Assembly (NCBI GenBank): GCA_032358255.1
Contig: JAULBX010031260.1
Span: forward strand, 62,001-126,000
Source: Heterotrichella gracilis
Taxonomy: Eukaryota; Sar; Xanthophyceae; Tribonematales; Xanthonemataceae
Length of the DNA: 64,000 nt
Direction: 5' to 3'
Shown here: piece after piece, positions 1-64,000 of the stretch
Layout: the number at the start of each line of letters is the position of its first letter
How positions within the stretch are numbered: position 1 is the stretch's first letter
Position numbers and translations under genes: made by a program
Notes under the pieces: generated by a model
What the model was told of the DNA's origin: nothing
The model's input: only the letters and a program-made list of their open reading frames with translations
Databases searched by the model: none

Positions 1-1713
1 ACTGTGCTGTGCTTGTTTTTGAAGCAGCATTGGTGGTGGCATTGCTTCTTGCCTGCATATTTTTGTGCCAAGCGCTAGTGTTGGCGCATGACCAGTCTCA
101 TTTCCTGCTAACATAATTGGCAATCTGTTGACTTGACTCAGCCTTCCATGTCTGTCAGAAGTCATCTTGTTGTGGTCTATGCCTGCAACACGGGCGGACC
201 ACCGGTTGTTCAAGGTCGATTGAATTTGGTTACAAAAGGTTGCTGGCTGCTGAGCTTGCGCTTAGCGCTGGTGGTTGTGCACTTACCAATTGGATGCAGA
301 GAGTGGCACTTGAAGGCATGGCATGTCATTCGGATTGATTTCTGCAAAGAAACTCCTCCCTCACGCCATTACCCGAGCTCAGCCTGGGAACTGATGGAGC
401 TCTAAACCCTAAATTAGGGTGGAAAAATCCCGTTTCCAGTTTTGCAGTTCGCGCCCCTTGAAAAGCATTTTGTTAGTAACACGCCGAAAAGCTGCCCAAA
501 CGTGAAAGCCGGCTTCTTGCGAGGCTTCTTGTACAACTTACCGATCGCAAGGCCTCATCATCTGTGATTTGCTCAGTTGTTTTAGTACCCTCTTTGCCTG
601 GTGCAGTCCCTGGGCGTTGGATACCATCTGCCGTGCTGGTACACCCCCTGTGCCCCACTACTGCCGCAAACCCGGTGAGTGCTCGCCTGAACCCGATCCC
701 CGGGCGATAGCTTGCTGGATGCTGCCTAGTCTCTTTTGTGCGAAAACATCTTTGCTCAGCTGTGTTCCTTGGTGTGCAAAGAGCCATCTAGGTGTACCTT
801 GTCTCGCCATGTGCTACTGTCACGTGCTGATCCTAACGCCTTAGCTCTGGCAGCTTGAGCGCATCCAGCCTCTCACCCTGTTGCTCTATGCGTTTCAACC
901 GTGGGTTCCGATATCCTTCCGTGGTCAAGTGGTTCTTTGGTCTGGCCCTGGCACCGGATCACACCGACGCCTTTATCACGTGTGGCACTAGGCTAGGGTA
1001 ACAACCCAACCGTTTGCGGCAGATTGCAGACCTTTGCTTTCGGTAGCCTTGCACTAGACGTCAGTCGGCCCTTACGGCTTACGTTCTAGTATTCCTGGGC
1101 TGCGTGAGGCCGTTTTGTGCGAGCTTTGGCCCGGAACCACCTCCTACTATACCCGCATCGCCTACCTCCCGACAAGTACTCTTGCCCAATCGGCCACATT
1201 GCAGCGACGGCCATATTGATGCATGTGCGATAGACCGATCCTGCTGCTTGTTAACCCGTGCTTGTCGTTTGTGGTACCTACCAGCGTCGTGGGACGGCAA
1301 GGCAACAGGTTGCAACACCACCCACACCACCATGCGTCCCTTCCCGAAATATTCCAACCCAAGCCAAAAGATACCATACCAATAGCTTTCCTCCCCCAAG
1401 GCTGTTCTTGCCCTATCCACTGGTATTGCAATAACTGTAGAAGCCTCTAGGTTGCACCAACTACCAGTAGCAACCAGTGTCCCCTCACTGCCCCAAATCC
1501 CCATATGTGCTTGCTACCTCTCACACCAACCTCTCATACTCTCAGCCATTGCAGGTGACTCTCCCACCACACACACCTCCACCCTCCCACCACCCAGACA
1601 CCACCGCCCCTTGCCCAACCCACAACCCCCCCACTCGCAGGCAGCCCCCCCACCCCTCCTTGGCGCCCCCCACCACCCCCGCTAGGCCGCAGGCCAACCC
1701 CCACCCCGCCACC
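1..1713. other. Upstream region of the PEPC gene, no gene recognised
   Basis: No reading frame here has the exon-like composition or family similarity of the genes to the right. About 1555-1700 is a very C-rich tract of short CCACC-type repeats directly before the PEPC start, so it is probably 5' leader or promoter-proximal sequence. A single palindromic telomere-like motif lies near 405-421. A non-coding 5' exon cannot be excluded. Confidence 0.5.
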
Positions 1714-4700
1714 ATGTCGACTCTCACCTCCGGCACAGCCTCCCCTAGCGGCCTGGGCTTCAACCCTCAGCTGATGCAGGAGGATGACTCGCTGCTGCGG
1801 GATGTGTTCTTCAACATCATGCGCGACCACCATCCAGCTGTGGCAACCAAGATGGACGTGATCTTTGCGCTGGCGCAGGTGGGGACAGCGACTGTTGCCA
1901 TTTATTGGTACTGGGTCAAGGGAAGTGCAGGGAGATGGGTCACAAGCGTTTGAAGGTTCATGTACCCACTCGGGGCATTGGCGGGCTGGTCAGCAGCGAG
2001 CTCGGCGCCAATGTGCAGTCCCTTCAAGGGCTGCGCTAGAATCTTGAACCCTTTCACGGGTCATATGGTGGGATAGTGCACACTTGCTGAGGGCCTTGCC
2101 CCTATGCAAGTCTGGTCCGCCCCTGAAGCTGGGTCATACTTCAGCTGTTAAGGGTTTAGGGTGTTCAGAGCATTTCTCCTCCTCACTGAGCGCCGCCGTT
2201 GCCCCCCTTGCAGGCGTGGTGCACCTCCCAGGCTGATTCAGAGATTGAGGTGCTTAGGGTTTAGGGTTTCAAGAGGAATTCCCCACCCCTCATTGAGCCC
2301 CGCCATTTCCCCCCTTGCAGGCCTGGTGCACTTCCGAGGCTGAGTCAGACTTTGAGCTGCTGGAGAAGAGGCTCACTGACCTGCAGCCAGATGAGCAGAT
2401 CCTGGTAAGGGTTTCTTTTAGGGTTTTTCTAGGGTGTTGAGGCCACCGCAAAACCCGAGGGTGTTGTGCTGCAAGGGTCTAGGGTTTTGCAGGAGGGTCT
2501 TGGGCCGCGCTGCAGGTCCTGGTTCATTTGTACCTGCCAGCTCTCCTCACCTCTCGGAAAGCCAGAGAAATTTCCGCTGGGAGAGAGGTATTGGGATCAA
2601 TTTCGGCCTTGCCAGTCCCCAATTGAACCTGTTACCACGCACGCATCACAATCAAACCCGCGACCCCTCCACCCACCCGATCCACCCCCCCCGCAGGTGG
2701 CCTCCGCCCTGTCCCAGGCGCTGAACCTGCACAACATCAGCGAGGAGATCATCAACGCTCGCTTTGAGAAGAGCGTGCGCCTGGGCGAGGTTGAGATCAG
2801 CACCAAGTCGACTAACAAGGCGCTCAAGGAGCTGGTGGCCTCGGGGCTGAGCGGGGAGAAGATCTACGAGCACCTGTGCNNNNNNNNNNNNNNNNNNNNN
2901 NNNNNNNNNNNNNNNNNNNNNNNNNNNNNNNNNNNNNNNNNNNNNNNNNNNNNNNNNNNNNNNNNNNNNNNNNNNNNNNAAGCAGCAGGTGGAGCTGGTG
3001 TTCACAGCGCACCCGACGCAGGTAAGGGTTTTACGCGGTTTAGGGTTTCGGTGACATTCGTGAGGGGTGGAGCCAGGGGGATGATGCCCTTGTCTGCATT
3101 CTTGCTTCTGATTTTTCGGCATGACTTATGGGCCAGTGGGGAGAAGATCTATGAGCACGTGTGCAAGCAGCAGGTGGAGCTGGTGTTCACAGCGCACCCG
3201 ACGCAGGTAAGGGTTTTACGCGGTTTAGGGTTTCGGTGACAATCGTGAGGGGTGGAGCCAGGGGGATGATGCCCTTGTCTGCATTCTTGCTTCTGATTTT
3301 TTCGGCATGACTTATGGGCCGGTGGGGAGAAGATCTACGAGCATCTGTGCAAGCAGCAGGTGGAGCTGGTGTTCACCGCGCACCCGACGCAGGTGAGAGT
3401 TTTTTACAGGGTTTGTGATTTTGGTGGGATTCGCAAGGGGGTTGGAGGCAGTGGGAAACGCCCTTTGTCTGTATTTTTGCTTTTGAAATTTTGGGGTGGG
3501 TTATGGGCCCAGCGGCGAGAAGATCTACGAGCCCAAAACCCTATCGCAAACCCTACCTCCATGCGCAGACCTGTGGCGCTCGCTGCTCTCATACTATCAC
3601 CAAAATGCACAAATGCGACCCTCCACACACCCTAGCTTGAACCCTAAACCCTCCTGCGCAGGCCCTGCGGCGCTCGCTGCTCCAGAAGTACACTAAGGTG
3701 CGCAAGGCGCTTGAGCGGCTGCACAACACGCGGCTGACCCCCTACGAGAAGCAGGAGACCCTGGATGAGATCCGGGGGTACATCCAGGCGGCCTGGAGGA
3801 CAGATGAGATCCGCAGGCGCAAGCCCACGCCACAGGTGCGGGGGGCAAGGGGTATGGAGCAGGGTAGGGGAGGTACAAATTGGTGCATGAAGTTGCATGT
3901 AGTTGGGTGAGACCTGCACGCGCAAGGCAAAGCTGCACGTTGATGGTTGCATATAGTTTGGATGAGGTCAGGGGATACATTCCGGGTGGCGTGGAGGACA
4001 GGCGAGATCCGCAAGCCGACACCATTGATGCGGGGAGGAAGAGGGTTGCATGAGTCCGAGGCTTGATCTACCTGGGCCCCAACCATCTGCTGCGGCCTGC
4101 AACGCGCATCCCGTACCCCCTTTCCCCTCATCGGGGCATTTTGGGGGGTGCCATGCTGTGTGCGCGACCATGCCTGTATTGCCTGGGGCATGTGAATAGT
4201 CACCTCGCGATACTGTGTGCAGGATGAGGCCAAGGCTGGCCTCAGCTACTTTGACGAGACCATCTACTACGGCCTGCCCGTGTTCCTGCGCCGCATCGAC
4301 ACGGCGCTCAAGAACATCGGCCAACCCACCATCCCCCTGGACCACACCCTGTTCAAGTGAGGCGCAAACCCTAAACCCTGGGTCCTGAACGTAACCCCTG
4401 AGTCAGACATGTTGTGTTCGAACAGCCTCAGCTGCATTGACGGCGCTGCCTGGGGACATCAAGTAGTGCCCATCATCATGGATCGCCACCCCTACGTGAC
4501 GCCTGAAACCCTAATTCCGAACCCTAATGCGCCCTTCACTTTCCAAGTTTGGCTCCTGGATGAGCGGCGACCGCGAAGGCAACCCCTATGCGAGCGCAGA
4601 AAACCCTAGTGCCTGAACCCTATACTCTAACCCTAAACCCTAAAGCGCCCTTTTCAACCCCCAGGTTTGGCTCTTGGATGGGCGGCGACCGCGACGGCAA

Positions 4701-7700
4701 CCCCTATGTGACAGCCGAAACCACGCGCGAGGTGGTGCTCCTTGCGCGCCTTGCTGCCGCCAACCTGCACATCGCACAGGTGGACCAGCTGGTGCAGGAC
4801 CTGAGCATATGGAGGTGCACGCCGGAGGTCACGGTGCGTGGGGTGGTGGGGTGTGGCGGTGGCGGTGGGGTGTAGGTGGCTCTTAAATGGGTCAGATTGT
4901 CAGTGAGGGTGAGTGTGGTGGGGGATGTGGTGGTGGTGGTGGTGGTGGTGGTGGTGGTGCAGGACCAGAGCATCTGGAGTGCACGCTGGGGTTCACAGTG
5001 CGTGGGCAGTGGTGGGTGGTGACGGTGGTGGCTGTGGTGTGTAGGTATCGCTTGCATTGCACGGTGGACAGTGGGTGGGTGAGGGTTGGGGAGGTGGTGG
5101 TGGTGGTGGTGCAGGTTTTGAGCATATGAAGGTGCAAGCCGGAGGTCACGGTGCGTGGGGTGGTGGGGTAGAGTGGTGGTGGTGGTGGGGATGACCAGCT
5201 GGCAGGACCTGAGCATAAAGATTTCCATCATCGATGGTATAATCCACATTACAGCGGATTCTATTTCCGGGGGGGGGGGGGGGGGGTAATGAAATGCGTT
5301 GCATTACTTACCCACACACCCCCACCCCCCGCAGGAGTACGTTGAGAAGCTTCAGAGCAGGCAGGCGGCCGCCGCCGAGGGCAACAACAAGCACTACGAG
5401 GACTTCTCACGACTGGTGCCACACACCGAGCCATTCAGGGTCATCCTGTCAGACATCCGCGACAGGTTGCACTACACGCGGTGAGGGGTGTGGGGGGGCG
5501 CTGGGTAGGGTTTTGGGCCCTACCGCTAGGGTAATAGGGCGGTTGCGGTAAGGTGCACTGCAGGCGGCAAGGGTTTTGAGCACGTTTGGTAGGGTTTTGG
5601 GTCACATTTGGTAAGGGTTTGGAGCACATCTGACAGGCTTTGAAGCAGAGAACCCTGCTGCATGCATTCCCACTCCTGCAGCAACAGCACCCTCACACTC
5701 ATAGCCCGCCCTAAAAGCCCCACCCTCCCCCCACTCCTGCCCGACGCCCCACTAACCCCCTCACCCCCCCACCCCCGCAGCGACGTCATCCTTGACCTCA
5801 CCAAGCACACCACCCTGGCAGTGGACGAGGTGCTCAGCTCAGAGCCATTCGCATTCGCACGCACCTCGGAGCTGCTTGAGCCCCTGATGGTCATGTACAA
5901 CTCGCTGACCGCCACCAAGGATGAGTGGCTGGCCAATGGCAGGCTGGTGGACTTCATCCGCCAGGTGGGTGGTGGGGTCCTTAAAGAGGGTTGTAAGGCT
6001 CTGGTGGAAGTGTTAGCGTTTCAGGCTCTGGATTGGAGGGTTCGATGGTTTGGTAGGTTCAAGGCCCTACCAAGACTGAGCTGGGTGGTGCCAGCTGTGC
6101 AGAGGTCATCTGGCTGCACTGTTGAGGGGCATGTACATGTGCGGTGCATCCGCTCTAAATCATCTATTAGACCGGAATTTACTGGGGCTGGCCTAACCCA
6201 AATTGCCGCATTTTTGGTTTTTGCAACCCACAACCCCCGTTTTCCCTCCCCAGGTGACCACCTTTGGCCTGTCCCTGGTGAAGCTTGACATCCGCCAGGA
6301 GAGCACGCGCCACGAGGCTACCATGGACGCAATCACCACATACCTGGGGTTGGGCTCGTTCAAGTGAGTGCTCCTTGGGTGTTTTGGGGTAGTCTGGGTG
6401 TTTGTGCTCGCATTTGCAGGGGGCCACATTTTCAATGCAATCACACCCTACCTGGGGCTGGAGTCGGTCATTCAATTGGGTGGCGGTGTTTTGGTGTGCT
6501 TATTTGCACTTCAGTGGTTTGGCCTGGATTGTATAATACAGTGGTTTGGTCCCGTGGAACTGCAGAAATCCAGATTTAAAGGGTGGTTTGCTTGCAATTA
6601 CCGCCCTACTGGGACTGGGAGTGTCCTGCTTGTGCAAAAACCCTTCCTCGTGGTTTCCAGGGAGTGGGACGAAGCCAAGCGGTGCGAGTGGCTGGTGAAG
6701 GAGCTCAACGGCAAGCGCCCCCTGCTGCCGCCGCACCTGAAAATCAACACAGAGGTAGGCAGAGCAAAAACCCTAGCGCAAACCTTAGGTCAAGCCCTGA
6801 ACGGAAAGCGCCTGCTGCTGGCGCCAAACCCGGCAATCGACCCAGAGGCAAGCTGTGGCAAAACCCAGCACAAACCCTAGTGCAAACCCTAGTGCGTTCA
6901 ACGCAGAGGTAAGCTGAGCGCCTGCTGCTGCCGCTGCCCTTGGCCAAAAATGTAGGTGCAGGGGTGTGGCGGGCGGGGCTACCGCAACCGCAGCTACAGG
7001 CCTTATTGCAAACCCTAGGGCAAACCTTGAACCATAGAGCAAAGCCTAGTGCAAGCCCTCAAGCCTGCAGGACAGGGGCCCCTGCTTGGCCAGCACTTGC
7101 CAGCCATGCCCCCCAAAACCCCGCCCAACCCACCCCCAAACCCCCAAACCCCAAACACTTACAAGCGTCTCCCACACCCACACCACCCAAACTCACCTCA
7201 TCCGCATCCACCCCGCCTCCCGCAGGTTCGTGAGGTTCTGTCCACCTTCCGCATGCTGGGCCACCTGCCCTCTAAAGACCTTGGCGCACACATCATCGTA
7301 ATGGCGCGCACAGCCCTAAACCCTAAACCCAAACCCTACACCCAGAACCCGAATTCCAGTCAGCTCTCCCTCGCTCACATATGCCGACACACATCTTGAA
7401 CCCCGCAGGTTGACGAGGTGCTGTCCACCTTCCGCATGCTGGGACACCTGCCCTCTGAGGACCTAGGCGCATACATCATCTCAATGGCGCGACCCTGCCC
7501 CAAACCCTAAACCCTGCACCCAGCACCTTACATACAGTCAACTCTCCCTCACACACACGCAGATACCCCTTACCCTCCATCGCACACACAGGTTGACGAG
7601 GTGCTGTCCACCTTCCGCATGCTGGGCCACCTGCCCTCCGAAGACCTAGGCGCCTACATCATCTCAATGGCGCGCACAGCATCAGACGTGCTCACGGTGG

Positions 7701-10700
7701 TGCTGCTGCAGCGGGAGTGCGGGGTGGCCAACCCTCTTAGGGTTGCGCCCCTGTTTGAGACCCTGGATGACCTGGCAAATGCCGAGGACACCATGGAGCT
7801 GCTGTTCTCGAACGAGTGGTACCTCAAGCACATCAACGGGGTGCAGGTGGGTGGGGGGAGATATGTGCCAAGATGGAGGCTGCATTGACGTATCTGGTTG
7901 AATGGCGGTTGGGAAGGCAGGGTGTGATGGACCAAATTGCGGGAAGTGATTACACCTCAAAGAGTACGTGTTCGGCACCCAACTGCCCGCTTGGTCAAAC
8001 GCACCAGGGACAGAGACTCCATCTGCCCCATATTGCCAAGGCCTGTTGCGACATAATTGGCCTCATGATCGATGACTATGATGGTCCTGATCTGCCATTA
8101 ATTTGCCCATATGCCTGCATGATCTGCACGTTGATCGATCACTCCACTGCCCGCAGGAGTGCATGATCGGCTACTCCGACTCCGGCAAGGACGCGGGCCG
8201 GATGGCTGCCGCCTGGGGCCTGTTTGAGACCCAGGAGAAGCTTGTGCGGGTGGCTGAGAAGTATGGGGTGCACCTCACGCTGTTCCATGGCAGGGGGGGG
8301 ACCGTGGGCAGGGGGGGTGCGCCCGCACACCTGGCGGTGCTGAGTCAGCCCCCAGGCACCATCAAGGGGACCCTGCGGGTGACCATCCAGGTGGGTTCCC
8401 TGGTCTAGGGATTATAGTTTAGGGTTTCTGGTTAACCAGCCTCCCGGCACCATCAAGGGCACGCTGTGGGTGGCCATCCAGGTGGGTGCCCTGGATTATG
8501 GATTAGGGTATCTGGCTGAGGCGGTTGTGGCGGGTGGGGGGAGGGAGAGGGTGGAATGGGGTAAAGGGGTGTAGGGTGTGCACCGGGCGGTGATGAGTCA
8601 GCCTCCCATGACCATAATAAGCAGGCTGAGGGTGACCATTCAGGTGGGAAGGGGGTTCCCATCGGGGTTGTATGTGACATTGGGGTGGAGGAGGCGGTGG
8701 TGGTGGTGGTTGACAGAGAATTGCTTTGAACAATTTTACACATTGCTCCATGGCCTCGGGTTGCTGCTGTCAGTTTACACGTTGACGCATCCTCCGCTTA
8801 GGGTGTAAGGTCCTGAAGGAAGCATGCGTTGTCAGCTTCATAACCCTAGTCTCGGCTGATCCCGCGAAAACCCTACTTACCACTGACCTGGCAAAAATTC
8901 CAGCCCACACTGATCCGCAAATACCCTTCCCCAGGGCGAGGTGGTTGAGCACCAGTTTGGCGAGAAGGAGGCGTGCTTCAACACCCTGGACCTGTACACC
9001 TCGGCAGTGCTGCAGGCAACAATGGACCCACCAGGCATGCCAAAGCAGGTGGGTGGGGTATACCGTATATCACTATATTTTTAGTAATGTATACGAGGTG
9101 GGGGTGACTACGCATTGGAGCGAGCGTCGTGCCAATGATGGAAATATCCGAAATAGCATTCAACGTCCAGAATAATTTAGTCTGTGTATAACTTTGAACC
9201 TCTGAAGCAGCTCGCTCATCTCACTCACCAGCACCCGCGTCCCGCACACCCCGTCCATTTTTTACCACTGACATATGCACTTACCCCTTTGTCGCAAGTC
9301 ATGACGCGACATCAGGAGTGACATGAGCGCAGTCCCGTGCGACGCGCCAACAATGGAAATATCCAAGATTAATCTGTTTCTTGCTTGGATCTTTGAAGCA
9401 GCTCACTCATCGCACCTACCAACAACCACACGACCCGCACTCCCCGTCCGTTTTATCAACCACTCACAAGTGCATTACCCCCTCCACCAACCACTGACAA
9501 GCGCATGACCCCCTGCGCCCCCAGTCATGGCGGGACATCATGAGCGACATGAGCGCAGTGTCATGCGACGCATACCGCGCTGTGGTCAAGACCAACCCCA
9601 AGTTCATCGACTACTTCATGTCAGCCACGCCAGTCAACGAGCTGGTGAGCAGGCAGAACCCTACAAAGCCTTGGTAAAACCCTACGTAACCTGACAATGT
9701 TACATTGGTTTTAGGGTTTGTAAAGTTAGGGTGCTGCATGCAGGGTGATAGGGTGCAGGGCAATAGGGTACAGAGCGCGACACCTGGCTGGGCAGGAACT
9801 CGTGTTCATGCGACGCTGCACTTGCACGTTGTCTGCAGTGTGCGCACCAAAAGGGCGCCGGATTTTGCAGGTTTCGAGCATTTAAAGTGAGGCTTTGCAG
9901 GTTTGTGCTGGTTGTTGGGTTTTGCAGGGCCTCCCCTCATCCCCACTTGCTGATGGGCATTGTTGACACGGTGTTACTTTGGGTAACCCTACATACTTAA
10001 CCTCCCTTCTCCCTGGCATACGGCTGCATGAAAACGTCAAATAAATAAATTGTGGCCCCTTTGAATCCTATCACGCAGCAAAGGCCCCACGCCAAAACCC
10101 TGACATTCAATATACAAACCCACTCCACAGGGCCGCATGAACATCGGCTCCCGCCCCGCCAAGCGCCGCGCGCACGGGTCCATCGATACCCTGCGCGCCA
10201 TCCCCTGGATATTTGCGTGGACGCAGATCAGGCTCAACCTGCCCGTGTGGCTGGGCATGGGCGACGCCTTCCAGACCTCCATCGACAAGGGGCAGCTGGA
10301 GGTGCTCAAGGTGGGTGCAATTTAGTTTTTTTGGGGGGGGAGGGGGGTTGGGGGGACCTGGACAAGGGTTTTATGGTTGTGGCGGTGGACCTGGCCGAGT
10401 GGATGAGCATGTGCGACGCCTTCTAGACCTTGATCACAAGGATTTTCTGGTCCTGGGGCTGGACTCCGGCCCCTTGAACCTGGCTGTGGGCATGCGGATA
10501 CGCCTTCCAGCACTAGAGTGACATGGTTGGGGGTGGGTGGGTGAAGGTGTGAGATGGGTTTTGGTGCTGCAAGCAAAGAGTTTAGAATTGTAGGGTCTCG
10601 GTAGTAGCACACACACCCCTGACACCCCCTGGTGGCCACACACCCCTCGCAGGAGATGTACCGCGAGTGGCCCTTCTTCGGCGTCACCCTGGACACGAGT

Positions 10701-11864
10701 TCAGGGTTTTAGGGTCTCGGTAGTAGCACCCTCCCCCCCAATGATACCTCCTTGTAAACTATGTTCCCCCCCCTCCCCGCAGGAGATGTACCGCGAGTGG
10801 CCTTTCTTCGGCGTGACCCTCGACATGATGGAGATGGTGTTCTTCAAGTCGGACCCGCGGGTGGCCAAGATGTACGAGCGGGGCCTGGTGGAGCAGGAGC
10901 TGTGGAGCTTTGGGGAGGAGCTGCGGGGCATGTACAGCGCAACAGAGAGCACGCTGCTGCAGGTAAATAGAGAAAAGAAAGGGAAATATTACTTACTATA
11001 CAAGTGGATGGGCACTATTTCTACCATCCCTTGGCTTGCATGCATAGGGTAGCTTTCGCAACCATGGAGGGCATGCTGCTGCAGGTACATGGCCCTTGTT
11101 TGCATGCCGCACGCATGCACAAACCTGCCTTGTGTACAAGGTGATAGTATATGTTGCACCTGCCATTTGAGAGGCATGTGGTGCGTGGGTGTGGGTGTCC
11201 GGGTGCCACGTCATCGTCCCCCTCGTCCCCACTCCCCCCAGGTTATAGACCACCGCCACAACCTCCCTCACAAATGAATTAAAGGTCATTATTTTAGTTT
11301 ATTTTTAAATTTCTCTGTCCCCCGCAGGTTATGGACCACCGCCACCACCTCCAGCAGGACCGCTTCCTGCAGCAGAAGCTGGCGCTGAGGGCACCATACG
11401 TCACAGCGCTCAACGTGCTGCAGGTGGGGGGTCCTGCAGTGATGCAATCAAGTCACACTCTTACAGTCTAATGTTATATAAATTATCACACTTCACTTTC
11501 AGTAAACAGTTACAACGTACATAAATGCTATATTTACTCTTTACAGTCACCAATCTAGCATCAGAATCACACTCTTTCCAGTCCACCCACTCACCCTGTT
11601 CAAGACCCGCCACTATTCACAAACCCTAAACCCTTAACCCCACGTCCTCCCTCCCCGCAGATGCTGTGCCTGAAAAAGGTTCGCTCCCTCGAGGCTGGCC
11701 AGCTGTCTGAGGACATGGAGGCATATGCCCCCCCAGATCTGGAGGTGCAGCAGCTGCTGTCGCGTGACCCCAATGCGGTCAAGATGCCCTACCTGAGCGC
11801 CGTGGAGGACACGCTCATCATCAGCATGAAGGGGGTGGCGGCGGGCATGCAAAACACGGGGTAG
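1714..11864 (+). CDS. PPC: Phosphoenolpyruvate carboxylase, plant type
   Basis: Adds bicarbonate to phosphoenolpyruvate to give oxaloacetate and phosphate; anaplerotic, normally cytosolic. Exons: 1714-1878, 2321-2404, 2697-3021 (interrupted by 100 N), 3662-3835, 4223-4356, 4665-4833, 5335-5480, 5781-5964, 6254-6363, 6661-6754, 7592-7846, 8157-8390, 8935-9048, 9525-9644, 10131-10310, 10783-10962, 11328-11423, 11661-11864. Without the Ns the sum is 2868 nt, 955 aa, the normal family size. Visible motifs: VFTAHPTQ with catalytic His about 155, [13 protein letters not shown] about 262, [10 protein letters not shown] about 585, [12 protein letters not shown] about 623, GSRPAKRR about 742, and C-terminal QNTG, the plant-type ending. 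The N-terminal phosphoserine motif of land-plant enzymes is absent. The WIFAWTQ Ala and a Lys in the FLQQKL segment are non-C4-like. The start has an ACCATG context. Introns hold many partial exon copies. Confidence 0.96.
2180..2267 (+). repeat. Partial copy of PEPC exon 2, 5' edge
   Basis: This repeats the end of the preceding intron, the CAG acceptor and about 38 nt of exon 2 (true exon at 2321). It then changes abruptly into a TTAGGGTTTAGGG tract. The intron segments before the two acceptors (near 2180 and 2285) also match, so the copied unit spans the splice junction. It retains a usable-looking acceptor. Confidence 0.8.
2880..2979. other. Assembly gap of 100 N
   Basis: Exactly 100 unknown bases, the usual placeholder for a gap of unknown size. 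The flanks encode ...IYEHLC and [14 protein letters not shown]. These are directly adjacent in the copy at 3325-3392, so the gap probably marks an unresolved tandem repeat rather than missing unique exon sequence. Confidence 0.95.
2980..3530 (+). repeat. Tandem copies of PEPC exon 3, 3' half plus donor
   Basis: The segment encoding [24 protein letters not shown]-like sequence plus its GT donor and following intron recurs with a period of about 185-186 bp. The segments end at 3021, 3207 and 3392, and a fourth decayed start lies near 3505-3525 and runs into CCCTA-type sequence. Each full copy keeps the catalytic HPTQ motif and a donor. Only one can be used in a normal-length protein. Which one is used cannot be told from sequence because the assembly gap interrupts the first. 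Confidence 0.85.
3562..3600 (+). repeat. Partial copy of PEPC exon 4, 5' edge
   Basis: Repeats the GCGCAG acceptor and the first ~30 nt of exon 4 (true exon begins 3662) before diverging. Telomere-like CCCTA motifs lie on both sides. Confidence 0.7.
3957..4023 (+). repeat. Decayed copy of PEPC exon 4, 3' part
   Basis: Resembles the [20 protein letters not shown]-coding end of exon 4 (true end 3835) but has small indels and substitutions that break the frame. It lies in the intron after that exon. Confidence 0.7.
4486..4645 (+). repeat. Two partial copies of PEPC exon 6, 5' part, fused to telomere-like tracts
   Basis: About 4540-4595 repeats the start of exon 6 ([14 protein letters not shown] instead of [14 protein letters not shown]), then turns into CCCTA repeats at a GAAA-CC microhomology. 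A shorter copy near 4486-4510 (HPYVTPET) also ends in CCCTAA. The true exon starts at 4665, right after the tract. Confidence 0.8.
4930..5225 (+). repeat. Three decayed copies of PEPC exon 6 end plus donor, with GTG microsatellites
   Basis: Segments around 4962-5005, 5110-5160 and 5192-5222 repeat the [13 protein letters not shown]-coding end of exon 6 and the following donor (true end 4833). They are separated by (GTG)n stretches. All are frame-disrupted. A G homopolymer follows near 5271-5286. Confidence 0.8.
6410..6950 (+). repeat. Partial copies of PEPC exons 9 and 10, 3' ends
   Basis: About 6415-6475 resembles the [14 protein letters not shown] end of exon 9. About 6788-6850 and 6900-6945 resemble the [17 protein letters not shown] end of exon 10. 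AAACCCTAG-type motifs lie between the copies. None extends through a whole exon. Confidence 0.7.
7226..7510 (+). repeat. Two upstream copies of PEPC exon 11, 5' third
   Basis: At 7226-7315 and 7409-7497 the acceptor and the first ~90 nt of exon 11 ([20 protein letters not shown]) are repeated nearly perfectly in frame. The exon text then stops and CCCTAAACCCTAAA-type sequence begins. The complete exon is 7592-7846. The copies are separated by similar short intron pieces, so the unit includes intron, acceptor and exon start. Confidence 0.9.
8430..8655 (+). repeat. Two copies of PEPC exon 12 end plus donor
   Basis: Segments near 8437-8490 and 8590-8650 repeat the [16 protein letters not shown]-coding end and donor of exon 12 (true end 8390) with growing divergence. 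The first follows a TTTAGGGTTT motif. Confidence 0.8.
9294..9352 (+). repeat. Decayed copy of PEPC exon 14, 5' part
   Basis: Matches the [16 protein letters not shown]-coding start of exon 14 (true start 9525) with frame-breaking changes. Its downstream flank (TGGAAATATCC) also recurs near 9139, suggesting successive duplications. Confidence 0.65.
10575..10827 (+). repeat. Tandem duplication including PEPC exon 16 start
   Basis: A unit of roughly 120-130 bp occurs twice. It has a TAGGGTCTCGGTAGTAGCAC stretch, a C-rich tract, a CGCAG acceptor and [14 protein letters not shown] coding sequence. The first copy (exon part 10653-10694) stops and returns to the repeat. The second continues as true exon 16 (10783-10962). 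Confidence 0.85.
11061..11275 (+). repeat. Partial copies of PEPC exon 16 end and exon 17 start
   Basis: About 11061-11090 repeats the end of exon 16 with its CTGCAG-GTA donor. About 11238-11275 repeats the start of exon 17 (VIDHRHNL versus VMDHRHHL). The true exon 17 begins at 11328. Confidence 0.65.
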
Positions 11865-12425
11865 GACGGGGGCCTGGCTCGCATTTCAAGTGGGGGCTGG
11901 GGATGTGTCGCGCTGGGTTCATATGCTCTTGCTGCGCAGGGGCTGTGTGGTAATGTGCTGCAGCGATTGTTCTTTCTCGTGTGCGATTTGGACTCAGCAT
12001 GTACCACACAAATGTGTATCACTGGGAGCATTGCAATGTTGACAATGTGTGGACTGGTACCATAGGGTGGGGGAGGGGGGAGGGGTAGCGTTATGCACAT
12101 GACATGCATATACATGCACCGTGGGGCAATACTCCTCCTGGCTGTCATTGGGGGCAGCTGGCGCATTGGATGAAGTGTCACATGGTGGTCTCGGGTTGTG
12201 GGTTTTTAAGGTTTGCAGACATTTCCAGTTCATTGTGCCAAAATGGGTGTGAACTGCATTTACAGCTGGCCGCAATCAGTCAGTCACTACGTTTCTGTGC
12301 GATTCACGATTGATTGTTCAGGTAATTGGCATTTGTTCACTGCTATGGCCACCACTTAGTGGAGGCACGCTGTGCACGTGTGTACTGCCGGCGCCCCAAG
12401 GGCCACGCCTGGCAACTTCAAAGTT

Positions 12426-12430
12426 TGTAA
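12426..12430 (+). terminator. Candidate TGTAA poly(A) signal for PEPC
   Basis: TGTAA is the known chlorophyte polyadenylation motif. This copy lies about 560 nt after the PEPC stop. The short motif occurs by chance, so the assignment is tentative. The 3' flank from 11865 to 12700 otherwise holds no recognised gene. Confidence 0.35.
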
Positions 12431-12648
12431 CAAGGGTGCTCTACAGTCAATTGCACACGTGTAAAAACACTGTCAGTGACATGACATTGTGGATGGCATC
12501 AGTTGGCAACGTCCTGTTCAGCAACTTGGAAATGCAAAATCTAGTGTTGATGGTGTGATCCTCCTACTGCAGCCGCCTGGGTTGACATTGCGTAGTCTAC
12601 ACCAAGGCCCCAGGATGTCTGATAATGCGCATATCAAGCCATTAAAAA

Positions 12649-12684
12649 TACCAACTTCAGGGTTCACCCAACCTGAAGTTGGTA
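12649..12684. other. Perfect 13-bp inverted repeat (hairpin)
   Basis: TACCAACTTCAGG and its exact complement are separated by a 10-nt loop. It lies about 25 nt beyond the stop of the minus-strand open stretch at 12708, so it could be an RNA hairpin in a 3' end. Confidence 0.6.
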
Positions 12685-12707
12685 CCGTTTGCCCTCCAGT
12701 GCGGGCG

Positions 12708-13026
12708 TCATTCAGGCATTGCGCCTTGGCCAGGCGAGTACGTCACTGTTTCCTCATGGTGTGGGGGAGGAATCTTCTCCTCCAATTGTGCATCAGCTGC
12801 TGCTCCCCCTGCCACCTCCCCATCAAACACACTCCCCTCCCCCTTGTGGCCCCCCTGGGCGCTGGCATCAGAAGACAGCGGGCCACTGCCAGAAGTACCC
12901 TTGCCACCGCTGGAAGACTCTTCACCTACACGTGCTCCAGAGCCAGTGGGTTTGCCTGAGTCTCCATGTTCAGGAGCCTCGGTGGTCTGCTGCGCGTGCT
13001 GCTCTGAGGTGCCACCTGCTGGGGCA
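12708..13026 (-). CDS. Possible terminal exon of unknown protein
   Basis: On the minus strand an open stretch begins after a CCCCAG acceptor at about 13026 and ends in TGA at 12708. It encodes a Gly/Ser/Glu-rich, probably disordered tail (segments GEESSSGGKGTSGSG and PPPHHEETVTYSPGQGAMPE). The opposite strand is also open in two frames here, so composition alone could explain it. No upstream partner exon could be assigned. I do not recognise the protein. Confidence 0.25.
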
Positions 13027-13129
13027 AGAGGTGTGGGGCTTGAACACTTTGTATAATGCAGGGTGTGTCTAGGTTGTATAATAGCAAAGGTCCAGCCAAA
13101 ACAACGTAAACCTGAGTCAAGCAATGACT

Positions 13130-14470
13130 GGCTTACTAGCTGTTGACAATACTGCGGGTATCATTTTTGCCTGGCATCCTAGTTTTTAGTGGTTGCATAC
13201 GGGGTGTCACCTTGACTTGTGTGGTCCAAATCACGAGTGGAGAACCCCATAGCGGTCCGTATCAACCCACTATGCACAGAGGGTACTGCACTGCGAACTA
13301 GTCCCAAACGCCCTGTGAGTGCTGTCACAACCATGGCTTTCACCCTTTTATAAGCGTGGGTCAAGTGGGTCAAGTGGGGCAGATCCCGTCGTCTCTGTCA
13401 AAGGACGGCGCCAATGTAAACATAAACGCCTTTTAGGTTAGGCCTTTTGCAACTTAGTGGTTCTGTGGAGGGATCTCCCCACTTTGGTTGTTGAAAGTGC
13501 AGTTGCTGAGAAACTACCACCTACCCACCACCTGCCACCATGTTCGCCCTAGTCAAGTGGATCCAGTCAGGGCAACCTAGAGGCAAACCACCGCAACGTC
13601 TGACCAGAAGAATTAACGACTCTTGCTGTAGAGCTAGCAGCGGCCCGATGCTCGCCCACGCTATTTTCAGGGGTGGTGGAGCACATGCGTACACATGCCG
13701 TTAGCAGAAATTGTGTCATGTGAACAACAGTTTCTCGACGCGGAGTTGATTGGTCGTGCGAGGTGAAGGACGTATCAAGTGATACATGTTTAATGTAAAC
13801 GCAAATGCGCACAACCGCGAGTTCTTCCAATCTGCCTGGTGATGGAGGTTGACCTCTTGGTCAGAGTGGACAGTTGGTTGACCTTATGTCCATCACCAGC
13901 CAAAAGCCATGGGCCATCACCAGCCAAGGACAAGCACACCCTTAAGAGGCAACCCTGCAAAGGCCTATGACTGTGAATCCTTGGTTATTAGTTACAGTAA
14001 CACAGTTGGCTACAGTGTTCTGCACGCCTTACAACTGACGGCAGACAACGTGCTGAACATGACCTGTACTTCACCGTAAGCTGTTTGCACAAGGGCAAAC
14101 AACCCAAACAGCTGTAACAATGGTCCAGATATTGGACTGGTACTTCAAGCAGGACAAAAATAATTGCGCATGATTAACTGCAGCAATACAGAAAATTAAC
14201 CCCCAACAGTGAGTCGGTCGCATACATAGACAAACTTCCACTCCCCAACTCTGTCAAACAATCCATCCATGTCACCCCTTTAGTTATTGCCATACAACAA
14301 AAGGATGCAACCCGCATTGCCTTCCTTATTTCTGCCTTTTAAGTAAGCCAAAGATGATAAGCTAAGGATAGTAATTATAGGCCGCTCCCAGCGGCGAATC
14401 AGCCCCCTCCTGTCCCAGTCCGTTTCACAGCTGGCAAAAAAACCGAACCCACACCCCCTGCTGTCGCTCC
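13130..14470. other. Intergenic region, nothing recognised
   Basis: Lower-GC sequence without exon-like frames, clear splice-site pairs or repeats I could identify. Confidence 0.4.
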
Positions 14471-14473
14471 AGC

Positions 14474-15559
14474 TCAAGACTGTGCCTGTGCAGCGTCAGG
14501 TAGCGGCGTGAGGAGGTAGTGCGTCTTGTGGCCGCGGTGCGTGTAGGCTGTGGGTGACGTGGCTGTGGAGGCGTGTTCGTTGCTGGTGGGCACCACAGTG
14601 CGCTTGCTTCCGCTGGTGGTCAACTGTGAGGACCTGTCCCCACCTCCCGACACAGCGCCGCTGTCAGAGGGGCGCTTGCCATACGTGTAGGTGGGGTTGA
14701 GGGCCGCTGCAGCACGCAGGAACAGCTGGTGAGCGCCAGGAGCGGCGGAGGCTTTGCCACAAGTGACTCAACAAACAGCAGGGACCCACTGGCATGAGGC
14801 AGGTTTGTGCAAGCAGGCATGAAAGCCATGCAAGTGGTGAAACTGTGACAAATGTAACACATGGAAGTGTTACAGCAGACCTAAAACCCAGCAGGGTCCA
14901 GGCCTGTAACCATCACTGCATGACAGCTTCATCCAGTACTCACATTGGAAGCGGCGCATTGCCATCACCACACTAGCCATCACTCTGAACTTGTTCTTGG
15001 CTGCCTCTGGTTGCTTGCGCTTCCGTGAGGCGGCAAGTTCGCCACCCGCGGCTGAGGTGTCCTCCTCCTCATCCACTGTCACATCTTCCACCACTATCTC
15101 AACAACGTTGCCAGCTGCCGGTGTTCCATCTTGCCTCTCGGTGTCAACTTCTCCAGCTGGCAACAGAACTGCATCCTCAGTGGACTGCGGCATCTCTGCT
15201 GGCCAGTTTACAACCCGAAAGCCTTTAGTTGCTACTTTCACCTGCAAGCACATATAGCTGTTAGCTCTGAAGTGGATATACTGATATCAGAACTTGCACC
15301 TCAAAATTATGGTGGAACCTGCAGCACTGCCTTGCGCTTTGTTTGTAACATATGCACGGTTTGTCTGCACACACTGGGGGGCACATAGTGGGCACATAAT
15401 GTGCTGAAGAGCATCTGGTTGTAGTCCTGGACCAATGGGTGCTCCCTTCGCAGCTTTAGCTATCCTATATCGACCAACAATAGTATCTATGTGGTCCAAG
15501 GATGTAAATCGAACAAGAGGCTGTGAATCTGCTCCGTTTTGATATGCTAGCGGTTTCAC
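14474..15559 (-). CDS. Unknown protein, 3' exons
   Basis: Two phase-compatible exons are visible on the minus strand: 15241-14944, encoding VKVATKGFRVVNWPAEMPQ then an acidic stretch and a basic SRKRKQPEAAKNKFR segment, and 14766-14474, with LFLRAAAALNPTYTYGKRPS and a stop. A T|TC phase-1 junction joins them. A further candidate exon, about 15559-15400, encodes LVRFTSLDHIDTIVGRYRIA; its boundaries are unclear. The basic stretch could be a nuclear localisation signal. I recognise no family. The start codon and any exons further upstream are unknown. The next recognisable sequence upstream is the decayed BTB copy. Confidence 0.45.
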
Positions 15560-16600
15560 CTATTCGATGCATCCCAGTGGGTTGGACTCCAACCAACTGG
15601 GTCCTCTAGACACAAATGTTTCGTTGTACCATAGACAAACTGTGTATTATGCATATAAAAGTTCCTCGACTTGTATATGAGTCCGGTTGCCCACATAAAA
15701 ACGAGCACAAGTAATCCACCTGGGACAAATTCGTGCAAGCTGTCCTAGTGCACCCACACACGTCTTTCAACCACCCCGACATGCAAACCACTGACACATC
15801 ACCCTCAAAGTTCGACCATTGTAAACGTACCTGCCTTGCGTATGCTGTTACTTGGTATGAGGAAGGTGTGCTTTCAGACAGCAACGTTTGTTCTCCGCAC
15901 AAAAGACAGACCTCCAGAAGCACTGTGTCACAAAAAGGGCTCAGCTTACACCACACTGTATATCCTCAACTGGTTTCCGCGTGCTACAGGAACGTACCAC
16001 GCTTAAACAGTGCCCGAACTCTCACCTTTGCAGCATGTCGATCTAGCGCTTGCCCAGAAGCTGGCTGTGCGCCACAGACCAGATAAGGGTTTTAGCGAAA
16101 CCCTTGAAACCCAGCAAATTTTATTGTGGATTAGTGCCATTTATTGAATTTGCTTTTATCCCTGCATGAGGGGGGTGTCAGGCCAAACCTTGCTCAGCCA
16201 TTGCACTCTAATATCGGGGAGTAGGAGACCATGGCACAGTATTAGCCAGCGGCAGGCGAGGCAGAGCGAGGACTGAGCGGCCACTGTCAAATCTTGTTAC
16301 ACCAATATGGTACCATAATATTACGACAAACGATGGCATAATGTGGATCCCCAGCTCTGTTGTACCCTTTTCCTGCACCTGGTGCTGCACAAATCCTCAT
16401 GCCAATCTGCCTCATAAACAAGTTGTTGAACATGAGAAGTATCAATTGACCACCATGCCTACACAAATTTGCCAAACGGTTTGTGGACACCAAGACAGCA
16501 GTTGTAATATGTACAGCCATACCCATGGTGTTACTTAAACAACGACTGGTGAGACGTCAAACCCACTGTTGCATTCAACGCGCATAGACTGTTTCCCACG
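15560..16600. other. Intergenic region, nothing recognised
   Basis: No supported exon. Short open frames on both strands lack splice support and family resemblance. Confidence 0.4.
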
Positions 16601-16608
16601 CCATTCAA

Positions 16609-18056
16609 TCACTGCCTGGTCCCCCGTGCTGCTGACAGCTGCGTGAGGAGCTCATCATCCACTGCCAAATACTGCATGGACACGCGTTCCCCAGCAGCAA
16701 GGCCCACTACAGGGTACACCTCAGCAGGCAGGCCCCCACATGCCTTTAAAAATGGCTTGTCGTTGGTACTGACGTACATGCTCCGCTTGCCCATGTCCAC
16801 TGCCAGCCTGATAGAACAAGGCGGTGACCAGCGACATTGCTGTAGGTGGCATCATGTACCACCTGCTCTGGTGTACATCCACCCGCCCTTTTGCCGGCCT
16901 GGAGAGGAGTGCATGTCCACTTTTGAATCAACCACACCCACACCTGGGCCACGCCTACTCTCTGTTGAACTGTCTGCCAACACTTCAATCTGCCAGACAT
17001 GGATTCCTTCAGTGATGGCATTGACGGCCCTGGCAGCCCGGCGTGGCTTACGCAGGTTTATCACAATCTCCCTGTCGTCGTCATAGGCGAAAATGATGTC
17101 CCAATCTGCGGCCATCCCAGTGCAGGTGGCGGTGCTGCCCACCCCCCAGACCATCAATGTGGACCAGGCAGCGTTTGCGACTGGCGTGGTGGCCATAGCT
17201 GGCAATGTGGCCGTCTCCCTGCAGGTGTCGGACTGACCAGGTGATCACGTCATGACGGCGCCCAAACCAGTGCAACACATTGTTGCGAATGGTGGATATG
17301 GTGTGTTGTGTTGGTTTCATGGCACTTTCCTAGTGACCCTTCCGTGCAGTCCATCTAGCCTGTTGGCGATGATTGGATGCCACACAATCTTTTTCACAAC
17401 CGCTGCCAAGTGGCAGGGCTACCTAGGGACATCACATAACGTGATACATGACATTGTACATCTAGATTACTGCAGCACCAAGCCTGCAGATTTGCCTGCA
17501 GAAAATCTGCAGGTGGTTGTTTCAGTTGGCAGATTTCTGAGATGACAGACTTGAATCGAACCAGAATAAGTTTGCACCAATTCACCAGCAGAATTGTTGG
17601 TTGTGTGCAACTTGTTGAACCACCTGTTGACTGGTGAATGTTGTTGAAACAATTGCTGCTACAATCGTATTTTGTGCGCAATAATGCCATCTGGTTGTGA
17701 GGCATGGGACATGAGTGCTTGTGGTTCATTAATAGGCACCCTACCATGTGGCACATGTTTATGATGTCGCCCAGAGCCGTATATTGCAGCAAGACCTCTG
17801 TAACCAGAACTACGCAGAATTAATTTGTGGCCAGTGGTCAAATATTTGACCACCATGTCTGCATTTTGTTGCTCCAGAGGCTGCTTCTGCCATTATGGTT
17901 CTTGAATGAAATTTTCCGGGCGGCTTCCAAATTGTGTGCTGGCTCCCCCTTTGGCAAACCCTGAGACACCAGTTGCTCGGTCAACTTTGCTACCATCAAC
18001 AAACTGGAAATCATTCAAGCTGTCGTTGCGCAGTTGCAGTGTTTGGGTGAAGGCCA
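16609..18056 (-). pseudogene. Decayed copy of the BTB/SPRY-like gene
   Basis: Pieces of the 31438-32904 protein occur in the right order but in different frames and with stops. They run from a weak BTB start near 18056-17930 (LNDFQFVDGSKVDRA against FNDVCFVGTDGRRVRA), through a stop, MVVKYLTTGHKL near 17856 (parent LVVDFLYTGQLS) and a frameshifted QYTALGDIINMCHMVGCLL (parent QYGLDTMCDVICQFL). They end with the C-terminal domain: RAVNAITEGIHVWQIEV, GVGVVDSKVDMHS and GRQKGGWMYT at about 17100-16852, then RSMYVSTNDKPFLKACGGLP to the terminal stop at 16609. The central part is poorly conserved. Frame changes and an internal stop indicate loss of function. The C-terminal piece is best preserved and might be transcribed. 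Confidence 0.8.
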
Positions 18057-18484
18057 CTGGTAGTACTACTACCAGTTATATTTCGGATAGGGCAGAAGCT
18101 CCGGTGATTGCCAGGGCATGTGCTGCTGGGGCGCCTAGGGTACTACTACCACTTTGTGCCAATCAAAGGCATTTGGGTCTGACCAAGCCTTCCGAGGAGC
18201 CGCTCGCAGCGGAAGCCAAACATGTTGTGTCAACTGCCATAAGGTTTTATGATAATATATACAAGCCAGCACTGCTGTGGTGTAGTGTAGTTGACAATAA
18301 AGCCAGCCCCAGGAAATTTCATTGTGCGCGCGCAGGTGTGCCCCCCTTGTTTGGTTTGGGCCAGATGGCGCAATCTGGTTCAGGCATACAATTTGGGTCT
18401 GGGCCAAAATGACACAATTTAAAAAACTCCCTTTTTGCCCGAAAGCGACTGTCTATGGTATAGATGAAACCCCAATGCAAGGGG

Positions 18485-18489
18485 TTACA
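18485..18489 (-). terminator. Candidate TGTAA poly(A) signal for the ABCA gene
   Basis: The complement reads TGTAA, about 104 nt after the ABCA stop codon. Motif only. Confidence 0.4.
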
Positions 18490-18592
18490 TCCCTAATCAT
18501 GCGTCAGGGGAGCAAATTCCTGGGATGACAGAAGGGATACCCCTTATTTATACAATTGTAGGATATCCCCACAGTGACTGTAGATCCCCCGC

Positions 18593-21500
18593 TCAAGCCG
18601 CCGAGTCCCTCGGTCCTCTACTGCTGACCGGTGCTGGCGTCACCGAGTCCTTCCCTTCTCTCCCCTGTCCCTCAGATGGGCCCTGCCCCTCGGGCCCCCC
18701 CTCCGCCTGCCTCACCACTCGCATGAACACCTCCTCAAGCGGGGTCAGGCGCAGCTGGAGGTCAGTCAGCCCCAGGCTGTGGCACAGGCCCTGCGGAAAT
18801 TCACATATTGTGAAACAAACGAAATAAAAAAAGGACATTGGATCACAGCAGAAAATCTAATGAGGTGTAAAACCTATGTAATTTGTAACCATGCAATTTA
18901 AGCACAACAGAACAAAGCCATGCGCATCCATACTGGCACATGTGTTGTTGAACCTGGCATTACAGACGGCCCAATATTACACTACTTACTACTTTTACCT
19001 ACAACCTTATTTTGTTACTGCTCCTCCTGTCCCCTACCTTGAGTTCCCTGAAAAATGCGCCTAGCCTGTCGTCACACGCACCAGGTGCTGCAAAGTGCAG
19101 GTACTTGGCGCTCTTCTCGGCCACGTGCGCACCCAGGCGCTCCGCAAACAGGGCACGCACAGCGGGGGCACAATCCTGCGGTGCACGCAATGGTTTAAAT
19201 AAATACAAAATCATAAGAGTCCATTGTTATGCAATTCCAAGGTTTCATGGAGTTGGGCATCAATTGTGGGAGGGACAGGTATGTGTTTAGCACGATGGCA
19301 CAACCCTTTGACTCTTAACCTCCAAATATTTTCCCTAAGGGAATGGCGCCCCACCTGACTGGCCAGCCCCACACTGATTTGGCACCCCGACCCAAGCTCA
19401 GCCCATAAACCCTAATCATAAACCCTAACCCCAGACCCTAAGGGGAGCGGCGCCCCACCTGACTGGCCAGCCCCACGCTGATCCGGTACCCCGACCCAAA
19501 CTTGGTCTTGAGGTGCAGCGGTGTGCCCAGGCAAGCCAGCCTGCCCCTGGCAATGATTGCGATGCGGTCCCCCAGTATGTCTGCCTCCTCCATGGAGTGG
19601 GTGGTCAGCACGATGGCGCGGCTGCGCTTGCAGCGGTCGATGAGGTCCCACAGGTGGCGCCGGGACACGGGGTCCATGCCTGCAGTGAAGGGTTTCCAGG
19701 CGTATACAGGTTTGCATTTAGAGTTTTCAACGTGTTTGCCAGGTTTGCAGTACTCGACGAAGTCCCGCAGGTGGCGCCGGGACACGGGGTCCATGCCTGA
19801 AAGCACGGATTTCCTTTGGGTTTCCAATCTGGCTGCCCAGTTTGGATGTCATGAAAGCAAGGGTGGGTTTAATGTGAGGGTTCCATGCTCAGGAGGTCCA
19901 TGCCTGAAAGCAAAAAGTCTAGGTCTTGGGATTTAAAGTAGGGGAGTGGGCGGGGGAGTGGGTGAGGAAAGGCTTAGGGAAATGCGGTGGTAGGGCTTAG
20001 TCTAGGGTTTACAAATGGCCCTGGGTTGGTCCTGCCGCAGCCGTGGCCCATCCACTAAACGCACCTGTTGTTGGTTCATCCAGGTAGACCACCTTGGGAT
20101 CCCCAATGAGCGCCACAGCCACTGACAGCCTGCGCCTCATGCCCCCGCTGTATGCGCCCGCGTATCGCGCCCCCGCCTCGGTCAGCTTGACCTCCTCTAG
20201 CAGGCGCACAGCCTCAGAGGAACAGGAGCGCCAGGGGAGGCCTGGAAGAAATCAATAGAGAGTAATTTAAAATTGAAATCATCTTCGACCGATTGGCGTA
20301 CGAGCCTTGGAGGAGCAGCAGTGCCATGGAGGCCTGCAGAGAAAAAAACTTATATTGCATTTATTTAACAAATTAATTCAATCATAAACAAATGTATCGA
20401 CTTTTCGCCTCGTTTCAAGTACAGGGTCATCGATTGAGTAAGTACGGGCCAGCTTCATGGAAACAAAATCATTGCACAGCCTGGTATCAGATTCATGGGG
20501 GAAAAGGCAAAACAATACAAAAACAAATCATTACGCTGCACTTCAACCACCTTTTGCTCCTTCCATAATCCCCACCTCGTATGTGCGCAAACAGCTCCAG
20601 GTGCTCCTTGCCCGTCAGCCCATCCCACAGCACATCAAACTGCGGGCACACCCCCATGGCGGCCCGGATGCGGTCCATGCCCCCCGCGCTGCCTATGCTG
20701 TGACCGTGCACCAGCGCATCGCCCCCACTGGCCGGCAGCACCCCCGTGAGGATGTTGATGGAGGTGGTCTTGCCCGCACCATTGGGGCCAAGCAGGCAGA
20801 AGCACTCGCCTGTGAGGAAACATATGAGGTTTCTGTTTATCAAAATATCGTAACATTATAATAATTTTTGCTTTTTTATTCTGAGTTTGTGTGATTATCA
20901 ACCAGCTCTCACATGATATTGGGTCAAGCTTCTGCTGCCAATTGATCCAAATTTTCAATCAAACTTTTAACCAACGCGCTGCATAGCACGTACCCTGCCG
21001 CACACCCAGCCAGTTTCCATGCACTGCAGTGAATGCCTCCCCGCAGCGCCCCACACCGCTCCGGTACACCTTGCGCAGCCCAAACATCTCTATGGCGTAC
21101 TCAGAATCTGGTACCCCATGTGCGTTTTTCACACCATCTCCTGCAGACACAGTCCCGGATTCAGGGTTTGAGTTGGGTAGCGGATGGCGGGTGGTGGGTT
21201 GTGGGAGGTGTGTGGATGTGGATGCCGGTGGCAGGTAGGGAAAAGAGGACGGGGTGGCATCCTCTTGAACCACATGAAGAGGTAAATTTTCACCGTTTGG
21301 TGTAGACATGCAACAACAGGTCCAAAACAGCCGCTATTGCGTAGTATTAATCATACTGGATCATAGAGGGCTGCCCCACCTATGGTGACATCGTCATCTC
21401 CGCTCCCTGCTTCATCCACTGCCTTGCCAGTGGCATCCTGGCTGACCTCCCCAGCCCCTGCCTCCGCTCCCTTCCTCCCTTTCCTCCCCCTGCTTGCCGC

Positions 21501-24500
21501 AGTATCAGCCGCCTGCAGGTCAAGTAGAGTGGAATGAGATGGATACATGGATTATGGTGGGTGCCCGATGCATCGACCCCAAAGGTAGAAACTGGTCAAT
21601 GTGGGATAGGAGCGTACCCCATATAAAATTCAATCCAACATGCAGTGGCAGGAAGAAGGCAGGTACAAACGCCTGGTCCAGTAATTATTGATACGTCTAC
21701 CTTCAGGTAGGTTGTGCATCTCCCCCTCATTTTGTCCGCTTCCTGCGCCACCTGCTGGTCCTCAGCCACACCCTGCTGAGCACAGCTAGGGCGGGCCAGG
21801 GCAGCTCGGCAACCAGACAGGTTCCTGGTCTGCAGCAAGGGGTTGCTCAGTTTACTTCCTTTTCAAGAGTGAAGGTAATAGGGTCATCCTCACCTTGACA
21901 ATAACCCCTAGCAACCTTAAACCCTAAGTGGGCCGCCCTGGACTCATATGTATCATATGCCCAGTCATTGGCCAACGTATGTGACACCCCTACATGTCAT
22001 ACGCAAACCAAATGAATGTCTAGATGCTGTGTCTGAATGCCACCCAAGGGCCTGAAGTGTTGGCACTCTAGTTGATATGCCTTCCCCACCCACCTGTGTG
22101 TGCCACCAGTAGCTAGGCTTTAGGCAACAGAACACACCCTTGCGCACCTGTGTGTGCCACCAGTAGCTAGGGTTTAGGAAGTAGAACACACCCTTGCGCA
22201 CCCCCATGGCGTCAGGCAGCACGTTGTCCAGGTACACTGCCAGCGCAAGGTACAGCACAAACTGCAAGGGAGGAAAGCACAAGCAGGGAGAGTGAGTACA
22301 AGGGGAGGAGGCATAAGGGCAGGCATGATGATCCCTGTCACAACAGGCCCAGGGATTGGGCTGGATTTGGTTTTGCGGTGGTGGGCAGTTTTGAAGAGCG
22401 CACAATGGGCAGCTAGATGATATTGCAATGAGGGGATAAAAGAGAAGGCGCCTCACCTTGGTGCGCATGCGGGGTAAATACTTTTCTTGGTTTCACTTTT
22501 ATATTTACCACGCCGCAAAATTCGTAACATGTATTCTCTGATGAGTTTCTAGGTCTTGTATTGCAGACCTGCTGAGAATGCCCATGATGGGCCATTGATT
22601 GTAGGCTGCACCCTGCTTTCATCCCCTCAATAAACATCCGTCTCACAAGGCAATAAAGCACACACATGCGAAACGCCTCATTGGTGATTGGTGATGTACA
22701 GGTTACGTCGCCACAAGTGCTTTAATTCGACATGCATCAGCTATCAAGAACGTTCTGCACTTGCTTCAGCACACAAACCTAGGATAGGGTTTTGGGGTTT
22801 CAAAGTGTTCCCTCTCAGGCCTCCTCAGTGCAAACACGCTGCCGGCCCTAAAAAGTAAGTAAGTAAGTAAGTATTTGCTTTCCAGCTTTAAAAGTCAGGT
22901 TAGCATGTCTGGGTATGCCTCACCCCAGTCCTAGAGCCAAGGCTTAACTGACACTGTTTCCAGTGTGGCAGATGGTGGCCAACCAGTCGTGCCGCTTACC
23001 GCACTTTCGTGCTCCCCATTTTATCCCGTCGCAAAGTTCAGGGAGATTCGAAAAATATCGCTACCCTTCGGATTCGAACCTGCGACCCCTTGCTTAGTTG
23101 CACTCAAGACTTAACTCAAACTCAGGTGCTGAGCCAACGGCTAAGTCGACCATTGGAGGGACCCCAGCCCTAAAAAACACCCTAATTAACCTAGTTAAGG
23201 GTTTTAGGGTTCCCAAGCGCCTCCCAAACCTGTGCCGCAAGGGCGTAGTACATGTATCCCAGCGCAAACACGCAGTTGCCCTTGTTGTACTGCCCGCTGA
23301 ATACGTTGGGAGCTGCGCCCTGCTGCGTGGCCTGGCAGTAGGAGAACCTGTCCTCCCATGCCAGCCCTGAGCTGCCATTGGCTGACAGGGCGCTGTTGGC
23401 GGCATCGGAGAGGTCCTGGATGCCCTTGGCCAGCAGGCACCATGGGAAGAATGAGAAGACCACCATGAAGGCGGGGTTGTATCCGGGGTGGTATGGGAAG
23501 CCAAAGTTGATGACCAGCAGGAAAATCCAGCCCACAATGAAGACCACAAACCCTGCAAATAGGGTGTTGTTCAGTCCCCGTACCTTAAATTACCTTCTCA
23601 GGTGGGGTGTGGGAGCGAAGACTGTGTCATCATTGATGCGTCTGGTTACTTATATCTTTATCATTTTGGCAGTGAAATGGTTTCAATGACCATTACAATG
23701 CGCAGGAAGGTCCAACCCATAATGAAGACCACAAACCCTGCAAGTGGGGTGTGGGGCGACATGCATGCATGCATCACAGGCTGCTACTTAAGTAGCTCAC
23801 TTCACAATATTTGAACTCCACAACATATAAAATTCTCACCCCATATAATAATTATTAGAAGGCATTGCCCATGCACGAAAAAGAAAAAGCTATTAGCGTT
23901 TAAACCGCCAACGCCAACTAGGTAAGCGCAGTGTTGACAATGAGCATGAGCAATCCAGCTTTGAACGTTGTAGGGTCCATACAAGCCGAGGACTCACCCA
24001 CAGGCACCGCCGCCGATGTCTTCCTCAGCAGTGTGCTGACCGCCAGTGCCAGTGAGTTGAGTGCCAGGTTGACCAGGAACAGCAGCACCAGCATGAGGGA
24101 GAAGGCATTGTGCGTGAACAGCGGGAAGGAAAATGCGTAGCCCATGCAGGTGAGAAGGATGGCCAGGGTGAAGGCGTTGAGGGCTGCAAGAGGGGAGGGG
24201 GAGAGGGGAGGAAATCACTGTAAGGGTGACTAGGGAAAAGTAAATATTTTTGGGTTTCAAAGCTCTTCTTTTCTCTTGAAGGAAAACATGGTGCTGAGGG
24301 CAACAGCAGTGGTGGCACCAGGGATATCCACGTGCAGACCTACGCACGATGACCATGAATCTGGGTTAGCTGTGCAAATAAGGTGTGCACCAGGTGCGTG
24401 GTATAATCAGAAGCGCCCACCTTCTGCCACCACCCACGTTGACCAGTACGCAGAGTCCAGCAGCCCCATGGTCTTCATGGCCTGACGCACACCCTGCTCC

Positions 24501-26471
24501 TTCTCGGCAACCACGTTGTACAGCAGGATGACAAAGTTGTAGAGGGCAGAGGCAAAGATGAAGGTGGGGGCTGATTGGCCGATGGTGGAGGGAGACTTGG
24601 CGGCGGGGTGTGGGAAGGTGATGAGGCTCACATTCCAGGGGATAATGGCACCTGTGACAGCGGAAGAGAGTGGGTGGAAGTGAGATTGAACGAACTGAAC
24701 TGAATTTATACTGGGGGATGGGCTGCACGTGTTGTACTGCTGACACAGCAACATTGGTTTCTCGAAAATATTAAACATGCTGGTGTGCATTATGGGTTGC
24801 ATCTGATTTACTACCCAGCAAGATTGATTTACAAGGCCCCCTGACCATATTCTTTGCATGTTGTTGCAGACTGCAAACAAAAAGACAGTGTATGGGGCCA
24901 GTGAATTCTTTGATGGAGCGGATTTTGAAAAGTCAGGGAGTATGGCAGACTTGACCAAACAGCGCATGGTGGCTTGACCTTAGCTTTGCACTTTTAAATG
25001 CAACCTGCAAAGCCTTATTTTTGCACGGTGAGATGCCATGCAGCTTGCCTTGTGCAAAAATTCGGGCAGACTCTCTCTCTGCTGCCACTTGAAGGGGCAG
25101 CTGGATGTATGTGTTGGGGTTTTGAAACGTTCCCTTGTACCATTGGAGGCTACGGGGTTGCACAGAAAGCTGTGTTGGCACACGAGATATGCATAAAGAA
25201 TTGATGCATCGCCAGCAGAGGACCAGCTGCAAATCCAATGCATGCATTAACCTGGCTGGCAGTCCATGCATGTAGCTTAATCAATTCATGCACTACAGCT
25301 ACATGCATCGATTATGGCTAATTTCAGCTACATGCAGCAAATCATGGATCACAATGGAACGAGGCACAATCACGATGCATGGATCAGCACACTTGGAGTA
25401 CCACACCATACCTCGTGTTGGTTTGCACACTAAAGGCAAGGCTCCTGTTGCCGTTCAGCTCAAAGCCTATGCTGGCAAGGACGGTCTCGGGGTGGGTGGT
25501 CAGGTATGCATCCACTTCTTGCGATGAATTGAACCCCTTCACCTCCTGTTGGCTCAGGTGGGGTAGGTTGTTGACCAACATGCCTGACACCACCTTTTGC
25601 ACCAGCGGCGAGCCGACAGGGTAGTAGAGGAAGGTGTAGCATGCCTGGTTCCTCTGCACACCAAGCGCACAGCTTTCAGCAGTACAACCATGTGTCTCTG
25701 CATGCATCCCACAGGAAATGTCCAGGTAGTGAGACGTGGGGTGTACATACACACACACACAAGAGAAAACAATCCATGCAGCCTGTCTCCAACGGGCGCG
25801 ATGGTCAAGGAAGAGGATTTAGCAAAGAGAAGGGCGCTGCCATCCCGTCCACAGTTCCCCCTACTATGTCGGGGTGTACACATAGCCTGGAGCCCTGGTA
25901 TTACCTTACTAAATCGCTTCACCCTACCTTGAGGAAGATATTGTCCTTGCAACTAGGGATGCTGGTTATTGGCTTGGGAACCGCCTCCATCTGCTGGGAG
26001 TAGGCTGGCAGCTTGGCGCGAGAATAGCTGATGGCCTTGTTGATTGCCCATATGATGAACATGAACATCACTGCCTGAAGCAGCTGAACTAAGTTCACTC
26101 GCCATGATCGGCCCCTGCATCGGTACCCAACTGATCAGGCACCCCTCACGCGGCTACCTTTATTTGGCATCCAAGGACTTGAAAATCTGCCACAGGCTAG
26201 ACTCAGGCCCAGGCCAGATATGTGGAGGCTTCAGCAATAGCCATAGTATTCAGTAAATTTGCATTTTAGCAGTACAGCCAGTAATGGCTGCAGCACCCCC
26301 GCCACCTCACCTGCTCAGTAGGTTCTTCTTGAATAGTGCATAGAACTGATGAAGGAAGAGTAGACTATGCCCTGGGCGCTGCCACGACTGCTGCTGAGCG
26401 CTCTGTGTTGGTGAGGCAGGCTCCCCGGTGCCTCCTCCCCCCTCCTTGCCCACCGCTGCCCTGTTGGCCAT
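18593..26471 (-). CDS. ABC transporter, subfamily A, half-size (plant ABCA2-12 type)
   Basis: Membrane ATPase predicted to move lipids or related molecules; substrate unknown. Exons: 26471-26311, 26114-25928, 25653-25412, 24870-24833, 24651-24421, 24183-23998, 23552-23230, 22261-22148, 21829-21701, 21512-21380, 21140-20994, 20809-20576, 20241-20065, 19679-19459, 19175-19038, 18790-18593. These give 2859 nt, 952 aa, with all phases matching. Order: cytosolic N-terminus with [14 protein letters not shown], first membrane helix ([15 protein letters not shown]), extracellular loop, a cluster of hydrophobic helices, then [20 protein letters not shown], linker and one nucleotide-binding domain. That domain shows Walker [10 protein letters not shown], signature [11 protein letters not shown], Walker [11 protein letters not shown] and switch [10 protein letters not shown]. 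It ends with a C-terminal [11 protein letters not shown] segment. The start is the first ATG in the exon; an upstream in-frame TTG is not used. The 38-nt exon 4 rests on phase only. Introns contain exon-edge copies and a SINE. Confidence 0.93.
19325..19440 (-). repeat. Copy of ABCA exon 14 end plus donor, next to telomere-like tract
   Basis: About 19345-19400 repeats the end of exon 14 and its donor (true end 19459) with a few changes. Between copy and exon sits an AAACCCTAA-rich tract (19405-19440). Confidence 0.8.
19740..19915 (-). repeat. Copies of ABCA exon 14 start
   Basis: About 19740-19800 repeats the acceptor and [13 protein letters not shown] coding sequence of exon 14 (true start 19679). 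A shorter third copy lies near 19885-19915. All stand upstream of the true exon in transcription order. Confidence 0.8.
20300..20340 (-). repeat. Copy of ABCA exon 13 acceptor and start
   Basis: The minus strand repeats CTGCAG plus a degraded version of the first ~35 nt of exon 13 (true start 20241). It is followed upstream by AT-rich intron sequence. Confidence 0.6.
22087..22147 (-). repeat. Copy of ABCA exon 8 end plus donor
   Basis: Encodes [18 protein letters not shown] against [18 protein letters not shown] in true exon 8, with an intact donor. It follows the true donor directly, so it is a short tandem duplication of the exon end. Confidence 0.85.
22845..23176 (-). mobile_element. tRNA-derived SINE in an ABCA intron
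   Basis: On the minus strand a Pol III B box GGTTCGAATCC matches the consensus exactly (23070-23080). It is preceded about 50 nt upstream by an A-box-like TGGCTCAGC (about 23128-23136), the tRNA spacing. The element ends in a (TACT)n simple repeat (22855-22878). It is bracketed by identical 10-bp direct repeats GCCCTAAAAA at 22845-22854 and 23167-23176, read as target-site duplications. The body is 312 bp. It lies between ABCA exons 7 and 8, in gene orientation. The region between the boxes does not fold into a convincing functional tRNA. Confidence 0.8.
23690..23745 (-). repeat. Copy of ABCA exon 7 start
   Basis: The minus strand encodes [12 protein letters not shown] after a GCAG acceptor, against [12 protein letters not shown] of true exon 7 (start 23552). 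The copy diverges after about 50 nt. Confidence 0.8.
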
Positions 26472-27733
26472 CACAGGGTGCCTCAAAACGCCATTCTGAC
26501 TCGTCAACCGTGGGGCATCGACCAACGGGAGGACGAGGAGGTGTTACAAAATCCCAAGCTGGAAGTGGGTAGTTCTTGGGCGGTGTTAAACCCAACACTC
26601 ACGTCGGCAGTTGGCCAGGTCACTATGGCTTGCCTCAGAAAGTGGTGGGTATCAGCAAGGGGTTATGCACGAAGGGCCGGAACAGGCGGCAAAACGCTTT
26701 GAAATAGATCAAATATAGAGTCTGGGGTTATAGATATGCGCCAGCAAGGTCCGTTGTTCGCGGAGCTTTCAAGACCGTCGGTGTGCTTAGCAATTGGTGC
26801 TCAGGAGTCCATCGCAACGGCATCTATAGACATGCGGGAACTGGGCAACTGCAGGAAGATCAGGCCTAGTGAGTTCAAGGTTCTTCGCTGGTGGTAAGTA
26901 CGCTAGGTACAAACTTCGCGTGTCCCAAAGTACACCCTTGGCAGTGACACACCATCGCTGATGAGCCCAGGGTCGGGGTCAGGGGTGTATTCATGAGAAG
27001 GTTGTGCGGGAAAGTCAGCATGATGCATGCAATTCGAAGAGACGCGAAAATGGACAACCCAAAGATACCACAAGCCGTTTTATACCCAAGAGGTGTCAAC
27101 GGCTTGCATCCGCTAGTAAGATATACTGGGCACGCGTGTCGGGGTGGAGATATTAGGTGTCTACGCCATGCATGCATGCATTGAACCAAACACTACTGCC
27201 CTTTGTGCTCAACGCCTGGCACATATGTTGGCTGACTGTTGCAGTATCTGCTTATCATCACCATTTCTTTCCTTATTCAACCCGGTTGGTGTGTTGATCT
27301 ACTTGAGGATCCCATTCAGCCTCCAGTTGGTGTGAAACGACAAGCACAGGGTTGGCGTATAAGACCTGGATCTGAGACACCACTGAAGGCCCAAGTTCCA
27401 GAATTTTGCGGGAATTTCGCTGGAATAGAACCACCACGGTATCCCTTGTACTACATACAGAGGAAGCCTTCATGCCAACACGTGCGCACACATACTCTTC
27501 AATGATCTAGGCGCCTATTAGAGCGGCAGGACAGAAGGATCGGCTGTGGAAGCATTCCACAGTATATTACTGGCACAATCTACCGTTGAAGTAGCAGGAG
27601 AGGCTCATACGTGCAATTCACTTTGGTAGCAGACCAACCGTGCGTTTCTGGCGGCAGGGTTGCAGATCAGTCACCTGCACCAGGCCTCAGCCTATCCGCC
27701 AAGTGCTCCGACTAAGCCCACGCCTAGCACATT
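26472..27733. promoter_or_regulatory. Divergent intergenic region between ABCA and lipase genes
   Basis: About 1.26 kb between two divergently transcribed starts, so it should hold both promoters. I see no supported coding sequence and no specific element I can name. Confidence 0.4.
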
Positions 27734-30700
27734 ATGCGCCGCCAAAGCTCAGCAAGGAATCCATGGGTGACAGGGGTCACTTTGGTTCTCATGGTGCATT
27801 GCCTTATACATCGTACTCTGGCAAATGCACCAGCCCCGCACCCTGGCCCATCTCCTGCAAGCACACCACAGCCTGAGGAACGCTGCAGCGGGGATGGTGG
27901 GGACAGCGGCTCCTGCAGCGCTGATCAGCAAGGTGTGGTTGGGGTTAAAATTAATTGTTAGGGTTTAGCCATTAGGGTTTAGGGTTTAGGGACCTGCACC
28001 ACGATATGCTTGTCACACAAACAGTTGGCGCTGCTTGCCCATTATCCTGTGCCATTGCTGGGTATCCACCACGCCACGTGGCCTGTTGCGGATGGAAATG
28101 CATTGCGTACAATGCGGTTTACAGTGCGGGTGGGCATGGGCATGACCAGCCTTACAGCTTGTTGAAAACGTCGCCTTCATCCCCCCTCCCATATGCCATC
28201 CCAGGTATACAGCAAGTAGAAGTGGAGACGTGCATGGACAGCGTAGGGCGGACACTTTGATGTCCCGAGGGGGTATTTAATACACCTCCACTTAAGGGTT
28301 AGGTCATAGGGTTTATTATTTAGTTAATACAACAGCATTACACGGGTTGGATGGCATTAACTTCCCACCCAACCTAACCAACCAATGCGCCATCGCAGGT
28401 ATGCAAGCCTTCAATGGCGGCGCCTTCAGCAGCACAGCGTCTGGCATGCACCTGGCCAACTCCTACCTGCTCATGGTGCTGTCGAGGGCCGCCTACACCG
28501 GGGACCTGCAAGGGGTCGAGCTGGACAACGAGGAGCAGTGGCAGGGGGAGTTCAAGGCGTTCCTCAGGCCCCTGGGGATGCAAGAGTTCAGGTGCGTGGC
28601 GTGAAGGAGTATCATGGGGTGGCTTCTAGTGTGGGAGCTGGGGATGGCATGGAGGCAGGGGCCATCTTCTTGCATCCCTTTGTAAGGCCATGAAAATACC
28701 TGGCATCCACTCCCACCTCCGCTGGAGTCACTCAATTGTCTGCATGCATCCCTTCATGTAGGCCAAAGTCCAAACCAGTTGCCATACGCACTCCATCCCC
28801 CTGCGGGTTCTCCCACGTGCATGTAAAGGATGGCGCCACCCGTCATGCGCATTAGGTCAGGCATTAAGCCACCGTCACCAACGCGTGCAGTGTCACAACA
28901 TTGCTTTGCATGTGCCGCTCTTCCTGCTTACCTTCTCACCCCCAATCCCCCCCTCTTTGCAGGTTCTACCATGTGTATGTGAGGGATGGCGCTGACCAGG
29001 AAGCCATTGTCATGCGCTCTGATACAGACGTGTTTGTCGTGTTTCGGGGCACAGATAACGATGCAGACTGGAGCACCAACTTCAACTTTGGGCAGGAAGA
29101 CACCGTCTACTTTGGATCAAGCTGCCAGGTACGCACAGGCTACTGCCTCGGTTGCCAGGGCTGCCCCATGCCTGTGGGATAAACTAAATGGCTAGATGTT
29201 GGGCTTGAACAGTTTTTGTCCTATGGGAGGGAGAGGGTTGAAGGGGTGCCTGGTGTTCGCATTGCTCTTGCCATTGTGAAGGTAATCTTCCTATCAAGAA
29301 CCCTGTTCTTCATTTGCATGACCTTTTAAGGTGCACACCAGCAACCATGCAAGTAATTATCTAATTCAATTAATGACCTTCTCAGGTGCACACTGGCTTC
29401 CTGTCAGCCATCAAGGCGGTGACGGGCAAGGTGAACAAGGGGCTAAAGGAGGTGGCGCTAGGGTTGGGCGAAAACCCTAGGGTGTGGGTTGCGGGGCACA
29501 GCTCGGGAGGGGCCATGGCCATGCTGTGGGCGGCGCGGGTGACCAAGACAGGTGAGGGGTGGGCAGTGTGGATGCACATTGATGGTTGTGCGCGTCATAT
29601 CAGTGTGTGAGCGTCCCATGAGTTCCTTGCTAGCAAGAGTGCATGCTTGTCAATCCTAGGAAGGGTGTCAATGCCACGAACTGCAAGCTGCAGGTGCGTC
29701 TTATTCCTGCCAGGGGGTTTACTAATGTACTAAGTCACTGACTTGTATATTAGCTTAAGCCAGAATGTAATATAGCCCTGGTACTGCTAGCATTTGGACT
29801 GTTTGAGAAGTGGCGGTCGCGTGCTCACGCATCCTGCTTGCTGTCGATAATAAAGGCAATGTTGTGTCTCTGTTCAGGCGCTGCAAAGATTGCCGGGGTA
29901 TACACATATGGAGCGCCGCGGGTAGGGGGCAAGCCATGGGTGGAGCGATACAAGTACGATGCGCTGCACATCAGCACAGCTAATTTACTATCGTCATTCA
30001 AATCCCAGCACCTCCATCTGAACGTTTTATGAGTATTCTTCACATTCAATCCCAGCTGTGTCATTCTCTAACAGCAAGTTTCGCACATGTAGATAAATTG
30101 CTTCCAAGTCAACCACCAGCTCTTGTCATAAAGATTGTAGTGGTCACGCATACAAGACATTGCACTGTGCCAGCTTTGGCCAGACACCCTAATTAAGGTG
30201 TTCCTCATCCCCTGCAGGCAGCTTGGGCTGCACAAGCTGACCTACCGGTGGGTGCACCGCAGCGACATGGTGGACCAGCTGCCGCCCACCTTCTTCAAGT
30301 ATGAGCACGTGACTGCAAAGCAGGTAAGGGGCAAAGACACTTCCATAGTTGCAGGCATTCCAGCAGTACAAATTACCCGTGGCGACACTGTCATGATGCA
30401 TGATGCACCCAGGGTGCGTGCAATGACGATACATACAAAAAACAGCACGTCAAAACGCCTCCAAATAAAATCCACCGCCCTCACGCTGCAGCCGCGTACC
30501 ATATGTGCTGTGTGCCCAATTGCGCATCCCTTCCCCATCCACCCCCACCACTCACCCCCTCCTAATCCCCACGGCAACTGCAGTACCAGACTGCCACATG
30601 CTCCAAAAAGCCCCAGGCGTGCGAATCCAGTGGGGGAGGGTGTGGCATGGAGCTTGCAGACCACGCTCAGGCTGACTACCTGCGAGCACTGTATGACTGC

Positions 30701-30805
30701 CTACCAGCTGGGGTGAAGGGGGCTGTGCCGCTGCCAAATGGCGCGCCGTGGAGCGAGCGCAGGGCGGGTGTGTGGGGGGCACCGGGCGTGGAGCAGAGCG
30801 TATAG
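27734..30805 (+). CDS. Secreted class-3 (fungal lipase-like) triacylglycerol lipase
   Basis: Serine hydrolase expected to cleave acylglycerol esters. Exons: 27734-27932, 28399-28591, 28963-29128, 29386-29551, 29878-29953, 30218-30323, 30584-30805. These give 1128 nt, 375 aa, with all phases matching. The first exon has a signal-peptide-like hydrophobic run (VTLVLMVHCLIH, then ANA). VFVVFRGTDN precedes the nucleophile elbow GHSSGG (Ser). The acid is probably the Asp in HRSDMVDQLPP and the base the His in DHAQADYL, the family order Ser-Asp-His. YTYGAPRVG is the usual strand after the elbow. The Cys-rich insert before the His (ATCSKKPQACESSGGGCG) fits an extracellular protein. The substrate cannot be told. 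Confidence 0.92.
27958..27991. repeat. Interstitial TTTAGGG tract in lipase intron 1
   Basis: Several TTTAGGG/ATTAGGG units in the first lipase intron. No exon copy is evident beside it. Confidence 0.8.
28800..28850 (+). repeat. Decayed copies of lipase exon 3 and exon 4 starts
   Basis: 28800-28850 resembles the start of exon 3 (RFYHVYVRDGA) with substitutions and a stop. The true exon is at 28963. A shorter match to the exon 4 start lies near 29325-29350, before the true exon at 29386. Confidence 0.6.
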
Positions 30806-30952
30806 GGAGACAAGTTGTGGGGAGAGGGGTTGGGGCAGTTGGGATCAGGTGTGCAATATCGCTGATCAGTGAGGAGGTGGGGGCTGATGTGGAAGGGTAA
30901 TGATGGTGAACACCCACGTGCAATGCGCGCACTGTTACATGCGGTCCATCCA

Positions 30953-30957
30953 TGTAA
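30953..30957 (+). terminator. Candidate TGTAA poly(A) signal for the lipase gene
   Basis: Lies about 150 nt after the lipase stop, a typical distance in green algae. Nothing else is recognised between 30806 and 31437. Confidence 0.45.
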
Positions 30958-31437
30958 TTCTCCACCCAAATGGAATGAAATTGGTGGCACAGCGCTATGT
31001 CAGTGGTACTTTTTTTATGTGCATGGAGATTGGTGGTTGACCGGGGTGGATGATTGGGCTGTCACTTTTTGCCTGCACTGCTGGGCTTGTGATTATTAAA
31101 GATAGGATACACTAGGCAGGCAAGCTTGCTGTGCACGCCCATGGGCCAGACTGGGTGTTGCAAGAATACAGTAAATATATGCAATTGCAACGCCACTTAA
31201 ACAAGCAACCCTCGGGAAGGGTATTCACACGGGATATCCATGTGGGCATTAGATACCTCGCTTGCATACACGATTCTGGTCAAAACGTTGCAGTGTTTGC
31301 ACTGGACGTTTCTTTTGTCAGCTGAGCATATTGGTGCGGAAGCAGTATCCACAAATTGCCTCGTCTGACGGTCATTCCCTCCAGGTCTTTCGTGCTGGTC
31401 ACGCCTCCCGTTTGCCTGGTGCCGGCCAACATCACGT

Positions 31438-32904
31438 ATGTCGAGCTGGAGTGAGCTTAAACTCAGCCCGTCGATGAGGACGTTGCTGCAGAATGAACAG
31501 AAGCACATCCTACAAGACGTTTCTTGCAAGCTGCTCTCTGACGAGTTCAATGACGTATGCTTCGTTGGCACTGACGGCAGGAGAGTACGTGCCAACAGGG
31601 CGTTTCTGGGAGCCAGGTGCCCATACTTCAAGAAGCTCTTGTTCGGATCCATGAAGGAGTCTTCCATGGAGGAGATACCCCTTCCATCCGCTTCAGGAGC
31701 AAGCTTTCAGCTTGTGGTGGACTTCCTGTACACTGGCCAACTCAGCCACCTCCAACAGGACAGCTATGCAGTGGAGGCCTATGACCTGGCACGCCAATAT
31801 GGTCTGGACACCATGTGCGACGTTATTTGCCAGTTTCTGAGAGACACTCTCACATGCGAGAGCATTGGAGAGGTCCTCTCAGCAGCACTTGAGTTGAAGG
31901 CAGAGCGAGTGAGGGTGGTAGCTTTCAGCGTCTACAACTCTTCTCCAGCCAATGAGCTCAGCTTTCATGGATTTGACAGGGATGTAGTGTTGTGGATGCT
32001 CTCCCAGGCACCTGGGCCAATGCCATTCACTGAGGGACAGCTGCTGTCAGCGCTAGTGGCCTGGGGAAAGGAGTACCTGGATTCTGCTGCAGAGGGCAAG
32101 CGCAGGAGGTTCTCTTGGGGGTGGAACAAATCCTCCAGAGCGCTTCAGGAATCAGCACCGCGGTCCACCATTCGCACCCAGTCTGGGAAATCAGCCAGTG
32201 AACCACAAGCACCTTGCACATTGCCAGAGCTCCTGCAGCCTTTCCTGTGCCACATTGATCTTACATACGTGGATCCCAGGCAATTGGAGAAGCAGTTGGA
32301 GGGCAATGGCCTACTTCAGGATGCGGCACTCAAGACGCTGTACAGGCAGCAGGCAGTGGTTGCCAGGTCACGTGCACAGTTCAGCTTCCCCCAGCGGACT
32401 GTGTTTGATCACCAACATGTGGGAAGAGACATCCAGTTCTCCTTTGACAATGACAACGAAATTGCTTGTAAGCCAGGCAATGGATCCCAGGTTGTGAGAG
32501 CCGTCAATGCCATCTCTGACGGAATCCAAGCCTGGCAGATTGACGTGCCGGCAAATAGTTGCGGCGTGGGTGTGGTAGATTCAACCGTGGACATGCACTC
32601 CCCTGTTGGCCGGCAACAAGGCGGGTGGATGTACACGGGATCAAACAATACTCTACATGCTGGCACTAGCACCAGTGTTTCTGGTGGTGCAGCCTGGTCA
32701 CCGCCTTGTTACATCAGGCTGGCAGTGGACATGAGTAAGCGGAGCATGTATGTCAGTGTCAACGGCGGGCCCTACCTGAAGGCATGCGCAGGCTTGCCAG
32801 CTACGGTGTTCCCCGCAGTGAGCCTTGCTGATGGGGCACGCGTGTCCATGCAGTACTTGGCGGTGGATGATCAGCTCCGCAACCAACTGACAGCAGCAGG
32901 TTGA
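31438..32904 (+). CDS. BTB/POZ protein with C-terminal SPRY-like domain
   Basis: Single open exon of 488 aa. Residues about 31-135 form a BTB domain (FNDVCFVGTDGRRVRANRAF, then FLYTGQLSHL), followed by a BACK-like helical part with WMLSQAPGPMPF. A basic, Ser-rich linker is at about 215-260. From about 330 a SPRY-like domain follows, with GVGVVDSTVDMHSPVG, DMSKRSMYVSVNGGPYLKA and VFPAVSLADGARVSM. BTB proteins commonly recruit substrates to Cullin-3 ubiquitin ligases, so an adaptor role is likely, but the target is unknown. The lack of introns contrasts with every other gene here. A decayed opposite-strand copy lies at 16609-18056. The start has an in-frame ATG; an upstream coding exon was not seen. 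Confidence 0.88.
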   Translation: MSSWSELKLSPSMRTLLQNEQKHILQDVSCKLLSDEFNDVCFVGTDGRRVRANRAFLGARCPYFKKLLFGSMKESSMEEIPLPSASGASFQLVVDFLYTGQLSHLQQDSYAVEAYDLARQYGLDTMCDVICQFLRDTLTCESIGEVLSAALELKAERVRVVAFSVYNSSPANELSFHGFDRDVVLWMLSQAPGPMPFTEGQLLSALVAWGKEYLDSAAEGKRRRFSWGWNKSSRALQESAPRSTIRTQSGKSASEPQAPCTLPELLQPFLCHIDLTYVDPRQLEKQLEGNGLLQDAALKTLYRQQAVVARSRAQFSFPQRTVFDHQHVGRDIQFSFDNDNEIACKPGNGSQVVRAVNAISDGIQAWQIDVPANSCGVGVVDSTVDMHSPVGRQQGGWMYTGSNNTLHAGTSTSVSGGAAWSPPCYIRLAVDMSKRSMYVSVNGGPYLKACAGLPATVFPAVSLADGARVSMQYLAVDDQLRNQLTAAG

Positions 32905-33269
32905 GGCACTATGGCATAGCAGTGCCAGCAGCGGGGGGTATACAGTGTCATTAGGGCTGTGCCATATGATATTATTACCAATATGCGGCACCCTTGGACT
33001 TTGGAGCATTATCAACATTTATGTTGAACATTCCACAGCAGTTCTGACAGTGTCAGCATACCTGGGCCAGGCAGGATGAGTGGTTTATTATGAGGCCCTT
33101 CAAAGCCTTAGTTGATACAGCTGCTGCTTTTGATTACTGCAGTGACTAGTCAGCTGATTCAGAAGTGCGTTGCGTTTATGCTTATAAAGGGCCTTTGCAC
33201 ACGTGGGATGGTGGATGCATCTGGGCTACTTACATCGATTCGACAATGTGCTGTCTCATGGTCCACTGA

Positions 33270-33274
33270 TGTAA
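33270..33274 (+). terminator. Candidate TGTAA poly(A) signal for the BTB gene
   Basis: Motif about 366 nt after the BTB stop, in the convergent intergenic space before the RRP36 3' end. Tentative. A minus-strand TGTAA at 33446-33450 could serve RRP36. Confidence 0.3.
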
Positions 33275-33569
33275 GCTTCAAGTTGATCCTTAGGATTGTC
33301 ACTTTGTTGTTCAACACATTGTTTGCAGTGGCTGAGAATCAACGAGGTTTGGGTACCAACTAATTAGGAGCAACAGGTCAGCTGCAGTATACAACACACG
33401 CTAGCACTGGCACTGGCACGGACTTTTGATAACAACTAGTATATGTTACAGAAAGTATTGTCCCTGTTTGAATGCATGCGCTGTATATATGTAAACAGCC
33501 GCAACAATAGTGAAATACAGTCTTTGCTGCTTCCAGCCCCCCAACCGCGTCCACACACACCTCCCCACG

Positions 33570-33700
33570 CCCCGCATGTCGCTGGGCAGGTAGCAGTCCT
33601 TGACCGCCCTTGTCAATTTCCTTGTCTCTTTTGGCCACCTTCAACCCCCACCCCCGCCGCTCACCCCTCCCCAGCCCCCTGCGGCTGGACAGGGGGCAGA
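33570..33700 (-). repeat. Copies of the RRP36 last-exon 3' end
   Basis: The minus strand near 33570-33605 (DCYLPSDMRGVG) and a shorter segment near 33665-33700 resemble the KDHRYLPSGRRAVGEE end of the gene (stop at 33786). They lie just beyond the stop codon. Confidence 0.7.
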
Positions 33701-33785
33701 GCTGCATGGCATGTGGCAAGTTTTGTGCATGTACCCCTCCTGGGCCACATGTAACTGTAACCATACCACATCACACCACTGTTGC

Positions 33786-36700
33786 TCACTCCTCCCCCAC
33801 CGCCCGCCTGCCGCTGGGCAGGTACCTGTGGTCCTTGGCCGCGTTCTGCTTGCGCCGCTTAGCAAGCACCTTGTCCAGCTTGGCAGTGCCCGCAAGCTGG
33901 TGGTACTGCTCAACCAGCTCAGCGCGCCGCACAGCGCTGGGCTTGAGGAAGTAGGGCGACTTGCCAGAAGCAACCGCGGATCGTTCCTTGCGCTGCGGGG
34001 CGGGAAATACTTGTCTCAGTTTCTGCAGCATTATACTGGAACCTGCTACTCCCACAATGATGTGGCATAAGCCAATTTTCAACTCGGAAGCCGTTCTTAA
34101 GACTGTACATGTAACTGTTGCTGAAATAAGATTGCAATTAAATGTACCCCATGCCTCGGCATCTCCTATAAGCCCAAACACACTGCTTGCATGCAAATGG
34201 CACCACACAAGGCCGAATCATAGCATGCATCCAGACGAGTGATTGGATTCCACTCTATCCCAAACCCCGAGCAGGATGATTTTCAGATCCCGAAATAACG
34301 CCTCCCTGGCGCACTAGCCCCTCCTGGTATGGGACTGTGTAAACAGGAGGGTGACGCACTCCTCTTTCAAAAAGCCCTCCTTTACACACGCCACCTCCTA
34401 ATCAGGCTGTGCAGCTCTTTGCCCCCTTTTAATTTTGCCTCATTTCCCCTCCTAGCCTACCCGTGAAGAGTCATTCAGATGAGACCCAGCTCAACCCACC
34501 TTGAGCTCCTGGGTGAACCCCTCTTTATGCCTGCGCTGCTGCTCATCTCGTATCTGCGACTCCACCCGCATCAGCTGAGCCTTCACACGCGCCTTGGCGT
34601 CCTCGCCTCGAGCAGCCTGCAAAATTATATATGAAATGGCATACATAAAAAATGCGATGGTGCAGTACCTTTGCGTAGTAGAGCGGACAGCCTGCCATAA
34701 TGATGAAGATGTAAACAATAGACAATTACAAGTGCGCAGGCGCAGTAGCTCGGCACCTTCATTGCAACAAGCCTGCTTATGCATCACGCACACTCAACGC
34801 AGGCGCTTTGCGGGAGACGGGCGTTTACTGCACCAGTGTACACCAACGTATAACCTCCAAAATAAAGGACAAGAATGCAGCGCCCAGTGGCATGGATCAG
34901 GCGGCACAGCAGCCATGCATTGACCATGCTGATAGACAGACAGGATAAGAAAGGTTTGCTCAGAGTTCTAAGTGCTTAGTAGGCAGCGCAGCACTTTATT
35001 ACTTAATTGATTTTCACTTCATTTTCCCAGGTAACGTAAAGGTAGTAGAAATCCTCCCGCACCTGCAGTGCAGTCTTCAGCTCCTGTCGCTCCTTAGGCA
35101 GCTGCTCATCGTACACAAAAGCATACTGCTTGCGGAAGCGGTCCTTCACGTACTCCCCACTCAGGTCATCGTACCGCGGGTCCCTGACTTGCCTGCAGGG
35201 GGTGGGAAGGAGTGGCAATGAATAAGCACATCTAGGTGACACTCTTCCACCGCAAAGGGCGCGTTGGTTGGGGTCCCACAGACCCATGTCATTGCTTGGG
35301 TCGATCACTGGATGCACGTGGTAGTTGGAAATATTGTGACGGCCCCATGTACTCCCCGATCAGGTCATTGTATTGCGGATCCATTACCCAGCCTGCAGGG
35401 TGGGGCAGGGTGAGGTGGGAGGAATCCAACCAACATGTCCATGTCGCAACTGGAATTGATCCACCAAGCCACATGGTGGCTCAATCCATTTAGTTAATGA
35501 ATATGATGACTGGGGAAAGACAAGCAATGCAATGCTCAGCTCGCATGTTGACGCATAGGAGTTTGAAAATCATGCAACCGGCTCATGTGATGGTTGTGAT
35601 TGGCCCAGTGGACGCGATGGCCGGGGTTCCATGCTGACTTGCCCATTCCATCATTGGCCATTCCACCTATTGGCCCCATGCTACTGTCCATAAATCCATA
35701 TGAGCCATGCCAGAGGTGGTGGATGGCGCATCCCTTGCTATCTGAACAACATAACCCCTAGCCACCACCACCACCTCACAATGTCATGCGTGCTGGATAA
35801 CCAAGAACTGGGCCTGGCTGTGCGCAATGACGTGCAGGATGCACTGCCTGTTGCCACCTGGTATGTGTGGAGAATCCGCTTGCTTACCTCTTGGGCGCCA
35901 CCACCACCTCCCTCAATTTTGGCACCCGCTTCTTTGAAGACTGCTCCACCGGTCGGTTCTTGTTCTCACGCTTGAAGCTGCGCGCCTTGGCTTTTGCCTC
36001 AGCGTCCTCTCCTTCAGCACCTTTACTCCCCTCCTTCTGGAGCTTGCTGGGGGAGGCAAGGAAAGGGAAGGGGTTGACACGAAATGGGACGGATATGAAG
36101 TAACATCGCCCAACGATTGCAGCAGAATTATGAAAGTTTACACACATTAAATGGATATTCATAATGATTAAAGCAGTCACTTACGTATCAAACGCCAATG
36201 TCATGCCAAAGGCTTCTACCCAGGCCCCAATGGGTACTTGCATGACGGCACTAGGGGTACCAAAAGTTACCCCAGACCAGGCAGAACAGACGTGCATGAG
36301 CAAGTGCGAGACACCCCTGAGGGAATGAGAACCCCTGTCACCTGGAGGGCCCTACACCAGGTGCAGAGGTGCCCAGCAGTGCCCTGGCGGCACCCTTGCC
36401 CCCCCCTGACCCGTCCCGCCTGGCTTGCAGGAGCAGCTGGAAGGGGATGTCAGCTCCCTGGGATGGGTGGGAGGCAGGGTCAGGTGGTGGACACATACTT
36501 GTGTGGTATTGGTGGTGGTTGTGGTGGGTCGTGGGTGCTATTGTATGCCGGCTGCACTGTACTGGATGCAGGGCAGTACTAGGGGATGCGGGGGGCATTG
36601 GGACAGCAACAATGCGATATTTGTCTCAATAAAAGTACAGACAATGTGCGTGTCTGGCCTTCTACAACAAACACAGCGACCAGGTCGTGGTGGTTTCAAT

Positions 36701-36967
36701 TGTGGTGGGTCTTGCATGCCCATGCCGGCCATATGCATGCATATAGGGACAACAAGCATTCAGACAAACGACTTGCTAGTCAGGCGTTACCACCTGCTCC
36801 TCTTCCTCTGACGAGTACCCGCTGCCAGACGCCTCGCTGCCAGACCGGTCCTCGCTCCCAGAGTCCGTCTCAGAGCCCTCGCTGTCTTGCCCGCTGGCCT
36901 CGGGTTCCGACTCTGGGTCGCTGTCCACAGGAGCAGCCTTTTTTGCTGGCTGTGACTTCTTTGGCAT
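33786..36967 (-). CDS. RRP36: Ribosomal RNA processing protein 36 homologue
   Basis: Nucleolar factor of the early 90S pre-ribosome, needed for 18S rRNA cleavage steps (family knowledge). Exons: 36967-36794 (or 36791), 36457-36342, 36046-35888, 35192-35063, 34616-34500, 33992-33786; about 903 nt, 300 aa, in phase. The N-terminus is acidic and Ser/Glu-rich (GSEDRSGSEASGSGYSSEEE). Conserved blocks in order are ADIPFQLLLQARRDG, KRVPKLREVV, RDPRYDDLSGEYVKDRFRKQ, a charged coiled-coil region and GKSPYFLKPSAVRRAELVEQ. The C-terminal block is LDKVLAKRRKQNAAKDHRYL. The order and spacing match the RRP36 family. It is divergent from the SEC23-like gene. The exact exon 1 donor (GTGGTA or GTAACG) is undecided. 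Confidence 0.93.
35340..35402 (-). repeat. Copy of RRP36 exon 4 acceptor and start
   Basis: The minus strand repeats CCCTGCAG plus sequence encoding VMDPQYNDLIGEYMG, against VRDPRYDDLSGEYVK in true exon 4 (start 35192), then diverges. Confidence 0.85.
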
Positions 36968-37763
36968 CGTGTTGACACTACGATGCCCTGCCCTGGCTCA
37001 ACGCTCAAAGGTTCAACAGAGTGGTTGTGTCTGGTGCGTGTGACCCAGACGTGTGTGGTGTTTGTAAGGCTGCCAGAAGGACGGGGATGAGGGCAGTCAA
37101 ACGGTGAAGTGTTACCCACTGGTGTGTAGGACCTTGTACTGCACCACCCAGATTGGTGGAAGTGTTGGCTTATGAGACTCTGGATTGGAGGCGGCTTTTG
37201 CATGCATGCATATGGGTTAATGGCTGGTACGAACGGGTGGCTCGTCGCAACAAGGACAACGCAGTGAACAACCACAGACGTTCACGGTTGGCAAGTGAAA
37301 GCGGAGTGAATAGTTCGTTGACTTGCCGATACACCCGATTGGCGCGAGCTGTAGCAGGCGCTCGAGAACCACTGAGTGTTATGAAACTTCTGTTTGAATA
37401 AAAGTTTTTTAAAGAAACGAACGAAGTATTGACTCAGCCTGCGCGTACGTGTTTGCGCTGACTGGCCACCCAAGTAAGCAGCTTCAAACGCAGCAAGATC
37501 GCCCCGGCCGTGACACAGCCATCTTGCGTGCAGTCCTTTTTCAGAGATGCTGACCCTTGACGACGATGCCGCCTGCCAGGCTGGGACAGTTGCACACTAG
37601 GGACAGGCGCAACCCCGCTCATTGGTCGTCTTCCGTGCGCTAGGTGGACCTGTTGACGGCTGGGCTTTGTTCGTCACGGTCGAGGCTGGCCCGAGAAGCT
37701 TTTGCCCCAGTACTAGGTTTGGAATCAGCTCCCCAGCTGGGGAACGTGCAACAGCTTACCACC
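36968..37763. promoter_or_regulatory. Divergent promoter region, RRP36 / SEC23-like
   Basis: About 0.8 kb between divergent starts. It contains a 38-bp segment (37155-37192) that also occurs in a PEPC intron at 6003-6040. No coding sequence is supported, though the SEC23-like start could lie upstream at an in-frame ATG near 37644. Confidence 0.4.
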
Positions 37764-40700
37764 ATGCTGCCCATCTCAACTCCACCAGAGCTCTTCCTCC
37801 AACATTGGCAACCTAAAGCAGATGCTGCAACTGACAAGCCTCCAGTTTTCCCAGCAGCAGCCACACAACCACAATCACCACCATCTCAACCACCACCACC
37901 GCCACCAACCCAGCAATCCAGCCCGCCACCGCCACCATCCCAACCGCTTGATAGAGTGCCACCTCACAGCCAATTAATGGCCAGAGCAGCCTCTACAACC
38001 TCCATAACAGGTGGACCTGTGTCTCCTGACAGCTGTCAATTGGACGCACAAGGCCTGGCAGATGCCATCGTGTCGCTCACCACCAGCACGGTGCGTGGTG
38101 GTCCCAATAACCCATGCAAACAGTGCTGCCCTGCACTAGAATGTACCCTAAGAAGCAGTGTAACGAACTTGACAAGGTGGCGGAAACAGTATATAATTAT
38201 TGAAGGATCCTTAGTCATGACACTGTCTTGCTCAGGCACTTAGCTTACTCACCCCTGCCAGGCACAGGACCCACCCACCACAGCCACTAAACCACACACA
38301 CCATACACACCACTGCCACTCACCTACCACAGCCAGTGCAATCACCCATGGGTTCCAATGGCAGTACCTCACAGGGCCCTGCAGGCTTGACGAGCACAGG
38401 TTCCACCCACCACACCCACCACACCCACCGCATCCACCCACCTCACTCACCACCCCTCCCAGGTCCTGAACCACAAGCAAGCCTCCTCATCCTACGGCAT
38501 CCCGCTGGGCGCTGTGATTAACCCAGTGCCGTCCGCCACCTGTCAGCCTGCCAGCGTGGACAACCCGGGGCTCAGGTGCCAGCGCTGCAGAGCCTTCCTC
38601 AACCCATACTGCAAGGTGAGAGGAAGGGTTCAGGGCAGGAAACATGTTCATGCGTGGCAATGTCTTTCCGGAGTGGGGCCAAACTCCAAATATCTTGCGC
38701 ACTAATTTTCTATATCTTTTTTTTTTTTTTTTTTTTTTTTGTTTGGTATTTTCTATCATATGGTCGAACTGATTAAAAGTCCAAGCGTTGGTCAACGAGG
38801 TGGGCATTTGACAAGGTGCCCTTTGCTGCATACTCATAATGCAGTGCGGGGCACCCACGTACTAATTGGCGATGGGTGCATTCGGCAGACAACACCTTTC
38901 ATCGTTTCGTTAATCCCTTGAGTGGGGAAGCACTATGCGAGTTGCAGTGGTGGTGTTTTTGCCCCATCCCACCGCATGCTGGTGCATTCTTAAAGGTGAT
39001 TTCACTCCCCCGGCTTCACCCACCTCCACATCCCTCCGTTGCAGCTCAACCAGATCTCTGGCGAGTGGGAGTGCGTGTTCTGCGCGCACGTCAACCGAGC
39101 GCCAGGCTTGATTTCCAACACAGGCCAGGAGCCAATGGTACGCTGGGCACACATGAACATGGTAGCATCGCTTTTTTGGATAGAACATGGTGCTTGTTGG
39201 GCTGCATGCGAGACAGCAGCCAGGAATGGGGCAGCTCCTCCCCGCCCTCCCCATCCACACCACATGCACATAACGTACCCCCCTTGCTGGTCCAGGCACC
39301 TCCTGAAATCAGCCATGCTGTCATTGACTACCACACACCCGCACACACATATCTGGGTCCCTCCTCACCATCTTCGTCGCCACCACACACCCTGGACATC
39401 CGCATACCTCCCTCCCCACTTGCGGAGCTGGCTGGTGCCCCCCTTGGAGCGCCAGTGGTGCTGGTGATGGATGTGACAGCGTGGGGGGCGGATGGGGAGG
39501 CGATGAAGGCGGCGCTGCTGGAGGTGTGTAACCTCCACCCTGAACCCCAAACCCTAAAAAAGTTAAGGTTTGAACTCTGGCAGGGAGACAAAGAAGCTGG
39601 ACCGAATGCAATTCAAGACCTATCCCTTATCACTGGGTGCATAGCTGCATGGCACGACACAAGTAAGTTAATTTTGGCATTGCACCCTTCAGCATGAACC
39701 CCCACCAACTTGCAGGGTGTGCGCACTCTCCCTCCCTCGACCCGCATCGCCCTCGTCACCTTTGGCGACTCGGTCAGCGTGTACCGCCTGGCCTCACCCC
39801 ACATGGCAACTGCGCATGTGATATCGGGGGAGAGACCGGCAGGCAAGGGAGTGGTGGCGCTGCTGCGTGGGGGGGCGGGGGAGTTTGTGCGGCCGCTGGG
39901 GGAGTGCCTGCCTGCGCTGGAGGCTGCACTGAAAAGCATACGGTAGGGCGTACATCTGGGCATGGTTGTTGATAATTATACGTCACCAATATCACTCAAA
40001 ATCATGGATGATAGGATGTGTGCCAAGATTTTGGCGGGAGGCGCATCGTGTAGATCTTTTCAACCTGGCAGGGTCTTTGCATTGTCTGTTTCTTTTTGGA
40101 GTTTTAAAGGAATCCATATGTATTTTGTTTGATTTTATCCAGGGTCTTAAAGGCCAGGGGGAGCGATAGGGAGCGGCCGCGGTGCCTGGGGGTGGCACTG
40201 GAGGTGGCGCTGAGGCTGGTGGGGGGCGCACACACACCCCCACCCCCCAACCTGCAGCGTCAAACTGCCCTTGGCTCCCGAGTGTTGCTACTCACCACAG
40301 GGCCAACCACAAAGGTGGGTATGGGGGGTGGGGTGGGGTGGGGAGTTGGGAGGGGGATGGGGGGGATTTGATGGGCCGGCCGGCAACTCCAGCATGGGTT
40401 TGTGGTGACAAACAGGGCTTCTGCCGCACCTTGAGTGCTTCTGTTCACTACAGGGCCAACCACAAAGGTGGGTGGGGGGGGAGGGGGGTATTGGGAGGGG
40501 GGGGGATTTAGCGTGGCGAGCAATCCATGGTAGTATAATATCACCAGGGGCTAGTAATGGGGTGGGTGATGGGGTGGCCAATGGCACTGGCCTATGCCTG
40601 TCGGCACCGTCTGCACAGTGTTTTGGTGGACAGTATCGCTGCTGATAGATGCGGGGGCGGCTGTGGTTTGGCGTGTGTTATTGCATTGCAGTCGCATGGT

Positions 40701-43698
40701 TGCAGTTGTCGCACGCCACGTTGCTGGTATGACGCGTAGTCAAAGCACGGGAACGTTACCAAAACCATGCCTGAAACCCTGGGACTCAAAGCCCCTACCA
40801 GAACCCTACCAAACCTCCTTGCAGGGCCCGGGGTCGCTCAGCCTCGATGCGCTGGATGGCATTGAGGATCTCCACGATGCATTTGCAATCCGGACGGGGG
40901 CGCACCATTTCAAGGCCATGGCCAAACTTGCTGTGGAAAACGGCGCCGTGGTGGATATAATTGCGGCTGGCTTGGCGGCGGTAAATGTGCCCCTGCTGGC
41001 GCATGTGACCCAGGCCAGTGGGGGGGTGTTGGTGATGAATGAGGGCTTTGGGGGACTGCTGGGTGCAAATATCGGCGCGGCGCTGGGGCGGCATGCGGGC
41101 AGCCAGGTGTGTATTAGGGTTTAGGGTTCACGGTTTAGGGTGCATGACATGGTGGTGGGTATCATTGTGGCTGGCTTGGCGGCGGTGAACGTGCAAGGGG
41201 GGCGCGTGTCTGTAACCCAGGCTAGTGGAGATGGTTGAGGGTTTTGGAGGACAGTTGGCGCCAATATTAAGGCAGCCAGGTGTGGTTAGGGCTTTTGGGT
41301 GGTAGGGCTAGATAGGATGCATTTCAGGGCAACAGTTGAAGGGCGGGGAGGCAGGCGAGAAGAGACCGAAAGTTTGAATTCTAGGACCCTACACCCCAAA
41401 CCTTAACAACCTCACAGCCTGGGACCTGCAACCCTAACTCCTTGCTGTACATTAAACCCTTCCGTAGGGTTTTGTGGACGCCTACACATCAGACGGTCTG
41501 GATGTCCTAGGGTGGCTGGGCCCGGTATCTCCCCTGCGGCAATATGAGGCGGAGGAGGGGGGCAAAGCGCCCCGCCATGGCCGCCACGCGCGCCTGCTGT
41601 CTTCTGTCGAGCGTGGCGGGGGGCTGGGACTGATGCTGGAGGTCACTATGCACCTGCCTAAGCGCGTGTACCTGCAGGTGGGTGCTTAGGACAATGGCGA
41701 CAGCCAATATGCTATAATTGTTACTTTATGTGTATGTAGGAGATACATAACCAAGGTTGGGAGGATCTCCCCAATATACATGCTTAAAGACTTGCCCTGT
41801 AGGTTATTCCGCTCAGCTTGCCAAGTCTGCTTGAACCTTGAACCTTGAACAAAAAGAGATAAGTACAGCAGAAACAAAGTTGACTGCTCCTTCAGGTTGT
41901 GATTGGGTGGGTGGCGCCAGATGGCAGCCGACTGACACGTGTCGTCACCAGACGGATCCCCACAGTGGAAGACCTCCCCTCCTACATCGAGTCGATCAAC
42001 CCCGAGACAGCGGCTGTGCTGCTTGCCAAGCGGGTGGTGGGGGGTGCGCTGGCGGATGGCGCGTTTGGTGATCGGAAACGGCTGGCAAAGCTGCGGGTGC
42101 TTGTAGGGAAGCATGTGGCGCATGTGGCGCAGGCGCTGGGGAGCGACGCGGGGGCGAGGGGGGGGTGGCTGGGGGGCAAGCGGTGGTGGCGGCTGCCGGG
42201 GCGGCTGGTGCCACTGGCTGAGGTGCGTGAGCGGTGGGGGATGGGGGGTGCATGGGCAGGGTTTTGCTGCGCGGTAAAGGCCCGAGCGGCGGCTGGTTTG
42301 TTCAGGGGTTTACTAATATACGAGTTATGATGACGGCTGGGAATGCCTATCTGATTGTTCGTATTTTAGTATACCCCTGGTTTACTGTGAGAAGCTTCAA
42401 GCATGTAGCACAGGCGCTCTGGGTGCCAGAAGGTATACACACAACATTAGCATATAATTACTGGGGTGCATGGCTGTGGTGCGGGCATAACTGACGCACA
42501 CCCCTTGTCCCCCCAGGCATTATACCACCTCCAGCGGGGGCCCATGCTGGGCGACATTTTGGGGCACCCCGACGAAAAGGCCCACGTGGCAGGCGTTTTC
42601 GCCTGTGCCTCGCTGGACTGCGCGCTGCGCCTGCTCACACCCTGCCTGTACCAGCTGGACGCTAGTTTAGGGTTTTTTGAGCCAGTGGCGGCGGTGGACA
42701 TGGCTCTGCAGCCTGGGGCGGCGCTGGTATTGGACTCGGGGCTGCAGGTGGGTGTGTGTCGCACTGTAAGGGTGGGTGGGATGTGGCAATGCGGGGGTTT
42801 GGCAGGCCGTGTGCAAATAGAGGTGGAGGTGGGGGGTGTCTCCAGGGACGTGTATATTGGCAGCTGTAGACTTCTCCTGTGCAAATCAAGTTGTGAAGGT
42901 GGTTATGTGGCTGGATTTGGATGTGGGTGCCCACAGAGCAGCAAAAACCCTAAACCCTAATCCCCTCTCCCTGAACCCTACACCCTGTGGCCTGAGCAGG
43001 TGGTTGTGTGGCTGGGTGCGGAGGTGGGCGCCTCAGATGAGGAGCGGGCGGGGGTTCAGGACCAGTGCTTGCAGTTTGCCACCAGCCTGGCGGTGCAGCG
43101 CTTCCCAGTGCCGGAGCTGCTGAGCGTGACCCAGGTGCGTCGTTTGCTAAAAGACAAAAGAAATTCATGTATTATTTTTATCCGTTCGATAGTGCAGCGC
43201 TTCCCGGTGCCGGAGCTGCTGAGCGTGACGCAGGTGCCCCTGTTGCTAAATAAGCTAGAATTACATTTCATCCATCCCCAAACTGTTTGAAGAATTTGTC
43301 TCTTTTTGAATGGATTATTGAGTCAAGTGTATGAAACAATCATACGCAGTCGGCAACTTCTGCTCCAGCATTGTGCCACATTCATTCCAGCCCGCCAGCT
43401 GCACCACCCTGACTCGCCACCTCCACTGCTAACTTCAACAGCGTATGTATTCAGTTCAGAATAGTGCATAATTGTGGCGCAGGGGAGCGGGGACGCACGC
43501 CACGTCAGCGCCCGTCTCCATCCCATCCACGCCGACCCGCCACATGCGCAGTGCACTCAGCTGCCTGCCTTGGCCGCACTGGACCCAGGTGCACTGACCC
43601 GCCTGGCTGCATCCATGCCCCTCAGCGAGGAGCCCTCCTTCTACCAGTGGTGCCGCAGCTGGCATATCGACCCCTCACCATCGCCACCCAGAACCTGA
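37764..43698 (+). CDS. SEC23-like COPII coat protein
   Basis: Part of the coat that buds vesicles from the endoplasmic reticulum; Sec23 activates the Sar1 GTPase. Exons: 37764-38090, 38463-38615, 39045-39137, 39296-39523, 39716-39942, 40143-40314, 40825-41106, 41468-41677, 41896-42222, 42517-42747, 43000-43134, 43483-43698. These give 2601 nt, 866 aa, all phases matching. Pro-rich N-terminus; zinc finger C148-x2-C151-x18-C170-x2-C173; trunk domain (APVVLVMDVTAWG, TRIALVTFGDSVSVYRLA); beta/helical parts; C-terminal HPIHADPPHAQCTQLPAL and EPSFYQWCRSWHID. The length and the FYQW-type tail resemble the divergent, longer plant SEC23-like proteins rather than canonical SEC23. Whether Sar1 activation is retained is uncertain. 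Start chosen for its ACCACCATG context; a longer N-terminus is possible. Confidence 0.88.
38718..38740. repeat. Poly(T) run in SEC23-like intron 2
   Basis: An uninterrupted T homopolymer just downstream of exon 2. No retroposon ends were identified around it. Confidence 0.9.
40425..40480 (+). repeat. Copy of SEC23-like exon 6 end plus donor
   Basis: Repeats the ACAGGGCCAACCACAAAG-GTGGGT end of exon 6 (true end 40314), with the G-rich intron start also copied. Confidence 0.85.
41113..41240 (+). repeat. TTTAGGG tract and decayed copy of SEC23-like exon 7
   Basis: Immediately after the exon 7 donor (41106) lies a TTTAGGG tract (41113-41141). Then about 41155-41235 resembles the IIAAGLAAVNVPLLAHVTQASG part of exon 7, with frame-breaking changes. 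Confidence 0.8.
43195..43240 (+). repeat. Copy of SEC23-like exon 11 end plus donor
   Basis: Near-identical repeat of the VQRFPVPELLSVTQ coding end with donor (true end 43134). It is separated from it by about 60 bp of AT-rich sequence. Confidence 0.9.
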
Positions 43699-43734
43699 CG
43701 CCCACATCTGGAGGGTTGAGCCCCTATCAGGTGG

Positions 43735-43960
43735 AGTACTGACCCCTCACCAGCGCCTCCCAGAGCGTGGCGCCACATCTGGAGTGTTGAGCCCGAGTCA
43801 GCTGGGATATCTACCCCTCCCCCCCAGCGAGCCCTCCTTCTACCAGTGGTGCCGCAGCTGGCATAGCGACCCCACACCCGCGCCACCCAGCGGGAAACCG
43901 CTCACATCTGGAGTGTTGAGCCCCCATCAGGTGGAGTGGCCCCGCAGTTGGACTCGCAGT
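43735..43960 (+). repeat. Tandem copies of the SEC23-like last-exon end
   Basis: Beyond the stop at 43698, segments repeat EPSFYQWCRSWHSDP coding sequence (about 43826-43875) and the 3' flank 'CATCTGGAGTGTTGAGCCC', which occurs three times with a period of roughly 65-150 bp. These are duplications of the terminal exon and its 3' flank. Confidence 0.85.
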
Positions 43961-44932
43961 ATTATTGTTTGGAAGACTGGGCCTAGTATATCACTTATTA
44001 TTACAGTAAGCAGTTAAGCTATTATCGTTGAGTCCCCGGGGGCAACAGCAGGATATTGACCCCCCACCAGGTCCCGCCAGTAGTGGGTTTAGGTTCAGGA
44101 GTGCGAGCTTGCACTTTGTGCCAAAGTGCGCCATTTGGCACCACCACAAAACAGTGGTGGTATTATTTATTATGTACTGCAACCTGCTTCTTGTGCTGAT
44201 TGGGTTCAAGGTGTTTGCCTTGCCAGCTCTGGTGGCCGATGATCGTTTGTGCACTTCTTAGAACCAGAACGACCAGGCCTGCTGTTCATGCGAGACATGC
44301 AGGGTTATTTGTGCCGTAGCCCCTTTATTTGGCATATTTGAACTGAAAGTTGACGTCTTATGTACTTACTTAGTGGTCAATTAGTACTCTTTAGACCAGT
44401 TTTGGCTTGGACTGAAGCTGGGTTTGTAACCTTCAGTTGAGTATGCCTTGTGAGGCTGCCTGGGCCAAAATATAGCGAGTTGGGGCTTTATACACTAAGG
44501 GTAGCACTCACGGTACTCCAAGCCATACCCGCAGGTGGTTGGCATTATAATACTGGCCTACCCGCACCCTGTGTTCCCACGCTTCGGCTGCATGCATGCA
44601 TTGTGACCACTGGTGAATGGCACGATCAACGAGAGAAAACAAGTGTTGTGTCGGTCACACAAGCGTGGAGGGGGAAGTCCAGCTGATATGCAGTGTGCTA
44701 GCAGTGGTGTGGTTCGCTTTTAGGTCAGATCCCTGCGCATTTCGCGCTGCATGCCTCCACGCAGTCGATTCAACTGCAAAGGACTTGCCGCTGTTGCACA
44801 AGAATACATAGTCGACAAGAAAAGCCAACAGTGCAGCGCAGGTGGACCTAGCGCGAGTGGTAGAAAGCAGGACCTCGATCCGGAAGCAAAGACTGGGCTG
44901 CTTTCTAAGACCGAGGATTCATACATCTTTCT

Positions 44933-45165
44933 GAAGCAAGGGGTGTGACCAAGCGAGGGGTGTTCAAGCGAGGACGCCAGGGGGGACTACAATAGTTTGA
45001 AGCAAGGAGTGTGACCAAGCTAGGGGTGTGTCGAAGCGAGGGGTGTCCAAGCCAGGGGTGTCGAAGCGAGGGGTGTGACCAAGCTAGGGGTGTTGAAGCC
45101 AGGTGTGTGTCCCAGCGAGGGGTGTCGAAGCGAGGGGTGTGTCCAGGCGAGGGGTGTGACCGAGA
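44933..45165. repeat. Minisatellite, 15-17 bp units
   Basis: About a dozen imperfect units built on a GAGGGGTGT core, alternating longer (GTGTGACCAAGC) and shorter (GTGTCGAAGC) forms. It lies about 0.7 kb upstream of the first DOMON gene. Positions 43961-44932 and 45166-45847 hold nothing else recognised. Confidence 0.9.
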
Positions 45166-45847
45166 CAAGAAGGCGAGAAGGAGCCAGGTAAGCAAAGGTA
45201 AGTTATAAGTTTTTGCCACCCACTGCTGAGTTGCGCCCGTTCAGGCGTATGTACCCTTGCTGTGACCATAGACAAATGTTGGCATGCCTCCCTTGTGGCA
45301 TGCCTTCATTAAGGGGCTTGCCAAGGCCTCGTTGTGTGGGCCAGTGCATACTTGACTGTCCTGAACGTGGGGCCGAACGTGGTTTTGAGTACCTTGAAAG
45401 TGCACTGCTGAATGAGAACTTGTTTACAAGCAGTTGTCTCGGCCATGTGCCAGTTGGCACTTGCACTCTCAGTTGCCAGCTGGCAAGGACGAGGTTTTGG
45501 ACCAAACTTTGGTTCGCTGGCAAGCAACGAGGTTGCTCGCTGAGCTGCGCCAACTACCATACAATCATACACCCACCAACCTTTATGTATATCCACTGCT
45601 CCTTACCTACGGGTGGCGCCATATGGCACATCACCCTCTGATGCATGCACAGCCTTCGCTCCCAGTCGTCTACCCTTACCGAGTGTCCTGTTAACGCCCT
45701 CCACCTTTCCGTGCACTTAGGACCTTGTGAGACCAAATTCAACCCAGTCAGGGCCTTCTACACACAAACCACTCGGGGACACCCGTCTCGGAGGCACACC
45801 CTCATCAGGGCCATCCCAGGCTGTTTCGCAGGGGGCTGTGTTTAAAT

Positions 45848-48836
45848 ATGCAGCCCAATTCGCTCCTTCAATCGCTGCTGCTAGCTCTTCTGGCGTTGTT
45901 GAAGGTGAGTGTGCCACGCCCATCCCCTGCACCCTTTTTGTGCCCCAATGCGGTGCATGTGCCAGCCAACCCGACCCAACTTGATGGCCATGGGTTGCTC
46001 AATGCTCCTAGCGTCATCCTTGTGCTTGATAGTCGAATTATTGCTGGCTTTCTCGGTCGAAGGTGCCCCATGTCTTGGCCCGTGCTGTCGCTCACACATC
46101 TGGGAGCTATATGGGAGCACCTATTAGCTCCACCTCGCAACTCGTGGGATGCCCAATGGGAGGAGTGCACACGACTCCTGAAACCCTGCAAACCCTATGC
46201 AGCAGGGGCAGTGTTGTATCCGTTCCAGGTTTGGTGTAGGTTTGTGCAGGTTGGCCAAGCAGCTAGTGGCGGTTTAGGGTTAGGGTTCAGGGTTTAGGGT
46301 TTAGGGTTTAGGGCACTGTTGTGACCCTAGTGCCTGTGCAGGTGGGTCAAGCAGCCAGTGGCGGTGGCATCGGCGGCCCTGGCTCCGGGATCCCCATCTT
46401 CCCCAACATCCCCATCATTCTCATCCCCCTGGGCAAGCGCCCACCCTCCCCGCCCCCTCGCCCTCCCCCTGCACCTGTTGCCGGCTACTACCCCTTGGCA
46501 AACTGCAAAGCCATAGACACGGGCACTGGGGTGCCCTCCTTCAACATGCACTGGGAGGTGGGTGTGGGTGTATACATATTTGGTGTCACCAGCGTTGGGT
46601 GCACCATATATGACATGCAGCTCGTCACTGCTAGATGTAGACCACGCTGCTGCAAACCCTTCACTCGAACCTAAACCAAGTCACTGCTAGTCATAGACTA
46701 CCCTGTTACTGCAATAACGTGACCGCCATGGCCTCAGTGATACAGCCACCCTGCTTTGCCAGGGATTGCTTGGTGCCAGTTATGCAACGGCATTTGCCAA
46801 TGCGGCTGTGATGCAGTGATGCGTGTAGCTACCTGCACCCACACAACTTGCCTTGACACTGACAGGATATGGATGTATTTTTTGAAGTTTTAGACTCCTT
46901 TTGCCAATGCAGGTGAACAACGGGCGCATCAACATCGGCATCGAAATCAAGGACAACCAGCGGGTGGGGGGGGTGTGGGACTATGATGGAAACCCCGACC
47001 AGACATGGGTAAGCCTGGGATTCTCAGGCAACTTCAAGGGCCAAATGTATCCCAGGGCCGCCGGGAGCAGGGCGGATGTGGTGATTGCGGGGAAATTTGG
47101 ACCCTGCTTCGCAAACGACTACACAATCAACACCATCCCATCAGGCATCCCCAACTGCAACGCCGCTGGGGTGAGTGATCGAAATACCCAGGTTCCCGCA
47201 TCCCAGAAGAATGGTAGAATCTGTTATTTGCCCTTGTAGATTTGCCAAGTCAATTCTGTTGTCTTGCAGATGTGCACATGGGAGTAAGGCAGTGCACGAG
47301 GTTGCAGCATGTACACCATAACCCCACCACACCCTAAACTGGGCGCAGGGCTGTGAACGGCAACGCCGCCTCTTGCGCACATCTTACTTGAATTTCACCT
47401 GTTAAATATGTAATTATGTATTACCTGCAGGCTGGAGTGTGCCCCGATGTGGCGCCAGGAGTATCCGGCAGCAGCAACGTGCAGATGGAGCGCTGCTGGC
47501 AATCCGGCAAGGTGCTCTACGTGGAATTCTCCCGCCTGCTCAACACTGGGGACCCCCTGGATGTGGTGTGGCCCACCGCCCCCAGCACCGCCATATGGGC
47601 CATAGGCAAGGTCAAGACGCTCAATAGTGCCACTGATATGCAGCTGGATTTCCACACCGAGCGGGGCGGCGTGGGGGTGAGCTTTGGGGGGTCGCAGCGC
47701 ACCTGCACCACCTTCATTGCCCGACGTGAGTGTACCACCACCACTCCATAGTATAGATTGAATGTATGCATAGGAAAAAATACATGAGGTGGGCGGCTCG
47801 CAGCTCTCCAGGACCACCTTCGTTGCCCGGTGTGTGCATTTTATGACCGTCATTATGGGCCCCTATGCGCCCAGCTGTCACAGGCATGTGCGCACGGCAT
47901 GTACATCTATGAAGCGTCGTTGCATATATATAGTATGAGTATCATTGCATGTAGTGTTTTACACAAGGTTCACGCCATGAGTAGAGCGTGTGCTCTTCAT
48001 ATGCTGTCCCAATAAGGTAGCTGCCAAACGCACTACTGGCAAGTGGCACGGACACAACGTGCACTTATGTATGCTACCTGCGAGTACTCCTTGAAACATG
48101 TTTCTTGTGCCGCACCTGCCACTGGTTGTATCGAGAACTGAACAGCACCATTTCCCACGCTGCAGCGCCCAGCCCCCCACCACCATCCCCGCCTCCACCA
48201 CCCCCCTTGCCACCACCGCCACCACCCCTACCACCGCCGTCACCACCCCTGCCTCCTCCACCCTCGCCCCCACCACCACAGCCACCCTCACCGCAGCCAC
48301 CCTCACCCTCCCACCCACCCCCACCAACCAAGAAACCCCCTCCAAAGGTGGCCAGCCCCCCACCAGCAGCCAAGAAACCCCCACCCAAGCCAAAACCAGC
48401 GGCCAAATCACCACCACCCAAACCTGCCTCCCCAGCAACCAAAAAGCCACCACCCAAGGCAAAACCACCTCCCAAGGCCAAGCCATCACCCAGCAAAAAA
48501 CCACCACCACCCAGCAAGAAGTGCCCAATCAGCGGGCAGGCTCCAGACAGCAAGGGGCAGTGCGTGTGCTCCACCCAGGGAGCCAAGGTGCAGACAGGAA
48601 AAAACAGCGCCAAGAAAGAATGTGCATGCCAATTTGGTCAGGTAGTGAAGAAAGACAGCAAGGGCCACCAGGCATGTGAGTGCCCTGCCAAGGGCCAGGC
48701 GGTGGCCAAGGTGGGGGGCAAGCAGGTGTGTGCCTGCGCCATCCAGGGCCAGGTGGTTGTGAAGGGGCAGTGCCAGTGCAAGGCGGGCCAGGTGGTGAAG
48801 ACGGTCAAGGGAGTGAAGCAGTGCGCCAAGAAGTGA
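45848..48836 (+). CDS. Secreted DOMON / poly-proline / Cys-repeat protein, copy 1
   Basis: Exons: 45848-45904, 46342-46557, 46913-47170, 47431-47725, 48166-48836; 1497 nt, 498 aa, phases 0,0,0,1. Exon 1 is exactly a 19-residue signal-peptide start (MQPNSLLQSLLLALLALLK). Exons 3-4 form a DOMON-like beta-sandwich (IEIKDNQ, TWVSLGFSGNFKG, ADVVIAGKF, LLNTGDPLDVVW, STAIWAIGKV), a fold that binds haem or sugars. Exon 5 starts with a Ser/Pro-rich spacer typical of hydroxyproline-rich wall glycoproteins, then Lys/Pro repeats. It ends in about four Cys modules of ~20 residues (CVCSTQGAKV, CACQFGQVV, CECPAKGQAV, CACAIQGQVV, CQCKAGQVV). Predicted wall or matrix protein; the ligand is unknown. A paralogue follows 1.2 kb downstream. 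Confidence 0.9.
46240..46320 (+). repeat. Copy of DOMON-1 exon 2 start ending in TTTAGGG tract
   Basis: The acceptor and VGQAASGG coding start (true exon 46342) are repeated at 46248-46272. At the GGCGGT the sequence switches into TTTAGGG repeats (46271-46313), the longest such tract in the window. Confidence 0.9.
47785..47835 (+). repeat. Copy of DOMON-1 exon 4 end plus donor
   Basis: Repeats the GGSQRTCTTFIAR coding end in degraded form, with a GTGTGT donor, about 60 bp after the true end at 47725. Confidence 0.75.
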
Positions 48837-50015
48837 TGTGCAGCAGCGAGCTGGGCACTTGAATTTGCTTGGATTTGAAGTGCGCGAGAAAAGGATGCAC
48901 TTTAGCCAGCCGAGTACTTGATATTTTATTTTAATTCCAGCTCCATCCTGCTGCCGCTGCCATGGCTTGATGCTGCAAATGAACTTCTATATCTATTAAA
49001 TATTCCCCCATAATCTGACTAACATAACTACACAATTTTTTTTCCAGTCCACAACGCGCTTCCAAAGTTTTTTCAACAGCTTCCATTTGTTTCAACCTGT
49101 CCCGGGAGGGATGTGCCACAGGCGTAACTGACAGTTGCCACGCCATTCTACCTATCTGCATTTTCATTCCTTTTCCTCACAGGTGCTGCCAGGTATCTTC
49201 CCCATGAAGACCTCTGTCAATTGGTCTGTCGCAAGTGATACAAGGGTACCATTATGGATATTTTTGTATCGATTTTTATCAAAATACCCCAATATTTCTT
49301 GCCGGCACTGTAGTGGACTATGATGTTTTGATGGAGTGAATGGTTTCAGGACTTCAAACAAGCCTTTCTATTCGACAGAGTTTGATTAGATGTTGTACGC
49401 CGCTAGTGGGGTGGGAGGTTGCGTGCCTTCGCCATGGGGGCTGAGCCTCCACGTGGACCATTTCCACCACCTGTCCCAAATTTGGCCTCCAGAACCTCGA
49501 CAGCCTTTGAACATCATATGTATAGTACCTTAACATATGTATAGTACCTTGTTAAATGTGTCAAGTGCCGTGTACACAGCCCCTGAACGAAGAAAGGATT
49601 CCTTTCAGGCAGCTACCCTTATGCCACCTGGCACTGCACCTGCGCTTGACTGCACTCCCCTGCCAGTTGGCCCACTAATGTTGGCTTCGAACCTGGTAGA
49701 GTGTCTGTTCGCTGCTCGCTGCCTGCGAGACACAACCCACGGCACTTATCGACACCAGCGTTGTTGTTCTATCGCTGGTCCCTTCACTGTCTCATTCGAC
49801 CGTGTGGTTGCCGCCACTTCCAGCCTAGGTACTCGCACCGCTCTTTTTGCTTCCTGGAACTCCCCCACACTGTGACCACCAGTCGTTGGTATAGTTGTGA
49901 ACTTTCATCCTAAGCCGGTTGCACCAACGATACCAGCACAGTAAATGTTTACAGACCCACTGGAAAGCCTCTCCTCTCCAGGCTGTCAAGTTTCGAACTC
50001 GCAGTCGGGACTTCG
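48837..50015. other. Intergenic region between the two DOMON genes
   Basis: About 1.2 kb without supported exons. The 3' end and promoter sequences must lie here. No TGTAA signal is obvious for copy 1. Confidence 0.4.
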
Positions 50016-52918
50016 ATGCAGTCCGTCTTGCTCCTTCATACGCTGCTGCTGGCTATATCGGCTTCCTTCAAGGTGCGCGAGACACGCTGATACCCTTATG
50101 TACTCGGTGGTGCCTGTGACCTGTACAGTGTGCCTGCGACAGTGCGCCTGTGCCCAGTAGTTGATGGACCGGCCCACAAGTCTGCTGGTTCGCTGAAGAG
50201 CAAACCTGCTGAAAAGGTATCGCCGTGCATTACCCACACCCTTTCACCCCTCACCCCTTCAACCCATGCCCTGATGCAGGCACTTGCTCTTCCTGTCTCG
50301 TGACGGGCAAACACCAGCTAGGAAGCAACTCAAAATCCCTACCAAACCCTACCCACCAGGCCTGTGCGCGTTGCCTTCACCCACTGAGTGCCACAGGCAG
50401 GGTTCCCAATGGGTCCCCGTAATTTTCATCTCGTAGTCGAGGGTCCACCCCGATTAGGGGTTTAGGGCGCTATCTTGATTTCGCTGGCCTGTGTAGCTGG
50501 GCAAGCAGCGCTAGCACCTAACGCCGGTTTACGGTTAGGGTTTAGGGTTTTACTATTTAGGGTTTAGTCCGCTGACACGACCCTACTGGCCTGTGCAGGT
50601 GGGCCAAGCAGCCAGTGGCGGGATCCCCTTTGCCAACGTCCCCGGCAACCCCAACATCTTCGACCCCTTGGCTCCCCCTCCCCCTCCCCTCTTTGGCAAC
50701 ATCCCCACCACCCCCGTCCCCGTAAATTCACCTCCCCCCCATTATGCCAACGTCCCCAACACCCCTATCTTCGTTTTCCCTTCGGACCCACCTCCCCCAC
50801 CGCCCCTCGTGGCCGGCGACTACCCCCTGGCAAACTGCAAAGCCATCGAAACGGGCACTGGAGTGCCATCTTTCAACATGCACTGGCAGGTGGGTGCCAC
50901 ATGCATTATATGCGTTGAACCCTGTCGCCCTGGATATCTGCTGACCTCACCCACCCCTCTGGCACCATGCCTGATGGGGGGAAGTACAAGAAAGCACTAC
51001 AGTACTATGTTTATTAGTAACAATGCTATTTTTATTGTCATTATTATTACTATTATGCATTTGAAATTACCCTTTATCGTTATAAATTATCATAAAATAT
51101 GTGTTATATGTTTTACCCTTTATTACCACGAGTATCCCTGTAGTTCCTTACTGCTCACATGAAACATTTGTGCCAATGCTGTGCAGGTGAGCAAGGGGCG
51201 CATCAACATCGGCATCGAAATCAAGGACAACCAGCGACCCGGGGGGGGGGGGGGGGACGCTGACGGGGACCCAGACCAGACATGGGTGGGCCTGGGGTTC
51301 TCAAATGACTTCAAAGGCCAGATGTACCCTAGGTTCCGCAGCGGCCTGGCGGATGTGGCAATTGCGGGAAAATTTGCCAACGCCCATGGGTCGTGCTTTG
51401 CACTCGACTACACAATCAATGCCATCCCGAAGGGCACGCCCAACTGTGATGCCTCTGGGGTGAGTGAGTGTTTTGAGTTTATAAAGGTCTCATTATATCT
51501 CATGTACCATGCCAAATTCCACTTCCCATGTGTAAGCATGCAGTGTGGGAAATATCGTAATGGTAATAATAGTAAAAATGTTATGCTGCATCGATACAAT
51601 TCTCCATATACAGTTACTGGCAGTGCCATATTCCAGGGTGTATACTTGCATATTATGTCTCCCCACTAAATCTTCAATAGTCGTTTGATAATGTGCAGGT
51701 TGGAGTGTGCCCCGATTCCGCACCAGGGCTGTACGGCGAAAGCGACGTGCAACTGGAGCGCTGCTGGCAGCTTGGCAAGGTCGTCTACGTCGAGTATTTG
51801 CGCCCCCTTGACACCGGGGACCCCCTGGATGTGGTCTGGCCCACCACCACCAGCACCGCCATTTGGGCCATTGGCAAAGTCAGTTCCCTTAACAGCGCCA
51901 CCGATGTCCAGCTGGATCAGCACACCGATCAGGGCAGCGTGGGGGTGAACTTTGGGGGATCGGGGAGCTGCACCACCTTCATCCTACGGGGTAAGTATAC
52001 TGCAAAAGAATGCAACCAATAATCTACCTATTGGCAGTCATTCAAAGGAAATAATGGCAAACCCAGCGTCGACCACGTGCACCTATGCGCCTTAAATACA
52101 TGTACACTCCTGTAACGCCTGCGTGCGTGCACTGTAGTGGGCTGCAAAGTGCATGGTCTTTTTCATGCGCCGAGTAGGAAGCTGGTAGCTGGTGTGGCCT
52201 GCGCACACGTATGCTACCTGGCAAGATATTTCTCTACAGATCTGCATCTCAATATCATATAATGTTCCACATAATGTCCCAAATTGGAACGTTGCTGCAT
52301 GCATCTCTGCATATGTATGTATGTATGTAGACTAGAGTCTCCTGGCCAATGCTTACCGGTAATCACAGCTGACAAGACCCATTACCCACTGTTGCAGCAA
52401 CAGATCCTGGCGTGTTCCACATTGCTGACCACCCCCCATCACCACCCTCGCCGAGGCCACCACCACCCTCACCCCCCCCACCCCTACCAACCAAGAAGCC
52501 ACCACCAAAGTCACTCAAGTTGACCAGCCATCCCCCAGCAGCCAAGAAACCACCACCTCCCAAAGCCAAGCCATCACCACCTCCAAAGCCAAGCAGCAAA
52601 AATTGCAGTGTCGGCGGCCAGGCTCTAGACAGCAAGGGGCAGTGCGTGTGCTCCACCCAGGGAGCCAAGGTGCAGGAGGTGAAAAACAGCACCAAGAAAG
52701 AATGCGCCTGCCAGTTTGGTCAGGTTGTGAGGAAGGACAGCCAGGGCCACCAGGCATGTGAGTGCCCTGCCAAGGGCCAGGGGGTGGTCAAGGTTGGGGG
52801 TGAGGAGGTGTGTGCCTGCGCCATCCAGGGCCAGGTGGTGGTGAAGGGGCAGTGCCAGTGCAAGTCGGGCCAGGTGGTGAAGACAGTCAAGGGGGTGAAG
52901 CAGTGCGCCAAGAAGTGA
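50016..52918 (+). CDS. Secreted DOMON / poly-proline / Cys-repeat protein, copy 2
   Basis: Exons: 50016-50072, 50599-50889, 51187-51459, 51699-51990, 52398-52918; 1434 nt, 477 aa. Exon number, phases and the 57-nt signal-peptide exon (MQSVLLLHTLLLAISASFK) equal those of copy 1, so the pair arose by tandem duplication of the whole gene. Exon 2 has a longer Pro-rich insert before the domain (FVFPSDPPPPPPLVAG). The DOMON core is well kept (TWVGLGFSNDFKGQ, LADVAIAGKF, LDTGDPLDVVW, STAIWAIGKV). The C-terminal Cys modules are nearly identical to copy 1, and more conserved than the spacer. A run of 16 G in exon 3 encodes five Gly and stays in frame; its length could be a sequencing artefact. Confidence 0.9.
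50490..50575 (+). repeat. Decayed copy of DOMON-2 exon 2 start plus TTTAGGG tract
   Basis: A degraded acceptor/VGQAASGG segment (50492-50525) runs into TTTAGGG repeats (50527-50567). This is the same arrangement and position as in copy 1, so the event predates or was copied with the gene duplication. Confidence 0.8.
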
Positions 52919-53706
52919 TGCTCTCGAGATCTAGTGAGCTGAGCACTCTGTTCCCTCTCATGAATTTTATTCTTTACAATAGCTTTGTTGGATGTTTAGC
53001 ATCAAGCAGCACAATAAAACCCGTTCCTCCCTGATCTTTTCTTTTCTTTTCTTTTTCATGATCAACTTTTGGACCACCTTGTTGCTTCTATTCCTAGGTC
53101 AATGGACCATGGTTGTCTTGTCTCACGTCCCTTTCATGATCCTCATGAGGTTTTTACCATGATATTGCATGGTTACCAGAGTATTTTCCTTCCAGGGCCT
53201 CTGGATTGTTGGCTCATGGTCACCATGGTGTGCCACCGTGACACTGTGTACGGTACGCAGCTTTAATAACATAACATGATCATCGGTAATAATATTATGC
53301 TTTTTCCCCCTCTTATTTCCTAACTACGGCAACTCCCTCCCACAGCGAGTAGGTGTCCGGAAATCATTTATTTATTCCGGAAACTATTATAGCCTCACAA
53401 GGTCCTTCAGCTTCTGCCTGCTGGCCACCTTGTTTCAATACGTATGACGTACTACAATAGTATCCAGTGTCCTTTTCACTCAATGTTGCCTGCATAGTTC
53501 AGCTGTTGATATGCTAGCAGATGTTTGAACAGACTCTAATCAGTAGAATGAATCATTATGTATAAACTATTCAAATGTCAGCTACACCAGCAGTTCTCTC
53601 AGACTTTCAATGTCTCGAGACATTGAAATGCATCATCAACATATATCATGCAATAGAAAATCTACTGCCGCCGGTCGCACACAAGTTGTCCCGCCTGGAT
53701 GGCTCC
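52919..53706. other. Convergent intergenic region
   Basis: Space between the stops of DOMON-2 (+) and the F-box-like LRR gene (-). It is AT-richer, with no supported gene. A CTTTT simple repeat lies near 53037-53056. Confidence 0.4.
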
Positions 53707-56700
53707 CTAGAAGCCAGGGCACCGTGGATCGTGAGGCAGCAAGTGCAGCTGGTTGCCGGATGTGGTGTGCCAACGCTGGCACACTGCGCAGCGCTGCACG
53801 TCAAAGTCTTCGCAGGCGCACTCCCGGCACACCACCCGCGTCCTTGCGGGAGGCTCCAACATCCTCAAAAACTGCACAAACCCCACCAGCTCGCCACAAA
53901 ACGGCAGGTCAATCAGCTCTAGGCTCTGCACCCCACACAGCGCATCCAGGCCCTCAAAACCGCCCTCCCAGCTGCAGCCAGGCCCGATGGACAGGGATTG
54001 AAGCTGGGGGCAAGCCCTGTTGATGTGTTCCATGTGGCTGCTATCCACCTCCAAATTCACCAGGCTGAGATGAGTAAGATGCTCATACACCGCCTCCAGG
54101 GACGCATCAAACGGGCAGATGATGGGGGGGGCAATCTCTGAAATACGCCCAATCATATCTGTACTCTGGAGATCGAGGTGTCGCAGGGCGGTAAGCCCTG
54201 CCAGCGTGGGCATTGCTGACTCCCATGCGCCGCTGGTGGGGTTGGATCTGATGCGCTCCAAGTGGGGGCAGCTGGTGCACATGGCTATGAGCAGACCAGC
54301 GCTGTCCAAAAAGCACTCATTGTGGTTGGTGCCCACTATGTCAAGCTCTGTGAGGGCGGTGAGCCTGCAAAGGGAGGCGCACAGCTGGCTTCGGTGGATG
54401 TCGGCCATCCCTGCATCAGGGCCTGCACGCACAATAGAAGAAATAGGAATTTCATTTCTAGTGAAATAGGTGCGTAATTTAGTAGTATTGAAAAATAACC
54501 GCAACGAGGCAAGGTGCAAAGCATTCAGAAATACTAGTACCCTAAACCCTGCAACACGCAGTGAGCATGTGCACGCCACAGTGCCACCACCCTAAACCCT
54601 GTGGCCCACAGCGAGCAGGCTTTTGCGCACAGTGCGCCCATTCGCAGTCCAAGCAATACAAGCTACCATACACCATGCCGCCCCATTCCCTGGCTAACCC
54701 CCACAAGCTGCCATTTTCCAACCCACCAAAAAATCTCCACCTGTGGTCCGCCAGCTTGAGCACTTTGAGTTTTTTTAGCGCCGTGAGCGCCCCTCGGGCC
54801 ACCGCCATGTCCCCGTCATTCTCACGCAGCGCCCGCGTCAGGTCCAGGCTTGTCAGGCATGTGAGTTGGCCAATGGAGGCGACAGCTGCGGCACCCATCT
54901 GCACCAAGGGGCACCATCTACATCAGGGTTTAGGGTTTAGGGTTTAAAGGTTTTGCGGTTGCGGCTCCTTGGGGCACCCCACCAGCCCGACTGGTGGTGG
55001 AACTGTGCGACACTGCCGGACCAGGCTGACACCCATGCGCACGAGCATAGACCGCTTGGCACGCATGGTGAAGGAGCTGGCAGTGGGTGTGAGAGTGTGC
55101 ACAGATGTAACGCTTCCCAGCATTGCGTCATTGAGATGATTGGGCGAACTTCACATCCAGCCAGCGGACCGCCACGGTCGCACCACACAACTATCCATGG
55201 ACACACATGCAGGTGTACATATTGAGGCCCTTGGGACGGTGAGGAGAGACGCCCCGCACAGCACGCCATCCACGCTGCCTTTGTGAAAGCCAGCAGCCTT
55301 GTACACACACTGGTGATATGCAACCCACCGCAGACCAATTGCAAATGGTTCCCCAGCTGCGGTGCCCCATATTGTCACATCTGCAGGAAATGAAATGAAG
55401 AATACATGGAAAAATTGGTGGATAATGGATGTTTAAACGTAGTGTATGTACGCACCCCCTTGTGCAGGTAGTGCAGGTTGAGGTCCCTGAGGGCTGTGAG
55501 GCGAGACACCCCGCACAGCACGCCATCCACAGTTGCCTGCGCAGGGTGCACAGACAGCCCCGGCAGGTGCAGCGCCTGCAGCCCTGCGAGGGACCACACG
55601 CCATCCAGACCACCACGCACGTTGCGCAGTCCTTTCATTTTGAGGCAGGTCAGCTGGGTCAGGGCGCTCAGGCCAAGCAGCACTGCACGCAGCAAGGACA
55701 CCAGGTAAGGGGTCTGCAGTCAAAATAATAGTAGGGTGCCTGTAACAAAAGACATGTGCAGAAACACCTTCAGAACTGGTATACGCATTGCCCACAATAT
55801 GTTTGCCAAGCTAAACCCTAAGCCCTAGACCCTAACTTTACACACAAGCGCACCCTTGTCTGAAATGGTCAGGCCTAACTGTCTATAATCGGCTGTCCCC
55901 TCCACTTTCAGCCGCTGTAGCGCAGCAAACTTGGCCAGCGCGGGTGTGAGGGGCACCGGGTGTGTGAGACGCATGCTGAGGCGAGTCAGTGCAGTCAGGG
56001 AGCGAGCCAGGGCCCTCAAGCAAGGCGCAGTCAGCTCATCCCCGGCACCAGCCAAGTCCAGCGCCTTGAGCCGCCTGCGCACCACACAACCAGCTTTAGG
56101 GTTTACAAGCAAGGTTAAAGGTCCACACCCCACTATAAAGTACCACACCAACAACTCTAGTATGGTTGAGCGACCCTCAAGGTTGCCAGTTGGTGGGCAT
56201 ATCCAGCAGGCTATATATGCCCACCGGGCTTTGTTGCTGGAATCCGCGCACTACTCCCAAGTCCAGCGATGTGAGCCCCAACAGAAATAGGTTGTGTGGT
56301 GGCCAGCCAGTGACACATACAAAATTAGCCAGTTACTGACGGGGATATATGACAGGTGAGAAATATATCAACCGTGTGCCCACCTCAACTTGTGCAGCTC
56401 TTGGAGCTCGTTTGTCTCCACACCCCAGGGCGCAGCATCCTTCAGGTCCAGGCTCTGCAGCTGGGGGAAGGACTTCGCCAGCTCAGTGGCATGGAGCCTG
56501 TTGGGCACCAGGTGCGTGGTAGTCTGCACCGTGGCCCTGCGCCACCGGCTACACACCATGTGCATTCTCCCTGGGCGCAGGCGACCTGCCACCTGCAAAA
56601 CCAAGAAAGGGTAACCAAGCCCTCAACAGACTGCTGCTATATGCATGCAAGCACAGTGGCATTCTGGGAACGCTCGACAGGTCTACAGCACCCACAGATA

Positions 56701-56825
56701 CTGCGGCTGTTTGGAGGCAGCAACAAACATACCTCAGCTAGCAGGTTCGGGTCCAGGTTGGCCCAGTCACAGACGGTGGATACTGGCTCCATGTTGGGAG
56801 GGGCATCTGCGTCAGCAGACACCAT
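53707..56825 (-). CDS. F-box-like leucine-rich repeat protein with Cys-rich tail
   Basis: Exons: 56825-56733, 56592-56384, 56074-55846, 55713-55456, 54898-54741, 54364-53707; about 534 aa if these boundaries hold. The N-terminus has an F-box-like helix pair split by intron 1 (WANLDPNLLAE / VAGRLRPGRMHMVCSRWRR). LRRs follow with LxxLxxLxL spacing (FPQLQSLDLKD, LKALDLAGAGDEL, LTQLTCLKMKGL, LTCLTSLDLTRAL, LTALRHLDLQST, LQSLSIGPG). The tail RVVCRECACEDFDVQRCAVC has C-x2-C-x-C and C-x2-C pairs that could bind zinc. F-box LRR proteins usually select substrates for SCF ubiquitin ligases; the target is unknown. Donor of exon 3 and acceptor of exon 6 were chosen to keep phase and are less certain. A paralogue starts at 63463. 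Confidence 0.78.
54925..54948. repeat. Interstitial TTTAGGG tract before LRR gene exon 5
   Basis: Three perfect TTTAGGG units lie immediately upstream (in transcription order) of exon 5's acceptor. Single CCCTAAACCCTG motifs also occur near 54541 and 54591 in the next intron. Confidence 0.85.
55205..55330 (-). repeat. Decayed copy of LRR gene exon 4 end
   Basis: The minus strand shows HKGSVDGVLCGASLLTVPRA-like coding sequence, resembling QATVDGVLCGVSRLTALRDL of true exon 4 (end 55456). It lies downstream of that exon and is frame-disrupted. Confidence 0.7.
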
Positions 56826-57275
56826 TGTGGGTCGGAAAACGAGGCTGCGACAAGGTGCGTCAGGCGCGGCGCAGTTTGTGCAACGAAGGTTCTCAAAGGC
56901 CGTCGCTGCTTTGGGCTGATGACTAGAAGGTTGCAAGGGTTATGGTGGTCCGCACAATGCAATGCATGCATATATATGTGCCGCATCCTGAGGCCCCGAG
57001 CCCAAGGCTTGTTAAACCCTAAATGAAACCCTAAAAAACAAGGGTTTGTAAATCTCCGGGAGCCATGCAAGATGCCTGCAACGAACACTGTCCTTGATAC
57101 CACTTTACTTTCGTAAGAGGTACACCAACTATTACCGCATCCTGTTGTGCATGCTGGGCGTTGTCTTTCAATTCTCCAACTGTAGCACTCGTTAGCACAT
57201 ATCAAGATGCTGCTCGCAGCAGACAAACAGTGGCACTGACCATACACATATGCAAAGTGGCAGAACGGGAACAAT
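56826..57275. promoter_or_regulatory. Divergent promoter region, LRR / armadillo-like genes
   Basis: 450 bp between the two divergent start codons. It includes AAACCCTAAA-type telomere-like motifs near 57014-57040. In plants similar telo-box motifs occur in promoters, but here they may just be the repeat common in this genome. Confidence 0.45.
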
Positions 57276-60200
57276 ATGGTTCAGGACTCTCCGAAGAAAA
57301 AACCCTCGCAAGAAGTGGACGTGCATCAGGACGTTGCTACTCTAGTGTCATGCCTGGTGAGTGCTCACGGGTGGCCAGTCCGAGCGTTGAATTGGGTTGC
57401 AGCAGGAAGGAGGAAAGAGTATGCAGGAAAATAGTTGTTGTTTTGAGCATCGAACTGGTGTTGGGCATCCACCGGAAGACTAGGTGTATCCTGAATAGTA
57501 CCGATGCATATCAACCTTGGCACATGCACCCATGCCGTCGTATCCATGCATGGGTAGCGCTGAGTTGCAGCAGGAGGAAACAATCGTTTGCAACTAACCA
57601 GAGGTTGTTTTGGTCACCGTTTAAACGAAAGCCGGGCTCAACAGTTGCACCTTTGAACGCACAACACACCTCACCAGTAGGCACCCCTGGCCCCTATCCT
57701 GGAAACCTTCTGTCACTGGAAACATTCAGGTGACCTGTTTGTATATGAAGTATGTACCCTTGGTTGCCTGACGCAGAAAACTGGGTCTGGGCCACTCCCA
57801 AGGGTGGATGCTCTACTGGCGCTCTGGACATATGCCCTGGGGAGCCCTGAGCAAAGCCAGGAAGTGCTCGCTTCCGGTGCCTTGGCACCCTCGCTGGCTG
57901 TGTTGGAGAATGGCTCCTCGACGATGGCAGATAAGGCAGCTGCAATTGGTATGTCTGCTGGGTGAAAGTATGCCTGGGTGCAGAGTACAAAGCAACAGCC
58001 TGTAGTCTGATTATAAAACTGGCTTCAACCATGCAGGGTTGCTCAATGTGTTGAGCTCTTGTGACGAAAACAGAGTACAGATTGCCAGAGGGAAGGTGCA
58101 AGGGAGGCCTGGTGTTCCAATCATCATAAACCTTCTCAAGGACAAGCTGGAAACGATTTGCATCCCTGCAGCCAGTTTGCTGAGGCAAACCTCAGAGAAT
58201 GCAGTTGCACGTTCCATAGTGGCGACCAACACCAAAGACCACTGGCGGGACACTGTTTCTGCCCTGGAGAATACGGTGCACAACACCGAGTACCAGACAC
58301 AATTGTTCACGTTTCTGCACGGCGTATGCAGCGAGGTAAATCAGGACCATGGGTGCCCAGTCACAAAATATGTATCTTAATGGTTGTACGCCGTGACCCC
58401 CATGGTGATGCCCCCCTGCACTGCCTGCATTGGGATGCAAGCCCTATCACCCTGAAAATACCAAGTGTCAATATCATCTGATGCAGGTTGGGGTGCTCGA
58501 CCAGCTTGCCAATGATGCCACAGTAGCTCATGCATTCTGCGCCATCACCAAAAGCAAGGCACCCACGATCATCAAGGTACGTATGTACAGCTAATGCTGC
58601 GGCGGGTGCTGCCCAGTAACTTGGCAATGCCATCCTTGCACTATTCTTGTCACGCACAAAAATGCTGGATTTTGGCGCAAGTATGGACTGCCATAATATT
58701 TCTGTCTTGGTAAACGTTAAAATTGTTAAAATTCATAGCAATGTAACAAGAAAACAAAGGTCTTCTCTGTGATCACTCAGTGGCACCTTCTTCAAGGACA
58801 GGCAGGGTACTGTAGCCCAATAATTGATGGCTGTTTTGCATTTCTATATTTTCCCCACGGCGTGCAGGCTGCCGTGGACCTAGTGAAGCGCATGCTGGAG
58901 GATGAACCACGCAGGCACCTGTTTTCACATCCAGCCCACATCCGGGCACTCACGGATCTGCTAGGGCCGCCACCAGCCAAGCTGCTGCAGTGGGAGCAGC
59001 ACCAGCAGAGGCTGGTTGAGGCGGCTGCAAAGGTTGCACTCGACCAGGCAAACACAATGAGCTTGCTGGCTGACGCGTCTGGTGCTCAGCAGCGCAAGAA
59101 CAGCACAGCAGTTGAGCGCAGGCCATCTGGGATGCGGCGGGGGTCCCATTTTGATGCCGCTGCAAAAGGTGTGAACACTTGTCAAGCAGAGATTAATTTC
59201 AACTTGCCGGTTTCCTTTTCCAAGAATAAATCAATATCACAAAATTGTTCAATTTCAGTGTGAATGAGGTAGCTACACAGAAATTACAGATTAACCATAA
59301 GCGTGCCTCAGATTTTGTGGTCATATTGACAGTTGACCTGCACCAATATGAATATATTTTGGGTGCATCAATCCCAGGCGTGTCTGATTTTGACTGTGCT
59401 ATGACGGCATGTCATGTCTGGACTACTGGCTTTGCCTGGGGTCATCAGTACATTTTAAGGCCCACTCATATGCACAAAACCATCCCAAAGCTCACTACTT
59501 GGCTCATACGTTCAACGTCTTTGGGGATCATTTCTTTTTTGGGGTGCATTCAGATCTGTCCAAGGCTGCCAATAACATCTCTGATCAAGAATTGGAGCAG
59601 CTGTTGGTACAGCTAGATGTCAACATGCTGCGCAGGCTGTCAGTGGACGTGCGCCAAGGCAACAGGCATTCCACGGTACTAGGTAAGGCAATGTCATGGT
59701 TGTTGAACACTCTTGAAATTTTGAGGTGAGAGTTAGGTGAGAGGCTACTTATATGCATTGAACACTCAGTCCCCCTTGAGCACACCACAGTTGACAGCGC
59801 AGTCTTTTGTGGAATTCTTCCACAGAGTTGTTGTGTGTCCTCATGGCACAGCATGGGCAATGGAATGCACTCGGCAAAAATCCATGCATTTTTGCTCTGC
59901 TTTGCAGCATTGCAGAAGCTGGCGCAGAACAACATTGATGCGGATGGGAGCAGGCCACTGACTGCCCAGAGGCGCAACTTCTTGCCACCAGACAAACTGC
60001 AGCTGTCTCAAATCGAAGGACCTTTGAGCCGGGCATTGGCTGCCCTGGAAGGTAAGGACACACGTATTGAATAAATCGAGCATTCAGCATCAATATTCGC
60101 TAGGAGGGACACGCAATCTGCATTCAATGGAGTAATCTGTTCTAATAGGCCCATAAGAAACTGCAGCAAGCCTGCAGCAAACTGCAGCAAAACTGCAGCA

Positions 60201-62731
60201 AACAAAGATATACAACTAAAACCACAATGCACATATATTGCTTGCAGGGGACCAGCACACAGGTCCATCTGGTCCGCCCTCACTCGCCCAATGCTTCCTT
60301 GCCTACGGCTGGGATGTCCCGCTGGATGATGAGGTTCTGGGCCTTGCCGCCGCTTGCTTGCAGCTGCTGGCTAGCGCAGAGGACCCAGCTGTTGAGATGA
60401 CCGAGCGGGCAGCTGCGCAGCGACTCACGGGTGTCCTTGCCACGGTATGCGGAAGACAGGATTGCATGGTGTGGGGCCAATGGTGGTGGGATGCATGCCA
60501 CCTGTGGCATGCATTGAATTGGCATGACGTTCAAGCTTCCTTCATTTGCTGCACACAGTGGCCATAGCACACGTGTTCCCTGTAGATTCAATATCCATGT
60601 ACCATAAGCGCTTGTTTCTGCACACACACACACACTTGCATACCATAGCTTCTATCTCTTGTTGCGTCAGGGCATTGTCACGCACTCACACAACCCTAAA
60701 CCCCAAACCTTAAACCCTAATCCATATGATACAGGCCATGCAGAACGTGATGGCAGCAGCCAACAAGCCCAAGAGGCAAAGGAGCCCCAAAGGTGGCATG
60801 TCTCCCGACCCCATGTCCTCCCCTGACACCTCCCCTACCTCCCCTGCTGTACTGGGGACAGTGGGGTCCTCCCCTGGTGCGCCACCCTGTAAACCTAAAC
60901 CGTATACAACACCACTGATGCAAATTGACTGAATTGGATGAACATCCAAAATCAAAGATGCTCTCGTCTGAAAGAAATAAATGCGATGTGAAAGCAACAA
61001 CAGTGCAGCCACTGAGGGAAATTGTCATGAGATTAAATAGTTCATATGTGGACAAAATACCTAAGTAGGGCATGCTAGGCATATACTGTTTGACGCTCAC
61101 CATTGGTGCTCTTACAGGTGGCAGCAAAAAGAAAGGGAGCCCCGGCAAGCGGCGTGCCCCCCCAATCGCCATTAAGGACCAGACGTTGGAGTCCCTGGTG
61201 CTGCACTGCACAGGTGCACTGCGCTTGCTGGCCACAGTGGACGAGGGCAACGCGTTCCACATTGCCCACCACGCAGAGGCCATGGGCCACCTGGTGCAGC
61301 TGGCGGAGCGCTGCGCCCGGGAGAAGATCAGGTTCAATGCACAGTCAATACTAGGTACGGCATCTCACTGACAAAAATACACCTTATTTCAGTCAATACT
61401 AGGTACGGCATCCCGCTGACCAAGGTACACCTTACATAAGTCAAAGGTCCGACAAATAAACACTTTGTTGATACGAAAATAGTAGACAGGAGGAATGCAC
61501 TCTCTCTGACAACTCCTGATTCAGAGATCACCTGTTTAACAAACAGACTGGTATAAGTATTTATATGCATTTTCCTTGCTCTCATTGTCCAGCATGTGCC
61601 TGCAGAGAGCGTCTGCATGCTTAAAGAGAACCAGGAGGCGTTGTCCCAGCTGGATGCGCCTGTGCCCCCTGCCTACCTGCCGGTGTCCGCCATGGTGCAC
61701 ATGGAGCCCATGCTGCATGACACACTCAGGCGCCAGCATGGCCTCATGGCGCTGGAGCCGATTGGAACAGGCAAGGCCCGGGTTGATGCCATTGTTAATT
61801 ACATAATCATGGTCATTGACAGTGAAGTGCTCTCCCTGCCTCAGGGCACCTAAGCTTTGATAACATGATTGAACATTATTCATGTGTGCCGTGAATATAT
61901 AACAGGAGTTTTTGTTGCCTGGTTTCATGGTAGGGGAGGCAGGATGCAGAACCCCAGTACCTTTCTCATTGCTAAACGACGCGCATGTTCAAGGACAAGT
62001 TGTATAGGTAGGATATTTCCACTTTAAAATATGTTTGTTGCCTGCGCTGCAGAGCACCCAGCTAGCCGGCCTCAATCCGCCTGGCGCTCCGCCCGCGACC
62101 GCACAGCCAAGGCGCGCATTGGCACCAACGACACACAGCCATTGTCAAGCAACCCCAACTTAGGGCAGCTTCCAGGCCAGGTTTGCAACCACCCTAAACC
62201 CTGAACCCTAAAGATGGATTTTTGCACCCCAGCAGGAGCCAGCGGTCGACCCTAACCTCAAACCCTCAACCATGGTGCTGCCAAGCTTGCAGATATTCTA
62301 TACCCTAAATCCTAAGTATAATGCTGCTTGCTCCCAGCCGCTCTAAACCCTAAACAACCACCCTAAACCCTCGAAATCTGGCCTCATCCCTGCACTTGGT
62401 TCTGCTTGCTGCCCAGGTCCGCAGGCCTGGTTCCCAGACCCGCGGCAATATCACCACCACCACCACCACCACCACCACCAGCGACAGTGAGATGCTGGCC
62501 CGCATGTCCTCTCAAAAGGTGCAATTTGCATCCACCGAAGGGCTGGAAGGGTATGCTGCGGCTGACGGCGCAGTGGGAGCGGATGATGCACACTTGCCCA
62601 GCGTGATGCGCCAGATGTCAGTGGCAGCTGGTGCCGGTGGGGAGCAGGAGCCAATGGCTGGTGGTGGGGACCGCAGGCAGAGCCAATTTGCGCGGAATCC
62701 CAGGCCAAGCGTGCTGAGACAGCCACAGTGA
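57276..62731 (+). CDS. Armadillo-like repeat protein of unknown function
   Basis: Exons: 57276-57356, 57777-57948, 58037-58335, 58487-58576, 58868-59168, 59554-59682, 59908-60051, 60248-60444, 60735-60888, 61118-61354, 61606-61770, 62053-62180, 62417-62731; 2412 nt, 803 aa, all phases matching. Helical repeats of armadillo/HEAT character fill the first third (LWTYALGSPEQSQEVLASGA, LLNVLSSCDENRVQIARG, GVPIIINLLKDKLETICIPA) and recur near TGALRLLATVDEGNAFHIAH. The rest is Lys/Ser/Pro-rich and probably disordered, with a run of nine Thr from an (ACC)n microsatellite (62453-62479). The intron after 61770 starts with GC, a GC-AG intron. I do not recognise a specific family; a scaffold role is only a guess. 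Confidence 0.85.
61355..61440 (+). repeat. Copy of armadillo-like gene exon 10 end plus donor
   Basis: The exon-10 end and donor (CAGTCAATACTAGGTACGGC, true end 61354) recur near 61390-61410 with the following ~30 nt of intron. This is a short tandem duplication of about 48 bp. Confidence 0.85.
62185..62385. repeat. Cluster of CCCTAAA motifs in armadillo-like gene intron 12
   Basis: Several dispersed CCCTAAACCCT and CCCTAAATCCTAA motifs fill the last intron. No clear exon copy is visible among them. Confidence 0.7.
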
Positions 62732-62988
62732 TTGGGTTCAGGGCGCAGATGGCTAGCTGTTCACCGGAGTGGTGCATGGGAATTGAACTATTTGCAAGAG
62801 GGAGTCTTGCATGCGTGTATGCCAAGACAACGTTGTGGATATTTATACCATTGTACGTCTTGGGAAAGTGGAAACTGTACTGCCTAAAAAGTGGTTGTGC
62901 ACACCTGGCAGGGGGTGGCCACTGCCACATCTGATCTATGAGGATGCCAAGCACTGCAAATACGCGTCACCGCCGGTTATTGCCTCCT

Positions 62989-62993
62989 TGTAA
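62989..62993 (+). terminator. Candidate TGTAA poly(A) signal for the armadillo-like gene
   Basis: About 260 nt after the stop codon. The rest of 62732-63462 holds no recognised gene. Confidence 0.4.
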
Positions 62994-63462
62994 TAACCCA
63001 TGCTGTGCTGTGCGTCATGGTTGTTGTTGCACGCGCGGGGTGAGTTTGGAGTAGGCGCTCGTATTGTAAGCAGTGGACACGGGTGTAATGTTAACAGATA
63101 AACACGCCATGACCGCATTTCAAGTATTCAGAGCGATTTGGGCTGTCATGACAGGGAGCTCGAGGTGCACAGGGACAGCACACGTACGTTAAATTCTTGA
63201 GGGGGATTAGGGTTTGCTTTCTAGGGTATTGTTTTCAAGTTTGAAAAGGGTACCTGCCCGTTTTAACCTGCTGTAGGCCCCCCTGATATGCATGCACACA
63301 CCCAAAAAAACGCATACCTTCAAAACTCTCTGGCACGCAGCCCAAAACAGTGTTTACAAAGAACCATTTGGACCTACACTGTAGGCTACAGCGCTGTCCT
63401 ACGCAGTTCGCCACGTCCAGTACCACGTTGACTATTGAAGCAGTCAACCAACGCGCCCCACT

Positions 63463-64000
63463 ATGGACCCATCGTCAAGCTTCCGTGGCTGGGCCAGTCT
63501 GGACTCGAACCTGCTGGCTGAGGTTCGATACTGCTGTCGCACGATGTGTGGATGCTGATGACCCCTGCATTCCCCGGATGCATGCCATTGGGTCAACAAC
63601 TTATTCAAGATTGTATAAAGCACTATCGAAATCGTTGGTGCTTTGCAGGTGGCAGGCCACCTGCGCTGCTCAAGGAGTATGCACATGGTGTGCAGCCAGT
63701 GGCGTCGGGCCATGGCACAGGCTACAACCCACATGAAGCCACAAGAGCTCCATGCCGATGAGCTGGCAGCATCATTCCCCCAGCTACAGAGCCTGGACCT
63801 GAAGGACGCTGCGCGGGTGGGTGTGGACACAGGCGAGCTCCAAAAGCTGCAGAAATTGAGGTGGGTAACAGGGTTGGTCCTGTCAGTCCTTGTCTGACCA
63901 CCACATAATCGGCACTGTTTGGCCTTGCGCTGCAGCAGTCACGTTGGGACCTGCCAGTGTCAGTATTATCCTGATACTGACTCAGTAAACGTGCCACTCC
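63463..64000 (+). CDS. F-box-like LRR protein paralogue, 5' end (runs off window)
   Basis: Exon 1, 63463-63522, encodes MDPSSSFRGWASLDSNLLAE. Exon 2, 63649-63860, encodes VAGHLRCSRSMHMVCSQWRR and FPQLQSLDLKDAARVGVDTG. Both match the first two exons of the gene at 53707-56825 in sequence, length (exon 2: 212 versus 209 nt) and intron phase (0 then 2). The gene therefore belongs to the same F-box-like LRR family. It lies on the opposite strand, with the armadillo-like gene in between. The LRR region lies beyond the right edge. No stop or frameshift is seen in the visible part. Confidence 0.82.

Follow-up and report, generated by a model that had tools for sequence, protein, structure and literature searches.

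The 64-kb window, that is, the whole stretch of DNA analysed here, raises the question of how its introns came to carry partial copies of the adjacent exon edges, and what connects these copies with telomere-type repeats. A sequence-only reading had named four best cases in which exon text stops where CCCTAAA/TTTAGGG repeats begin, and copies and telomeric runs (telomere-register stretches of at least 8 bp) are indeed present at all four (near 2204, 4520, 7219/7402 and 46243). The loci of the window are as follows.

2204-2254, plus strand: PEPC intron tail and exon head copied in the upstream intron, source 2311-2361 (exon 2321-2404); by self-BLAST, 2099-2254 matches 2204-2361 at 75%
2254-2269, plus strand: PEPC telomeric run in G orientation, perfect over 16 bp, starting at the end of the exon copy; distances from its ends to the copies, 0 and 2 bp
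2980-3532, plus strand: three tandem PEPC units, each with the end of an exon, the donor and the start of the intron, period about 185 bp; by self-BLAST, 2980-3342 matches 3165-3532 at 88%; runs 3037-3048 and 3222-3233
4520-4644, plus strand: PEPC intron-tail and exon-head copy, then a CCCTAAA run (4629-4644); exon 4665-4845; 4520-4602 aligns with 4636-4720 at 82%
7219-7330, plus strand: first PEPC exon-edge copy (7219-7314) with run 7314-7330; 7223-7314 matches 7589-7680 at 88%; true exon 7592-7846
7402-7515, plus strand: second copy (7402-7491) of that PEPC exon edge with run 7502-7515; 7219-7491 matches 7402-7674 at 81%
8346-8515, plus strand: PEPC tandem copy of exon end and donor, 8346-8431 against 8437-8515 at 80%, gap 5 bp; run 8417-8427 inside the duplicated unit and almost no insert
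19333-19502, minus strand: ABCA exon tail and donor duplicated at 88% around a 37-bp insert; the right copy is the true exon edge; telomeric runs (19406-19428) solely between the copies
19628-19799, minus strand: ABCA exon head copied in the upstream intron at 89%, starting 3 nt before the junction; 62-bp non-telomeric insert
40948-41194, plus strand: SEC23-like, 43 bp of exon, ending 116 bp short of the donor, recur in the next intron at 88%; the intron copy begins 10 bp after telomeric runs 41114-41141
43093-43250, plus strand: SEC23-like, exon tail and 17 nt of intron duplicated at 90%; 40-bp non-telomeric insert
46243-46273 and 46335-46365, plus strand: DOMON1 acceptor and exon head duplicated at 90%, with telomeric array 46271-46313 between (runs 46271-46281 and 46289-46313)
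50487-50625, plus strand: DOMON2 telomeric array (runs 50535-50567) and decayed exon-head copy, by alignment to DOMON1
55208-55538, minus strand: LRR-like gene, intronic copy of an exon stretch at 83%; 182-bp gap without telomeric run

A 100-N assembly gap (2880-2979) lies directly before the PEPC tandem units.

Such structures had been said to occur across most intron-containing genes. Among the nine window gene models with at least 600 intron bp, six have a copy and eight have telomeric heptamers, but only five have both: RRP36 contains copies and no telomeric heptamer, and the lipase, DOMON2 and armadillo-like genes contain heptamers and no copy at the threshold used. The decayed DOMON2 copy becomes visible once aligned to DOMON1; as the two paralogues share array and copy at the homologous junction, the event appears older than the gene duplication.

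In a 264-kb sample (the window and 200 kb from other parts of the same genome), short repeat pairs are almost exclusively direct, with 98 direct pairs, one inverted pair and none in shuffled sequence; the window alone yields 37 direct and 0 inverted pairs, and 0 after local shuffling. The copies are mostly 30-150 bp long with a median identity of 81%. The claim that copies always span a splice junction is correct for 64 of the 80 exon-intron pairs, in which the copy on the exon side extends to the junction or beyond it; in the other 16 it ends 3-116 bp within the exon, and 18 of the 98 pairs fall into other classes (4 intron-only, 5 exon-only and 9 intergenic). Uniform placement would give more intron-only than junction pairs. 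The events keep close to exon edges, with few in intron interiors or intergenic DNA, although selection should not remove them there. For pairs at least 75% identical, copies and exons differ at 81/683, 76/688 and 113/687 sites of the three codon positions and by 72 indels, indicating that the copies are not maintained as coding sequence.

Very many short intron insertions flanked by direct repeats, in a draft assembly interrupted by Ns at 2880-2979, might be ascribed to an introner-type mobile element or to assembly artefact. Either origin is highly improbable, as the copies are diverged (the same median of 81%) and the paralogue has the same structure with mutations of its own. As for an element, the inserts share by eye nothing but the telomeric repeat, and the duplications vary from 12 to about 100 bp. 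Furthermore, eight of nine extracted non-telomeric inserts (591-nt query) match only themselves in the genome, so that capture of filler is unsupported for those eight. An allelic second copy was absent for three regions queried against their own genome.

Telomeric runs are largely confined to introns (1.89 per kb, versus 0.28 in intergenic DNA and 0.11 in exons) and concentrated close to splice sites. TTTAGGG and CCCTAAA occur 24 and 25 times in the window, versus 3-5 expected, and telomeric octamers are the most over-represented octamers. The whole genome holds 406 forward and 428 reverse matches to (TTTAGGG)3, and the sites among the matches listed lie mostly thousands of bases inside contigs; internal arrays of exact telomeric units exist, including perfect arrays within gene models (L029-L044). 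The motifs are densest 10-30 bp downstream of donors and 10-50 bp upstream of acceptors, and G-type runs are depleted at acceptors (8 G versus 32 C), as would befit splicing signals under selection near splice sites, to which the duplications would be unrelated. We regard this as very unlikely. Runs near donors are equal in both orientations (29 G-type, 27 C-type), an equality that an RNA signal should forbid and that argues for a DNA-level process; in addition, runs are located between duplicated copies, and 208 of 315 introns of at least 80 bp have no run of at least 8 bp.

Several lines of evidence connect the runs with the copies. In young duplications (at least 85% identical), runs number 10.4/kb between the copies versus 2.3/kb just outside (22 in 2109 intron bp versus 6 in 2642 outer bp; 4.6-fold, p=4e-4), and younger duplications hold runs more often than older ones (p=0.017), both p values assuming independent runs. 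For all gapped loci the counts are 35 runs in 4944 bp between copies and 20 in 6386 bp outside; at the locus level, 13 loci with a run in the gap only versus 6 with outer runs only is not significant (p=0.17). Conversely, direct repeats flank 28 of 85 intronic telomeric clusters versus 37 of 450 control intron positions in the 264-kb sample, and 0.35% of mismatched flank pairs; among introns of at least 150 bp, telomeric heptamers occur in 29 of 36 with a duplication versus 93 of 198 others. Arrays chosen only by (TTTAGGG)3-4 have flanking repeats of score at least 30 in 10 of 22 distinct cases; the long perfect arrays near donors at L030, L040 and L041 have no flanking repeat of score 30, and many runs close to splice sites lack a detectable duplication. 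The distance of copy breakpoints to telomeric motifs, proposed earlier as a check, conforms to the association: a run lies within 10 bp of 19% of inner boundaries, 10% of outer boundaries and 5.7% of random intron positions. A run lies between the copies in only 21 of 57 non-redundant gapped duplications, and 30 of the 57 have none either there or in the examined outer flanks.

The order of events might be the reverse, with pre-existing telomeric tracts at intron edges serving as microhomology landing sites for slippage or unequal exchange, so that the tract causes the duplication. In consistency with this, heptamers cluster at the edges even of introns in which no duplication is detectable (the first two 20-bp bins contain 16.6 and 18.0 per kb, the region past 120 bp 3.6), runs sharing an intron have the same orientation in 156 cases versus 38 opposite, and each copy at 4520-4720 begins with a tract. 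Tandemly amplified loci (L057, L059, L060 and L067) also consist mostly of units with a tract, some of them decayed. However, young pairs hold runs between the copies and not outside, and the array is located solely at the junction in L066, L055, 19333, and 89606 and 81168 of the C2 block. Causation by the tract would also leave the scarcity of intron-only duplications unaccounted for, and is judged unlikely.

The best explanation of what is observed (structures in direct orientation, more runs between copies than outside, a bias to exon edges, drift of the copies and a structure common to two paralogues), in which we have moderate confidence, is that these loci are scars of staggered breaks near exon-intron junctions, filled in and joined with filler that is sometimes telomeric. 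A staggered break would occur close to a junction, and fill-in of both nicked strands, possibly by CST-Pol alpha, would duplicate whatever lies between the nicks, mostly exon edge with a few intron bases and about 12-100 bp in all. The ends would then be joined with filler, in part of cases telomere-type and derived from telomerase or from captured telomeric DNA, to give edge copy, telomeric insert and edge copy. Survivors would be events leaving one intact exon edge and splice site; the extra copy would be absorbed into a longer intron and decay, and later amplification of the direct repeats could yield tandem arrays in which telomeric run, splice site and exon edge recur together. Two loci appear fresh: L066 has a 28/28-bp duplication at an acceptor with a 31-bp perfect array between the copies, and L055 a 12/12-bp duplication at a donor, likewise around a perfect array.

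Repair of breaks by telomeric insertion, accompanied by a short duplication of local sequence, had been proposed from the window; the position of runs between copies and their higher frequency in younger duplications agree with this, but many duplications have no telomeric insert, and filler contains telomere-type repeats in 11 of 26 young cases. Telomerase addition at the break, one of the two proposed sources, fares less well: run orientations agree with a simple telomerase-extension prediction in 21 cases, disagree in 17 and tie in 5. Microhomology at copy-repeat junctions, also proposed, is weak on the left side (1.36 of 4 matches with the telomeric unit versus 1.0 by chance, n=11); the right-side value of 2.13 (n=15) comes from a set including tandem units that share an array. 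It is a speculative extension, and a doubtful one, that exon edges are recurrent break sites healed by telomerase and CST-Pol alpha fill-in, with telomere maintenance a main engine of intron growth and occasionally the source of a new intron (L043).

At L043, a perfect array is surrounded by in-register matches at CAG|GT, which pair the exon tail with the intron tail and the head of the intron with that of the next exon, as if a telomeric array had been inserted in an exon and a duplication containing AG|GT had provided both splice sites. The pattern AGGT-N-array-N-GCAGG fits 44 places genome-wide (reversed control, 0), and L043 and 6 of 20 fetched pattern loci (L051, L053, L055, L061, L062 and L066) score above practically all 5000 mismatched pairings (p printed as 0.0). 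However, the pattern itself selects junction-like ends, the six loci read by eye as edge copies within existing introns, and among 313 unselected introns an in-register score of at least 9 occurs in 3 versus 0.9 expected, and of at least 10 in none. Birth of introns in this manner is accordingly quite improbable and, judged from sequence, unsupported as a rule, with L043 a candidate.

Mammalian short interstitial telomeric sequences are inserted at double-strand breaks (Nergadze et al., 2007; PMC2246262), and the loci described here are similar in having short perfect internal arrays, more mutations when older and, in some cases, target duplications. In mammals deletions are commonest and duplications flank 6/130 rodent and 4/25 primate insertions, versus the 28/85 clusters here, obtained by another detection method; unlike the mammalian cases, sites in this alga hug exon edges. 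CST-Pol alpha(-primase) fill-in of 3′ overhangs is reported to produce tandem duplications of <100 bp in mouse and human cells (PMC8355091). These are likewise direct, local and tens of bp long at breaks, and the complex acts at telomeres, but the consulted portion of that report describes no telomeric insert, whereas inserts are present here in part of cases. Plant telo boxes, for which non-processive telomerase at free 3′ ends has been proposed (Gaspin et al., 2010; PMC3022908), resemble the single telomere-type units (AAACCCTA) inside genes. According to the consulted part of that study, Arabidopsis and rice show their enrichment in 5′UTRs, not introns, whereas most of the units here are in introns, close to splice sites and associated with duplications. 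Enrichment in genes' 5′ flanking region was not seen when intergenic heptamers near and far from predicted genes were compared (1.33 per kb at ≤300 bp and 1.30 at >300 bp, versus 16.8 at intron edges; gene models without UTRs). In a potato RdRp gene, an intron was gained through tandem genomic duplication (PMC4974935), also a local duplication tied to splice sites; here existing introns are mostly lengthened, and L043 alone resembles gain. Introners (Gozashti et al., 2022; PMC9860276) are families of elements, and target duplications of 3-9 bp occur in some of them. They similarly make many insertions in genes, green algae included, and in some families direct repeats mark the insertion. Among the present inserts compared, no common element was seen, and the duplications are longer than 3-9 bp and variable.

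Each ingredient is known already; for the exon-edge concentration and its link to intron growth, no earlier description was found in the literature searched. Intron lengthening is usually ascribed to transposons. If the events are break repair, this alga provides many datable scars for the study of repair involving telomeric inserts, and raises the question of why breaks or repair concentrate at exon edges. Introns could then lengthen, and decoy splice sites arise, directly and with no mobile element taking part. It is reasonable to suppose, as suggested earlier, that such events lengthen introns and create decoy splice sites: median length is 431 bp for introns with a duplication versus 308 bp for the others, and many copies carry splice sites.

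The exon-edge copies and the telomeric repeats that the sequence-only reading had described in the introns of the window are real and statistically strong. The analysis covered the window, which corresponds to C866:62001-126000, together with C2:100001-200000 and C46:150001-250000, two blocks picked without regard to the telomeric motif; the 264 kb represent ~0.4% of the 68.5-Mb, 903-contig genome. A hidden Markov gene finder, with its own training on the 264 kb and without RNA, predicts 404 exons and 360 introns, of median lengths 147 and 288 bp respectively, and a clear splice consensus. Pfam backs parts of the window's gene models for PEPC, RRP36, the ABC transporter, the class 3 lipase and Sec23, the PEPC and Sec23 queries being pieces each shortened by one stretch; the DOMON2 model scores under the curated cut-off, and no Pfam family is matched by the LRR-like protein. 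Genome search places the PEPC exons along the window. It also locates a second PEPC gene at C244:205565-214359, which is useful for paralogue comparison of intron copies. A 100-N assembly gap (window 2880-2979) lies within a PEPC exon directly before a tandem-duplicated unit (2980-3532), so that the unit number there is uncertain.

Telomeric sequences (TTAGGGTT, AACCCTAA, AAACCCTA and TAGGGTTT; 18-22 fold) head the list of over-represented octamers with at least 30 occurrences in the 264 kb. Telomeric runs of at least 8 bp are concentrated in introns (213 in 113 kb, 1.89/kb), compared with intergenic DNA (22 in 79 kb, 0.28/kb) and exons (8 in 72 kb, 0.11/kb). Within introns they favour the 60-bp edges, where heptamers reach 16.8/kb against 1.56 expected from trinucleotide content; the corresponding values are 4.94 against 0.84 in intron middles, 1.29 against 0.67 in intergenic DNA and 0.54 against 0.22 in exons. 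The run density at intron edges is 2.5 times that in the middle (95% interval 1.8-3.8, resampling 41 genes). GC content is slightly higher at interior telomeric sites (0.545 vs 0.520, p=0.002), a difference too small to account for the edge effect. Within 60 bp of donors, 29 runs are of G-type (TTTAGGG) and 27 of C-type (CCCTAAA), a symmetry which disfavours an RNA signal. Near acceptors there are 8 G-type and 32 C-type runs, the scarcity of the former probably reflecting the need for a pyrimidine tract. Hairpin pairing between the two intron ends was also considered and rejected, edge combinations being CC in 9 cases, GC in 5 and GG in 1.

Telomeric arrays lie at or near contig ends at C46:403873-403907 (contig end, 404050), C70:7-76 and C140:4-73. 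These contig-end arrays fit TTTAGGG as the genuine telomere repeat here. A repeat of this type agrees with the green-alga label of the sequence-only reading, but goes no further towards placing the organism. A long array spanning ~270 bp is present at C173:89224-89497. In the 264-kb sample, the octamers GCATGCAT, ATGCATGC, CATGCATG and TGCATGCA are over-represented 3-5 fold.

Self-BLAST of the 264 kb detects 98 direct pairs within 1 kb and a single inverted one, with none in shuffled sequence; median identity is 81%. By gene label, 46 pairs are donor-side, 34 acceptor-side, 4 intron-only, 5 exon-only and 9 intergenic (13, 10, 1, 1 and 1, respectively, at identities of at least 88%). The donor- and acceptor-side pairs total 80; the copy on the exon side extends to the junction or past it in 64 of them, and falls 3-116 bp short of it, within the exon, in the other 16. 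A model of uniform placement predicts 2.5 intron-only segments for each junction-crossing segment, or 1.2 when intron copies are allowed to decay at twice the rate, whereas the observed ratio is 4 to 80 exon-edge pairs, a count that may include some intron-only pairs as the gene finder labels some copies exons, or 4 to 64; as the model counts junction-crossing segments, the 64 junction-reaching pairs are the fairest comparison. A detection artefact does not account for the scarcity of intron-only pairs, planted duplications being recovered equally in exon and intron. Nor does CpG methylation serve as an exon-specific cause: CpG is depleted to the same 0.48-0.57 range whether the DNA is exonic, intronic or intergenic, and so uniform a depletion does not discriminate. 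A TG/CA excess accompanies it in all three compartments, which suggests genome-wide CpG methylation.

The breakpoints differ between gapped and tandem pairs. Gapped pairs with identities of 80% or more (n=32, excluding those with a copy ending >30 bp inside the exon) have copies whose intron part has a median of 8.5 bases and whose exon part has one of 42, the exon part being longer in 28 of 32; in ungapped tandem pairs (n=22) the corresponding medians are 87.5 and 50.5, with the exon part longer in 5 of 22. By eye, no motif is apparent at exon-side breakpoints. Among pairs at or above 75% identity, copy-exon differences occur at every codon position (81/683, 76/688 and 113/687), along with 72 indels, indicating that the copies drift.

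Several comparisons tie the telomeric runs to the duplications. Direct repeats flank 28 of 85 intronic telomeric clusters; the corresponding figures are 37 of 450 for control positions and 0.35% for pairs of mismatched flanks. Among distinct arrays selected solely by (TTTAGGG)3 or (TTTAGGG)4, flanking repeats score at least 30 in 3 of 8 and 7 of 14, respectively. Heptamers occur in 29 of 36 introns with a duplication and in 93 of 198 others (p=2e-4), with the same tendency at donor edges (11/18 vs 44/216, p=4e-4) and acceptor edges (9/21 vs 39/213, p=0.019). Runs are denser between copies than in outer flanks of the same length (35 in 4944 bp of intron against 20 in 6386 bp, p=0.004), also at identities of at least 85% (22 in 2109 vs 6 in 2642 bp, p=4e-4), in Fisher tests that treat runs as independent although pairs within one array are not. 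When the 57 non-redundant gapped loci are counted instead, the difference shrinks (p=0.17): 13 have runs in the gap only, 6 in the outer flanks only, 8 in both and 30 in neither. The gap holds a telomeric run in 11 of 26 loci of at least 85% identity, and intact gap runs are commoner in younger than in older duplications (p=0.017). Across 37 genes, telomeric density is only weakly correlated with duplication density (rho 0.27, p=0.11); duplication density rises with GC3 (rho 0.44, p=0.007), with which telomeric density shows no correlation. The arrangement is seen clearly at the following loci:

L066, acceptor: 31-bp perfect array between two perfect 28-bp copies
L055, donor: 25-bp array between perfect 12-bp copies
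L057, L059, L060 and L067: a unit of array, acceptor and exon head repeated two to four times in tandem, with some of the units decayed

DOMON1 and DOMON2 have an array and a decayed copy in common; the event therefore appears to predate the gene duplication, and assembly error is unlikely. Queries with three of eight prepared genomic regions for allelic empty sites returned paralogues only and no second copy; in the ABCA paralogue (L048) the exon ends differently, which makes it uninformative on the empty site.

Fill-in of a staggered break predicts duplications that are direct, local and variable in length, with filler where the ends are joined, as seen here. A staggered break near an exon edge would be filled in to leave such a duplication, and the direct repeats from this first event could then amplify in tandem. 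In cells of mouse and human, CST-Pol alpha fill-in of 3' overhangs is reported to generate duplications of <100 bp (PMC8355091). Mammals are known to carry telomeric inserts at breaks (PMC2246262), and such insertion has been proposed for plant telo boxes (PMC3022908). As CST-Pol alpha also serves telomeres, a telomeric insert is plausible. Eight non-telomeric inserts have no other genomic match that would point to a source.

The earlier proposal, break repair which adds or captures telomeric repeats and rejoins the end with a short duplication, is plausible in outline, but its telomerase step is unproven. Extension of a break end by telomerase predicts G-type runs abutting the left copy and C-type runs abutting the right; 21 cases are for, 17 against and 5 are ties, and break-junction microhomology is weak. 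Capture of telomeric DNA is equally possible. Each ingredient is already known. In a literature search with subscription papers mostly outside its coverage, none of the matches listed deals with telomeric repeats located at exon edges or contributing to the growth of introns; neither the preference for exon edges nor the link with growing introns has a counterpart among those matches.

Across 313 introns, the in-register test rejects telomeric insertion as a regular source of new introns. The pattern AGGT-N-array-N-GCAGG, which in itself favours junction-like ends, occurs at 44 genomic places; among 20 loci examined, 13 have flank scores of at least 36 and 6 show in-register matches that score at a level almost never attained by mismatched pairings. 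On visual inspection, all six look like edge copies within introns that already existed. One locus, L043, looks like a new intron. At L031 (C21 near 126337), tiny exon-like units (CTTCATCAAG) form an array with donor, acceptor and telomeric runs, and may represent alternative micro-exons.
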